Source of the DNA: Nectonema munidae
Taxonomy: Eukaryota > Nematomorpha > Nectonematoida > Nectonematidae
Length of the DNA: 64,000 bases
NCBI GenBank assembly: GCA_030549495.1
Contig: JAUIRK010000855.1
Coordinates: forward strand, 1,281,501 to 1,345,500
Reading direction: 5' to 3'
Position numbers and translations under genes: made by a program. How positions within the stretch are numbered: position 1 is the stretch's first letter; each line of letters begins with the position of its first letter. Below the pieces are notes generated by a model, which did not search any database, was not told the DNA's origin, and was given only the letters and a program-made list of their open reading frames with translations. Below, piece after piece: positions 1-64,000 of the stretch.

Positions 1-960
1 AATAGTTTGAAGGTTTACACCAAATCTTAGGTCAGAAGCTATAGCAAAACAATCTTTACCAGTCATTGCTATAACACAACCACCATTATAGGTTAGAATA
101 CTCATATCCAAAAGTTAGGGTAAGAAAGGAGACATTGATAAGACAGAACTATATAGTACTAAAAAACTAAGAAAATTTAATACATGAAATTTAATAGAAT
201 TTGAGTAAAATATGCCAAAGTTATACTCTTTTGAAATTTAGTTACCTATAAGCATCATCATTATTTCAAATATTTATAAGAAAGAATAATTTGTATAAAT
301 ATGTGATATATGTATTAACATTTTAATCTTATAATATATTGGCAAATTTTTTTGTATATTGGTCAGGTAAGCCACAAAGCACTACAAATAAAAAAGTAAC
401 CATAATATTTGATATTTAAATTTTGATTAAACAGATATTTTGATTGTCTTTTATATAATTTGTGTTCCAACATACGTTATATTTACTTCAAAAAGTATTG
501 TTTCTTCAAAACATTCTTTTGTCAGCGGTTAAATTTTTATTTATTATTTATGATAAACTTTTGCTTATATTTTTCATCATATATTCATTATCGATATTTT
601 AGTAACTTATCATTACATTATCTCGATACATTTTATGATATACCTTCGAGAATTGCATTAAACAAAGAACTATCTAATTCAAAGCTATTGAGTGGATTAT
701 TGATAAAATTACAGTATCACTAATTGGTAAAACAGAATTTTCACTTTGCATGAATATAAAAATTGGGATACAGTGAACACATATAGAGTATATTTTATGA
801 AAAAAATTTAAAGTTGTATCATATTTTTAAATTGACAATTTTTGTTCTTTTATTCAAAATTTAAATAGTTATTTCAAAAGTTTTTCCTGTCAACTTATTA
901 TAGGTATTCATATTACTATCATACAAAAATGCAAATAACTCTATCAAAATCTTTTATTGT
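1..960. other. AT-rich non-coding stretch
   Basis: No gene, repeat end or RNA was recognised. The only open frame (460-723) is built of Phe, Tyr, Leu and Ser codons, as expected by chance from T-rich DNA. It has no recognisable domain. Confidence 0.6.
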
Positions 961-964
961 TTAA

Positions 965-1228
965 CCCGTTAACCCATTTAAGACCAAGCAAAGCAGACGA
1001 TATCTAAAAAAAAACGCAGACGATTTATATTCAAAGTCATTGAAAAAAGCAGACGAAGATGAAATTACTTATGTTCCAAAATAGGAACATTGGTCGTAAA
1101 TGGGTTAACGACCACAATAATTAGACGATATCTAATGTAAAGCAGAAGATTTGTATTAAAGAGGTTTGATAAACGCAGACGATTTTATTTTTGTAAAGTC
1201 GAATATAGTCGACATGGGTGTTAACGGG
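965..1228. mobile_element. piggyBac-type MITE, subfamily 1, interrupted
   Basis: A miniature element flanked by TTAA (961-964 and 1229-1232) with ends CCCGTTAACGACC and its inverse. It is split by a second TTAA element at 973-1104. Without the insert it is about 128 bp. The body carries CAGACGA repeats and a GTCGA-containing inverted motif near the right end. TTAA targets and CCC ends are typical of the piggyBac superfamily; the assignment is by these features only, as there is no coding capacity. Confidence 0.8.
973..1104. mobile_element. piggyBac-type MITE, subfamily 2, nested
   Basis: A 132-bp element with ends CCCATTTAAGACCA / TGGTCGTAAATGGG. It has been inserted into the TTAA of the subfamily 1 element, with TTAA duplicated at 969-972 and 1105-1108. 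It contains three CAGACGA motifs and the 20-bp palindrome ATGTTCCAAAATAGGAACAT at 1071-1090. A second inverted copy is at 15443-15574. Confidence 0.85.
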
Positions 1229-1232
1229 TTAA

Positions 1233-2905
1233 ACGTTTAAAAAAACAAATATATTTTTTAAAACTAACAAGTTTTTATTCGAAAACTCAGATTAGGCATT
1301 ATGGCTGTTTAAAAATTAAAAACTATTTATTTTCACTTTATAAGCTTGAAAGTTTTTGTGATAGAAATTGTTTTGCCTGTAATTTATGGTAATTGGGTTT
1401 TTTTTTATATTCTTTCCTCTTTTGGTCATTAAAATATTACTAACGGTATTTTATTTTCGTATATTTTCCTCTCTAGAAATCCAAAATACGTCCATTTTCG
1501 CTTATGATTCTTCATATGATGTTAATTTTCAATTTTGTGGAGAAAATTTTTTTTATATCACTTTTGTTAAAACACATAGTCTTTTTTTTCGAATCTTTTA
1601 CACAAATTTCTTCTCTCTCTCTCTCTGCTATACTTACATAACGTGCGTAGTATTGTACCTAAATTTCTTGGTGTATCATTAACGCAAGATTTATATTTCT
1701 TTCATTTTATATTTTTATTTATGCTCTTAATTGTTTACAAATTTATTTTCATACAACTACTTTTTAGAGTCTTAGCAAAACTAGGGAAAGCCCTACTTCT
1801 TTTTCTCCACCAATTTTTCTTGTGATATATCTTTTTTTACTTATTTTATACACTCCCTTCTCTTTTTCTTCCCCAAAAAAAGGTGGTTTGTGGTATTTTT
1901 TTTTTTTTTATATATTTTTTTTATATATTTTTTCTTACATATCCTTCCTTTATTGATTTTTTTTATAAGTATAAATATCCTAGAATTACAATATCCTAAA
2001 AATACTGACTTCCACACTACGATTATATCTCAAAACTAGAAATCTTTGATATATACATATAAAATTCTTATAAAAATAGCTTAAAATGTCTAACATTCTA
2101 CCCAACTACTTCACAACAAAATATTCTCTATTTTGATAAAACTTATTTACTGAAATCTATTAATTTTTATGTTTTATGCAAGTAAAATTTTTTAAATTTT
2201 GATAATATTGAATTAAGAATACCTTTAGAAAATTTAATCGTCATATCTCATCATGATGAATCCAAGTGATTTTTTTTAACTTTTAATTTTTTATTTTTCA
2301 TCTACCCATTTTCAATATGGCTTTTTAATGTTTATATAATAATTTCTTAGTATATTCTTAACTACAGCACTTTTTAGTAATTAATTTATTTTATCAAATA
2401 TTCTATTTTCATAGGTATTATTTCATTTAATATATTTGTAGCTTTTGTCCTTAAATTTTTAATAGATCATTTTTTATTCTGCCATAAAATTATAAAAAGA
2501 TTAAACTTTAAAAAAAGACACTTTTTATTATTTATCTCTAAAAGTCTATTTTTTTCTGATTATATTAACTATAAAAGATAATAAATGGTACATAGTTTTT
2601 ATTCAAATTTTTCGACCACTATTGTCACAACAGTTCTTAAATAATGGGTAACGAGTTCTATCTTAAAAATTTTATGAATGAAGACTACTATTCTTCGTTT
2701 TTTTGGTTTGTCAGAGTTACTTGGTTTATGTATTATATACAGTTTAAACTTTAATTCAAATTAATCTAGTTGATAGAATTTTTTATATTTGGTTTATAGT
2801 CTTTATTTTAATTTTTGTTTTATTTTTTTTTTAGCAAATCCTATAAAAATCCAAGCATTTTATTTTGCATAAGAAATTTTTTCATTTTTTGTTACGACAT
2901 ATTAT
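1233..2905. other. AT-rich non-coding stretch
   Basis: T-rich sequence with long T runs and short pyrimidine repeats. Open frames at 1386-1682 and 1643-1825 are low-complexity Phe/Leu/Tyr strings without domains. Nothing else was recognised. Confidence 0.6.
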
Positions 2906-2913
2906 GTTTACAG

Positions 2914-3520
2914 TAGTGATTGGACAATACCAAAGTTTTGTACAATTTTTAATGCCGATTCTTAAAAAAATATACGATTCCTATACCAATTCTTAATTTG
3001 AAACATTTAAAAATTTTAAAGCTTTTTATTTCATCTATTGAAAAACAATACACACAACACAGGCAACTATATACGATTTAAAGTGACATTAAATTTAAAT
3101 ATAAAGATATATGCAAATATGTTGAAATTATTAATTATTAATCACTTTTCCTGTATATTTAGACACATAAACACAAGAATAATAAGATTTTGAATATTAT
3201 ATTTATTAGCTTTTTTAAATTTAAGCCCGGGAAAACTTTTTTTTATGTTTTACTATATTAAAATTTAGTAGATAAAATTGTCTTGTGTTAAGTAAAAAAT
3301 TTATTTTAATTTTTTTATGTGTTTTAATTTGGAACATCAATAAATCGAGTTAAATATAATTAAAAGTCAATTTATTTAAAATAGGTTAACTTAAATGCTC
3401 CTAAAAATTAAAAGAATCATGATTGATGTATCGGAAGGTACTAATCAAATTTTTAAATGAGATTCTGATTCTGATATTGAAAAACATAATTCTCACGATA
3501 CCTGGTTTCTATCATCACTC
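2914..3520. mobile_element. hAT-type miniature element
   Basis: The left end begins TAGTGATTGGACAATACC and the right end is TTTCTATCATCACTC, imperfect terminal inverted repeats. The element is flanked by a nearly perfect 8-bp duplication, gtttacag (2906-2913) and gtttgcag (3521-3528). The 8-bp target is the hAT signature. No transposase remnant is visible in the 607 bp. Confidence 0.55.
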
Positions 3521-4049
3521 GTTTGCAGCATCTGTAATTGAGCTAAAGGATTGTGAACATTTATTTCATCATTGATGAGAGTTTTTTAATACAAAAGAAA
3601 TATAACTCTGTGATTCTATCAAGGCTGCATATTAAAAAAGTTTGGTGACTGTAGCGTATCTATTCCTCAAAATTTCAAATAGTACTTCAAAACGCCCAAA
3701 ACTTTATAATACAGGTATATAGTTAATGGGAAATTGGTATGAAAAGTGAAGCAAATCATTATTGCATTGCAGTTCAAAATATTTTGATTAATATTTTTTT
3801 AATGATGTTTTATAAATAAATTCTGCGTCCCGAGAGCACCGCACCTCCTGCCTCTCTTGATACGCCATAGGCTTGCCCTGGCGATCTCTTTGCCAGCCTC
3901 TAAACAAATGGATTCTAGCTTTACCTGCTATTCTTTGTTTTCATTTTCTCCTCACTCTTACCAGTGTTGATTCTTACTTGTAAAAGGATTAGAAATATAA
4001 ATTATAAATGGAAGGAAAGAGGGAAGATATGATCAACTATTCCTTATAA

Positions 4050-4192
4050 AAGGTAAAGGGACAGTGGGGTGTTTTCATCGAGAAGGCACATTTGCGCTGC
4101 TTGTATCGAACTATGAGGAAAGTAGGCTTGATGCGGGATCGAACCCAAGACCTTCAGTTATCGAAACCCAGTATCTAACCAACTGCCGCTCC
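4050..4192 (-). mobile_element. tRNA-derived SINE, family S1
   Basis: On the minus strand it has an A-box-like head, a canonical B box (GGTTCGATCCC type) and a tail related to GCCTACTTTCCTCATAG then a C-rich ACACCCC block. The same unit recurs at 5024, 7589, 15114, 20902, 42380 and 59690, in both orientations. Confidence 0.75.
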
Positions 4193-4610
4193 TAATTTAT
4201 AGTATGTTTGAATCACATTCCATTACACATCAATAGAATGTTCTACTAATGATAAAGCAGATTCTTCATCATATGCTGTACTTAAATTCTTTTTTTGGTT
4301 ATTTGAGAGATAAGCTCAAATCATTTACGAGTGGCTGGCTTGGCGCAAATCTTGGCTAATCAACAAGAGACACGTGTACTCAAGAAGCATACTTTTTTCT
4401 TGGTTGTTATGTACGCGTATACAAAAAATAGAGATTAATTTTACTTTCTCAGAATATTTTCTATTTTTCATGCAATTTTATTACAATTTTCTTTTCAACT
4501 TCTTGTGCCTATCATCTACTCATTCTTTTTTTCTCACCTCCTTTTCTCGCATTCCTAAAGTAATTCTATTTTTTTTACAAATCATTTTTATTTTTATGTA
4601 TTATAAACAG
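4193..4610. other. non-coding stretch between repeats
   Basis: AT-rich DNA with a pyrimidine-rich run leading to a good 3' splice site at 4608-4610. No domain or repeat end was recognised. Confidence 0.4.
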
Positions 4611-4739
4611 GGTTCGGTGTCGAACGGAAAATACCCGACGCCCATTCTGACTGCGAATACTTACAAAAATCTCACTTCAGACACTTTAAAAGTTAATAAA
4701 TTAAACGCCAACTCTTCTTCTTTATTTAAAAAATTTTAA
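4611..4739 (+). CDS. possible exon, unidentified
   Basis: A pyrimidine-rich stretch ends in a good 3' splice site (AAACAG, 4605-4610). It is followed by a short CpG-containing open stretch of 42 codons and a TAA stop. The base composition jumps above the flanks, as it does in the real exons of this window. No domain is recognised. It could be the last exon of an upstream gene, or an internal exon with an unseen donor. Chance is a serious alternative. Confidence 0.2.
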   Translation, partial: GSVSNGKYPTPILTANTYKNLTSDTLKVNKLNANSSSLFKKF

Positions 4740-4823
4740 TACTTTTTTTGTCTACGCATAGCTCACAAACTTACCATATCAATGTTTTCTTTGTTAAAAC
4801 CTGTGCGTAGACAAAAAATAGTA
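4740..4823. repeat. short inverted repeat
   Basis: TACTTTTTTTGTCTACGCA at 4740-4758 is matched by its near-perfect inverse at 4804-4823, separated by about 45 bases. The hairpin could form in DNA or RNA; its function is unknown. Confidence 0.6.
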
Positions 4824-5023
4824 CATATTGAAAATTTAGAATGAAATATATATAAGACAAAATTAATTTCTGAATACTATTTACCTTTTCATCTTTTATT
4901 TTAAGATTGCTTTTTCTATAGATTTTTTTTTTAAATTTTATTATGAAACTTTAAGAGAAAATTGTATGCTCGGATTTCATATGCTTTAAAGCAGAGACTT
5001 TTTACTTATGGGGCGATTTTCTA

Positions 5024-5175
5024 GGGTGCGTGAGTAAGGTTGTTTAGATACTGGGTTTAGAATAGATAACTCAAAGTTTTGGGTTCGGTCCCGCATCGAG
5101 CCTACTTTCTTCTAGTTCGATACAAGCGGCGCAAGTGTGCCTTCTCGATGAAAACACCCTACGCTACCTTTACCT
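5024..5175 (+). mobile_element. tRNA-derived SINE, family S1
   Basis: A full-length plus-strand copy. The head GGGTGCGTGAGTAAGGTTG is followed by a B box (GGGTTCGGTCCC), then the shared tail ending in ACACCCTACGCTACC. Same family as 4050-4192. Confidence 0.75.
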
Positions 5176-5330
5176 TATTTTTATTTCCAAAATTGTTTTT
5201 TCCTTAACTTTTATCCCTATAGCAGTTTAAATTGGCCTCAAGTTATTCTCCTTAAATACTACCACCCTTTATTTCATCCTTTGCAGAACACCCACCCTAA
5301 CATTTGCTCTGGGTGTGGAAGTTTTCTTAA

Positions 5331-5461
5331 CCCTTTCGTGACCAGAAAAATCAGACGATATTTATTAAAAAGCAGAAGATTCCTATACAAAACTATTTGA
5401 AAAAGCAGGCGAAGGTAAACATTGTTTATGTATCATATATGATACACTGGTCACGAAAGGG
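5331..5461. mobile_element. piggyBac-type MITE, subfamily 3
   Basis: A 131-bp element between TTAA copies (5327-5330, 5462-5465) with ends CCCTTTCGTGACCAG and its inverse. It contains AGACGATATT and CAGGCGA-type motifs and, near the right end, the 18-bp perfect palindrome TGTATCATATATGATACA (5429-5446). Other copies are at 7136 and 32664. Confidence 0.85.
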
Positions 5462-5530
5462 TTAAGACAAAGCATTCAATCACACGGCCCCTAAAAGATT
5501 TTTTTGACCCCACGTTGGAAACCTCTATAG

Positions 5531-5983
5531 CATGCATGGGCAACCTTTGTTCTGATGTGGGCCAGTTTATGATTTCAGGAGCGCTAATTATAGGTTTACA
5601 AAACATGTACGCATACACACCTATACTTTCATAAATACTAAAAACATATACACTTATTATACTAGTGATTTTTGTTTAATTTATCAATCTGTCTATCGTT
5701 TGCTTTTATAGAAATGTTATGAAAACAAAAAATAGTTAAAGCAAAATTATTTATTAAAATCGATTTATTGAAACGCACAGTGTGTTAATTTTATAATGAC
5801 ATAACAAAACCTCATTCTAATGCAAAATTTGGGCTTGCAGTTCTTCCCCATTGTCTCAATATTTGGTGAAATGCTAAAGGCGGCGCTACTCTTAGGTCAA
5901 AGAGTTTTTATCAAAGGTTTCTACGATGAAAAGCCTCTACGGGCATGATTTTGTCCGCGGGCCCTATGTTTCCCATGTGTGCT
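5531..5983. mobile_element. hAT-type miniature element
   Basis: Ends CATGCATGGGCAAC and GTTTCCCATGTGTG are imperfect inverted repeats. The 8-bp duplication ctctatag sits at 5523-5530 and 5984-5991. No coding remnant is seen in the 453 bp. Confidence 0.6.
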
Positions 5984-5998
5984 CTCTATAGTATAGAG

Positions 5999-6052
5999 CA
6001 GGTATGTCTAACCCGCGGCCCACTTGATTCTTTCACGCGGTCCATCTATTAT
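5999..6052. mobile_element. solo hAT end
   Basis: CAGGTATGTCTAACCCGCGG with following GC-rich bases resembles the ends of hAT elements such as the one at 43643. The partner end was not found, so this is probably a truncated element. Confidence 0.35.
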
Positions 6053-6507
6053 TGAAGCTTCATTTGTTGAAGATCATGATGTTATTGACATGATAATTGA
6101 TAATATAAGAGTTTACATTTGAAACTAGGAACGAATGGAAGCAACCACTCCAAATTTTGTTTCAAGGGTTATTTTTCCCTCTTCTCCCTAATACTTAAGT
6201 TAAGGCGGACATATAGTTTTAGTTATCACTTAGAATTTTGATTTTTCTTTCATTATCCTAGCATTAACACCTTCATCATGTCTTTTCACTAACTAATTTT
6301 TATATAACTTATATAGATGTTCGTAAAAGTAAAATCCAATAAAAATAGGTGATATCTCGACTTTTCAAAACAATTTATTCAAAATTCGAATTTTGAATTT
6401 CAGAATACATAACAGAAACATAGAAATAGATTTTGAAAAATGTTATTAAATAAAAATTAGAATCACTCATTAATTTTGTCTGAATAAACTTTTATACTTT
6501 AACTTGC
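6053..6507. other. AT-rich non-coding stretch
   Basis: Nothing recognised. Confidence 0.5.
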
Positions 6508-6702
6508 TTATAAATCTTTTGTTTTAAACTTTTTTGGGACGGTCTTGATATTATATCCTTTAATTTTGGGGTTGATTTTCTTCATGTGATCCAATTTTCT
6601 TCCCGTTATTTTCTGGATAGAGGAAATATCATGCGAAGCAGTCAGAATTTGTGTAACACACCTTGTTCCTGCAACAACACTCACTTCCTTATGTGAAAAC
6701 AA
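6508..6702 (-). CDS. possible terminal exon, unidentified
   Basis: A basic minus-strand open stretch follows a usable 3' splice site (TGTTGTTGCAG, about 6667-6677) and ends in a stop at 6508. The protein end is Lys-rich (KKFKTKDL) with more balanced codons than the neighbours. No family is recognised. The adjoining frame at 6689-6898 contains a Tyr run from a microsatellite-like stretch and looks spurious. Confidence 0.2.
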   Translation of the reverse strand: MFSHKEVSVVAGTRCVTQILTASHDISSIQKITGRKLDHMKKINPKIKGYNIKTVPKKFKTKDL

Positions 6703-7135
6703 TCATGAAAACGCCATCATTGACAGCCATTATCGAGTTGGAGTGCTCACTCACTCGTAGAAAGAATGGTGTGTTATTAATAACAGTGATCACACAATAC
6801 CAGTAGTAATAATAATAACAATCATTAGTAGGAATGCTCGCAAGAAGCAAGCAAAGCATGTGAAAACCCTTAACTGTGTGTTTGTGTGTGACAGCCATTT
6901 TTATTCTTCCACACTTTCCTGCACCAGGTTAACAACGCTTGATATAATAACTATACCCCTCCCCTCCCCCCCTCTTTTATCCCTTCCTATTCATTCCATT
7001 TACGTCATTACCAAGGCAAACACTTTTTGACCTAAAAAAATCTTTCTTCGACTTTATAACCAAAAAATGCTGACTTTTTTGACTTGTAGCACGGAATTTT
7101 TGACGTAAAGAAAAATTTGTAGTTTTTTCAATGAA

Positions 7136-7265
7136 CCCTTTCGTGACTAGTGTATCATATATGATACATAGACAATTTTACCTTCCTCTCCTTTTTCAAA
7201 TAATTTTGTATATGAATCTTCTGCTTTTTAATAAATATCCTCTGCTTTTTCTTGTCACGAAAGGG
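7136..7265. mobile_element. piggyBac-type MITE, subfamily 3, inverted
   Basis: Ends CCCTTTCGTGACTAG and CTTGTCACGAAAGGG. The left target has mutated to TGAA and the right is TTAA (7266-7269). The perfect palindrome TGTATCATATATGATACA is at 7151-7168, next to the left end, so this copy is inverted relative to 5331. Confidence 0.8.
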
Positions 7266-7269
7266 TTAA

Positions 7270-7588
7270 ACTCATTCGGTAGATTATATTAGATTAATGA
7301 AAATATTTAAAAAAATTTAAGTAAAATAACCATAGCTTTCAAATAATATTTAATTTTTTTTTAGAAATTGTTTTTTAAATTATTTTTGACCTTGAATTTT
7401 ATGACGTAAAAATTTCAAAAAAACAGAATAAAATAGTTTAAACGAGTTTAAAATTGGTCACGGGGGTGTATTTTCGAAATTTTTTAAAGGATCTTTTATT
7501 TGAATTTTTATTTCAACTTTCCACAACAAATTTAAAAACAAATTTATGATGAACATTAAATCAATAGACATTAAAATTAGGAAATAAT
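7270..7588. other. AT-rich non-coding stretch
   Basis: Nothing recognised beyond A/T runs. Confidence 0.5.
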
Positions 7589-7720
7589 AGGTGTTTTAAT
7601 CGAGAAGGCAGAATTTGTGCCGCTTGTATCCAACTATTAGAAAGTAGGCTTGATGCGAGATCGAACCCAAGACCTTTAGTTATCGAAACCCAGTACGTAA
7701 CCAACCTTACTCAAGCCCCC
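7589..7720 (-). mobile_element. tRNA-derived SINE, family S1
   Basis: A minus-strand copy with the shared tail, B box and head. It differs from the 5024 copy by scattered substitutions. Confidence 0.7.
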
Positions 7721-7904
7721 TTGTGAAAGATAATCACTAATTAAACATGGAATAATCACTGAAAATATTTTTTGGTTTTTTAAAAATTAAGTTTTATCCA
7801 AAATAAATTTTTGACTTTTTCTTGATTTTTAAAATTTTTTTTGAACTTTATTTACCTAAAAAAAATCCAAAAAGCAGAAGAAAATATATTTCAAATTAGT
7901 TTAA

Positions 7905-8034
7905 CCCGTTAACGACCAGAATAATCAGACGATATCTAGTATAAAGCAGAAGATTTGTATTAAAAAGCATTAATAAACGCAGACGATTCGCATTTTTGTA
8001 AAGTCGACATATGTCGACTGTGGTCGATAACCGG
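7905..8034. mobile_element. piggyBac-type MITE, subfamily 1
   Basis: A 130-bp uninterrupted copy between TTAA (7901-7904) and TTAA (8035-8038). It has CAGACGA-type repeats and the 16-bp palindrome GTCGACATATGTCGAC at 8003-8018. It is the best reference copy of this subfamily. Confidence 0.85.
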
Positions 8035-8038
8035 TTAA

Positions 8039-9194
<1,156 letters not shown>

Positions 9195-10105
9195 ATTATG
9201 CATTTTGGGATCTGAAATTCGTTTTTGAGTGATAGCAGATTGATGCTAAAAGACGAAACATTTTAGAGCACTCTTTTTACGCTGCAATAATTATATTTTG
9301 AATGAATGTGTAATTAAACAGCCTTATTTTCATGTTTGGTAACTTGTAATTATGCTCAAGTAAAATTGCGTTAGTTTTTCCTTTTTCTTGACCAACTATT
9401 TTTGTATCCTATATGTAGTATATCTATGGCCTCAAATTTTCCAAAAATCAACCCTTTAATCTCTCGGTTAAAAGTTAAAAAAAACTCGGAACTATTTTTT
9501 CAAATCTCAAGATATTTTTTACTTTTAAGTTTATATAAAAAATGTAAAAAAAATCATTAAAAAAACTACAATATTACTTATTTAGTTTATTTTAAAGTTT
9601 AAAACTAGTTTGTTTAACATCCATTTTAGTATAATGTCTATGATGAATGATCTTATTTATCAAAAAAAAAAATAAAAATAACAAAAATTAAGTGGGAAAA
9701 GTATGAGTTTTTGATATAAAAAACAAAGTTAATTTTTGTTTATAAGCAAAATATTAAAAAAAATTAACTTGAAACTGATTTTGAGAGCTTGCTCATGAGA
9801 TATTTTGAAATTCAGCAAATTTAAATAAGATTAATCTTTTCCAAATGTAAACAGAAAACTTTGAAATTTGCACAAACAATTGAAAATGAGGAATAAATTT
9901 CATGAAGTACTAAAAAAATCAATTCATTTTAGCTTCTAACTAAGTTTCTTGCAAAAAGGAATATGAAATTATTATTTTTTTAATTTGTATATAAGTTTTT
10001 TTTAATTAATTTTTTCTACATTTCTTAAAGTAAAAAATATCTTGAAATTTGAAAAAATAGTTCCTAGTTTTTTTTAAATTTGAACATGCTCTTGAAACGA
10101 ATTTA
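9195..10105. other. AT-rich non-coding stretch
   Basis: A-rich and T-rich runs, no recognisable gene or repeat end. Confidence 0.55.
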
Positions 10106-10106
10106 A

Positions 10107-10700
10107 TGTTAAAGTCACAAGGACGAACCCAAAATGAAAAACGACGAACCCAAAATGAAAAACGACGAACCCAAAATGAAAAACGACGAACCCAATATGA
10201 AAAACGACGAACCCAATATGAAAAACGACGAACCCAATATGAAAAACGACGAACCCAAAATGAAAAACGACGAACCCAAAATGAAAAACGACGAACCCAA
10301 AATGAAAAACGACGAACCCAAAATGAAAAACGACGAACCCAAAATGAAAAACGACGAACCCAAAATGAAAAACGACGAACCCAAAATGAAAAACGACGAA
10401 CCCAAAATGAAAAACGACGAACCCAAAATGAAAAACGACGAACCCAAAATGAAAAACGACGAACCCAAAATGAAAAACGACGAACCCAAAATGAAAAACG
10501 ACGAACCCAAAATGAAAAACGACGAACCCAAAATGGAAAACGACGAACCCAAAATGGAAAACGACGAACCCAAAATGGAAAACGACGAACCCAAAATGGA
10601 AAACGACGAACCCAAAATGGAAAACGACGAACCCAAAATGGAAAACGACGAACCCAAAATGGAAAACGACGAACCCAAAATGGAAAACGACGAACACAAA
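10107..10700. repeat. 21-bp minisatellite, about 28 copies
   Basis: Tandem units of the form CGACGAACCCAAAATGAAAAA. Three early units carry AATATG and the last eight carry AAAATGG, so variant units are clustered. Because the unit is a multiple of three, several frames stay open (for example repeating MKNDEPK). There is no start context, splice site or non-repeat protein around it, so I do not call a gene. Confidence 0.95.
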
Positions 10701-10740
10701 AAAAATGCTATATAACACATGTTTTAATAGATTCTTTATA

Positions 10741-11667
10741 ACGCAACTTCATGGCTTGGACCCTGTCATAGCGCTATAGAAATCTACCGTGTATGTGTTC
10801 AATTAAAATGGGGTTTTAGCGGGTACCCATTGCGAGTGAAGAATTTTTGGATAAACCTTGGGAATGTTACTTGCACTCGCATCGCCGAGAATGAATAATA
10901 ATCCGTGTTCATGGCTGAATTTTCGTTTTTGCGTTGCAAGTGTAGTAGTGACATTTTACGAAAAATTGCGAAAATTTCATTCTCCGACAAAATGATATTA
11001 TTTGCAGTTGGTGTGTTTGAGCTTGTGAATTATTATGCTAACGATGAAGTTGGATTAGCGCGCTATTACGATATTTTGCATTTCTAATGTTTATCCATTT
11101 TTATTGATTTTCTTCATCTCTTTTTTATCGCATGAAGAAAGATGCTTATGGTGTGTAATTGATCTTTATATCTTTTGTAATTGTATTCTATATTTTTTAC
11201 TCTAACTCTCCCAATTTAAAAATGGAGTCCTTCCATAACGTGGCTAAAAGATATTTTGACCGGGACGTTTTATATCATTTTTTTCTAAAATGATTTCTTT
11301 TGAATTTTCTATTCATCGTATTACATTAGTGACATTTACTAATACCATGTCACTGATTTGAAACACAACTTTCACAAAATGAAACTAATACGCTGGTATT
11401 CTGAAAAATTGACAATGGAATAAGGACGGGATCTTCCCTCTCCTTTTTTGAATCCGCTACTGTCCAGGATATGTCTAAGAGGATTTCACTGTTAGATATA
11501 AGATAAAAATGAATTCGCCCTTTCAAAGCGACATCTGTGTAACGATATCTGAAAATCGTTTGCTTTAAATCTAGAAAAATTTCATCAAAAAACAACAAAG
11601 CATGCTATACGCTTCCGTCAATCAAATTTTTTTCAAGCAATTATTTATTGTTGTGATGTCAATCAAA
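10741..11667. other. unassigned stretch, slightly GC-richer
   Basis: 10741-11090 and 11340-11600 are richer in CG than the flanks and contain short open frames, but no domain, clear splice pair or repeat end was recognised. Confidence 0.35.
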
Positions 11668-12733
11668 GTATTGTATTTTTGGGACTATATGGCGCACCGG
11701 ATTATAAGGCCGGATAAATATCAAGATGTATGTCTCGTTTCATACATGAGGCGCATAATAAAATTCAAACAAAATAAACTTTAAATTCCACTAGGAAAAA
11801 ATACCTACAATTATTCTCAATTAACGGTAATCATAGGAGGAAGTTTTTGACCATTAGCCTGGCAACCAAGAACTACAGTGAAGCAAGATTTTTCGTTGCC
11901 TGTGGTGCGAATAGATACTGAACTAGTTCCACTTTTCTCGACAGTACGATTTATAGGGATATCAAAAGTTAGTGGAATCTCATCCATATTAGAAATGTGT
12001 TTCAGTCGTATTTTTTTCTGCAATTAATTTTGTCAGTTGAGTAAAATAATCTTCGTAATCTTTTGGCAAAATAATCTTCGTAATCTTTTGGCAGTTGCTG
12101 GGAAACGGTCGTTTTTTGCGTGTATTGAAAGATTGTGTCTCTTCATAAAACGAAAGCACCAAGAAGGACCTCCTTGAAAGTTAATGATTTTCATTTCACG
12201 AGCTATTGCTTTTGCTTTCAGTCTAATTGAAACAGTTGAAATGCTTCTACCCGTTGTCCTTTGTTCAACATCGTTTTCTAACTGGGACCATCTAGCTTTG
12301 TTTCCTCTGAAATTTTGTTTTGTCTTCTTCACTTGGCGCAAGTCATCTTGTTTTTTCCAATTTCTTATCATAGATTCATTTATATTAAATTCTCTTGCAG
12401 CTGATTTATTTCCATGTTCTTTTGAATAATCAATAGCTCTAAGTTTAAAACTTGCTTCGTAAGCATGTCTTTTTGCAGGTATCATCAAAAATTAAATAGT
12501 ATAAATTCAATCTAAAGCATCTAAAATAAAAAACTATATCAAAATATAAAATATTTTGAAAAAATTAATTAATAAAAGATAGACATTTTAGTTAGAAGAA
12601 AGGAAAATTATAAATTCAAAATAAAATTCAAAATCTTTTTTTAAATTAAAAAAAGCTCCAATATAAAATGGCGCATTTTTGTTTTCAGAAAACATAAGTT
12701 ACTCAATGTGCGCCTTATAGTGCCAAAATTAGG
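11668..12733 (-). mobile_element. pogo/Tigger-type DNA transposon, degraded
   Basis: The outer ends are related inverted repeats: the left contains TTTGGGACTATATGGCGCA and the right TGCGCCTTATAGTGCCAAAA. Between them lies a broken minus-strand transposase (11817-12488). The element is about 1.07 kb, so the C-terminal half of the transposase is missing. A TA target is plausible at both ends but not certain. Confidence 0.7.
11817..12488 (-). pseudogene. pogo/Tigger transposase fragment
   Basis: Two consecutive minus-strand frames (12488-12033 and 12023-11817) read as the N-terminal part of a pogo/Tigger transposase. First comes a basic helix-turn-helix (KLRAIDYSKEHGNKSAAREF) of Brinker/CENP-B type, then a second CENP-B-like helix region (GGPSWCFRFMKRHNLSIHA). 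The start of the DDE domain follows (NMDEIPLTFDIP, then TTGNEKSCFTV and KLPPMI). The frame is broken by a direct duplication of about 25 bp near 12040-12090 and by stops. The later catalytic acidic residues are absent, so no active enzyme is possible. Confidence 0.85.
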
Positions 12734-13852
12734 GTATATTTCGTTGATATATATTACTAAAGATTCTAGAAACTAACTCATTAATTATAAAAAAAATGAG
12801 AACAAATTAAAAAATAATAACCTCTTTTTCAATGTAATTTTGTCATTTAAACCAATGGTCACTATTCTCCTTTCTATGGCTACATATGCTACACTCTAAC
12901 CAAATGAAGGTTTTATACCATGACACAAAATGATTTATTTTGTTAATCTTTAGGAAGAACAATTTTTGGTTGAGCCGATTCTGCATTTAGTGTTCGAAGA
13001 TTGAAACTGTCTTTGCCTTCTAAAGACCATATGGAAAGAGTTGTATTATAAGACTCATTGTAATACAGTCGGGTCGCTGTCTGATGCAATATTGATTGGG
13101 AGCTAAACGATTTTTTTCATCCTCTCATCTCATTTGTCAACAAATTTAGTTCTTATCCAGTGAATTGTTTAGTGGGATTGATTACTCTGTACTTAAATGC
13201 ATTGTTGCTTAAAATTTTAAATTTTTAACAACGAAATGTTACCAAACTAGATTAGTAATACAAAAAAAAAATGATTCTATGAATTGTCACTTCTGAAGTC
13301 GTGAATTTAAATTTCGTTTTTTTTAATATGAAATTGAAGGCTTAAAATTTATGGAAGAAAAATTTGATACACATCTTAAATTTATGAATTAGCTATTCAT
13401 TTTACTAAATTATACGCCCCCCCATAAAATACATGAAAATGAAGTTGTCAATACAGTATTCATATGTATACCATTTTGTTTCGCAAACCGCTAACCGCCA
13501 TATGTAGTTAGATGGGGACAACTCACTGATTGTCTATTTTTTATATTGAAACGTATGCAGCAAAATATTTTGTAGGAATTTGCGTTTTTGCAGGTAACTG
13601 TTCATACGCGCTGGTGCAATTCCTTCAGACCGCGTTGAGGTTGGTTCGCTACACTTAGCGAACTAAAATGTATATTTTACATCAATATTTCATTTTAAAA
13701 AGTTAACGCCATCTATAAATATATTAAAAAAATGATGATTTAATCGAAATAAAATATTTATATCATAAAATACAGTAAAATGAAGTGTCAATTTTCCTAA
13801 AAATTATATGCGAAAAAATGGCGATTTATTTTATAAATTTAATAAGTATATA
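12734..13852. other. AT-rich non-coding stretch
   Basis: No gene seen. A direct repeat of about 28 bp (CATAAAATACATGAAAATGA at 13422 and a close copy near 13766) brackets 13.42-13.79 kb. Confidence 0.45.
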
Positions 13853-13856
13853 TTAA

Positions 13857-13975
13857 CCTGTTATCGACTACAGTCGACTTTACAAAGATAAATCGTCTGC
13901 GTTTATCAATGCTCTTTAATACAAATCTTCTGCTTTGCATTAGATATCGTCTGGTTATTCTGGTCGTTAACGGGT
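13857..13975. mobile_element. piggyBac-type MITE, subfamily 1, inverted
   Basis: TTAA at 13853-13856 and TTTAA at the right. The internal AGATATCGTCTG and CGTCTGCG motifs are the inverse of the 7905 copy. A GTCGAC-type inverted motif lies near the left end (13866-13879). Confidence 0.75.
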
Positions 13976-13980
13976 TTAAG

Positions 13981-15113
13981 ATAAAATTAAAGATGCAGAG
14001 AGCTTTTTGCTCACTATTCGTTTTTAGCGCTATACAAAATTGTCTCACCCTACTAGATAACCTTTTAAACAATGTATTTGGTTTCTGCACATCTTTAGAA
14101 TTTAAAAATGCGTCAATTGACAAAAGTTACCCTGTGAAAAGTTTAAAGCCTTCTGCTTGTAGCTCCCATGAAGAGCAAACGATATTCTGGGTTTCTTTAA
14201 GTTACACATTCCCCCTGGCATTTGCTTTGATTAATTCATAAACGTAAAATTAACACTAAAAATTTTCTATCAATGTTTTCATTTTTTGAAAATAATATAT
14301 AAAAGTTGCTACAGATGTGCACAATCCTGAACCCATCAATCAAAAAGCTTTTAACGTGTCATTGGTTCTTACTTTTATATTTTCTAGATGTGATCTAAAA
14401 GAGAAATTGCAAACAGTTTTACTCTTTCCGTCTTTGAGATACAAAAAAACTTGAAATCACATTTACATCTAACAAATACAATTTCTCTATTTCCATCTTC
14501 CAATGGTTTCTTCAAACTTTATTAAGTCTAAATCAGGTAACCACACTTTTATAATCCTTTTCAGTTGTTTAAAAAAAACAAAAATGTTGATCATTTCCAA
14601 TTAAAGAAAATTTGTTCAAAATATTGCATAAACATATCACTACTCTTAAAACACTTTGTCTCGCGTAATACTTATTTTGCGTTCATTAAATTGACTTGAT
14701 AATATTCGCTCAGGTTTAAACTCTTTACATCGAAGCGTAAGATGATAGCTAGTTCAACTTCAATTAGTTGTTATTGATCCTAAATTTTTAAATTAATCTT
14801 TTCTGTCCAGACGATCTCATAGATTCATCTTTAGAGAAAGAACTCATGTATAAACTCTATACCGTACTTTCCCTAAAATAAATGCTGGACTTGTTATTTG
14901 AATTCAAAAACGTGAAACTACAATATGAATGCATTTTGGAAATTGCCGAAATTTTCTTACAACTTTTTGGAATTGATTTATTCAAAAAATGCCTTGTATT
15001 TTAATTTTTCAATATTTCTCATCTGAAATCAATCAAGGTTAAGAATAGGACAGTTAGTTATACGTCATTAAAGCCTAATTTTGTTTTAGCACGTTTATAG
15101 TCTTATTTTATGA
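13981..15113. other. unassigned AT-rich stretch
   Basis: Opposing open frames at 13909-14241 (+) and 13839-14123 (-) overlap the MITE and have no recognised domain. The rest is AT-rich. I see no convincing exon. Confidence 0.4.
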
Positions 15114-15258
15114 AGGTAAAGGTACTGTAGCGTGTTTTAATCGAAAAGGCACATATGTGCTGCATATATCGAACTATGAGGAAAGGAGGCTTGCTGTTGA
15201 TCGAACCCAAGTTCTTGAATTAACGAAACCCAGTATCTAACCAACTATCTCACGCTCC
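15114..15258 (-). mobile_element. tRNA-derived SINE, family S1
   Basis: A minus-strand copy running from the tail (AAGGTAAAGGTACTGTAGC) to the head (CTATCTCACGCTCC). It is more diverged than the 5024 copy. Confidence 0.7.
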
Positions 15259-15442
15259 AGTTTATGAAGAATAAAACTTTTTCTTATTGGTCAACTTTGC
15301 AATGATCAAATTTTTGTACGTAATCTATGTTAGCAGATAAATTTGTGAAATTAACTTGTGAAGATAATTTTTATTCTTTGTAGATCCAAAAAATCACAAG
15401 ACTTTTGAAATAGATCGCTTACTTCAAAAATATTTGTTTTAA

Positions 15443-15574
15443 CCCATTTACGACCAATGTTCCTATTTTGGAACATAAGTAATTTCATCTTCGTCTGCTT
15501 TTTTCAATGACTTTGAATATAAATCGTCTGAGTTTTTTTTTAGATATCGTCTGCTTTGCTTGGTCTTAAATGTG
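15443..15574. mobile_element. piggyBac-type MITE, subfamily 2, inverted
   Basis: A 132-bp inverted copy of the element at 973-1104 with TTAA at 15439-15442 and 15575-15578. The palindrome is at 15457-15476. The length is identical to the other copy and divergence is low. Confidence 0.85.
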
Positions 15575-15578
15575 TTAA

Positions 15579-16558
15579 AGCAGCGTATCCCTTGTTTGGT
15601 TTTTTTATATATCTATTTTGAATGTTAAAGAAGACAATTTTACATTGTTTTAATTTTGAAGCTTCTATGAAAAACAACCTCAAATAATCACGCAATTAGT
15701 TTTCAAATTTTTTTCTAAAGAGTTTATTTTATATTCTAGCAAAAAGATTTTGTGTACTTTTAATGCCAGATGAAAAAGAATTAAAAAAAATTATTTGTGA
15801 AGCACACGCTTTTTTATGGCAGATAAAATGTATATATCTGAGGATAATGATTTTGTACGCAGTCAGCGAAAAGAAAACATCCGCCTATGACTCCGTGCTT
15901 ACAAAATCGGATTGAACATTTAAACATTTGAAATTTGATTGAACATTTTTTTTTTTAATTTGAACGATTTGAAAATTTAAAAGATTTAAAGCCATCTCTC
16001 ACTTTTGGGTTCAACTAATGAAGCTCTATATGCTTAGAAAAATGAACATTTTTTTCATAAATTTTATTCGGTACGGATTCTGTTTTCAACTCCAACTCCC
16101 AATCCTTTTAAAATCCCCGATTTCGCAAACCAAAAAATCCGAAAGTCTACTTCGATTTCACTGCTGCGTACAAATTTGTTAATTTAATTGATACTTACTT
16201 GATTCCATTTAAAATTTGTTCAACATCAATATAAAATAACTAAATGAACGTATCCCTTATTCTAAAAAACAGCTAAAACACTTTACGATCATATTTTGAA
16301 GGAATTGCATTTATATCAAGATAAAAAAATTCTCTTTACTTTGCTTTTGAACCAACTTTCTTTGTTGCTAACAAATTCCACGCTATTTTAAGAAACATAA
16401 TAATTATTAATTCCTTTTTTGAGGTAAAAAAACTTCCAATTCTCGAGACAGACTTTAGTTTCAGCTTACTTGTTTGCTTGATTTGGGAGTTGGATATATG
16501 CTAGACTTCTCATCACACATTTCATCTTTTAAATCTAATCCCTTCCTCATTCCTTTAG
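15579..16558. other. AT-rich, probably intronic
   Basis: No repeat or exon recognised. It ends with a good pyrimidine tract (CCCTTCCTCATTCCTTTAG) that serves as the 3' splice site for the first visible MAP7-like exon. Confidence 0.5.
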
Positions 16559-16773
16559 AGCGGGAAGAGCGAATAAGAGCTTTCAAAGAAGAAGTGGAAA
16601 AGAAACGACTCCAAAAGAAGGAAGAATTACTCCGCAGTCAAAAAGCCATGGAGGATTTGATTGCGTCAAAGAAGGCGGAGATAGCGAAGCAAAGGAAGTT
16701 GCAGTCGCAACGCGAGCGCGAGAGACAGGCTGCTGTTGGTGCCCGGCGTCTTGCAAAGGAATCCTCGGATAAG
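16559..16773 (+). CDS. MAP7: MAP7-like exon a (N-terminal MT-binding region)
   Basis: Codes 72 residues of nearly pure Lys/Arg/Glu helix beginning REERIRAFKEEVEKKRLQKK and ending RRLAKESSDK. This corresponds to the N-terminal microtubule-binding region of MAP7 proteins, where an EREER motif is followed by alternating ERRK blocks. The 3' splice site is CTTTAG at 16553-16558 and the donor is AAG|GTTTGC at 16774. It begins in phase 1 (one base from an unseen upstream exon, which would restore a Glu) and ends in phase 0. An alternative acceptor two bases downstream is possible. The continuing frame past the donor is spurious. Confidence 0.85.
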
Positions 16774-16881
16774 GTTTGCATCTTAGCAATTCTAGCGTTT
16801 TCATTAATCTCCTCTGAAGCCAATATTTCTGCTCACATATCCGCCCACATGTTACTTTATTTTAGCGTTCTTTCCGTATGC

Positions 16882-17169
16882 CAGTGATTCTGAACCGGGA
16901 GGAATTTTGTCTTGGGGGAATTTAACATAACCTAGGGGGAAGGAAAAATATGAAACTACAAATCGACAGACTCTAACTGAGGAGATCCGAAGAGAGAAAA
17001 CTATCAAAATTTTTATTGATTTTTTGTAAAGGTATATTATATTAGGATTATTTTGAATGTAAATCTTGATACAATTTTTTCAAATGCAAATAATTTTGGA
17101 AAAAGGGAAGCGAAGGGTTTGACAAATGATAAAAGAGGTTCTTGAGAGTAAAAAGTTTGAGAACCACTC
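16882..17169. mobile_element. hAT-type miniature element
   Basis: The left end CAGTGATTCTGAACCGGGAG and right end AAGTTTGAGAACCACTC are imperfect inverted repeats. The flanking octamers ccgtatgc (16874-16881) and tcttatgc (17170-17177) match at most positions. It lies in the first intron. Confidence 0.55.
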
Positions 17170-17373
17170 TCTTATGCAGCTTTTTTGCAAAAAAGTTTTT
17201 CTCAAAATTTTCCACAACAATGCAACCTTGGTTTACAAACGTAGTTCGTTCGGTAAAGTCATTCGTTACTCGTAGTGTTCGTGAGCAGAAACAGTTTTTC
17301 CTATTTTAGTGTAACTTATCAGCAGTAAATATAATATGAACATTTTTAATTTGCTTTGTGTAAAATACATTAA

Positions 17374-17492
17374 CCCGTTAACGACCAGAATAATCAGACG
17401 ATATCTAATGTTAAGCAGAAGATTTTTATTAAAAAGCATTGATAAACGCAGACGATTTTATTTTTGTAAAGTCGGCTCTGGACGTTAACCCG
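17374..17492. mobile_element. piggyBac-type MITE, subfamily 1, eroded end
   Basis: TTAA at 17370-17373 and 17493-17496, with the same internal order as the 7905 copy. The right palindrome is degraded to GTCGGCTCTGGACG and the last bases read CCCG instead of CGGG. Confidence 0.75.
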
Positions 17493-17661
17493 TTAATATA
17501 AATATCAGGGTATTAACTATGACGTATACTAAACGTGAGGCCGTCCATTCTCCACTTCGGCTGGGAATGTATTTTCCAATGATTTTTAATGTGAGAAAGA
17601 AATGTGAAATATATTTTTTAGTTAATCAGATAAAATAGTTACTTGTTGCTACTTTCTAAGA

Positions 17662-17973
17662 TTAAGTTATGTAAAAGACTGTCTTAACATAAAAAAACCT
17701 AATCCCTCTGCTCTTGGTCTTATCTTTTTCCAATTTCGATCTGACGCTCCTAATCAGAAATTTCTGGTTAACACACTGCATACTTAGTAACGCGATAAAA
17801 GAGATCAAAAAAGGAACAGGCATTATAAAGGTCCACTTTTCGGGTGCGTGATCCGTGGAATAGTGGGCTGAGTCAAAATTTTTCGTAGGTCGAAGTGTTC
17901 GTAAAGCTGGATTCCACGGTATATCATCTCGTTTATTTACTTTTACTCTATAGCGCTGATTTTGACTATTCAA
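17662..17973 (-). CDS. possible small membrane-protein exon, unidentified
   Basis: A minus-strand open stretch of about 100 codons, GC-richer than its flanks. It is hydrophilic at the start (VNKRDDIPWNPALRTLRP), then has one likely membrane segment (FIMPVPFLISFIALLSM), then a basic tail (RSVRSKLEKDK). There is no in-frame ATG at its 5' end, but a splice acceptor (TTGAATAG) precedes the open stretch near 17965. It may therefore be the last exon of an antisense gene inside the MAP7 intron. The family is unknown, and a decayed gene or transposon piece is possible. Confidence 0.3.
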   Translation of the reverse strand: MNSQNQRYRVKVNKRDDIPWNPALRTLRPTKNFDSAHYSTDHAPEKWTFIMPVPFLISFIALLSMQCVNQKFLIRSVRSKLEKDKTKSRGIRFFYVKTVFYIT

Positions 17974-18121
17974 ATTTATTCCTCAATTTGCATAATACTT
18001 GATTGACAAGTTGTCGACCAATCTCTAAATGGGCCTAATGTCGGCAATTTTAGAAAGCTCTTGTCAGGGTTAGTTTAGAATTAGCATTCGTGTTAGGGTT
18101 GAGGTTAGGTTTAGTGTTAGC

Positions 18122-18308
18122 CAGTGGCGTAGCCAGAGGGGGGGCAAGGGGGCAGTGCCCCCCCCCCCAATCAGTGCGCCCCCCCCCCCCAAATAATTTT
18201 ATTTCCAATATGCTTGCCCCCCTAAATTCCTTGCAATCCCCCCCCCCCCCCCCCCTAAATTCCTTGCATGCCCCCCCCCCCAACTTCCATTTTTTGGCTA
18301 CGCCACTG
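18122..18308. mobile_element. hAT miniature element with C tracts
   Basis: Perfect 14-bp inverted ends CAGTGGCGTAGCCA / TGGCTACGCCACTG and a perfect 8-bp duplication gtgttagc (18114-18121, 18309-18316). The 187-bp interior holds several C runs of 10-18 bases and a G run. It is non-autonomous. Confidence 0.9.
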
Positions 18309-18316
18309 GTGTTAGC

Positions 18317-19604
18317 TATTTACATATACGTTTTTTCTATTTATTTGTATTAACACTAGAATGACCGTTATATTTTTACCTTCGTTGGCCATAATCAACA
18401 CCATGAAATATTTTAATTGGTAAATGGAATATTAAAATTTCTAAAATTTATAACAAATGACTGAGAATTTCATTTTTTTTTACAGATAACAAGCACTCTA
18501 GAGTTATTTACTCAATACCTGACAAATTATAACACTTGTATTGTTGCAATCTTTATTTAACCGTGATTTTGCTTACGGTCCACTTGTCACTTTAAACTTT
18601 AAGCATGAATTAATTATGTTTAAAAATAAATTTTGTTTTAGCTTCTTGTTTTTTCCATGAAAGAAAGATTAAAAGCTCCAATATACAAAGTTTCATAGTT
18701 TTCCATCTGGCAGCTTGAATAAAATTGCGCATAAAAAGTTTCATGCTTTTTCAAAAAAATCTACAAAAATTTGTAACTTAAAGCTTTTCAAAATACTTTT
18801 TTTAGATCCCAATTTTTTTCCTCTATTTACTAAATTACTTTGTTTTTTCAAATCTAAACTGAAAAGTAAGGAAGTAATAACCATCGTTTCAAGAAAAAAA
18901 ATTTTAGTTTGGGATCCATTTGTGGACCAAAGGCACTTAAAGCTATCATAACAAATCAATATTCTATACACAACGACAGTATCATGCTTGCGGTAATTAC
19001 AATTTTGATAAGCTCCTCATTTGCATTAGATACCAAGAGATGCATTTATAATTACGATATGTTTAATCATATATCAATTTTTTTAAAAATTAAAAATTAA
19101 AGCTTTAAATTCAATTAACTTTAATCATGCCAATGTTTCCATGTGGAAACACATTTTAGTTGAATGATACAAGAGGCATTTATTGTAGTTTTTCATAATT
19201 TGAAAAACTTGTCTAAAAGTTCATATTGTATATACTTCAAAAAAAACTTTTTTATGTTACCCCTCATAAATGAGGGGTGATTTTTGCTCTTTTTTTACTT
19301 TTTTGTTGCTATTACATTATTTTCAATTTCTTTAAAGAAATAAAATATTTATTAAAATACAAATCTTCAATAAACATACGGAATGTTAAAAATAAAACTT
19401 ATTTTCAAAAATTATTACAAAAAAAAATATTTTAAAATAGATGTTCCTTCATATTTTGACCGGAGTTTTAGAAAGAAAAAAAATTTCAAGCATTTTTTAT
19501 AGCTAAAAAATAAAATAATAGTTTTTCAAAATAAAACTCATCATTATTTTGTGATGTAAAGAAAGTGGTGCTGAAAGCCCACAAACAGTTATAAGGAAAT
19601 ATAG
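18317..19604. other. intronic AT-rich stretch
   Basis: Contains a TTAA-adjacent motif CACTAGAATGACC at 18356 and a palindromic AATGTTTCCATGTGGAAACA at 19127. Both recall piggyBac-type ends, but no closed element could be drawn. The open frames here are low-complexity. Confidence 0.4.
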
Positions 19605-19790
19605 TAAGTAAAAAACTTTATTGAGGAAACACAATACTTAATCAGGATGTGATATTTTGCTTCTTCACGGCTTTTAGCGAATGGAGGCAGTACATTATAA
19701 TAGTAAATATGTAGGTGGCAAATCATCAAGTTATATGACATCCTTCTGATTAAGTATTTGTGTTTTCATCAATAAAGTTTTTTACTTAAA
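19605..19790. repeat. foldback element, about 48-bp arms
   Basis: AAGTAAAAAACTTTATTGAG at 19605 continues to ATCAGGATG, and its near-perfect inverse runs from about 19738 to 19790. The arms pair over about 48 bp with few mismatches around a loop of about 85 bp. It is probably a miniature element, superfamily unassigned. Confidence 0.7.
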
Positions 19791-20900
19791 CTTACTTACT
19801 CTACTTCGTTCATGCATCCAACTATTATATAAAATATAAATGATACAAAACATCTCTTTGCTTTCATCAAGAAAAGCTTACTTGTTATTCGTGACGTTTT
19901 CCACCGCTCCCATAGAATTTCGAAATAGCCCCTTTGCAGAGCTACAGCTCATTTTCGGAGCCAACGCCAAAAGTAAATTAAACAAATAGAAAAAAGATGT
20001 TTACGATTTTTAAATCAAAATTTTGACTAAAACTTTTATACTGAAATCGTGTTGAATGATTTGAATCGGTATAATCCCTTCCAAAATCGGAATAGTTGAC
20101 ATGCATGCGAGCTACGCAGGGTATCTAATAAAATTCATTAGTGAAAAAAATGTATTTTTGCTGTGTGTCCTTTGCTTAGTTGAAAGCGAAACTTGGCTTA
20201 AAATTTATAAAGTTTTTAAGGACTTAGAATCGGAATTGGTACTTTTGTTTGGAGCAACCCAACTTTGATAAACGGAGAGGTGTTCCTGACCCCTGAAAAA
20301 ATACATTAGAAAACCGTGTGAACAAAAAGTGTCATACCCCTCTTTGGAAAAATCCATCTCGCTTCTTGGAAGTAATAAAAATCTTTGCGCCCACGAAAAA
20401 TCAAGTCACACATGTGCATCAAGTTAATTCCTTCTTACTTAATTCTCTACCAAATATGAAAAACCCACACACTATTCAATGACAGCCTTTGTACTTCACA
20501 GAGAAGCTGATGATGTTGTATGAGTGGTGTTGCGCTATAATATGGTATTCTGTAACGAACGATGGAAAAGAATAGCAGCTCTTTTATCCTTTTTCAAAGG
20601 CGCAGGAGTATACTGCTAGTGAAGATTCGCACTTGGTGAAGGTTGCTTAATGATGAATGTTCTCTCTCTCTCTCTCTATTAACTTTTAATTCTTCGAAGC
20701 TTTATTTTTCGCTAATGTGATTATAAAGGAATTCAATTTATTGAAATCGAAATCACAAACTCTTTCTTTCTGATTCGGGCTGCTTCTGTTGAAATCATGT
20801 GTGATATTTTTTTGCGTTTTAACCGCCATCCATGTAAGTATATCATCATCGCTCTTTTTTTAAAAGAATCTTTCGATGAACATTTTTTATATAGAAGAGA
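19791..20900. other. intronic, nothing recognised
   Basis: AT-rich with a short (CT)n run near 20662. The frame at 20733-20945 (-) runs into the SINE and is not convincing. Confidence 0.45.
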
Positions 20901-20901
20901 G

Positions 20902-21055
20902 GGTGCGTGAGTAGGGTTGGTTAGATGCTGGCTTCGATAACTCAAGGTCTTGGGTTCGATTCCGCATCAAGCCTGCTTTCCTCATAGTTCGATACAAGCG
21001 GCGCAATTGTGTCTTCTCGATGAAAACACCCCGGGGTACTTTTACCTTTACCTTT
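20902..21055 (+). mobile_element. tRNA-derived SINE, family S1
   Basis: A complete plus-strand copy. The head is GGGTGCGTGAGTAGGGTTGG, the B box GGGTTCGATTCC is intact, and the tail ends TTTACCTTTACCTTT. It is the best copy for defining the family. Confidence 0.8.
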
Positions 21056-21177
21056 ATAAAACCTTGAATGTCATGAACCCCGAATATCTCAATATCTTTA
21101 ATTGTTTGTTAAGTATGTCTTGAAAAAACAGTCTTACCTTTTTTTAAATAATACCAGCAAAATTTTTGCTACTACAC

Positions 21178-21352
21178 CAGTGGCGAAGCCAGAAATTGAC
21201 CATATGGGGGCCAGCTTTAAAAATACTAGTAAAATACTACCGTACAAGTCTTGATGCTATGAAAGAGCAAAATCAGTAAAGGGAATTTCTTAAGCCATTC
21301 TTCATGGGGGAGGGGGGGCTAGGCCTAGGTGCCCCCTGTGGATCCGCAAGTG
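21178..21352. mobile_element. hAT miniature element, diverged
   Basis: The left end CAGTGGCGAAGCCAG matches the 18122 family. The right end GGATCCGCAAGTG matches the right end of the 35361 element. A G-rich tract lies at 21306-21318. No clear target duplication remains. Confidence 0.45.
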
Positions 21353-22330
21353 CCCTAAAGATTTAATACCTTCTATGAAGTTAGTTGAAATTTTTATAAA
21401 AAAGAGAATTTTGAATAATAACCTTTAAGTTCAGTCTTTTTTAATTTAAGTTTGTTTTTTTTCAATTATGTTCGTCTTTTTTTACTCAATTTTTTTTATG
21501 TTTCTAGCTTAATTCCTTAAAACTTTTTTGAATTCCATTTATAAGATAAACTTAAATTTTACAAAAAAACATTTTGAGTAATATTTTTTTAAAACGTAAA
21601 CTGTGAGGCTGGCAAAAAAATTTCAAGTATTTTTTTATTATGATTTATTTTATAAAAATTACTTAAAACTAAAAACAACTTCTAAAGTTTGATGAATTAT
21701 CTATAAATTATTATTAGTAAAAATTATTTTAAATTTAGACTTTTTAAATTATAGCAAATTAATTTAAATTCAAAAAATGACATTTTTTTAATGCAAAATT
21801 TTTTTTTATATAAAAAAAAGATGAATTTTAGTTTTAATTTCAATTTTTTTATTAAATTTTTTTTTTAACTATTTAAACTTCAATAAATATTTAATAAAAA
21901 TCATATAATTTTTGTTTTAATTTAAAATTTTAATTTCTTTGTTTCATAAAATAGTTTTTAAAAAAGCAGTACTCAGATTGATAAAAAAAATAAAATAAAA
22001 ATAAATAAAACTTCCGAATACATAAAAATGTAAACGTAAGCATAAAAATTTGAACAAAAGTAAACGAACTTAAATTAAAAATGCTATAATACTGCATGGA
22101 ACGGATTTTCACACGTTTTCCCAAATTCATAATTTTCAATAAGTAAGAGTTGCTGCTGCTCTGAAATTCCTATCGAACATATTTTACAGACGATGCGTGA
22201 GAGCTATATAATAATAATCCATTGCTTCAATGTGCACACAATAAGTAAGCAATGTTTATCACAGTGTCTCGTAGTATTTTTGAGCAAACACATGTTGATG
22301 ATCCACTAGATTTTCTCATCTTTTGTCACA
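21353..22330. other. intronic, extremely A/T-rich
   Basis: Long A and T runs from 21.4 to 22.1 kb. No gene or element end recognised. Confidence 0.5.
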
Positions 22331-22467
22331 GTGTTTCTCTTTCTCTCTCCTCTGTTTTTCCCTTCCGCTTTCTCTGCTAAAACTCAATCATTCACTCAAG
22401 CTCTCTTCTTTCGTTCAAGCCCTCTTCTCTTGTTAAGCTCTCCTATCTCATTCAGCTCTCTTCTCTC

Positions 22468-22683
22468 CAGTGACGTAGCTAGGCTGGGGCATGAGGGGCC
22501 GTGCCCACACTCCTATGTACCGCATGGTGCCCCATGCAACTTATGCGATATCAGTCATATATCATATGACTGATTTCTTGATATCAGATCAAGAAAGTAT
22601 ACAAAATGTTGCTCACGTTTTTTGTTTTTAAATTGCCCCCCCCCCCCCCCCCCCCCATTAACTTTTTTCTGATTACACCACTG
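22468..22683. mobile_element. hAT miniature element with long C run
   Basis: Ends CAGTGACGTAGCTAGG and GATTACACCACTG. Flanking octamers are cttctctc (22460-22467) and cttctatc (22684-22691), one mismatch. A pure C run of about 22 bases starts at about 22636. Confidence 0.75.
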
Positions 22684-23186
22684 CTTCTATCTAATTTGCA
22701 TTTAGAGTTAAATTAAAATAGTTTCCAATTGTTACAATTTTTATATCAATGAATATTGTTAGACTCGCGCTAAGAATTTTTTTCAACAAAAGTTACTTAA
22801 TCTTTATCACTACGTTTGCTACATTTTGTAACATTTGAAATTTTCAAGTCAAATTTTTTTAAAGAGTTATTTGGGTATGAATATTTTGATTATCTATTCA
22901 CTTTAAAAGCAAGAATACTCTATTTGCTTAATATTTGAGCAGAGATATTTTTATAATGTTCGATTGTTAAATTTTATAAATAACACTGTACATAATCAAA
23001 TCACTTTTTTTAAGAAAATTTGTTGATTATTATTATAATAAAAATATAATATCGAAACAAAATGTTTCAGTTGTTAAAAATGTACTTGATCTATTTATGA
23101 CAGCTGTCAGAATTTTATTTGTAGACAGAAATATTCAAAAAAAACGCAATGATTTTCTTTTCTCGTATACTTTATTTATGTTAGTT

Positions 23187-23590
23187 TGGTCCTCGGACAT
23201 TTCGCCCCATTATTTTCATAAGACAGTTCGTCCCATGGACAATTCGCCCCATTATTTTCATAAGACAGTTCGTCCCATGGACAATTCGCCCCATTATTTT
23301 CATAAGACAGTTCGTCCCATGGACAATTCGCCCCATTATTTTTATAAGACATTTTGTTTCAAGGACGATTCGCCCAGTTATTTTCATAAGACATTTTGTC
23401 TCATGGACAATTCTAAAAAATTAAGAGATAAATTGATTAATTTGAAATAATTTAATAGAGATAAAATAAACAAGAATATAAAATTTTTTAATAATTTTAC
23501 ACATAATAAGCAAAGATGGATGAAACTAATAGCTTATAAGACAATTTGTCAGGGGGTAAATTGTCTATTGGGCGAAATGTCTGTCGACCG
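23187..23590. repeat. 42-bp tandem repeats inside a foldback
   Basis: About five units of 42 bp (core GACAATTCGCCCCATTATTT) at 23200-23410. They are flanked by inverted motifs GGTCCTCGGACATTTCGCCC (left) and GGGCGAAATGTCTGTCGACC (right). As 42 is a multiple of three, a repeating SPHYFHKTVRPMDN frame appears. It is not a gene. Confidence 0.85.
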
Positions 23591-23825
23591 TTATTTAAAT
23601 AATTTTTTAATTATAAGGGCTAGCTACTTAAAGGTTGGCTTTTGCTGCTTATAAAAACTTGACAATATCAAATAAACTCTAATTATTTATGCCTCCTATT
23701 ATTTTGAAATTATTCTGAGAACAGATGTTTCAATTTTAAAATAGTGAAAATTGCTTTATTAGTTTATTTTGTTTCCTTTCTCTCTTATGTTAATTATGAA
23801 GCAAATTTTTCAATTTTGAGTAAAA

Positions 23826-23972
23826 GGTAAGGTGCAGCGGATGTATTTTCATTGACCAGGCACTGATGTACCGCTTATGTCAAACTATGAACAAATTCGT
23901 ATCGATGAGGAATCGAATCCATAGGCTTCCGTGCTATGTCCATCATCTCAACCAACCTGCCATGCCACCCAT
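23826..23972 (-). mobile_element. tRNA-derived SINE, family S2
   Basis: On the minus strand there is a tRNA-like head (GGCATGGCAGGTTGGTTGAG), then a B box (GGATTCGATTCC), then a tail ending CAGTGCCTGGTCAATGAAAA. It is present at the same place in copies A, B and C, so it inserted before they spread. Confidence 0.7.
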
Positions 23973-24781
23973 AGATTATGCTGTAGGGGATATGTCAAAT
24001 TAGTTTTCAAAAAACTTAAGTTATGCTCTAAAATTTTTTAGTTTTTGTTGAAGCTCTATAACTTTTTCTGATAGACTTTTTTTCCTTAAAAGTTATTATA
24101 AAAGGCAAATCATTGCAAAATGTTAACAGTTATTTTACTTTATGTAGATTTTTGTAGCTTGTATCAATTTAGCTTTTAAACTATTTTTGAATGATGCTGA
24201 GTAAAATGAAATAATGCGATCTTAATTTTTTGTTTTATTTTTGTTTGCACAATTATAACTTCGTTTTATACCCTTGCCCCTGAATCAATCACATTTTTTT
24301 CATATAAACATCGCAGGGTGTCTATTAGACTCTTTGCCTTTAGACTACATTCACTCATATAAAACTACCAAACCTTCAGTTATTTGTTTTCTCTATGAAT
24401 CAAATACTTTCATCAATTCCTGTAATGTGTCAGGTAGACTACTTCATTTTTCAAATGAAAAGCCTATTCCACCCCCTAACATTTTTGGATTTTTTTAAAC
24501 TAATGTATATTCTGCAAACTTAATTAAAATATTTTCGCTGGAAGTATAGTATTTAAATTCACAAATTTTGTAAAAAAATATATAAAGTAGTCTTATAAAT
24601 TTAGGATAAATTTAGCGCTGAGTACACTTTATTTTAAAGGATTGCTTGAATATTTGGTCTCTGGTGGTATTTCCAGACCACTAATTTTGAAAATTGCAAT
24701 AAAAAAATTTCGCCCCCCCCCCCCCCAAATAATTTTGAGGATGTGCGCCCCTGTCTTATATCCGTTTCCCATACTTTCACA

Positions 24782-25464
24782 CATGGGCCTCGCTGATATC
24801 TTAAAAGTAGGGGGGACATTTTTGAAAACAAAAATTTTTTAAACTTACAAAATTAGATTTAGGAAAAATTAAACAACACATTCGTAATAACTAATAATTT
24901 TTTATGTTTTTAACTATAAATATTTAAAAAATATATACTTTTTTCCATATGTAAATCAATCAAAATATTTATTTTGAAAAAATTTTAAACAAAAAAATGA
25001 GAATTTTCCAAATAAATTTTCCCTCACATAACACATGTTTATAGCAAAGATGATTTAATATTTGTTTTGAAAGATGTGAATATTCATTGTTGTCCAATTC
25101 AGACATTTCACAGATAATTGAATATAATTATTCACATCTTTCAAAACAAATATTAAATCGTCTTCACTATAAACATGTGTTTCTTGTGAAGAACATATTA
25201 GACATTTTTATAGGTATCACATATTCACATGACATGTTTTATGATGTGTATATGCATACAAGATACAAGATCTGATTATAACTCCTTTATACATATGCTG
25301 TGTCAATGTCTATTTATGTATATAAAAATAGCTGGGAAAAATTTCGTATGTTTCTTTCAAAAAGTGGAGTGGACTTTTCTTTTTTTATTCAAAAGTAGGG
25401 GGGGATTTGTCCCCTCGCCACCCACCCCCCCCCCCCCCCCCCACCCCCTAAAATGAGGCCCCTG
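24782..25464. mobile_element. probable hAT miniature element with C run
   Basis: Ends CATGGGCCTCG and GAGGCCCCTG are short inverted repeats. A C run of about 20 bases lies near the right end (25426-25450). No matching target octamers were found, so the limits are tentative. It encloses the 25030-25181 hairpin. Confidence 0.4.
25030..25181. repeat. long near-perfect hairpin, 53-bp arms
   Basis: AACACATGTTTATAGCAAAG at 25030 begins an arm that runs to about 25082. The inverse arm is 25129-25181, with only two or three differences. The loop is about 46 bases. Transcribed from either strand it would give a long double-stranded RNA stem. Confidence 0.85.
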
Positions 25465-25574
25465 GCATTCATATTTTTCCGTATGAACTCTAGCTTCTAG
25501 CGTGTCTTTTCTTCTCTCCTTACTTTTCTTTCATCAGTATTTTTCCGTATCATCACCATAAGTGTAAATTCTGG

Positions 25575-27230
25575 TAACCGTTTAATGTCAGATGTTCCAT
25601 TTCTGGAACATTGAAAAAAATAGTGTTTTAATACATAATCAGTGTTATTCTTTTTAAATAAATATATTCAACAGACACCAGGCTTTATATTGAACATAAA
25701 AACCTTAAAAAATTGACGGAAAAATATATTGACACTTTTGATACGTCAATTAAAAAACACGTTTATGTAAAAATTTTACCTTCTATTGAAAAAATGAAAG
25801 AAAAAACCCTAGGATTTTGTTCCCAATAATTGTTTGCTTCAAAGAGTTTAATTAGAGTTTGAATAAAATGTTAAAAACTTAAAATAAAAAATAATTCAAG
25901 AAAAAAAAGTTTTTGTACCAGTTTTTTAAATGTTCCAGAAATGGAACATTGGCCATTTAAGGTATCTAAAATAACATTTTTGTAAAACTTTATTTATTAA
26001 TGATATAAAGGAAAACAAAGTTGATGGAGTCTTTTGTTACACAAATTGCACTTTTTCTTTTTATTTTTTTTGACAAATCGAACATCTTCCTTGTGTCGAC
26101 TCTACTAAATAATGTCCTTTAGTGACTCTCATATCTTTAGGTAGATGTGCTTTATGTCCTTGGCGTATTTCTTTCAACCTTCCCAATCCTATCAAGTGTA
26201 AAACAACATCTCTTCTAAATTCCAAGTGTGTTACTTTTTTTGAAGCATCAAGTTCGCATAAAAGTAGCCAAGCAGAAACAACGCTTAAGTTTAGTCCATT
26301 ACTAAACAGATTCCACCACCATTTTTTGCTTCTTATTTGAGGTCTGTAACTAGAAAAAAGCTTGTCAAGTGTATCCACTCCTCCCATACATTCATTGTAC
26401 TTTTTTACAATGTTCGGATAATTTACTTGTCTTTTCTCTTTGAAATTTTTGCAGTACCTTGAAATTCTACCCAGAGGAATATGCGAACAAAAATTGGAGG
26501 CAATATTCACAATTGAGTTGTCCTTCCAACTGCAAACATAAACTTTTCCGTCAGATCGATAGTCAAACTCCCCTCTTTCAACTTTTTTCTTTTTGTTAAC
26601 TATTGGGCATTTATTGATGCGATTTACACGAATTGTCCCAACTGCTTTAACATTTTTATCAATCAAAAGAGAAAAAAGTGAATGCGATGAAAAAAAATTG
26701 TCGAAATAAACTTCATGATTTTCGGGGTGAGTAAGTTCGTTCACAAACTTCAAAACAACATGCTCACCAACGCATCTTGATCCTTTTTCTTCAGTCCTTC
26801 CACAATAAATATCGATGGAAAAAGGATACCCTTTTTTTGAACACATTATCCATAGTTTATACCCAAAACGAATGGGTTTACCTTTTATGTATTGCTTACA
26901 AGAATGTTTACCATAATATGGTACCATCGAATACTCTTTATCACTTAAATCATCTTCTATGTAGTTCACAACTGAATTCAAGGTTGCAAATTTCATCAAG
27001 CGAAAACTAAAGGAAAGCCTGGAAAACAAGGAAGAAAAAATCGATATAATTTTAGCACAAGAAATGAAGAGAGTGTTTGCTTTATAATGATTCATTACTC
27101 ACACATGTGTCTATGCAGGTGCCTTATATCTTTAAAATAAAGTGACCTGCTTTTTTCTTGTATATAACAATATCATAGTAAAGTAGCCAATGTTCCACAT
27201 GTGGAACATTGCATTTGTCACTTGCATGTG
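25575..27230 (-). mobile_element. piggyBac-like element, degenerate
   Basis: Contains a minus-strand piggyBac transposase fragment (26061-27095). Palindromes ATGTTCCATTTCTGGAACAT (25592-25611), its inverse-like copy (25930-25949), and ATGTTCCACATGTGGAACAT (27190-27209) mark the subterminal regions. The first two sit in about 35-bp inverted repeats enclosing 25575-25972. No intact TTAA pair was found, so the outer limits are approximate. Confidence 0.65.
26061..27095 (-). pseudogene. piggyBac transposase, N-terminally broken
   Basis: An open frame of 344 codons. From about residue 55 it follows a DDE_Tnp_1_7 (piggyBac) transposase: MVPYYGKHSCKQYIKGKPIR, GYKLWIMC, GEHVVLKFVNEL, then EVYFDNFFSS with the second catalytic Asp, and GGVDTLDKLFSSYR with the third. 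The WWWNLF block and a short Cys-rich tail (CSIC) follow. The first catalytic Asp, expected just before MVP in an IDE-type motif, is replaced by an EYS context. The first 50 residues are unrelated and the usual N-terminal half is missing. The Cys-rich DNA-binding tail is also cut short. An active enzyme is unlikely. It lies antisense in a MAP7 intron. Confidence 0.85.
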
Positions 27231-27934
27231 ATGTTTTCAAATAAATCAAAAAGGTACATATACTCAATATAGTGATTAAAAATCAATAAAAACTGATTTG
27301 GAATAGAAAATTTATTTTTTTGCTTATTGGAGACTAAACGAGCGAACTAGCAAAGGATTTAGTAAGAAAGAAGTATGTTAGAAATAAACTGAAAATGGAG
27401 ACTTTTCTTTTTGAAATGAATAATTTTCAATTCTTTTATTAACTCATTTCAATTCAAATAAACTTTATTTTTTGTTGTTAATTATTATCTGCTCATTTTT
27501 AAAGTGGCTAAGGTACCTTAAAGTATAAGTTAATCCAAGAGCGTGTCAACCCGGCATATTGTCTAATCCGGGTACATTGTTTGCTGTGTTAATTTTTTCT
27601 GTTAACTGAATCGATACACCTTAGGCCTGAGTTCATCAATCCATATTGACAGTGGACCTGATCATTAATAAATAAACGAACGTGCGCTGGATGACCCCAG
27701 TATGTTCCAAAAAATAATGGCCAAAATAATATTTAGTGTACCAATTCATAAAAACTGAAACCTATAGGTTATCAACGAATTCGACGCAAGTAATATGATA
27801 TACAGAAGTTATTCCACAAAGACAGGTTACTTTTTCTCTAAATTTTCAGGACTCTGGGTTTATAGTAAGCGTAACAAATACTGCGACCACCATTATCGAC
27901 AGGCCTGAATACAGATAATTCTTTAATTTGATAG
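27231..27934. other. intronic AT-rich stretch
   Basis: No repeat recognised. It ends at the 3' splice site TTTGATAG (27927-27934). Confidence 0.5.
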
Positions 27935-28079
27935 CAAAAGAGATTGGCACTTTTGTCGAAGTATTGCGATCGAGAAGCGAAGATTGAGGAAATGCGAAAA
28001 TCCAAGCTGAACACGTGCTCTGCTATCTTTACCTCTACTCTGCAAAAGCAACCATACCCAACTATTACACCTCAAAAAA
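27935..28079 (+). CDS. MAP7: MAP7-like exon b
   Basis: Codes QKRLALLSKYCDREAKIEEM and then a Ser/Thr/Pro-rich linker ending TITPQK. The first half continues the charged helix of exon a, as expected after the RR-rich block of the family. The 3' splice site is TTTGATAG (an alternative at 27939-27940 keeps the frame) and the donor is AAAA|GTAAGA at 28080. Phase 0 at entry fits exon a; phase 1 at exit fits exon c, giving a Thr codon across the junction. Confidence 0.75.
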
Positions 28080-29127
28080 GTAAGAACCCTATTTCTATAT
28101 ATATTCTCTTCGACTTTTCACCCTATGAGAGATTCGTGTCCAAATATAATATCAGATTGGCATAGACTTCTAAAAAACCACGTGCAAACATGCTGTATAT
28201 AAAAATAGTTCAGAAAGTTATTTCAAAGATGAAATTATTGTCATGATCAAAGCGTTAGCGATACATAAGTAACTGATATAAATAAATATAAGAAAAAGAT
28301 TCAGAGAAGCATGTTGCACAGAAGGATCTCCTAAATCTCCTTAGAAAATCTTTATTTCTATAAATGACATGCTGATTACCAAATTTTTTTTACCAATTTT
28401 AATAATCCTGAACTCGATAAACCGGGAACTTCATTTTCCGAACAAAAGATTTTGGTAAAATAATTTTTGAATAAGAGTATATATTCGAAGACTCACAATA
28501 AACGGAAAAAAATTATTTTTTGAGACTATATATTTGCACATTTTTATGAATTCCATGTATGTTATGATCAAAATCATTGAATATACGTTTATACCTAATT
28601 TGAGCAAAAAACCTTAACGCAATACAGAAAAGGGAAAAAATTCTCAAATAAAACGTTTAAAAAAGATTTATTACACAAACGAACTCGAAATATATTCAAA
28701 CAAAAGAAAATGGAAGATTATTTGATTTGTTTTCTACTAATAAATTGAATTTCATAAATAATATTTTCAATTATTTATATTATGAAGGCAAAATAAAAAA
28801 TTTGTATTTATTTAAAAAAAATTAAGAGTTGCGATTTTTGAATTTTTTTTTCTTTTTTTATTCTGTGTTTAGCATTTATTTTTTTTACATTTAAAATGAT
28901 GATAAAATATTTGCTTTATTTTAACGCGAAGACCTTGAGTTAACTACAAAAGCTTAAAATTATTAAACCGGAAAAACATTGACCTCTGCAGAAATCACAA
29001 GCTTCGAGTCTTCTGGATTACTGTGGGTTGATTTTTTTTATAACTCAGTAACTCTGATAGTATGATGCAAGTAAGCATTTATAGTCTTTGTTAACTCTTT
29101 GTTAACAAAAATTAAGCTTGATTGAGA
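28080..29127. other. intronic AT-rich stretch
   Basis: Nothing recognised. Confidence 0.5.
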
Positions 29128-29514
29128 GTTACATTTTGTAACATTTGAAAACTTAAATTTTTCAAGTCAAAAAATTATTTTAATAGCTATTTGGGAATGA
29201 ATATTTTGACTAGCTATTCAGTTTAAAAGCAAGAATACTCTATTTGCTTAATATTTGAGCAGAGATATTTTTTATAATGTTCGATTGTTAAATTTAGTAA
29301 GTTACATTGTACATAATCAAATCACTTTTTTTAAGAAAATTTGTTGATTATTATAATAAAAATATAATATCGAAACAAAACGTTTCAGTTGTTAAAAATG
29401 TACTTGATCTATTATTTATGACAGCTGTCAGAATTTTATTTGTAGACAGAAATATTCAAAAAAACGCAATGATTTTCTTTTCTCGTATACTTTGATTTAT
29501 GTTAGTTTGGTCCT

Positions 29515-29905
29515 CGTACTTTTCGCCCCATTATTTTCGTAAGACAGTTCGTCCCCTGGACAATTCGCCCCATTATTTTCATAAGACAGTTCGTCCCATG
29601 AACAATTCACCCCATTATTTTCATAAGATATTTTGTTTCATGGACAATTCGTCCCGTTATTTTCATAAGACATTTTGTCTCATGGACAATTAAAAAAAAT
29701 TAAGAGATAAAATGATTCATTTGAAATAATTTAATAGAGATAAAATAAACAAGAATATAAAAATTTTTAATAATTTTACACATAATAAGCAAAGATGGAT
29801 GAAACAAATAGCCTATGAGACAATTTGTCCAGGGGACAAATTGTCTATGGGGCGAATTATCTATGAGGTAATTGTCTATGCGGCGAAATATCTGTCGACC
29901 GTTAG
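29515..29905. repeat. 42-bp tandem repeats, copy B
   Basis: About four units of the 42-bp repeat with more divergence than in copy A. They are flanked by the same inverted motifs. The right side has an additional partial inverted unit at 29820-29890. Confidence 0.8.
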
Positions 29906-29998
29906 TTTAAATAATTTTTTAATTATAAGGGTTAGCTACTTAAACCTTGGCTTTTGCTACTTATAAAAACTTGAAAATATCAACAATTTTGAGTAAAA

Positions 29999-30153
29999 GG
30001 TAAGGTGCAACGGGTGTATTTTCATTGACAGAGCACTGATGTACCGCTTATGTCAAACTATGAACAAATTCGTATCGATAAGGAATCGAATCCAGAAGCT
30101 TTTCCATGCTGAGTCCATCATCTTAACCAACCTGCCATGCCACCCATAGAGTA
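29999..30153 (-). mobile_element. tRNA-derived SINE, family S2
   Basis: The same insertion as in copy A, with point differences. Confidence 0.7.
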
Positions 30154-30634
30154 TTCTGTAGGCCGTAGGAGATACCTCAAATTAGTTTTCAAAAAACTTA
30201 AGTTATGCTCTAAAATTTTTTAGTTTTTGTTGAAGCTCTATAACCTTTTCTGATAGACTTTTTTTCCTAAAAGTTATTATAAAAGGCCAAATCATTGCAA
30301 AATGTTAATAGTTATTTTTCTTTTTGTAGCTTGTATCAATCTAGCTTTTAAACTATTTTTTGAATGATGCTGAGTAAAATGAAATAATGCGATCTTAATT
30401 TTTTGTTTTATTTTTGTTTGCACAAAACATCGCAGGGTGTCTAGTAGACTCTTTGCCTTTAGACTACATTCACTCATATAAAACTATCCAACCTTCAGTT
30501 ATTTGTTTTCTCTATGAATCAAATACTTTCATCAATTCCTGTAATGTGTCAGGTAGACTACTTCATTTTTCAAATGAAAAGCCTATTCCACCCCCTAACA
30601 ATTTTGGATTTTTTTAAACTAGTGTATATTCGAT

Positions 30635-31227
30635 GGTTGTAGGTAAAAATGGCCCAGGAAAAAATGCCATCGGAATAAATGCCCCTAATTAAAAAGTAGG
30701 AAAAAATGCCCCTAATTTTTGATGTTCAGGATTTTTTTTAATTATATAAATATTTTTATTTGGTTCCGTTTTGAAAGGCTAAATTTCTAAAATTTCTTAA
30801 TCTATATGGTTTTTTTCTTTATAAAGTTCTTGTAAACAATAGCAAAGGTGTAGATTTTTGGGAATGTGTTCTTAAAATCAGTTAAAACACAAATTATATT
30901 TAGGAAGTGTTCTGATACACACAAAGCCCAAAAATATTCGCTGTTTTATAAATTTTTTTTTGTATTTAAAAAATTGTCCTATGATGAGTTTTTTAGTTTA
31001 CTTTAATTAAATTTTAAATGTTTTAGATGAAGTTAACTTTTTGTTTTTTTTTACAAAAAATCTTTATTTGACATATCTTTTAAAAAAATTTTTTTTAATT
31101 TTAATTAATAATTTTTTGAAATTTTTTGTGTTGGGGCATTTTTCCCGAACATTTTTACTGGGGGTTCCTACTTTTTAATCGAGGGCATTTTTTCCTACTT
31201 TTTAATTGGGGCATTTTTTCTGCGCAC
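30635..31227. mobile_element. 593-bp insertion element inside copy B
   Basis: Absent from copy A at the same point. It is flanked by a 10-bp duplication tatattcgat (30625-30634, 31228-31237). Ends GGTTGTAGGTAAAAATGG and GCATTTTTTCTGCGCAC are loosely inverted. Both terminal regions contain repeated blocks of GGAAAAAATGCCCC / GGGGCATTTTTTCC with TAATTAAAAAGTAGG spacers. The superfamily is unknown. Confidence 0.7.
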
Positions 31228-31636
31228 TATATTCGATATGCAAATTTAATTAAAATATTTTCGCTGGAAGTATAGTATTTAAATTCACCAAATTTGTAAA
31301 AAAAAATATAAAGTAGTCTTATAAATTTAGGACTTTAGTTATGCGCTGAATACACTCTATTTTAAAGGATTGCTTGAATATTTGGTCTCCCGTGGTATTT
31401 CCAGACCACTAATTTTGAAAATTGCAACAACAAAATTTCGCCCCCCCCCAATAATTTTGAGGATGTGCGCCCCTGGTCTAGAATTAGTGAGTTTATTTTC
31501 TTGTAACAAAGTGTCCGAAAGCAAATTACCCGTTTGCGAATTGTGGTATTTTTTCATTAACAATGTTCGCGCAAAGTAGACGATTTTGAAGAGCATATAT
31601 GTTTGGAAATTTGAGTTCTTCAGTGTTTCTCTACAG

Positions 31637-31815
31637 CAGAGGTTGCCAACCTTGAAAATTTTCAGCCTTAGGCCAACCCCTAATAATTTTTTTAGTTTTT
31701 TATCTTGATTTTTAACACTAATATATCAGTTAAAAATTAAAAAAACTTTTCAGATACCTTTATAAAAGTGAAACGAACCCCCAAGGGCTCGCGAACCCCA
31801 GGTTGGGAACCCCTA
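31637..31815. mobile_element. hAT miniature element, 179 bp
   Basis: Ends CAGAGGTTGCCAACC and GGTTGGGAACCCCTA, with a perfect 8-bp duplication ctctacag (31629-31636, 31816-31823). Confidence 0.85.
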
Positions 31816-32140
31816 CTCTACAGGAACGATAACGCAAAATGGGTTAACCAAAGGTTCTATTCGATGGTAGATAGAGTAAATAGGCCGAAAATTTCCTTCT
31901 TTTAATATGTTACGTATATAACACCGAAGTGTGTGTTATTCATCTCGAATCCCATTGCGAGTTGGAAAGCAAAAAATGTAGCTGTGCGATTTCGGTTCCA
32001 CAATTCTCGTTACAAGTGAGTTAAAATTCTATAACTTCTTCTTTATCTATAGATCATCGTAGCTGGTATGTGTGTAATCAATCTAGTATAGTTTGGTGAA
32101 AAGTTTTTATATAAATTGAAAATATCTATTGACTATTTAG

Positions 32141-32446
32141 CGAAATGTTCTATCAACAATCAATCATCGCAAATACAATCTTACCAAAGCGTCAAAAATA
32201 CGCGCTTAAAGTCTCGCTCAACGGTGGACGTCAATCAAAGTTGTCAAAGTGCCAAATTTTCTTCCCCGCTCTCCATAAAAAAACTATCGCAATCTGTCAA
32301 TCATCATCAATCATATTCGCCAGCGAATCACCATTCCAGCATGACGACAATGAATGAAACCCACAAAATGACTTCTAGCCTTACTTGCTTTAGCAATAAT
32401 GCTAGCAGACACACCAACACTTCTTTCAGACATACTTCCCGACTAA
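32141..32446 (+). CDS. MAP7: MAP7-like exon c (Ser/Gln/His-rich linker)
   Basis: Codes about 102 residues rich in Ser, Gln, Asn, His and Thr (for example IQSYQSVKNTRLKSRSTVDV), a disordered linker. The 3' splice site is GACTATTTAG (32131-32140) and the donor CTAA|GTGAGT is strong. Entry and exit are both phase 1 and join exon b (Thr) and exon d (Asn). The linker is not conserved enough to identify alone; placement rests on splice sites, phase and composition. A competing frame (32145-32357) does not reach the donor. Confidence 0.65.
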
Positions 32447-32663
32447 GTGAGTTATTCACCATTAATTTTCCTCGCTGCTCGCTGATTACTTCCATTTTAG
32501 ACTTCATGGGTTTAACCCTGTTTTTTGACGGATATATTTCTACTTTTTGGATTATTCGATTTTTGGTGTTTCATATCTGCAACTGTAATACTGTTAACAA
32601 ATATTTATCATAGGCAATTATTATCAATGAATTTATTTTCTATGAAATTATTTAAAGATTTAA

Positions 32664-32777
32664 CCCCTTCATGACCAGAAAAATCAGACGATATTTATTA
32701 AAAAGCAGACTATTTGAAAAAGCAGACGAAGGTAAAATTGTTTATGTATCACATATGATACACTGGTCACGAAAGGG
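32664..32777. mobile_element. piggyBac-type MITE, subfamily 3
   Basis: TTAA at 32660-32663 and TTAT at the right. Ends are CCCCTTCATGACCAG / CTGGTCACGAAAGGG. The palindrome has one change (TGTATCACATATGATACA). It is shorter than the 5331 copy by an internal deletion. Confidence 0.8.
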
Positions 32778-32781
32778 TTAT

Positions 32782-35352
32782 TAATATAAATTAAATTCTT
32801 AAAAAGAGACAAAACTCTAAAGCATAAGGTGAAAAATATGTTTTGCGTGTATATGTAAGTAATGTTTCTCTTTAGCTTCAAATTGAGTCTGTAAAACTTG
32901 TTCACTTATTGTGTGAAACAAATAGCGTAAATTGTGTATTCAAAGAAAACACCCCATCGCGGTACCCTTATTGAAATTGGAATCAATAAAAGTTGAATTT
33001 CAGATCTATTATTTTTATAACTTATTTGGGGCTGATAATATATAAGTTTTAGGATAAAAAACAAAGTATTAAAATTCATTAAAAATATCAAATTTAAATA
33101 ATCAAGTGCGCATTACCTGGCAATACTAAAATCAATGTCGTGACAGATTTACAAAATTTGTATATCTCATGCAGGAAAGATAAAATACCTACGGTTTAAA
33201 AATGCAACACGATCCTAATCTAAATCAACAACAACTCGATAAATCCTTTAAAAAGATTATAAATGTTTGAATGACATTTTTATTCCTGATGTTTCTTTTT
33301 CGGTTTTATTCAATCTTGACATCTCTTCTCGTGAACAATTTCACCAAAATCAGAAGTTAAAAATTAGTAGGGAAACAAACTCTTAATATTATTCATATGA
33401 TGGTCGTAGTCTTGTTCTGTGCTTTGAGTTATTTATATTCATCAGTAAAAAAATTTCTTGCAAAGATGATTCGTACCAAGCATTCATAAAAATTTTAAAG
33501 ACAACGAAGTTATTTTTGGAAGAAACAAAATTCTGAATCATAGACTCAAGTTCTCTCTGAATATTTTGTCTAAAATACTTCACATGCCACATTGTATCAA
33601 TAATAAAAACACTGTTTTTTATAAATTCATTCATTTTTTAATTACTAATGTTCTCTTTAGTTTAAATTTGTCTTCTATTTCTAGATTGTTTATATATATA
33701 TATTCTTCTAGAACATTTTCTTTTAATAGACTAGGCAGGTGAAGGTTTGTCTTAGGCAAAACTCTGAAAATGTAGCAAGTAATCTTAAACACCCGTATGT
33801 GATTCTTGTCACAGAAAAGGCCTCATCAAAAATCCACTTACTTCTGAATCAAGAAAAGCTAAGCTTTGAAAGCGTTAAAATTGTTAGTAAAAAACGAGAA
33901 AGAAGTGATGGCCAGTAGTTGTACTCTTTCATCGAGGTTTTAGCGCCGGCTTGAAAGATGTGGATGGACATTTTGATTCTCGAACATAGGCAGCCAACTT
34001 GTTCACCTCTGCACTGCTAACTTTGCTTCACGCCACGCATTCATTCTATAAGTTCTTCCTCACCCTCACATTGATTCATAGCACTTAGCCAAATTGGTAT
34101 TCCATGCACAGCATCAATGTTCACTACTAATCAAGGCTTCTCTCACACGCGCACACTCACTTAGTTGCCGTCTTGCATTTTGATCCGCGTTTTGCTCCAA
34201 AGACATCCTCCTATAAAACGTTTGAGTTTTAGTTTATGTGTAAGATTTGTTCACTATTTCAAATCCCTTGTGAATGTCAATACAGGGTGGTGGTCTAGCA
34301 TGCTCCACATTGCATGGGGGAATTTTCTCTTAATTCCTTTTGTATGCGTTACATTACACCCATTTCATGCCAATCTTCAGTTTGGCATGTCTGAGGCTAT
34401 TTTTGATTTTAAAGTACTTTCACGATACATTACGTAAACTCTCGTCTCCTTATTCTGGCTTAAATGGAAGGCGGGGAAATGCGAGCCTTCAAAGCTGCTA
34501 GTGGGGCCCACTAAGATAAAGTTACGGACTCACATTTCTTTACTATGATTTTTGATCTACTCAAAATTTGTTATAGATATTCGTACTTACACGAATATTG
34601 ATTGGTTGTTTCAAAAACTTTTTTCCACTAAAATGACCGATTTTTCTTTTTGACAGTTGAATGAGTTAGAAGAAGGAATTTACTTTTATTTCTTCAAAAG
34701 GTTGTGGTTCTTAATCGATTAAAGTGACTGACCATATTAATTCGATTTTTTGTTGAATTCCATTTAAAATTTTGGACACTATATATAGTCAAATTGAACA
34801 ATGCATTTTACGCTTATTTTCTCATTGAGATGAAGTCTGAGCAAGTATTACAATTAATAAAAAAAAACCTATTTTTCACTATATTTTCCCACTGTTTTTA
34901 ATTTTGTACATTTCTTAGCTTTGGAGCTCTTTTTTAAATTTCTACTATAGTTGACTCCTTCTATGCCAGTAATCACTAATTCGGACTTTCGTTTATCAGT
35001 TTATCAAAACTTGATTATTTCGCAAATTTTGAATTTAGTAAAATTATTGAATGATTGATTCAATTAACAACTGTGCTTCTCGAAGGTTTAGAAAATAAAC
35101 GGTTCATAAATGAAGAAGAACTAATGAGTCTTGCAAGAAAAAAGTAAATAGAGAAAGACCAAAGCACCCAAAACAATAAGTCTTTAAAAGGAATGCTCAA
35201 AAATTGTCTACACCCAGTAGAATCAGTACATCTCAAAATTAACTTACAAATTCTAATGAGAAATACTTTTTTTGTTGTGCTTTTAGTATTAAAGTGACAC
35301 CTGAGATTGAGTTTTAGTTGGACTCAAGTTTATACTGAGGGGAATCGAGTAA
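32782..35352. other. intronic stretch, mostly unassigned
   Basis: A short piece of S1 SINE tail is at 32937-32972. The remainder, including frames 33389-33634 (-) and 34165-34437 (+), has no recognised domain, splice pair or repeat end. Confidence 0.4.
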
Positions 35353-35360
35353 GCGAAGGG

Positions 35361-35658
35361 CAGGGATGGACCGAGAGGGGGGATAGGGGGATGCATACCC
35401 CCCCCCCCCCACCAGCAATCTATTCAAGAAAAATTAAGGTTGGAGTCCACCCTAAAATAGAAATCAAAATTGATGAAGTCATTGATCGATTTTCAAAGCA
35501 AAAAGAAAGAAGAAAAGACTTTGTAATATAATTTTAATCATTTATTTTACATACGTTTTCAAATTTCTTCCCTAATAAAATGTGTAAAATATTTTGATAA
35601 TATTAGTACCCCCCCCCCCCCCCCCCCCCCCCACAAAAGATTTCTGGATCCCCCACTG
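35361..35658. mobile_element. hAT miniature element with C runs
   Basis: Ends CAGGGATGGACCGAG and GGATCCCCCACTG, with a perfect 8-bp duplication gcgaaggg (35353-35360, 35659-35666). It contains C runs of about 13 and about 22 bases. Confidence 0.85.
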
Positions 35659-35829
35659 GCGAAGGGTGATTTTTTTATTGAAACAAGAAACAAGAAAGCG
35701 ACCATCGACTGTACCTCTTTTTAACTGTTTTAAATCCAGTTTTAATTTCAAAATAAGTTTATATCTGATGTAAGTTAAATATACCAGAAAAGCTGAAAAT
35801 AAGTATTGTACTCAAAGATCTTTAATTTA

Positions 35830-36560
35830 ATGTGAGGTTTCTTCTTTTTGGGTCTTGAATAAAAAGATGAGGGTGTGGAATAGTATTGGACACAACAATC
35901 CGCACGTCATCTTTCACATTTAGTCGATTTAGATGTTTTGGTTTTATATTAACAAGGGCCATTTGGTTCTTTGCTAATAGAGAATAGATAGGCTTCCAAG
36001 AATGCTTTTACTAAATTCTTCCAAACTCTGTATTAAATGACATTTTTAGCGATTCTTTTCTCCCTAGGTCCATGAGATCATCTTAAGCAGGATTATTATC
36101 GCTGATGCATTCTATATCAGCAAGAAAGGGATTGCGAATCCAATTTCGAACTATAAAGTTTTCTAGACCGAATTAAAGAGTTCTGCTGAGTAACCAGATA
36201 TACACAAAATTCTGTCTGCAATAATTTAAGCATGTCTTAGTTACCCAAAACTTCCTCTAGCATTGCAAAGCTTCCTGTTTCCAACCTTCTGAAAAAAGCT
36301 TAAAGTCTTTCTGAAGCATCTTCTCCATGACCCTGAATAACCTAATTTACTTCGTTTATACAGCTAAATATTTCTGTCAAATAGGCTTAACTATAAATAA
36401 ACTCTTCATCATATAAAGTATCAAATTGTTCTGAAAGTAAGTTTCCCTTCTCTTTAAAAATAGTAAAACTTCCGACTGTAGTTCAAATAAAATCTAAGTT
36501 CAAGATTTACGAACTTCTGTGTAGTAAAGAAGAACTTCATATTCTGTAAGATTTCATGAC
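35830..36560 (-). pseudogene. decayed hAT transposase (ZBED5/SCAND3-like)
   Basis: Read on the minus strand with stops and frameshifts, the order matches the second half of a ZBED5/SCAND3-type hAT transposase. It begins LLYYTEV then FEL-SEVLLFLKEKGNLLSEQF, AYLTEIFSCINEVN, W-RNPF, then a C-terminal block VNIKPKHLNRLNVKDDVRIV. At least five stops or frame changes are present and no element ends were found, so this is an old copy. It is a different lineage from the transposase at 43950. Confidence 0.65.
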
Positions 36561-36995
36561 AATAAAAGTTATCAACCAAAATGAAATCTTATTAATAATT
36601 TTTCTATTTCTCTAAGGCAAAGTTATATAATTTGAATCGAGTAAAAATGCATACGCGTTTCTCTTTTTTGAATTCACGTGTTCAAAGAGGTTGGAACTGA
36701 TTTTCTCATTAAAAAACCAGAGATTCAGAAACTTTACATGAATTTCTTGGATCTCTGATTGATTTCCATGAACTTCTTTGCTTATGCAAAATTAAATCTT
36801 TGATAAAAAAATTTTGCTCCCTAAGGTTTGAATTTTTAAAAGAATATTCCGAGATAGTTTCTTTTTTGTCAAAGTTAATGAATTATTATTTAAGTTATTC
36901 AAAATAATATTTCAAGGCAGATCTGAAAATGGAATAGAAAAAAATTAAATCTTGCAAAACTCTCTATATTTATATATATATGTTTTTCACTGTAG

Positions 36996-37489
36996 ACAAG
37001 TCCTTGAAGTCATATTCTTCAACGAGAGACGTGCGATCAAGTTCTCTAAACGCTTCTTGTGACTCAGACCATGTCAAAAGCCCGGACTTAAAAAAGCAAA
37101 ATCCGTTGGCTGTGCCCAAGAAAAAGAATCCGCTGCGCAATCACATCGTTTCCACGTGCAGTCTAGAAAAGTTGCCTAAATCGCCTTCCTCCCCTCTTCC
37201 CAAATCCACCTCGAAAAACGCGTTCGAGGGAAAGAAGAAGTGCGCGTTGAAAGAAGACACGACCCAGCTTTCATCGACTCTCAACAAAAAGATGAACCCC
37301 AAATCAGCGAAAGGAGATACGCCACCCAAACACCACAAATCGGAGACTCATTTATCCTCTTTGATCTGTCATGAAAAGAAAAAGATCCCATCATCATCTG
37401 ATGCTGCTGACCATAAACTTTTTCCTGGTGTGAAGAATAGGGTGGACAAGCTTGAAGTACTGCCTACCCCAGACAGCCCCGTTTTAATA
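36996..37489 (+). CDS. MAP7: MAP7-like exon d (basic Ser/Pro/Lys linker)
   Basis: Codes 165 residues of low-complexity basic linker with many SP and TP pairs (for example SLEKLPKSPSSPLPKS). These are possible proline-directed phosphorylation sites, typical of the central MAP7 region. The 3' splice site is TTTTTCACTGTAG and the donor is ATA|GTGAGT at 37490. Entry phase 1, exit phase 0. GC content is clearly above the flanks. Confidence 0.8.
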
Positions 37490-37559
37490 GTGAGTTTTTT
37501 ATTAATACACTTACCTTTGTACGCCTTCTTCGTTACAAAGAGTCCGACAAAGTGAAATA

Positions 37560-37897
37560 TACAGGATGTCCACAAAGTCTTTAGACACATTTATAAATTC
37601 ATTAAAAAATTTTAAGAAGTGCTATCAAAATAATTCTTTTTACATATTGATCAGTTGTTATTAAAGTTTTTAATAATAGTATTACTTTTTTTTATTTCTG
37701 AGATAAATAAAATAATTGATTTCCAAACCTTTTTTAAAATGAGTACTGCACAAGAAAAAGAGCACAATGTGTTTCTTGGTTTATGGAAACAAAATCTGAC
37801 ATTCAAACACAAAGAAATTATACAACTAAGTATGCAAAACAAGCTCCAGCAATTCAGTCGATTCGCATATAACTTTTTTTAACTTTGAAACCCTGTG
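37560..37897. mobile_element. Tc1/mariner-type miniature element
   Basis: Left TACAGGATGTCCACAAAGTC and right ACTTTGAAACCCTGTG resemble mariner ends, with TA at 37558-37559 and 37898-37899. Inside, a plus-strand frame (MSTAQEKEHNVFLGLW and on) may be the start of a lost transposase. Superfamily by end similarity only. Confidence 0.45.
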
Positions 37898-38189
37898 TAA
37901 TTTTTTGATGAATAATATTGAAATAAACCAAAAAAAAACAAATTTACATTGATTAACCTATAAAACCTCGCACCCCTCGATAAAAGTTTAAATATATGTA
38001 CATTGAATAAGACTATTAGCTACTATATAGTTTTTAAGTGATTGATAGATAATTTTGATGAAATTTTGTATTTGTTCATTTTATCAATTAAATTTCAAAA
38101 ATTATCCAGAAAAGTTTATTTTTCAAATTTTTTTTTTTTTCAAATTCCAGAAATATATCGCATTAGAATGATATGATGGTAAAAAAAGT

Positions 38190-38505
38190 TTAAGATTACC
38201 AATGATTGGTAACAACAAACTTGCAGCTCAAATACTTGTTTGTGCAGCTATTTTGAACTATTTCTTGCATTTTTTAACTCCTCTCTCATTAGGTATATTT
38301 GTTCTTGGAATACTAATTTTTGAAGGTCTTCTTTCTAAAAAAAACTTTAAAAATGCTGATAATGCTTTAGAGCGATTCTGTGATTTAATTGCATTAAAGA
38401 AACAATTATATGAATTTTCATCATAATGCTGATTACGAAACCAACACCTAGTCCACATTTTGTAATAAAATGGCAAATTTAATCCAATCTTCCTAGTGTT
38501 AATTG
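38190..38505 (-). pseudogene. possible piggyBac C-terminal remnant
   Basis: The minus-strand frame ending with a Lys/Cys-rich GVKKCKK recalls the tail of a piggyBac transposase. A TTAACACTAG motif (inverse strand, about 38494-38503) like the one at 18353 is adjacent. No catalytic residues are present. Weak evidence. Confidence 0.25.
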
Positions 38506-38553
38506 AGAAAATAATTCTTTTTTTATCTTGATTTGGCTTTTAACTGGGTTAAG

Positions 38554-38738
38554 GAGGGTGATATGGAATGTGTGGAGAATGGTATGGAAGAAGTTTCAAG
38601 TGGCAATACGAATTCTCCTTCATCCCTCGAAACGCGCTTGAACATGACAAAGGAAGAAGCCATTGCTTCCCTCGCCGAAAGAAGGCGCGTTGCACGAGAA
38701 GAAGAAATCAAGAACAAACGATTGGAAGAAGAGGCCGA
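38554..38738 (+). CDS. MAP7: MAP7-like exon e (start of MAP7 domain)
   Basis: Begins with an acidic stretch (GDMECVENGMEEVSSG), then enters the conserved C-terminal MAP7 domain with TKEEAIASLAERRRVAREEE. The family has an EEA-LLAEKRRLARE motif here. The 3' splice site is GGTTAAG (38547-38553), and an alternative three bases on keeps the frame. The donor is CGA|GTAATA at 38739. Phase 0 in, phase 2 out; the last Glu codon is completed by the first G of exon f. Confidence 0.85.
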
Positions 38739-40676
38739 GTAATAATAACGACTATCCTTTCGTCTTTTTCCGCAATCATTCGTATCCTTTATTGAACGAA
38801 CATACTTTAACAGTATCGTTGTTGGTGTAGTTGTGCTTATTCTAGATCATCAATCTTTCTCAAACTTCTCCTACCGAACCAGCCCCCTTAGAACACTTTT
38901 TTCAGAATAAAAAAATGTCTAGAAGTTTCGTCTTTATCTTTGAAATATAAATTGGGTTGCTGTTATTTAAGCTAATTCTCATAGGATACTTTCATTACTT
39001 AAATTTTTAGCTACCCGTATATAAATTATTTTACAGAATAGATATGTATAATGTGTTAAAGTCGTTAATCATTGTGTAAAATCTCATATTTGTACAGTGT
39101 AATTCGCTTAGATTGAACAGTTCAGGGGGGAGGTAGTTTTTTTTGTCCTAACTATAAATTGTCATATTTTTAAGTTGAAAAAGTTTTTATAAAAAATTTG
39201 AAAGCTTTTTTGACTACTTCCCAAATTATTTAGTACTCTTTAAAAAAACTTAGAATACTAATAATTTTAATCTGGCTAGTAAAATTATTTTGTTGAAGAT
39301 TAGAAGATATCATTGTAAATTCATTTACATTCTACAGAATATACGTTGAATTCTAAATTTATCTACAAATAATTGTCACCACCATTATATATACCTTTTT
39401 ACTATAATTTTTTTTATAAATTGATAAAAATTATTTTTCGATGAACGTCTGCCCATTGGCGGTCACCAATGATTAGAACTTTTTTAGGTTGTTTACATCC
39501 ATTCTTGTGGATATCATGACATCTTCAGAATACTGAGTCCAGAATCTACCTGGACTTTTCACCTCACTAAATTCCGTAAATAGCGTCACAAGAATAACAA
39601 TTTAATAAATATGAATGCAACATAAAGGTAGACATGCTCCTAACACTAACGCTCGCATTAACCAAACTTGAATATATAGTGGTTAGCTTGATTCTAGCTA
39701 ATTTAGAATCAGGGCACCACAAAAGCACTACCTATCCGTAAGAACCTGTGAATTCTTCAGAGGAAACGAGGATAAAAGCGCGCACATGGAGTGTGGTTTC
39801 CTCCTATATAAAAAGATATATAACTCAAATTATTATTTATGTTCGATCAATTTGAAATCTAACACAAAAAGCCTGAAGCATGAGCGACTTTGTTTTATAC
39901 GAGGACTTTTATTGGCAATAAATATAGGCTTTGATCGAATTCAAACCAAAAATGATTCTCTATATCCGGAATAGAGTGGGATAGATTCTGATTATAATCA
40001 GAGAATAACCTAAATTCCTGGAATCGTGTAATCATAATTATTTTTTAAACCGAAAATCAGACCTAAAGAACAACAAAGCGTCTCTGGTAGACATCAGACG
40101 AACGAGCAGGGCTTCTCCAATTAACACTTTCAGACTAGAGACGGCAGGTATAGGAGGGATTTTTTCATTCCTACAGCCTGAAGTCAAGTGAACCTGCCCT
40201 TTAGTATTTGACAGCTGTGATGAACAACTATATTCATATTTCAGCGAATCATGCGTCAGCACATATGATGATGCAGTAAGATACTGGAAGCTAGAGCAAT
40301 CAATCTTTCCACAACTAGCTAATCTCGTCTGTAAACATCTACACATATGTTTTTAACTAATTAGAATTAAAACTATAATTAAAAAATTCAGAGAATCATT
40401 ATCATTATCTAGAATCGGTCCCAATTCTGATCAAGAATTTGGTTATAAATGGATTTTATTTTAAAAATTATTATTATTCAATATTTTAACGTATTAATTA
40501 TTAAATTATAAAAATTATTGAATTAAAATATCAGTATACTTATTACATTTTTTTATATAAATTTTTAAAGTCCCTCTAAAAAATAATAGGTAGTTGCGTC
40601 TCTGATATGTGCATATGTAGTATACATTTATATGTGTATATATTCGTCATTGACTCAAAAAATGACCTTCTTACAG
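38739..40676. other. intron, nothing recognised
   Basis: 39.4-40.35 kb is less AT-rich than usual and has open frames (40038-40346 -, 39786-39974 +), but no domain or element end was identified. Confidence 0.4.
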
Positions 40677-40824
40677 GATTGAGAAAATGAAATTGGAAGT
40701 TGAAGGCGAAAAGGAAATCATAAGATTGCTTGAAGAACAAGAGCTTGAGGAGAAGGAGCGAGCACGCAAAGCGATAGAGAGACACGAAGCATCAAAGCGC
40801 CGACTGGAATTCGAAAACAATGCA
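40677..40824 (+). CDS. MAP7: MAP7-like exon f (coiled coil)
   Basis: Codes IEKMKLEVEGEKEIIRLLEE and on to RRLEFENNA, a continuous charged coiled coil in the MAP7 domain, the kinesin-binding part in studied members. The 3' splice site is CTTCTTACAG and the donor GCA|GTACGT is strong. Phase 2 in, phase 0 out. Confidence 0.88.
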
Positions 40825-41412
40825 GTACGTCTTCATCTTTACTTCCTCATTTTTCACCCTCCTCTTTCTTCTTGTTACCCTTGCTCTTGATGGGTGTTTT
40901 AGTTACGACAAAAATGCTCTTCAACCTGTTCAACACTAAGAATTTAAGCTAGGTTACTATTTTATCCTTCTGGAGGAGATTGTGAGAATGAAAATGAAAA
41001 TTCAGAGTAAAGTTGGCCACATTCAACAAGAAATGGCCCTTTGACTGCGCGTGCTTTAAGACCCTCTATTTTTCGTCCAAAGGGATCAAATTGAAACGTA
41101 TTTCGCTCAATGAGAACGCATGATGTGCGTGGCTCATTCTAATCTCAAAAATCATCTGATTGGAATTTGGGTGAAATCATGAACTGTGATTTTTATCTTC
41201 GACTTATACTAGGAAAACAGGATTTTTCTTCGAGGTAGCTTTGGACATCGTCCTATACTCGAACTAGGATTTTACATGGGGATATGTCGTCGTGGTTGAT
41301 GTACATCTTGTTTGAAAGACACCTTTAATCTATTTTTACCAGATATATCGTTATAATAAAGAGGGATTGTGACTCATTTTTATTTATACCTTTCTTTCTT
41401 ATTAAGCTGCAG

Positions 41413-41511
41413 GAATCGCTTTTAAAAGCTAGGGAGGAAGAAAAACGAGAAATGTTGCGGAAAGAAACGGAAAGACAAATGGAGATTGAAGAAAGGAACG
41501 AACGAAGGAAG
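41413..41511 (+). CDS. MAP7: MAP7-like exon g (coiled coil)
   Basis: 33 residues, ESLLKAREEEKREMLRKETE to EERNERRK. The family has a matching EEQERLERKK block just before its RLEEIM-RTR motif. The acceptor is CTGCAG; the AAG six bases upstream would add Leu-Gln in frame. Donor AAG|GTAACT. Phase 0 on both sides. Confidence 0.88.
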
Positions 41512-41776
41512 GTAACTACTCATTTCTTCACATATGATTGAATTTTCAATCCTTTATAAAAAGAAGGATCATCTTTCCAACTTCTAACTTGGGATCAGAG
41601 ATTTTACGTTTCATTTAAATCTGACTGCACCAAACCACAGAATGATTAATTTGAAATTGTTTTAAACGAGTGCACCACAGAGTCTTGCGCGAGCAGGTAT
41701 ACTTGTTCAGCCTTTTTAAGTACCCTAATATTATCTTCCTGTTTTAATTATCATTGAATTACTCCGTCTATTTTCA

Positions 41777-41950
41777 TCATCCATTTTGCCTTTGAGGCCT
41801 GGTCATTGTTCCCAAAGAGTCGGGGTCAACCAGTTTCCTGCAACAACTACGCCATTTCATTCTTTCTTTAGCATCACTTCGCACAAGCTTTCTTTTTTCC
41901 ATATCGTCGTGAATCACTTCATTCCATTCTTTCTTTGGTCTTCTTTCCAT
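41777..41950 (-). pseudogene. LINE reverse-transcriptase 3' tail
   Basis: A minus-strand frame MERRPKKEWNEVIHDDMEKR continuing to RSDAKERMKWRSCCRKLV and DPDSLGTMTR. This is the typical end of ORF2 in RTE/CR1-like LINEs (RP-KRW---I--D, then D---WR). Just upstream, in another frame, is FGHVEGNVVKKI, the usual preceding block, so one frameshift separates them (41951-42010). It is a 5'-truncated dead copy in the MAP7 intron. Confidence 0.75.
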
Positions 41951-42106
41951 CAATCAATTCATATTTTATCTTCTTTACAACGTTCCCTTCGACATGACCA
42001 AAAAATTACTCTGTCTATTTTAACAGATAAGAATAACCTAACTAGTTTGGGCAGGAGGGTTGACTTTTAGAATTGGTAAATCAAAGGTATACGTGTAAGC
42101 TTAGTA

Positions 42107-42660
42107 GACAATAGTGGGTAAACTTTTAAACGCGTTTTAATATTTCCACCTTTGATAGGGAAGTAAAATCAGTAATATATAGTAAGTAATATTCATATAT
42201 TACTATCAGTAAGTAATAGTATATATTATAGTAAATTTATTCATTCCAAATTTAAATTATGTAAAAAAGTAAATTTTCTTCCTAACTCCATTATCCAAAA
42301 TTCCGTTTTTAAAGTAAATTTATTTAAAAAAAAACTTTTTAAAAAAACTATATAAAAAATTATTATGCACTTAAACAGTAAACTATGATGAAATCGAAGC
42401 CAAGACCTTGAGTTGTCTAAATCCAGTATCTAACCATCCTTACTCCCCTCCTTTTTTCAAATGAAGAAAAAAGTCAATTTATTGCACATATCTTGACGCG
42501 CAATCAATGATCGTGTTACGTCAATAACTATAAATTTGCAGTCCGTGAAATTTAAAAGTTAATGAGCATAATTAGCTTTATTTTCTAACTTCACCATTTC
42601 GAGGTACTAAGGGCGTTTAGAGGGTCTCATGCGTCTTGGGCTGTAGTTTGCCCACCTCTG
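42107..42660. mobile_element. hAT miniature element carrying a SINE
   Basis: Left CAATAGTGGGTAAACTTTTA and right TGTAGTTTGCCCACCTCTG are inverted. Flanking octamers gcttagta (42099-42106) and gcttagag (42661-42668) match at 6 of 8. Contains a truncated S1 SINE at 42380-42449. Confidence 0.6.
42380..42449 (-). mobile_element. truncated S1 SINE
   Basis: Only the B box to head part of the S1 family is present (minus strand), inside the hAT miniature element. Confidence 0.6.
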
Positions 42661-43359
42661 GCTTAGAGGATTTAGGCTCATTCCCTTTTAACCGCCATGA
42701 TTAATCCTAGCAAGCTGGGGTGATCCAGACCACCAAAGATGATAGCTAAACAAGGTGATTCAAGTAATCCTTGTTTTTTGCCTGTTTTTCCATCACCAAG
42801 TTTAAGTCCTAAACTTTTCATATTCACACGAGTATAAACTGTTTTGAATTGTAAAATAACTCGTCCAAATTTAATCTAGAACATTCTATTCGTTTGAAAG
42901 ATTTTTGCATTATGACTACTGGCTCAGTCATTGAAAGAAATTTTTAGGGAGAGTGACACTTTTTACACCTTTTCTTGTGCATAATATTTTATTGATGGAT
43001 GTAGTGGATTAAGAAGAGATTATTTGGAAAAATAAATTTTATGCATGTTTAAATTAATTTAAATGAACTACGCCTTACTTTTATTATTAAGAAAAAATAG
43101 AAAATAATATTAATTGCAAAATTATATGCTGCTAGCTTTTGTGATTATCCTTAAAGATTTTTCTCTTGCACGACTCACACGATTTCCATCATCAAAGGAC
43201 TGAATTCTATAATACGGAGGTTTCCAAAGTTGGTTTCGTTGAACACATGGGTTCTTCAAGTGTGTGATTTCAGTTTCGTGAAAAAGTTTAGAGTATAAAA
43301 TGTTGAATAAACTTCTAAAAATAGTGGTCAACTAATGTAGATTGCTCTACTTTATACAC

Positions 43360-43530
43360 TCAAGCATCGCTTTTGTTTTTCCTATTATTTTTCGTATAAC
43401 AGAATCTTTTTGCAAGAGCATCTCTTAGGATATCGCAATCTAGTAAATGGAACAAAAGATCCCAGGCTTCAAATGACGGCCTATATAACTTAAAAAAATG
43501 TCTTAATCTGCAATGGCATGTTTTTTTGAC
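43360..43530 (-). CDS. possible antisense exon or pseudogene, unidentified
   Basis: A good minus-strand 3' splice site (CTAACTTTCTTTTTAG) precedes an open stretch with plausible protein texture (RPSFEAWDLLFHLLDCDILR) and a stop at 43360. Further along the same strand, in another frame, 43122-43331 is also open and protein-like (ITHLKNPCVQRNQLWKPPYY). This could be two exons or one frameshifted gene. I do not recognise the family. Confidence 0.3.
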   Translation of the reverse strand, partial: VKKTCHCRLRHFFKLYRPSFEAWDLLFHLLDCDILRDALAKRFCYTKNNRKNKSDA

Positions 43531-43642
43531 TAAAAAGAAAGTTAGAGAAGCTTTTACAACCATTAAACTATTTTTTAATTCTAAAAAATTTTCTTATAAT
43601 ATATTTTATGTAAAATTTAATATATCTAGTTTTGATCTAAAG

Positions 43643-46181
43643 CAGGGGTCACCAAACTTTTTTCTTAGAGGGCCGGATAACTGAAAGAATGGCGGGTGCG
43701 GGCCGCATAATCATTCTGTACAATACTTGCAAGCCAGAAAGAAAGCTTTAGTAGAAAAAAGACTACAAACTTAGTTTAGCATTCCATGTTAATTATGGGT
43801 GAGTGGCGTGAGATGCAGAAAAAAAACAAAGACAACCAACATATTTATTTACTAAAAAGTTATCAAAGAAGGCAACGTTAGCAAAAAGGTAGCTACATCA
43901 GACATAGTGTGCACATGTTCGAATATCACAAACTAAGCAGCAAAAAAGGTTAGTGAGACTTGTGAAACTGATGTTTGGCTTTTAATATATCAACAATGTT
44001 TGGTTTGAAATTGCTGCATCCAATCAATAGAATTGCTTTCAAATGTTCAGTCAATCTCGTTCGATATGTTGACTTTACATACTTCATTTTTGAAAATGTT
44101 TGCTCACAGACATAAGTTGTTCCAAACACTGATGCCATACCAGCGGCAAATTTCTTCAATTTCGGAAACTCAGCATCAGGTAAGCAGCGGTAAAATTCAA
44201 CAAGTTTTCCTTCTCTGTGCTTCTCTTTCAGCAAATCATTTGCGTGCAAATCAATGAGCTCCAACTGTAGTTCAACTGACACATCGTCAAGGTTACAACC
44301 AAACGGATTCTGGAACAGAAGAATATGACTCTCAATTCTTTTAAGATCTGAGAATCTCTCCAAAAAATGCTTATTCAAATCACGAATAATCTTTTTCGGA
44401 AAATCGAGGTTGACATCTTCAGCGACTGTAGCATAAAACTCTTTGAAACAGTGAAAATGAGAGAAGTTTTCTCCTTCCAGTTGTGCTTCAAACAATGACA
44501 GCTTTCTCCGAAATCCTTTGATGATTCTGTAGAGATCACAGATAAGGTTATCTTTTCCCTGAAGTTTCAGGTTCAGTTCATTCATGTGGGATGTGATGTC
44601 GACCAAAAATGCCAACTTTGACAGCCAGGTAGGATCTGACAGCTGTGGATCAGCTCTATCTTTTTCGGTGAGAAAAACATCTATTTCGTTTCGAAGCTTA
44701 AAAAACGAAACAAGACTTTACCGCAGCTGAGCCACCTCACTGTTGTGTGATAAGGCAAGTCACAGAAATCAGAATCAATTTCTTCAAGAAAAACCTGGAA
44801 CTGACGGTGATTGAGTGCATGTCCCCGAATGAAGTTCACCGCAGAAAGGACTGGTTTCAGTACACAAGAAATATCTAAGGTTTTCCCACAGAGTGCTTGT
44901 TGATGTATGATGCAGTGTATGAACAGAGCGCCCGGAATTCGCAAATCTTCTAAATGAGTCCTGATCTGCTCCACTAGACCCTTTCTCACTCCAGCCATGT
45001 TTTTTCCTCCATCAACTGTAACACCTCGGAGCTGATTCCACTGAAGGTTATAGTCTTGCAAAGTTTTCTGCGCTTCCGTGAAAATGTCTTTTCCAGTTGT
45101 TGTTCCATGCATGCTACAAACGGATGCCAACTCTTCCGTTATCTGAAAGTCTAAAGTGACACCACGAATGAACACGAGAAGTTGTGACGTACTCGAGAGA
45201 TCAGTAGACTCGTCTATCGCAAGAGAATACCACAAGAAGTTCCTAGCTTTCTCGTGTATCTGTAGCACTATGTTCTCTCCAAGTTCTTCTGTTCTCCGCA
45301 CAACTGAACTTGCCGAAAGGCTGATACCTCCAAACAAATTGGCTTTCTCAGGACACAAGTCATTTGCTGCTTCCATCATGCACTCTTTGATGAAGTTGCC
45401 ATCAGTAAACGGTTTTCCTCGCTCTGCCATCTTATGCACTATTTTGTAACTTGTATGAGTGACGGATTCATTTTCAGTAAACTTTCTCCTGAAGAGATTT
45501 CTTTGAGTTTCTAAACTACGTTTCATGGACTCATATTTCTCAGAGCGTAACTTTCCAGAAAACATTGAATACTTTGATATATGTTTTGTTTCATAGTGAC
45601 GCCGAAGATTGTACTCTTTCAGAACGGCAATACTTTCGCTGCATACCATGCAAGTAGCTTTCTGGTCCTTCATTTCTACAAAGAAGTACTTTACTCCCCA
45701 TTCTTCATTGAAAGCACGACACTCGGCGTCTACTTTTCTTTTCTTAGTAGCCATAACGATAATATTCTAAACTTAATATTTAAATTTAAATTATACGGTA
45801 AAACTTTTTATATACGACCTATGTTTTCTGCAGATAATCTCGGTCGTAATTCACAGGTAGTAATAATAATCTTAATTTTTTAAACAGGTAAATAAATAAT
45901 CTTAATTTTTATACACAAAAACAACAAAAATATTTTAAAAATTATTTTTAATCAAGCACACGTGTTGAATATTATTTATCAAATTTATTATATAAAAAAA
46001 TACAAATTAAGGCGTTCTTAAAAGTTAATATAATTTTTTTACTCTAGTATTTACAAAAAAATATTTTTTAATAAATAAGACAAAGAAAAAGAGATTTCAA
46101 AACAAAAATTTCATCCGCGGGCCTGATGATCTGACGTCGCGGGCCGGATCCGGCCCGCGGGCCGTAGTTTGGTGACCCCTG
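43643..46181 (-). mobile_element. near-intact hAT transposon, 2.54 kb
   Basis: Inverted ends CAGGGGTCACCAAACT / AGTTTGGTGACCCCTG and a perfect 8-bp duplication atctaaag (43635-43642, 46182-46189). The GC-rich subterminal region at the right (46118-46170) contains several GGCCCGCGGGCC-type palindromes. The transposase (43950-45754) has a single frameshift. Perfect duplication and mostly open coding suggest a young insertion, antisense in a MAP7 intron. Confidence 0.93.
43950..45754 (-). pseudogene. hAT transposase (GTF2IRD2/ZBED-like), one frameshift
   Basis: About 600 residues over two frames (45754-44681, 44615-43950) plus the short link between. It starts MATKKRKVDAECRAFNEEWG. A BED-like zinc finger follows (CMVCSES and RRHYETKH), then the split RNase H-like catalytic core with SLAIDESTD (first Asp), a VDGGKNM region and CIIHQQALC. 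The C-terminal hAT dimerisation block is CEQTFSKMKYVKSTYRTRL. The frame breaks at about 44700, where a run of six T would need one more base to continue; the link then reads on without stops. No other lesion is obvious. The relatives I recognise are transposases annotated as GTF2I repeat domain protein 2-like or ZBED-like. Confidence 0.9.
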
Positions 46182-46502
46182 ATCTAAAGTGATAAATAAG
46201 AAAGTTCCATTTATGCTCAATAAAAAAGTTTTTTACATCCAAATTTGGCCAGCAGTGACAATTTTTGCCCATATGTGGCCTAAGAGTTATTATTCTAATT
46301 TTGATCATAGTTGAATTTAGATCTTTAGAGGAACAGATTGTTGATCACCAAAACTGTCCTTAAGATCAAGATTTTACTTGTTCTTCCTTCGGCGTTCGCA
46401 AAGTTTCGCCCAGTCTAACTCCAACAAGTTATTAAACGTCTTAGACTGCGCACACCTGAATCAGTGTTCTTTTTTGTTTAAAGCGTTGTCGTCACATTTT
46501 AG

Positions 46503-46640
46503 AAATTGGAGCTGATCATGAGTCGCACTCGTAAATCCACTTCTTCAACTTCAAACAGCATTCCAGACCCAAACTCCACTTCATTCACGCACTCCTGTAA
46601 CTCCGAAGACGTCTTTTCCGTGTCCAAGACGTTGACTAAG
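46503..46640 (+). CDS. MAP7: MAP7-like exon h (RTRK motif)
   Basis: Begins KLELIMSRTRKSTSSTSNS. Joined to exon g this gives ERRKKLELIMSRTRKS, the end of the MAP7 domain (family form KKRLEEIMKRTR), so exon order and strand are well supported. Acceptor CACATTTTAG. The donor is less certain: AAG|GCATGC at 46641 is a GC-type donor that keeps phase 0 with exon i; GT choices at 46611 and 46620 are weak but also phase 0. Confidence 0.85.
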
Positions 46641-46933
46641 GCATGCCTTTGTTTTATCACTTTTTTTAAATGAAAAAATCTAAAAATTCAGGATGTGTTG
46701 TTTATGACCCGCAGATATTGCTATCTCGTTATATTATTATCAGCGTAACCAGTCCCTCAAAGGAAAGCAATTTTGTTCAACACCTTTTCATCCAAAAATG
46801 GTCATGAGATTAGGCTTAGGTTTCAGTAGTCATCGTAGTTCTTCGTTTCTTCGGATACCGCTGTATCCCCTTACTTCTCAAAGGGTTGACATATATCAAA
46901 ATTCATTCAAATAAAACAGACAATTGGATTTAA

Positions 46934-47046
46934 CCCGTTATCGACCGGAATAATAATAATCAGACGATATATAACGTAAAGCAGAAGAGTTGTATTAAAA
47001 AGCAGACGGTTTTATTTTTGTAAAGTCGACTGCCGTCGATAATCGG
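46934..47046. mobile_element. piggyBac-type MITE, subfamily 1
   Basis: TTAA at 46930-46933 and 47047-47050. Ends CCCGTTATCGACC and GTCGATAATCGG. Palindromic GTCGACTGCCGTCGAT near the right. It lies between two MAP7 exons. Confidence 0.8.
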
Positions 47047-47301
47047 TTAATCTCAATTTTTCTGCTCGAGTATGAGATGCTGAATTTGAAATTAATATAT
47101 AGGTACATGTCAGGAATTTTTTCATACAATTCCTATATGACATATGACCAAATTTCTTTCTGTTGAACACCCCATAAACTAAAAAAAAGATTAATGTATA
47201 GCGTTCAATATAAAGATGCCGCATTTAAAATATGCTAAAAGTCATAGTTTTCCTCGTTTCATTATAACGTTAGACTTTTTTTTTTTATTCGTTTTATTAA
47301 G

Positions 47302-47425
47302 AATTCTCTACCTTCATCTCTGGTGCATTCTCCTTCTAAAGAAATCATTTTTTCCAAGTTGACGAAATCGACTCTCGTAAACTCCTTATTCCAACAAAAC
47401 TCGACACATGTCCAAGTCAAAAGAA
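47302..47425 (+). CDS. MAP7: MAP7-like exon i
   Basis: Codes NSLPSSLVHSPSKEIIFSKL, then TKSTLV and on to VQVKR, Ser-rich and basic. The 3' splice site TTCGTTTTATTAAG follows a long T tract and the donor AGAA|GTAAGT is strong. Phase 0 in, phase 1 out, fitting exon j. The exon and its downstream intron resemble exon h and its downstream intron, so it may be a duplicate. Confidence 0.7.
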
Positions 47426-47739
47426 GTAAGTGCTTCTTCTTTTTTTTGACCCCCAGATTACGCTCTGTGATTACTGCCAGCGTAACCATTCAGTCAAAAA
47501 ACACTTTTTTCTCCAAAAGTGCTTACATGGTTATGTTTCGAGTGTAGTACTTGTCAACCAATCTGACAGGAACTGTATAGTACTGCTTGCTCCATGAGAA
47601 GGATTCCGTTCTTCGCTAAGAACTGCATAAGCTATCTTCAGATTCTCTGTTCAAGCCCGAGTTCACACACAAAGAAATTTACTTTGAGAGGAAAGAGAAA
47701 TTCACTCACACAGTTTTTTTAGAAATAATTTTTTTTGAA

Positions 47740-47815
47740 AATGGTTTGCCGCGTCTGGGATTTGAACCCAGCACGTTTGAATATCGCGTTAACCGTGCTC
47801 AACCACATACACCTT
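47740..47815 (-). repeat. tRNA-derived repeat or tRNA pseudogene
   Basis: The minus strand holds a perfect T-arm stem (CTGGG TTCAAAT CCCAG) and a tRNA-like centre (GAGCACGGTTAACGCG). The two sides of the acceptor stem do not pair, so I do not call a working tRNA. A tail rich in A/T follows, as in a SINE. Confidence 0.55.
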
Positions 47816-48438
47816 CTAGGGTTATTATTTGTATTTTTGATAAAAAAAATTTAACTTGTTCAGATAACTTTTTATTTTCTTATGAAGTGTATAGAGTGAG
47901 ACCCTTTCGAAACTTTAAATTTTAAGCCTCAAAAATCAGAGGATGTTAAAATACGCTAGTTCCATGTTTATTTCATCATCCCATCTAAATGTGCCTCCAC
48001 TTGAACTGACAAAACGAAAAGAAAGACTTTTTCTTAAAAAAAAAAAAAGCGAAGTTTGTGAAAGCCCAACAATTTTTGAATAAAAAGATATGCAGTATAT
48101 TATGATATTTCACAAATAAAAATGTTCATGCTGACACTTAAATCAAATAAACGTTGGTTTTTCTTCATTAAATGAGTTAATTTAGAAAGATTCTTCAAAC
48201 TTTCTCAAAAGATAAAGTTAAATTGAAATTTTTCCCAAAAAAATTGAAAACCACTTTTTACAAATTGTCCATATTCTTTTAATACTTAAGAAAACCCAAG
48301 TTATTCCTTTAATTTTAGCCAACAATATTTAAATACTTTTCTGTCAATATATGCAGTGCACACATTTTTTCAATTATTATTAATCCTGCTCTACCTTATA
48401 ATCCTCTTAACACTTATCAGGCAAACATGTGTCTATCA

Positions 48439-48877
48439 CAGGGCTCGGCAACCTACGGCACACGTGGCACGAGAAGCAATTTTCAGTGGCACGCAAAAAT
48501 TCTAAGGTTTACAATTAAAAATTTTCATTTACACATAAAGTAAAATAAATTTTTAAACAGTTATAATAGATCTTAAAGGCAATCAAATGTGCTTTTAACT
48601 ACGCGCAACCATTTTTATTTAGTATTGTGCCGATATTGAAGAGTTCGCTAAAGTTATCAAAGTGTCAATCACTAATTACTTATATAATTTTTTATTGCTA
48701 ATTATAATTTTACTTATCATTGTATATTTATGTAAATGTGTATATAAAAATTAAATAAATTATAAAACAATTATGTTAATTTTGGTTTGGATAAATATAT
48801 ACATATGAGGTAGGCACTCAAGATGATTTGAGAAGTGATAAGTTGGCACGCCGTTAGCATAAGGTTGCCGACCCCTG
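48439..48877. mobile_element. hAT miniature element, 439 bp
   Basis: Ends CAGGGCTCGGCAACC / GGTTGCCGACCCCTG and a perfect 8-bp duplication gtctatca (48431-48438, 48878-48885). No coding remnant. Confidence 0.92.
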
Positions 48878-48885
48878 GTCTATCA

Positions 48886-49210
48886 GAAACTTTAAAAATG
48901 AAGATTTTTTGTCATAAATTGAATATATAGTTTTGAAACTTTTAAAATGCCTCATTTTACTTGTATTTAAATCATCCAAAACATATTTTTGTCAAAGTTA
49001 TTATTTTTTTTCGCCAACGACCTAAAAACTTTTAGCATTTCGTTGCAGGCAAACATGGTATCTTCAGTCTAATAGACCCAATAAGCAGTGAGCACTCACA
49101 AAAACATATCTGTGTGAAATGTAGCAAAAATAAATTTAATAGTTTTACAATTAAATAATAGTAAGTGTTTGTTCATAAACTATTGAACCTTGAAAAAGCG
49201 TCAAACAAAT
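48886..49210. other. intronic AT-rich stretch
   Basis: Nothing recognised. Confidence 0.5.
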
Positions 49211-49545
49211 AAAGGAAACTTTTTTTACGGCGCGTCTTTTCACCCAAAAACACATTCAAAAAACACCTAAAAACTAGTTTTATTTGTAGTTTAAAGTAGT
49301 TTATTTGTAGTTTTATTAAATTGTTTTTTTCTTTTTTATATATATTTTATCATGAACATAATATTTTAGTATGTAATGTACTAACTCTTGCTTTAGGCTT
49401 TACTAACTTTTAATATCCTTTACTTTTGAACTCAATTGATTAATTGTAATTTTTGTTGAATTTCACTGATTATTTGATTTAAATAGTTTCTGTTGCTACC
49501 TATGATGTTGTTTTTGGGTGAAAAGACGCTCCTTTTTTTGTGGTA
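49211..49545. repeat. inverted-repeat miniature element
   Basis: GCGTCTTTTCACCCAAAAAC at 49232-49251 and its inverse at about 49510-49529 lie in longer imperfect arms (GGAAACTTTTTTTA / CTTTTTTTGTGG outside). The superfamily is not assigned. Confidence 0.6.
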
Positions 49546-49670
49546 AATTGCTGAACTTTAATATTTCTAGCAATATCAAAAATATTTATAGTGACATATA
49601 TGCACAAGAAATCATTAATTTAAAGGTTATCGATACGCTAAATGTACAAAATATAAAAATCATAATAGAG

Positions 49671-50317
49671 TAGTGTGCCCACTTTAAGGTCTTTTTTCAT
49701 TCCCCGGGGAACGAGGACCTCGTAATTTTTGAAATATTTACCCGTGGAAGAAAAAGCGATTTTTTCACAATAAAAAAACTCTTTTAAAATGAAAAAATAT
49801 AAAGTTTTCTGAAAGTTTTTTATTAGTTCAAAAGTTGAATAAAATTATTTTTAAAAAATGTAAAAAAATATTCATGTTTTGAAAAAATATCTAAGAAATA
49901 CTAGGTCGTTCAAAGTTTCATCGTTCAACTGGTTTCCTATTTTCGTAGAAATATAACTCATTGATGAAAACACTTGTTCGGAGTCTACAGATGTTTCTTT
50001 TATGCTTTTTAAATTCTTGAACAAATTTTCCAAAACTTCCGGCCTTCTTTTGGTTTCCAAATAAAGGTCAACATTTTTTTCATTATTTTATTTCTGCCTT
50101 AATACAACTTTTTTGTTTCATCAAAAAATGTTAGATTTAAAATTTTGATTTGACTTAAAACTATAAAATTAGACTAAAATTTTGATCAAACAGTTCACCA
50201 CAGAAGCAAATCGAAAACTCCTCGGGGAGTCGACGAATGAGTTTCGAACACGAGGAGTAAACATTTCAGAAATTCCCCAGGGAATAGGCGATGAGGATCC
50301 CCGGGGTGGACACACTA
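49671..50317 (-). mobile_element. hAT deletion derivative, 647 bp
   Basis: Ends TAGTGTGCCCAC and GTGGACACACTA. Flanking octamers taatagag (49663-49670) and tcatagag (50318-50325) match at 6 of 8. Both subterminal regions hold CCCGGGG and ACGAGGA motifs. It carries a transposase C-terminus at 49872-50060, so it is an internally deleted copy of a hAT lineage different from 43643. Confidence 0.75.
49872..50060 (-). pseudogene. hAT transposase C-terminal remnant
   Basis: The frame contains SVDSEQVFSSMSYISTKIGN then LNDETLNDLVFLRYFFK. This is the hAT C-terminal dimerisation block (SER-FS, then RN-L--E-L--L-FLR). Everything N-terminal to it has been lost. Confidence 0.85.
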
Positions 50318-50537
50318 TCATAGAGTATTTGTGAAAGCAAAAAGGTCGGGCCCGTTGGACCCACGTTTATCTAAATCGTAAAAAAAATATGTTTGCCGCA
50401 TGAGGGTTTAAAATACTCAAAGTATTCCTAGTTACTTCCCTTGTTTTAAAGATACTCTATTGGAATACCTTTTGAAGCAAAAATATTTTTGAAAAAAAAA
50501 TAAATTTAATATTTCATTTTATTCGTACGCTTTTCAG

Positions 50538-50953
50538 TTTCAGATGAGACAGAAGAAAAACAAAGAAAAGAAGAAGAAGAAGCATCAATAAATGAAGTTC
50601 ACGAAAGCGTAGAAGAGTTCCATACGAAAACAGATAGTCCTGAAGATAGTGTTGCTAAAGCATGTGTTGTTGAAAGAAAAGAAACTACAGAATTCATCAG
50701 TCCAGATAAGACCACCGATCCCATCAAGGCTATCGATATGCACATGTGCTTACAAAAGCAAAGCACCCCTTCCCATCAACCACTGCACAATTCTTCCATG
50801 TACCAAGGGATTCATTGCAATAACTCCGACGATGAAGGAGATGAAATTGGAGTGGGTGATGATGACGAAAATCTTGAAAGCAATTCCAACGACGACCTTG
50901 ATAAAGAAAAAGACGAAAACTTATCTGTTCACATCCTGCAAATAAATACATAG
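50538..50953 (+). CDS. MAP7: MAP7-like last exon j (acidic tail)
   Basis: About 137 residues. It opens with DETEEKQRKEEEEASINEV, passes a short mixed region, and ends in a strongly acidic segment (DDEGDEIGVGDDDENLE) and HILQINT before the TAG stop at 50951-50953. The acceptor is TTTTCAG at 50531-50537 (or 50541-50543, also in frame). Phase 1 fits exon i. The frame is open from the splice site to the stop. The acidic tail is not a hallmark of the family that I know. Confidence 0.8.
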
Positions 50954-51600
50954 CGAAATAAGTGCTAGTACTGCGATATCATTTAACGCATATGTATTAG
51001 AATGTTGAGATTGTTATTACATACATACATAAATACATATTTTTTATTTTATTAAAAAATGTCCTTATTTGAAATGATATATAATATATATATATATATA
51101 AGCATTCCTTCAAACCATGGTGGATGTAGAAAAATTATTCCAAAATTTGTTACCAGTGCTTTTGTTGCGGTTAATCTTTGTCCCTCTATTTTGACATATT
51201 TTTGTTGTCTACGAAAATATTTTCTACTTTTATTACATCCATCTTTCATTTTATATACATTTTTCTATATTACAATGTTGTGAGTGATAATAATACTAAT
51301 AATAATATATCTATCTCCCTTTTGTATAAAATTTAGAGATAAAGTATAATAAAAATCAACTTATATCGAACACATGAGATCTATTTAAAAGTTATTGCCT
51401 CGATATATATATATATCATATATCATACAAACTTTGTGAAATAACAACATTCGCATCCTCTATCTTACTTTTATGTGCTTAGCATGTGTTAAAAATTTAT
51501 TTTGTAAGATTAGAAAAAGAAATGTACACTATTTTTGTGTTTTTAAAATATGATTTTAGATCAAATAAAACATAATGGATACACTCGTGTTTTTATTCTT
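50954..51600 (+). other. probable 3' untranslated region
   Basis: AT-rich, with AATAAA-type signals at about 51347 and 51564 and microsatellite-like TA runs near 51085 and 51400. Which signal is used cannot be told. Confidence 0.45.
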
Positions 51601-54600
51601 TATGTACAACTCAGTTTCCAATATTAAAATGGACATTTGATATTTTGTGTTCCATATTTGGGAAGACGGCCTGAGAATTTTAAAAAAAGAAAATTTAGTT
51701 TTTGCCATCGCAATGATCTGGAGAAAGTAGAGGGATCATATGAAGGATTGCTATTTTGTTTTACAAAACAGAATGTAAAACTATGCCATCAGTATCGTAT
51801 TTTCAAAATACAAAAAGGTGTGACATGATAAGTTAACTAACTGATAAATTGTGTAACGGCCATTACTATCTTAAAGCATAGTAAAAATAAATTAAAAAAT
51901 TATTTAAATGCTTCGACCCGAATATATTTATCAAGTATATAAAAAAAATTTTATTTTAAGATTTCCCCCATTTTTCATTTTTATACCCTTGATGTGATAT
52001 TATTGTCGAAAGCGCTAGTTTTCAAATGTCATTTTAATTTCTTTCAAGTTATTTAAAGTAGATATTTGTCAAACATCATCAACATAGTCACATCCGATAA
52101 TTGTTTTTCTAGTTTGAACATTCTAGAAGTGAGTGACAAATTTTGCCACTCTTTTGAAACTTATTTAAAGGGCGACAAATTCTTTGAGTTGTCACTACTT
52201 TGAACGCCTCCCGGTAGTTTCATCCGAAAAAACAGTGATCAGCCTTGTCGAGTATGCGGAGCACTAGTTAATATGTGTTGATCTGAAAGTTGTCGATATA
52301 AATTCAACGATATAGAAACACAAAATATAAAATATCCTTTGCATTTGATATAGCAGAAAAGTTTTTACTTTTAAAACTCTTTGGCGTATAAAAGTGGCCT
52401 AACAATAAAACGTTAGATTTTAAAAAATGGTATCCAAAATATTGCCATCAATTAAGAAACCACTCATTTATATAACATTAGGCTAAATATTGTAGTGTCT
52501 CAGACTATTAGATTTAGAGGAAAAATATTTGTATTAATGTCATTGTAATTTGCAGTTCTTTCTCTTTCTATGGAAAAATTTTTTTCTAAAAAAAAAGTTT
52601 TTCATTTAAGAAATAAGAAAATTTCTTTAATATAAAGTTTATGTTAAAATTAGGTGTATTCAATTTGACGAAAATTCTCTACCTTGTTTTATTACAAAGT
52701 AAAGATACTTTGTGTAATCTGTGAATTTTTTTTGTCTTTTTACAAATAATTTGTGTAATCTGTCTAGCATTCTCTACTTTGTTTTATTTAATTCATATAT
52801 GCCAAATGAAATTTGTGTTTATGCATCGAATATATTTATAAATTTTTTTTATCATTTACATGCATTTGAAATAAGATCTGACTCTTTTTACAATTATATT
52901 TCTGATAAATTCAGAATTCTGGCATTTTTCAATTCACGTCATCTTAATTTATGGTTAATCCAAACCTCAAATTGATGTTTTTAGAGCGTAAAGGCCCATG
53001 GTAAAATCGGAATAAATTCATCATTCCCATATACTAGGTATCATTTAAAAAACCCATCCCTTAAAACAATTTCTTGTATTTATGTCAGAAAATCAAAAAC
53101 ATAAATAATATTGGGTTTGCATAGCATACAATAAAAAAAATTAACGTGTCCAAAGCTGTTAGACGAATTTTTTAATTAGGGGAGAGTTCCCATGTTACGT
53201 TTTGCGAATTAATCCAAAAAAAATCTCCATAAAATCATGTATATTATTGAGAAATTTTTAAGAAAACTCCTACCCCAACAGCATCCTTGATGATACAAGA
53301 GCTGATTAAATCTTTAATATGGAGTTATTTTAATATATAGGATATAACAAAAAAATAATATATGATTATTTAAAGTGTGTTTATTTTTTTTGATAAATTA
53401 TAAAATGAAAAGAAGGCCAAACTTTAAAAGTTAACTTTCTTAATTTTTGATATGATAAAGATATTAATTAAATGATTCAATATAAAATATTTTCACAATG
53501 AGCTAACTTCATGCAGATTAATCAAGAATACGAGGAAAAAAATTAAGTTCATTTTTATACAACAAAGTTTCTATTAATTTCATATTATGACATGAAAATG
53601 CAAAGATAACTGATAATGAAACAGTAGCCAAAATTTTAATGCTGATTTGACTAAAATGTCTGCTAAATGAAGTTAAATAACAACGACTGCCTTAGTGATT
53701 ACGATCTTAAGTATTCCAATCCAATATTAACAGGAAAATGAAATAACTTTGTTTAAGGATGATTGTAGTTGACAAGAGAGGGAGAAATGTTAAAAATGGC
53801 TGAAAATTTGTTAACAAATTTCTCTAAGGGCAGCAGTAAATTATAATCGCACTTTGGTTTAATTACTCGTATTCAAAATATAGTAAAATGCATAATATTT
53901 CGAAAGAGATAGCGGTCTGAATTTGAGGGTCGCATGTGGCCCGCAGGACTGAGAAAATTTGATAAATATTTTTAAAATTTTTATTTAATTTTTTTAATGA
54001 CTATTATCCCTTACATTTAATAAATGGTTACAAAGGTTCTATAATTTTTGTTATAATATAATATTATCAGTAACTTAGCCACTGCTGCCAATTTGAATTA
54101 TTTATATCTAAATTTAGATTTTTTTAAATCGTTTAGATTTAAGAAAGTTAGTTTTAGATTTCAAAATACATTTTTTTTAAAGATGCTAAGACATTTTTTT
54201 GGATATTGAAATGAAATCAATAAACATACTTAATACTACTCAAGAAATACAGATAAGAACATTATTTCGTCATTTTTTGTTTCAATTTCTCTTTCAATTA
54301 AAACATGTTCTCAGAAAATAGTGTTTTGAAAAATATCCCATACTTTTCTGTTTGCTTCAACCTGTAAAATATATTTGATCTATTTACAACGTAATAGAAT
54401 TTTTAGATATGAATCAACATGAAATTTCTAAAATTGAATACCAGTTCAACAAAATTACACTTATTGATTGGAAGAACAGAACAAACACAAATGTTTTGGA
54501 AAGAAGTAGGGGAATACAAAGACGCTTCTAGTTCTATTAGAGGCCATTCACCATTGACGTCACCTTTTTTTGCTTAATTTTAACCTTCCCCTTCCATTGT

Positions 54601-54785
54601 CAACTTTTGACTATTTATTTAGTTTACAAGTTCTTATGATTCCTAGCTAGTTCTTCTAGCAAAAATTATATAAGTGAAGAAGGTAGGTAGGGAGATTTCT
54701 AAGCACCTTCCAGTTGGGGCTATTATGCTTGAAAGTCTGCTGGAATTTAGTCTTCAAAGTGAGATTTTTTTTTCTTTGAGGGTCC
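51601..54785. other. AT-rich intergenic stretch
   Basis: No gene recognised. A fragment GAGGGTCGCATGTGGCCCGC at 53926 looks like a solo hAT end. Open frames here are Phe/Leu/Tyr-rich chance frames. Confidence 0.5.
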
Positions 54786-54789
54786 TTCT

Positions 54790-56215
54790 ACATTAGAAAA
54801 GAAAAACTAAGGAGGTTTCGCAAATGTAGACACTATAGACTGTTTTGTAGAATGTATTGATTAGTGATGGTGATGTTTGGTTTATAGAGAGTATTGATTC
54901 AATTGTGGTTATGAGAAGAGAGAGAGAGATGTTTGATGAGTTTTGGGTGTTGTAGCAGATTAAGAAAAGAGGATGGAATGTCTTCAAAAAAGGTGCGGCT
55001 TTTTTCAAGGAGTTTGTGTCGGTGAGAATGAAATATAGGACATGAAAGGAGAATGTCTATAGGTGTTTCAATGTAAGCACGCAGCTAAAACGACAGAAAG
55101 GGTTTGAATTTAAAAAGTATGCACTACAAGGGCAATGGGATGAGAGCCAGCGAATGATGTTTCGTGGGAGTGGGTGAATGTGTTAGTTTGAAATGACTTG
55201 TGATAATGGCGTAGATGTCGGAGGTGATGTGATGGTTGAGTCAGTAAATTGTTGCCGCTGTAGTAGTGTAGAGTTTGTTATTCTGTTTGTAAATGTGGAG
55301 ATGGGTAGAGAAAATAGGGGTAGGAAGTGTGAATCGGAGATTCTTGAATTTGCAATGTTGATTAGATAGGTGAATAAGTTTGTTATCAAAACTAAAAGTT
55401 GAGTGCTAGATTTTGTTTTTGAGCTTCAGGTCATGTTTAAAATTTTGCAAGTCTGTGAAAAAGTTTATATATTTGAAGGAGGTAGAAAAAGAAGTTGGCT
55501 TGTTAAGGGGAATGTTGCAGGATAGTAATACTGCGTGAATTTCTGTTTCGTGTGCAGAGATTTCTGGATCTAGGTTTGTGTGTTGGATAAGGAATGGGTT
55601 TTTTGTGTTATGTAGAAGAATGCGCATGCGGCTGAAGAGCGATGTTGTGGTTTGGAACCGTCAGTGAACATTGAAAGCGATTTGATAGTGTTTGTTGTAC
55701 GTTGGTGAGTTATAGAGTTTAGCGCCAGATATCTTTGGTGACAGATGTTAGTAGTGTAAGGAGGAGACGAAGAAGGGTGGATGAGCTCGATTGGGCGATT
55801 CAATGGTAGCACTTGATAAGATGTTTTGTTAGGAGCGAACGGAATTAATAAGGAATTGTAATAAAGGAGATTTTTTAAGAAGCGTTTTCCTTAGATTGAG
55901 ATGGAGGGGTCGCGTGTTAGTGAATAATTCAGGTTTTGTAGTTGGTGTAGTGTGATAGGCATTGGTGATAGAAAGGAGACACAGGCGATGAATTTTGTTA
56001 AGATGAGTAAGGGATGACTGATGTTTCAAAGTTGAGCCCAATGAAAGAATTCCATATTGGAGGACAGGGAAAATGAGACTTTTATAAATGAACTTTGTGA
56101 TTTTTGGAGTGAGTCTCCATTTGTAAGATATTGCGTTTTAGTGAGAGAAAAGAGTTTTGACTAATTTTTGTGAGGTGCTTTGAAATGAGTAGAGAATTTT
56201 AATTTGGGTTGGAAA
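54790..56215 (-). pseudogene. I/LOA-like LINE fragment (RT end, RNase H)
   Basis: Minus-strand frames in series, GC-richer than the flanks. First is the end of a reverse transcriptase with its connection region (TPKITKFIYKSLIFPVLQYG, then LNKIHRLCLLSITNAYHTTP and PLHLNL). Then comes an RNase H domain: MFTDGSK with the first Asp, AACAFFY, ETEIHAV with the Glu, FFTDLQ with the next Asp. Near the 3' end, ETPIDILLSCPIFHSHRH is the usual C-terminal block. RNase H after the RT points to the I/LOA-type clades. Several frameshifts and stops and a missing 5' part make it dead. It ends two bases before copy C of the composite repeat. Confidence 0.8.
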
Positions 56216-56451
56216 CAGGGGCGCACATCCTTAAAATTATTGGCGGGCGAAATTTTTTTCTTGCAATTTTCAAAATTAGTGGTCTGGAAATACCACGGGA
56301 GACCGAATATCCTTTAAAATAGAGTGTATTCAGCGCATACCCTAAAGTCCTAAATTTATAAGACTACATTATATTTTTTTTACAAAATTGGTGAATTTAA
56401 ATACTATACTTCCAGCGAAAATATTTTAATTAAATTTGCATATCGAATATA

Positions 56452-56983
56452 GTGCGCAGAAAAAATGCCCCCAATTAAAAAGTAGGAAAAAATGCCCCCA
56501 ATTAAAAAGTAGGAAAAAATGCCCCAATTTAAATTAGGAAAAAATGCCTCAAAACAAAAAATTTTAAAAAATTATTAATTAAAATTTTTAAAAAAGATAT
56601 GTCAAATAAAATTTTTTGTAAAAAAAAAAGTTAACTTTTCATTTAAAACATTTAAAATTTAATTAAAGTAAACTAAAAAATTCAGCATACGACAATTTTT
56701 TAAATACAAAAATTTTTTTTATAAAACAGCAAATATTTTTGGACTTTGTGTGTATCAGAACACTTTCTAAATATAATTTGTATTTTAACTGATTTTAAGA
56801 ACACATTCCCACAAATATGCACTTTATAAAGAAAAAACCCTATAGATTAAGAAATTTTAGGAATTTAGCCTTTCAAAACGGTACCAAATAAAAATATTTA
56901 TATAATTATAAAAAATCCTGAAAATCAAAAATTAGGGGGCATTTTTTCCTACTTTTTAATTAGGGGCATTTTTACCTACAACC
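56452..56983. mobile_element. insertion element inside copy C
   Basis: The same element and site as 30635-31227. The 10-bp duplication atcgaatata is at 56442-56451 and 56984-56993. Ends GTGCGCAGAAAAAATGCCCC and GGGGCATTTTTACCTACAAC. Confidence 0.7.
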
Positions 56984-57484
56984 ATCGAATATACACTAGT
57001 TAAAAAAAATCCAAAAATGTTAGGGGGTGGAATAGGTTTTTTATTTGAAAAATGAAGTAGTCTACCAGGCACATTACAGGAATTGATGAAAGGATATTTG
57101 ATTCATAGAGAAAACAAATAACTGAAGGTTGGATAGTTTTATATCAGTGAATGTAGTCTAAAGACAAAGAGTCTACTAGATAACCTGTGATGTTTATATG
57201 AAAAAATGTGATTGATTCAGGGGCAAGGGTATAAAACGAAGTTATAATTGTGCAAACAAAAATAAAACAAAAAATTAAGATCGCATTATTTCATTATACA
57301 AGCTACAAAAAGTAAAATAACTGTTAACATTTTGCAATGATTTGCCTTTTATAATAACTTTTAAGGAAAAAAAGTCTATCAGAAAAAGTTATAGAGCTTC
57401 AACAAAAACTAAAAAATTTTTAGGATAGAACTTAAGTTTTTTGAAAACTAATTTGACGTATCCCCTACAGCATACTCTATCTAT

Positions 57485-57626
57485 GTGTGGCATGGCAGGT
57501 TGGTTGAGATGATGGACATAGCACGGAAGCCTCTGGATTCGATTCCTCATCGATACAAATTTGTTCATAGTTTGACATAAGCGGTACATCAGTGCCTGGT
57601 CAATGAAAATACATCCACTGCACCAC
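57485..57626 (+). mobile_element. tRNA-derived SINE, family S2
   Basis: A plus-strand view of the S2 unit: TGGCATGGCAGGTTGGTTGA head, GGATTCGATTCC B box, tail ending at AATACATCC. Confidence 0.7.
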
Positions 57627-58099
57627 TCAAAATTGAAAAATTTGCTACATAATTAACATAAGAGAGAAAGGAAACAAAATAAACTAATAAAGCAATTTTC
57701 ACTATTTTAAAATGGAAACATCTGTTCTCAGAATAATTTCAAAATAATAGGAGGCATAAATAATTAGAGTTTATTTGATATTTTCAAGTTTTTATAAGCA
57801 GCAAAAGCCAACGTTTAAGTTTTATTACAATTTAAGCCCTTATAATTAAAAAATTATTTAAATAACGGTCGACAGACATTTCGCTCCTTGACAAATTGTC
57901 TCATAGGCTATTAGTATCATCCATCTTTGCTTATTATATGTGTAAAATTATTAAAAAAATTTATATTCTTGTTTATTTTATCTCTATTAAATTATTTCAA
58001 ATTAATCAATTTATCTCTTAATTTTTTAGAATTGTCCATGAGACAAAATGTCTTATGAAAATAATGGGGCGAATTGTCCATGGGACGAACTGTCTTATG

Positions 58100-59230
58100 C
58101 AATTGGTGTGCTGAAATAAAAGATAGAACATCTTTACAAAAAAAATTTCAAAGCTCATCCAGGTCCAACAAGTTTTGCCTGTCAAAATATAAACTTAAAA
58201 GCAAACAGCTTTTCGTTGCATTATTATTGATGATGAAAGAAAACTTCACCATATTCAAAAATGCGCAGTTGCTGAAGGTGTTAGAATAAACAGTGAATGG
58301 AAACTTTCTCTTGAAAATTCCTTTGAGACCACTTCCTACATGTCTTTGGACTCAGCATTCCGAGTGGGACCACGATATGCCAAAGGATGGGTGCGAACGT
58401 CACAAACAATACTTAACTTAATATAACTTTAAAAAAAGGATGTAATCACATTTGTACAGCACAAACGATGAAAATCATAGGAGAAGAAGCGACTTACCGT
58501 TTTAAAATGGAAGAGAGATTGATGGAGAGGTAGGAGGAAAAGCCTTTAAGACTGCGGTTTTTGAAAACTTCTTGTTTTCTTATTTTTTCAATGAATTTTT
58601 GTATAAATGAAAGCAGAATGATTTTTTATTTATGGGACGCTGGTGTCCGTCTCGGTCTGAAAAGGCTAAGAAACAAATTTATAGAAACTTGGTACTGATT
58701 CACCATTAAAGTTAAGAAATTTTCCCTACTTAAAGACACAAGATTGAGAAACATTTTCCTATCATTTTTCCTATTCTCCATTGCACATGTGGACAGACGG
58801 AAAGCTGCGGTCATCCATCATGATGAGAGAATTAAATCGAGTAGTCGTGTGTTCTCATTCCTTTACCACTAATTGAAAAATGTTGTCCAGTTGGTAGAGA
58901 GTTATAGTGAGGGAATCTTGACTTCATCTTTCATATACAAATTCAGTATCATCCTTCTTCATTTTAAGCTTTTTGAGCACCACAATTTTGAATACTAATT
59001 TTCTGCCTTATTTTTTAAATCAATTTTTTTTTAATCTCGAGCAGTCGATTGGGACATCGGTCTTCCAATTAGGTATTTATTTTCAAATTCAAGTATTTTT
59101 CATATGGTTACTTTCAAGCTTTTTTAGTTCTTTCAAATTTTTTGACATAAATGAGCCAAAAGAAGGGAACCAACTCTCTTAAATTCATAAATACAAATTT
59201 ATTGTATATTATAAATAATTTAATTTCAGT
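58100..59230. other. unassigned intergenic stretch
   Basis: 58200-58426 has two plus-strand frames of protein-like texture (RCIIIDDERKLHHIQK, then AEGVRINSEWKLSL) separated by a frameshift in an A run. It may be a decayed gene of unknown family. The rest is unassigned. Confidence 0.25.
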
Positions 59231-59236
59231 AAAAAG

Positions 59237-59420
59237 GTACACGAGCCTCAATGGCTGCTATGGTGTGTCTCTCTCTCAGCTTAACAGTTCAAGGTCAGTG
59301 GTTCGATCGTCTTAAAAATAAAATCACGCAACTGTGTTTAACCCATCTTGAAGCATAATGCCAGCATATTGTCTTACGTCTGAAAGGGCTTTGATATCCA
59401 TCCAACAAAAAAGTACAGCG
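59237..59420 (+). mobile_element. tRNA-derived SINE, family S3
   Basis: A head GAGCCTCAATGGCTGCTATG, an AGCTTAACAGTTCAAGG centre and a B box GTGGTTCGATCGTC look tRNA-derived. An unrelated tail follows to about 59420. Single copy in this window. Confidence 0.5.
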
Positions 59421-59689
59421 TAGTAATGATCTCTGCATATTTTCGTGGCCGAATTAATCAGAGTCAAATTTTAGAAGTGTTGATTAATTGAAACACAAAA
59501 GTAAGCATGGTCTTTTTATGCGAAGAATATGAAACAAGATAAACTTTCAGCAGTTAGCATTTTCCTAACAAACTTTGCTACTTGAATTTTTCCAGTTTCT
59601 TGTCAATTTATTGATCACAATTCTGCGGTTTTCTTTTGTACTGCCGTAAATAAATGAATTAAAGTTTTATAGTAAAATAATAAGATTGT

Positions 59690-59797
59690 TGCGTAGATAC
59701 TCGGGTTCGATACGGCATCAAGCCTACGTTTCACATAGTTCGATACAAGTGACGCAATTTTGATGAAAACACCCCGCGATACCTTTACCTACCTTAT
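59690..59797 (+). mobile_element. S1 SINE, 5'-truncated
   Basis: Starts near the B box (CGGGTTCGATACGGC) and continues through the family tail to ACACCCCGCGATACC. Confidence 0.7.
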
Positions 59798-59957
59798 AGG
59801 ACACTTAGAACATTGTGAAAATGGCACCAGAAATATTTCAGCTGCTCTTTGTGACAGAAAATTACACCTATGCATCATTTACCAAACAAAAACGAAGTAA
59901 ACAATCAATAGACAAGAAAAGATGTTGCTGAAAGCGCAGAATATATACTTGTATTTC

Positions 59958-60000
59958 AGAGACGCACATCTTTCAAAATTATTAGGAGGGACAAACTTCT
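59958..60000. mobile_element. solo end of the composite-repeat family
   Basis: CAGAGACGCACATCTTTCAA with following AATTATTAGGAGGG matches the CAGGGGCGCACATCC end of copies A-C. No body follows. Confidence 0.5.
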
Positions 60001-60152
60001 TTTTTTTACATTTTTATAAATAAATTTTTCTCGAAGACTTAAAACCGTAAAAGATAAGTCTTTTGAAGCATATAAAATTGAGAAAATGCACGATCATTGG
60101 TGGGGTGAGAATAATCCTTTGCTGCACTTTCTATTCCAATTTTCCACACCCG

Positions 60153-60965
60153 TAACCAGGTGGGGCGAGAGGGGTCAGTTGATCCCCCCCAGAGGTGTAG
60201 CTAGTGGGGGGGGCGCCAGGGGCGGTCCGCCCCGCGCGGCAGATTTTAAGGGGCGGCATTTTGTCCTAAGGTCATTTGTTAAAATATTCCATTTAATTTT
60301 TAGTTTAAATTTTCAGTTCAATTTAATCGATTCCAGTTTTTTTGTGACTGTTTTAATTTTAGTGGAGGGGGTCAAAAATTATGGCACCCCCCCCCCCCCG
60401 TCACTGATAGGGTTAAGGGGTCCAAATTTTAGTATAAAAGTTGCAATCAAATCTGAGCTCTTTTTTGGCTTACAACGATTTATCTATTAATAAAAAAATG
60501 GAAAAAATTTATTATTAGAGGAAAAATTGTCATTCAAGTTTAGTTCTAATATACATTAATAAGTAGAAAAGAAACTTTGTTTTAATAATATTTTTGTAAT
60601 ATAAGCTTTTTTGAGAATTTGAGTTTATTCTTTACTATATATTGGGAGCTTTTGAAACTCAACGTCATAAAGGGCGGCAGATTTTACAACCGCCCGGGGC
60701 GGCAAAAGTGTTAGCTACGCCTCTGCCCCCCCCCCTAAATTTTACAGATTAATGATAATTCTAGTAAAATTTTGAAAATATTCACATATAATTACAATTA
60801 TTTCATCAATTTAGACAAATCTTAGAACATATTAATGATATTAATTAATGATGTCTTCTACAAATGACTAATTTAGAGATAGAGAGAACATCGGATATCG
60901 AGATTTAGGCACTCTCATCCTAATCTTATTTAGCTTTAACCCCTCCTAACATTTTTTCTGGTTAC
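60153..60965. mobile_element. hAT miniature element, outer of a nested pair
   Basis: GTAACCAGGTGGGGCGAG at the left and TTTTTTCTGGTTAC at the right form short inverted ends. The C run of this element has been split by the insertion at 60190-60725. Target octamers are not clear. Confidence 0.4.
60190..60725. mobile_element. hAT miniature element, inner of a nested pair
   Basis: Ends CAGAGGTGTAGCTAG and TTAGCTACGCCTCTG are inverted. The subterminal regions are GC-rich (GGGGCGG, CCGCCCGGGGCGG). Both flanks are C runs, so the duplication is hidden. It contains an internal C run at 60388-60400. The frame across it (60086-60490) is not a gene. Confidence 0.7.
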
Positions 60966-61311
60966 AGACTTAGACCTTTATTGTTAAGTTTTGATTAAAT
61001 GCAGAATTGGTATTCGCCCCGGGTGGCATTAAAGTTAGATACACCACTGAATAGCAATGCTTAGAATCCTCTAGTATCAATAAATATACGTCAAAAAAGT
61101 AACAAATCTATTTTCCTTATGGCAATTTTCCTTATCAAACATTATCAATGCTAGTTTCCTTAAGCTCGGAGGATTTCGGAGTTGGAGTTGTGTTTTTTTA
61201 AAAGAAAAATTTTTTAAATAATTAAAAAATAAGTAAAAGTAAAAAATTTTTAAAAATGAAAAAACAAGTTTAATTTTTATGAGCATCTTTTCAGTTGTCT
61301 GTATTGCATCC
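60966..61311. other. non-coding with a solo hAT end
   Basis: GGTGGCATTAAAGTTAGATA followed by CACCACTG at 61022-61049 looks like the right end of another hAT miniature element; its partner is not found. No gene recognised. Confidence 0.4.
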
Positions 61312-61432
61312 AAGGGAAGAATAATTCTCCATATCTGGACAGCTGGTAAGGATAGTTACGATCTGGAATCGAACCCAGACTATCTGGATCGAGACGGCAC
61401 GCTCGTACCACTAAGCCATCTACTGACATCAA
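61312..61432 (-). mobile_element. tRNA-derived SINE, family S4
   Basis: The minus strand has an A-box-like TGGCTTAGTGGTACGAGCG and a canonical B box GGGTTCGATTCC with a perfect short T stem. The acceptor side does not close, so it is SINE-like and not a functional tRNA. A tail continues to about 61312. Confidence 0.55.
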
Positions 61433-61755
61433 ACATTTAAAATTTTGAAGTAATTCGATTTGGTGTTTGATTTTTCGAAGGGTTGGAATTTTGTATTGCA
61501 AAATTTTTGTGAGGAAATCTTTATGAAAAAGAATATTTCGACTCATTGAGTCTTTTTAACGGATGTCAAGCAGAAAGCAGAGAGAACGCCTTTTCTTATG
61601 AAGAAGTGCGGAAAGTGTTTGACGCTACTCATAAAGTCGAAATATTCTTTTTAACAAAGATTTATCATGGTATCCTACTTTATTCCATGCTTTACCTTCA
61701 ATATTAAAAAAAATTGATTTTCATCACTAAATCTGCGTTTTTTGATTTTAGGTCG

Positions 61756-62610
61756 ATGTCTGCTTCTTTTTCGCAAATCGGTTTCGGAACTTATCGAATT
61801 GATCAAAAGGAAGACGTTCTTTGCGCTCTGGATGCTGCTCTTGCAAATAATTACCGTTTGATCGATACTGCTGAAGTTTACCGAAATGAAGGTTTCATTG
61901 GCGAAGCCCTCAACTCCTTACTACCGAAGCATGGCTTGTGTAGACAGGATATTTTCATAACAACCAAAATTGGTCCTTCAAGTATGGGAAGTGAAAAGGC
62001 GAGAAACTGCGTGAAAAAAAGCTTGAATGATCTCAGAGTGGATTACGTCGATTTGCTCTTGATTCATTGGCCTGGAATCCCGGATTCTGGGAAAAAATAC
62101 TCAGCCAATAATAAAGAGTTGCGCAAGGAGACTTGGCATGTGATGCAGGATTGTGTGAAGTCCGGTTTGGCGAAGCACATTGGTGTTTCCAATTTCACAA
62201 TTCCTCACTTAGAAGAACTCTTGTCTTTCACTGAAATTCCAGTATTTCTGAATCAGTGCGAGTTTCACCCGTACTACCGCGATGCAGAGCTGCTGCAGTT
62301 TTGTCGCAAACACGATATTATATTTCAAGCTTATTCCAGCCTGGGCAAAACAGGAAACCTGACCTTGAGAGAGCATCCCACCGTTCAAAAGATCGCACAA
62401 AAGCATGGAAAAAGCCCGAGCAGTGTTTTATTGAATTGGGCTCTTCAGCATCAAAATGTTGCGATCATTCCCAAGTCAGTTAATCCTGATCGCATCATAG
62501 AAAATTTCCTCTCAGGCTCTTATACGCTTCACCCAGATGAATACCTCGATTTGGATGCTCTGATCCAAGAAGGAACGAAATTTTGTTGGGATCCTACGCC
62601 AATTAAATGA
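61756..62610 (+). CDS. aldo-keto reductase
   Basis: 284 residues, the usual length for this NAD(P)H-dependent TIM-barrel family, which reduces aldehydes and ketones to alcohols in the cytosol. The catalytic tetrad is complete: Asp37 and Tyr42 in LIDTAEVYRNE, Lys71 in ITTKIG, His104 in LLIHWPG. GVSNF at 143-147 and IPKSVNPDRIIENF near the C-terminus are the barrel and cofactor motifs. I chose ATG 61756 because a 3' splice site (TTTTGATTTTAG) ends four bases upstream, so the longer frame from 61714 would start in an intron. The coding part has no intron. A poly(A) signal AATAAA is at 62740. Substrate is not predictable; the general type resembles YtbE-like and 2,5-diketo-gluconate reductase-like members. 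Confidence 0.93.
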   Translation: MSASFSQIGFGTYRIDQKEDVLCALDAALANNYRLIDTAEVYRNEGFIGEALNSLLPKHGLCRQDIFITTKIGPSSMGSEKARNCVKKSLNDLRVDYVDLLLIHWPGIPDSGKKYSANNKELRKETWHVMQDCVKSGLAKHIGVSNFTIPHLEELLSFTEIPVFLNQCEFHPYYRDAELLQFCRKHDIIFQAYSSLGKTGNLTLREHPTVQKIAQKHGKSPSSVLLNWALQHQNVAIIPKSVNPDRIIENFLSGSYTLHPDEYLDLDALIQEGTKFCWDPTPIK

Positions 62611-63100
62611 CAAAGTTTCAGTGCTTCTTCGCTGAGTAAATCAGATGGACTTTTTTTAGTTATTCATAATATTATTGTTGCTGTTGTCATTATTAGTTTT
62701 GTTTTCTTCAGCTTATTGAATATTTACTTAAATTATACGAATAAATTTTACGCTGCTTCAATCTTTCTCAAAAGTAAACGATGGTAAAGGAGTGAGATCG
62801 TACCTTCAGCAGCAATAGATGAGTATGGAGATTGATTTTCAAGGTCGAAATCATAATAATCTTTCAGAGATATTCTATAGGAAGCGATGATTTTGTTGCT
62901 TCTAGTGGCATTCATTGAATAAGGAAAATAAATTTGAAAAACAAGAAATCATTAACTATCTCTAGTATGCGTGAATTGTAAGCAGTAAATTCATGAAGCC
63001 AATTGAGATGAGAATCCAATAATAATAATTATTTTTATAGATGGCGTTAAAATAAAAATTCTTTGCTGTGTTATGATAGAATCAAAAAGTAGAAATCAAT
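62611..63100. other. 3' flank of the reductase gene
   Basis: Contains the AATAAA signal at 62740-62745. Otherwise nothing recognised. Confidence 0.5.
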
Positions 63101-64000
63101 ATGTTCAAGTTGGCTGAGTTAAACTTAATCATCGAGGAATGGTTGAGGATAAATTAAGTCTAAGCACTCTCTTACCTTAGTCTTTGCCACAGTGACCATA
63201 TGTTTTTTACGTTTAAAGGAACTAGAACTTATAAAAAGAGTTGAACCCTTGCTTAAAAATTTAACAAGGGGATCCTTCTTGAAAGTAGACCTTGACAACG
63301 GAGCACTGCAGAGAGGTCCATTCGTTTTGTCCCAAAGCTTTGAAATGTTACAAATGCCCAAAGGGGGCATATCCTCTAATAACGAATGCTGACTGATCTG
63401 GGGAGTCGCGCATGAACCCGACACTATTGTTATTGACCTCAATACCGATTTTTCAGGATTATTTTGTATCTGATCATAGGCCCTTGTTGGTCACAGTTTC
63501 TTTAGGTCCACAATTCTAGGCTGACAAGGGAATTAGAGCTCGATTTTCAGCCAGGCCAACTTAGATAGGTTTACGACGTTACTAAATAATTCTGACCTGT
63601 GTGTCATCAGGCGCATAGAAGTAAAACCCCTTGAGGAATTTGTTGAGGGTGTCAATGATTCCAACCTCTCTGCGGCAGAAAAACAATTCCCTTGAAGGGT
63701 GCTGTTAGAAATTCCGAAAATCCAATTCTAAAGAACGACATATTACTAATCAAAGATAAAAGGAACTTTATACATTCACACTAGGCACGCTGAGACAAAA
63801 AATCAAATTCTTTGAGGTATATCTTAAAAATCATTCTAGTTAGAACTATCCATATACAGTAGCCCTGAAGCATAGCCGTTTTTATCTGGCCTCTTTATGA
63901 GTCTGCTTGTAGGACCTCGTGTATGTTTATAACGTTAAATATGTATTCTAGGGGTGAGTTATATATATATTCATGTTTTGGGTATATGGGCCTAGAATCA
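63101..64000. other. GC-richer unassigned tail
   Basis: Open frames on both strands (63192-63392 +, 63125-63442 -) and a plus-strand stretch with VSDHRPLLVTV at about 63450-63500. That stretch recalls the SDH motif of LINE endonucleases. Stops surround it, so at best this is a decayed LINE. Nothing firm can be said. Confidence 0.25.

Follow-up and report, generated by a model that had tools for sequence, protein, structure and literature searches.

The end types of piggyBac elements were reportedly surveyed earlier by Bouallegue et al. Binding of a palindromic subterminal site by the Cys-rich tail of the transposase (CRD) as a dimer, which the original prediction for the DNA analysed here had invoked, agrees with the solved structures of the T. 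ni piggyBac and piggyBat complexes, as their published accounts describe them (PMC7351741, PMC11707139). In the T. ni piggyBac account, the CRD dimer sits on a palindrome at bp 17-33, with its axis at about bp 25, and the two ends are organised differently (PMC7351741). For piggyBat from Myotis lucifugus, a palindrome at bp 19-30 (centre 24.5) and a right end without a palindrome are described (PMC11707139); the two accounts of this element further report three palindromes at the left end and, at the other end, short motifs that recur at bp 12-15, 22-27, 44-48 and 63-68 (PMC11707139, PMC13405395). A published precedent for MITE families sharing an interior is provided by the CMITEs of Acropora corals, described as TTAA/piggyBac MITEs of about 100 bp in several families, with differing terminal repeats and one conserved internal region, found in tandem arrays and inserted into another element (PMC2872659).

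The window, a stretch of 64,000 nucleotides from Nectonema munidae, was analysed for elements of this kind. All ten that had been predicted were found and sorted into three sister families (S1, S2 and S3) as proposed, with exceptions in the TTAA, tip or motifs of five copies:

965..1228, forward strand, in two pieces (965-968 and 1109-1228): S1 copy split by a nested S2 copy; palindrome with one altered base (GTCGAATATAGTCGAC)
973..1104, forward strand: S2 copy nested inside S1; TTAA at either side; palindrome ATGTTCC-N6-GGAACAT at 1071..1090
5331..5461, forward strand: S3 copy; palindrome TGTATC-ATATAT-GATACA at 5429..5446, centre 24.5 bp from TTAA
7136..7265, reverse strand: S3 copy; palindrome at 7151-7168; TGAA as one flank
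7905..8034, forward strand: S1 copy with the sole exact S1 palindrome of the window, at 8003-8018, centre 24.5
13857..13974, reverse strand: S1 copy with a 10-bp deletion within the palindrome
15443..15574, reverse strand: S2 copy; palindrome at 15457-15476, centre 24.5
17374..17492, forward strand: S1 copy with a 10-bp deletion within the palindrome
32664..32777, forward strand: S3 copy, 16 bp deleted internally; TTAT as one flank; palindrome arms unbroken
46934..47046, forward strand: S1 copy with a 10-bp deletion within the palindrome and more indels

These copies, of 113-132 bp, have in common the TTAA, a tip of the CC type, the sequence GACCA at bp 10-14, and the motifs CAGA(C/A)GA and GATATCT. 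The exceptions are 7136 (TGAA on one side, GACTA replacing GACCA), 13857 (TTTA at one flank), 32664 (TTAT at one flank), 15443 (a CACATTT tip at the other end) and 46934 (GACCG). TTAA stands on both flanks in seven copies and on one flank in the remaining three. The S2 copy at 973 is inserted at a TTAA within the CCCGTTAACGACCA end of the S1 copy at 965, and the TTAA target site duplication is therefore seen directly. The inverted repeats at the ends are short and have tips of the CC[C/T] type (CCCGTTAACGACCA, CCCATTTAAGACCA, CCCTTTCGTGACCA), the right tips of S1 copies being variable (CCGG, CCCG, CCTG, CCGA, CGGG), and the elements, being below transposase size, have no coding capacity. By their TTAA duplication, tips, small uniform size and high copy number, S1, S2 and S3 are TTAA MITEs. 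They resemble the coral CMITEs in size, TTAA, families with different terminal repeats on a shared interior, and insertion in another element; this likeness is one of description, and the CMITE paper, in the part available to us, does not report a palindrome (PMC2872659). The window also contains an aldo-keto reductase, with at most 50% identity among the 120 matches listed, of which the named ones are from animals; a search of the window for Rfam and tRNA matches found none.

Outside the palindrome, the bodies were said to be recognisably related, and the alignments bear this out: local alignment scores among S1-S3 are 76-78, against shuffle maxima of 44-51, and four motifs lie at equal distances from the left end in the three consensuses (GACCA at 10-14; CAGA(C/A)GA at 22-28, 43-49 and 76-82). 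Of the motif columns, 24/27 are identical across the consensuses, compared with 22/45 of the other body columns. One palindromic end and another end with a ladder of motifs is also the arrangement described for piggyBat, but the motif and palindrome letters given for piggyBat are unlike those of S1-S3, two of its right-end motifs are inverted, its left end has three palindromes instead of one, and S1-S3 encode no protein. The idea of an exchangeable palindrome needs correction. Across the palindrome and the flank on its inner side, S2 and S3 give a gap-free consensus alignment in which inner letters are shared, and their palindrome arms differ through mirrored point changes at homologous columns; the apparent exchange thus looks like stepwise mirrored substitution instead of a cassette swap. 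Nor is the palindrome the sole difference between the families, a description we rejected, since the terminal repeats also differ in their first nine bases.

In the measured copy of each family, 24.5 bp separate the palindrome centre from the TTAA of one end and, as had been predicted, every window copy having the palindrome carries it close to one end only. This register is near the CRD-bound axis at about bp 25 described for T. ni piggyBac, whose ends are likewise unlike each other, whereas its half-sites are dissimilar from those of S1-S3 and its second palindrome is missing from them. The register recurs in autonomous piggyBac elements of this genome: among 19 autonomous ends, namely those with a tip recognised by eye in the stretches read, eight from five groups have a palindrome centred at 24.5-25.0 (including L038 with TGAA and L062 with AATT where TTAA is expected), and three, the right ends of L036, L042 and L056, have no palindrome. 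As a control, 1507 further stretches flanked by TTAA in the window were scanned, and 31 hold a palindrome within 60 bp, one of them centred at 24-25. The register count excludes L035, L063 and L055/L064, where TTAA is lacking although a tip-like 14-mer stands at this register outside a palindrome. In L041/L048 and L065/L071 a GTCAATTGAC core is centred at 24.5; L041/L048 has a far site at 50.5 as well, so that near and far palindromes of the T. ni piggyBac type occur there and are absent from S1-S3, which have one palindrome only. At L043 a far site was sought and none was found. The window itself holds a broken autonomous copy of the L043 group:

25578..27341, reverse strand: broken autonomous piggyBac copy of the L043 group (97% over 285 aa) with an S2-type half-site; neither flank is TTAA
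25593..25610: its near palindrome TGTTCC-N6-GGAACA, centre 24.5 bp from the right end
25931..25948: its second palindrome, downstream of the broken transposase frame and close to it
27191..27208: its far palindrome, centre 142.5 bp from the left end

Across the 211.6 Mb of genome searched, the palindrome patterns matched 704 places for S1, 2752 for S2 and 372 for S3, against 1, 6 and 0 for the reversed patterns, respectively; spacers were left free for S1 and S2, and the S2 count takes in palindromes of autonomous elements. Within the window the palindrome is exact in 1/5 S1, 2/2 S2 and 2/3 S3 copies, the S3 copy at 32664 having one change in the spacer and both arms intact. GTCGAC-N4-GTCGAC, ascribed to subfamily 1 as a whole, is exact at 7905 and has one mismatch at 965, but fails in the other three copies, which lack 10 bp in the manner of a deletion from one GTCGAC repeat to the other. 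Genome-wide, 50 of the 126 anchored S1 copies compared look 10 bp short at the palindrome, and such short sites are found at numerous loci, so that S1 may not need its full palindrome, or may undergo the deletion repeatedly after insertion. Uniform conservation of the S1 palindrome was consequently rejected, and the frequent lack of the full palindrome in S1 bears out in part what the original prediction had named as its own refutation, a palindrome not conserved within a subfamily. Of 288 S3 copies anchored by their bodies, 164 keep the palindrome exact, as against 23 exact among 72 windows of the body (p = 2e-4). For S2 the figures are 43/52 against 39/54 (18 distinct copies, p = 0.25), the body windows becoming 35/45 once three variant copies are left out (p = 0.61); S2 arm substitutions amount to 5/728 against 27/1472 in the body (18 distinct copies, p = 0.04), or against 11/1227 without the variant copies (p = 0.80). 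The comparison of palindrome with body that the original prediction had proposed thus favours the palindrome in S3 but not in S2 without duplicate and variant copies, and judged by these counts conservation beyond the body is clear for S3 alone.

The transposase data come from 117 PF13843 rows of the genome (116 of 6799 first-look candidates scored; 38 of the 117 rows read out). Palindromes are borne by 15 of the 23 transposase groups examined, L061/L072 and L069 being counted on a single site per locus; no acceptable palindrome was found in the other eight, among which L068, with one unrepeated palindrome, was counted. Among solved proteins, L043 (TGTTCC) is closest to piggyBat, a further likeness to that element, and L041 to T. 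ni piggyBac, which it matches along almost its full length. Given the catalytic tail, palindrome letters correlate with the CRD at a partial r of 0.59 in the 15-group run, in which L065 and L071 (75.5% identical) were merged as one group, and at 0.66 for 12 piggyBat-type groups in an earlier run that kept these two apart. The covariation anticipated between CRD and palindrome is therefore present, although with intact proteins only (12 groups) the values are 0.41 for the CRD given the catalytic tail and 0.45 for the catalytic tail given the CRD, so that co-descent explains as much as the CRD. Of the autonomous partners with the same ends, which had also been expected, a near one for S2 was located. 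The right end of S2 matches that of L062 at 86% over 36 bp, making L062 a near partner, and for S1 and S3 the genome search found none: palindromes with the MITE flank letters forbidden occurred at 9 places for S1 (reversed control 0) and 14 for S3 (reversed control 3), mostly MITE variants judging by their flanks. The matching search for S2 gave two places, one at C728:372274. Because the search pattern passes only an estimated third or so of unrelated sites, the absence of an S1 or S3 partner is weak evidence.

From these results, we put at roughly three in four the probability that S1-S3 are non-autonomous piggyBac families from one ancestral mini-element, in which the palindrome is a CRD address at a fixed register, changed by mirrored substitution. 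An unlikely alternative, yet the strongest we weighed, is that whole ends, terminal repeat plus palindrome, were captured by recombination from different autonomous elements onto one MITE body. Terminal repeats and palindromes do vary together across the families while the body is common to them, and the 36-bp match of S2 to L062 would suit such a capture; the gap-free S2/S3 alignment with its common inner letters argues against it, as does the failure of the genome-wide palindrome pattern search to find an autonomous donor with an S1 or S3 end.

Somewhat less probable still is mobilisation of all three families by one promiscuous piggyBac transposase acting on the tip, GACCA and conserved body that they share, with the palindrome as a drifting passenger. 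The authors of the coral study suggested, in the part of it available to us, that tip and internal region could suffice for cross-mobilisation (PMC2872659), and the body and GACCA common to all families, the many shortened S1 palindromes and the S2 palindromes no more clearly conserved than the body are in line with this. Drift, however, would break arm complementarity, whereas the S2/S3 changes are mirrored; S3 palindromes are conserved above the body, and the palindromes of autonomous groups are group-specific, lie in the same register and covary with the CRD. That the palindromes serve not in transposition but as operators by which the transposase represses itself, or as sites for host transcription factors, we regard as very improbable: extra palindromes do adjoin the open reading frame in autonomous elements, for example about 40 bp past the L035 stop, but the MITEs retain theirs with no gene to regulate, and the 24.5-bp register is rare at the window's other TTAA sites.

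The view of the palindrome as a specificity module is partly supported: group-specific palindromes in the same register, their covariation with the CRD and the published CRD-dimer structures speak for it, and the lack of a located S1 or S3 partner, with only a near one for S2, speaks against. As far as sequence can indicate, the palindrome is most likely a docking site for the transposase CRD, its letters varying by family and its position constant. S1-S3 would then descend from a single ancestral mini-element, each family retaining the minimum required by an asymmetric, piggyBat-like transposase assembly. At one end, the terminal repeat and the single palindrome centred 24.5 bp in would be gripped and bent by a CRD dimer; at the other, the terminal repeat and the ladder of short motifs at fixed distances would probably be contacted by the transposase core. 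The half-site letters would serve as the address of a given transposase lineage, mirrored substitutions may alter the half-site as a family adapts to another transposase, and the position would stay constant because it is set by protein geometry. More tentatively, and at somewhat less than even odds, we propose a general CRD-palindrome code in a fixed frame, in which many co-resident lineages have private palindromes of two 6-bp half-sites, centred at 24.5 bp on one end and lying far in on the other, at about 50 bp (T. ni-type CRDs) or about 141-145 bp (piggyBat-type). MITEs would pass from one transposase to another through mirrored mutations of the half-sites, their body being kept as a fixed-spacing ladder for core binding.

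With palindromes in 15 of the 23 piggyBac groups examined, this one genome offers a testable table of CRD sequence against half-site at constant register, to which the MITEs add copies where palindrome, tip and body vary separately. If the proposed reading is true, natural CRD-palindrome pairs could lead to mutually exclusive piggyBac tools, and the partners of orphan MITEs could become predictable from the palindrome.

The original prediction had placed ten TTAA-type MITEs of the window in three sister families, S1, S2 and S3, each with its own palindrome. This assignment was upheld when all places were read and representatives were aligned by blastn, and beyond the ten copies no place in the window was returned at E 1e-3 by the three family queries.

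Start positions of the MITE copies so assigned
S1: 965, 7905, 13857, 17374, 46934
S2: 973, 15443
S3: 5331, 7136, 32664

TTAA is found on both sides of seven of these copies and on one side only of three. The S2 copy at 973 was inserted into the TTAA belonging to the end of the S1 copy at 965, and TTAA flanks S2 on both sides. The window also holds other repeats and transposon remains:
10122-10701: 21-bp tandem repeat, 27.6 copies, 99% matches; several frames open on both strands
12033-12488, minus strand: Tc5/pogo-like transposase remains (Pfam)
22851-31449 and 56374-58115: long repeats with 42-bp tandem units, direct at a spacing of about 6.2-6.7 kb and with an inverted copy near 57 kb; not a piggyBac MITE
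43950-45754, minus strand: hAT-like transposase remains (Pfam), match just below cut-off

The bodies of the three families are homologous (local scores of 76-78 against shuffle maxima of 44-51), in line with the earlier view that the rest of the body is related. Counted from the left TTAA, all three consensuses have GACCA at bp 10-14 and CAGA(C/A)GA at bp 22-28, 43-49 and 76-82; columns identical in all three number 24 of 27 in the motifs and 22 of 45 in the rest of the body. The palindrome spans bp 16-33 from the right TTAA in S2 and S3 and bp 17-32 in S1, with its centre at 24.5 in the one copy measured per family. The replacement proposed earlier looks, for S2 and S3, more like mirrored point change: TGTTCC/GGAACA of S2 and TGTATC/GATACA of S3 differ by two mirror-image substitutions per arm at homologous columns. 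The families are also unlike in the nine outermost bases of their terminal repeats.

The form GTCGAC-N4-GTCGAC, predicted for S1, was exact in one of the five window copies, but three of the five were without 10 bp between the GTCGAC repeats. Across the genome (211.6 Mb, 748 contigs), a body-anchored S1 pattern gave 758 matches with full spacing (reversed control 7) and 265 with spacing 10 bp less (reversed control 4). Among the matches listed, from contig C4 to C121, 126 distinct anchored copies showed the long pattern only (76, a class set by spacing and not by letters, so that an intact palindrome is not implied), the short only (26) or both (24), the short spacing being found in 50 of 126. 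Since the deletion sits on bodies of differing S1 sub-types, it likely recurs, by deletion between direct repeats; it is also possible that a palindrome-short form has spread. S1 right ends (e.g. window 8003-8034) carry three TCGAC-type half-sites at 10-bp steps, the outermost within the terminal repeat. With half-sites so spaced, the common, probably recurrent deletion would leave a near-palindrome one helical turn further outward.

The genome contains 704 S1-form palindromes (spacer of 4 free bp; reversed pattern 1), 2752 pairs of S2 half-sites (spacer of 6 free bp; reversed pattern 6) and 372 exact S3 palindromes (reversed pattern 0). At C32:239649-243015 the S1 palindrome recurs every ~279 bp in a tandem array, perhaps a MITE turned satellite. 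Tandem arrangement is seen in the other two families as well: S3 sites at C592:183693-184079 are spaced 193 bp, and at locus L017 one TTAA is common to two S2 copies.

To compare palindrome with body, copies were picked by body letters and the palindrome was then scored. An excess was evident in S3, where the palindrome was exact in 164 of 288 places (controls 2 and 0; places within arrays are included, some not independent) and body windows in 23 of 72 from 18 copies (p 2e-4). In S2, by contrast, the 20-bp palindrome was exact in 43 of 52 copies among the matches listed (1291 counted; control 2), while body windows from 18 distinct copies were exact in 39 of 54 cases (p 0.25), and in 35 of 45 once the variant copies L008, L009 and L030 were dropped (p 0.61). 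Substitutions numbered 5/728 in arms and 27/1472 in body (p 0.04), or 5/728 and 11/1227 without the variants (p 0.80). S2 thus has no clear excess of palindrome conservation. The variants share the spacer CAAATG and alterations around bp 7-14 of both terminal repeats, with unchanged palindrome arms, through which L008 and L009 had themselves been located.

A genome search with the transposase profile PF13843 gave at least 117 rows (from 116 scored among 6799 candidates). Sequence was retrieved for 38 of them: 30 loci cover the greater part of the element and 8 its 3' portion. They fall into 23 groups at 60-75% protein identity. A palindrome occurs at least twice in non-coding parts in 13 groups and once per locus in two further ones; no acceptable palindrome was found in the fetched stretches of 8 of 23 groups. 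In a recurrence test (first 30 loci, 20 shuffles each), which misses some loci whose palindromes a separate palindrome search picks up, shuffles never exceeded 26, and 12 of 30 loci had a top-scoring pair at 29-36.

Half-sites or cores in the 15 palindrome-bearing groups
TGTTCC: five groups
GTCAATTGAC core: three groups
TGGGAC: two groups
GTTCCC, TGTTGC, CGTTGC, TGTMAG, TGGGTG: one group each

Matching the MITE families to autonomous elements succeeded in part. The best partner found was the L062 group, whose right end is 86% identical to that of S2 over 36 bp, but none was found for S1 and S3 with palindrome patterns forbidding MITE flank letters (about 1/3 of unrelated sites are estimated to pass). 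The tip of the L036/L042 group, CCCATTAATGACCA, is close to those of the MITEs, and no palindrome was found in the group's fetched stretch, which does not include the left end of the element. Palindromes TGTATC-N6-GATACAGACTT at C318:599658, C587:1254763 and C722:495809, which have a flank in common and spacers that differ, possibly mark a candidate autonomous family with the S3 half-site.

Palindrome distance was correlated with distance in the cysteine-rich domain (CRD) of the transposase (r 0.76, 15 groups having both), also given the catalytic-domain tail (partial r 0.59, permutation p 0.0003). With the outer six bases only, 12 piggyBat-type groups gave 0.66 (p 0.001), against 0.24 (p 0.15) for the catalytic tail given CRD. 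Without L050, L053 and L064 (broken CRD or frame), the respective values were 0.41 (p 0.01) and 0.45 in 12 groups, and 0.47 (p 0.02) and 0.31 (p 0.07) in nine piggyBat-type groups. Hence the proposed covariation holds in so far as the CRD has information of its own on the palindrome, yet shared descent accounts for about as much (0.41 versus 0.45). By eye, the CRDs form two sets. In one, a His precedes CxxC-CxxC-H/C-C-H and the half-sites are of the TGTNNC or TGGGNN type (L043, best match piggyBat); the other has T. ni-like Cys pairs and a palindrome with the GTCAATTGAC core (L041, whose match to T. ni piggyBac covers almost the full length).

Among 19 autonomous ends with a recognisable tip, the palindrome was centred at 24.5 or 25.0 bp in 8, from five groups (two without intact TTAA: L038 reads TGAA, L062 AATT), at 49.5-50.5 in 3 and at 140.5-145.5 in 5, and was absent from 3. 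In the window, 1 of 1507 TTAA-flanked stretches had a palindrome centred at 24-25. In five of the six elements with both ends recognised, a near site is paired with a far one; L043, the remaining element, carries just the near site.

Elements with near and far palindromes (centre, bp from the element end)
L041, L048 (T. ni-like): near 24.5, far 50.5
L038, L040: near 25.0, far 143.0
Window 25578-27341, minus strand, broken piggyBac copy of the L043 group: three TGTTCC-N6-GGAACA palindromes; near 24.5, far 142.5

The T. ni piggyBac CRD dimer sits on bp 17-33, its axis being near bp 25 (PMC7351741), and the piggyBat palindrome is bp 19-30, the right end having no palindrome and GCGGGA-type motifs at bp 12-15, 22-27, 44-48 and 63-68 (PMC11707139). 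The left-end ladder of S1-S3 (10-14, 22-28, 43-49, 76-82) resembles the latter on inspection. The reading worth following is that CRD palindromes may drift in letters and not in register, with a near/far asymmetry that would differ by CRD type. A 2021 study reports that ends and CRD fold do not correlate in a straightforward way (PMC8086355); as far as the open-access literature searched shows, our palindrome-CRD table is a first one within a single genome.

The MITEs themselves are further examples of an already known element type. Coral CMITEs are TTAA MITEs of ~100 bp whose internal region is conserved and whose terminal repeats differ; they occur in tandem arrays and inserted into another element, and their authors described the internal part as being of unknown origin (PMC2872659). 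They look like the same phenomenon. The MITE body would be a holder of binding motifs at fixed spacing and the palindrome the part that gets tuned, and S1-S3 thereby suggest an explanation for a conserved interior with varying ends.
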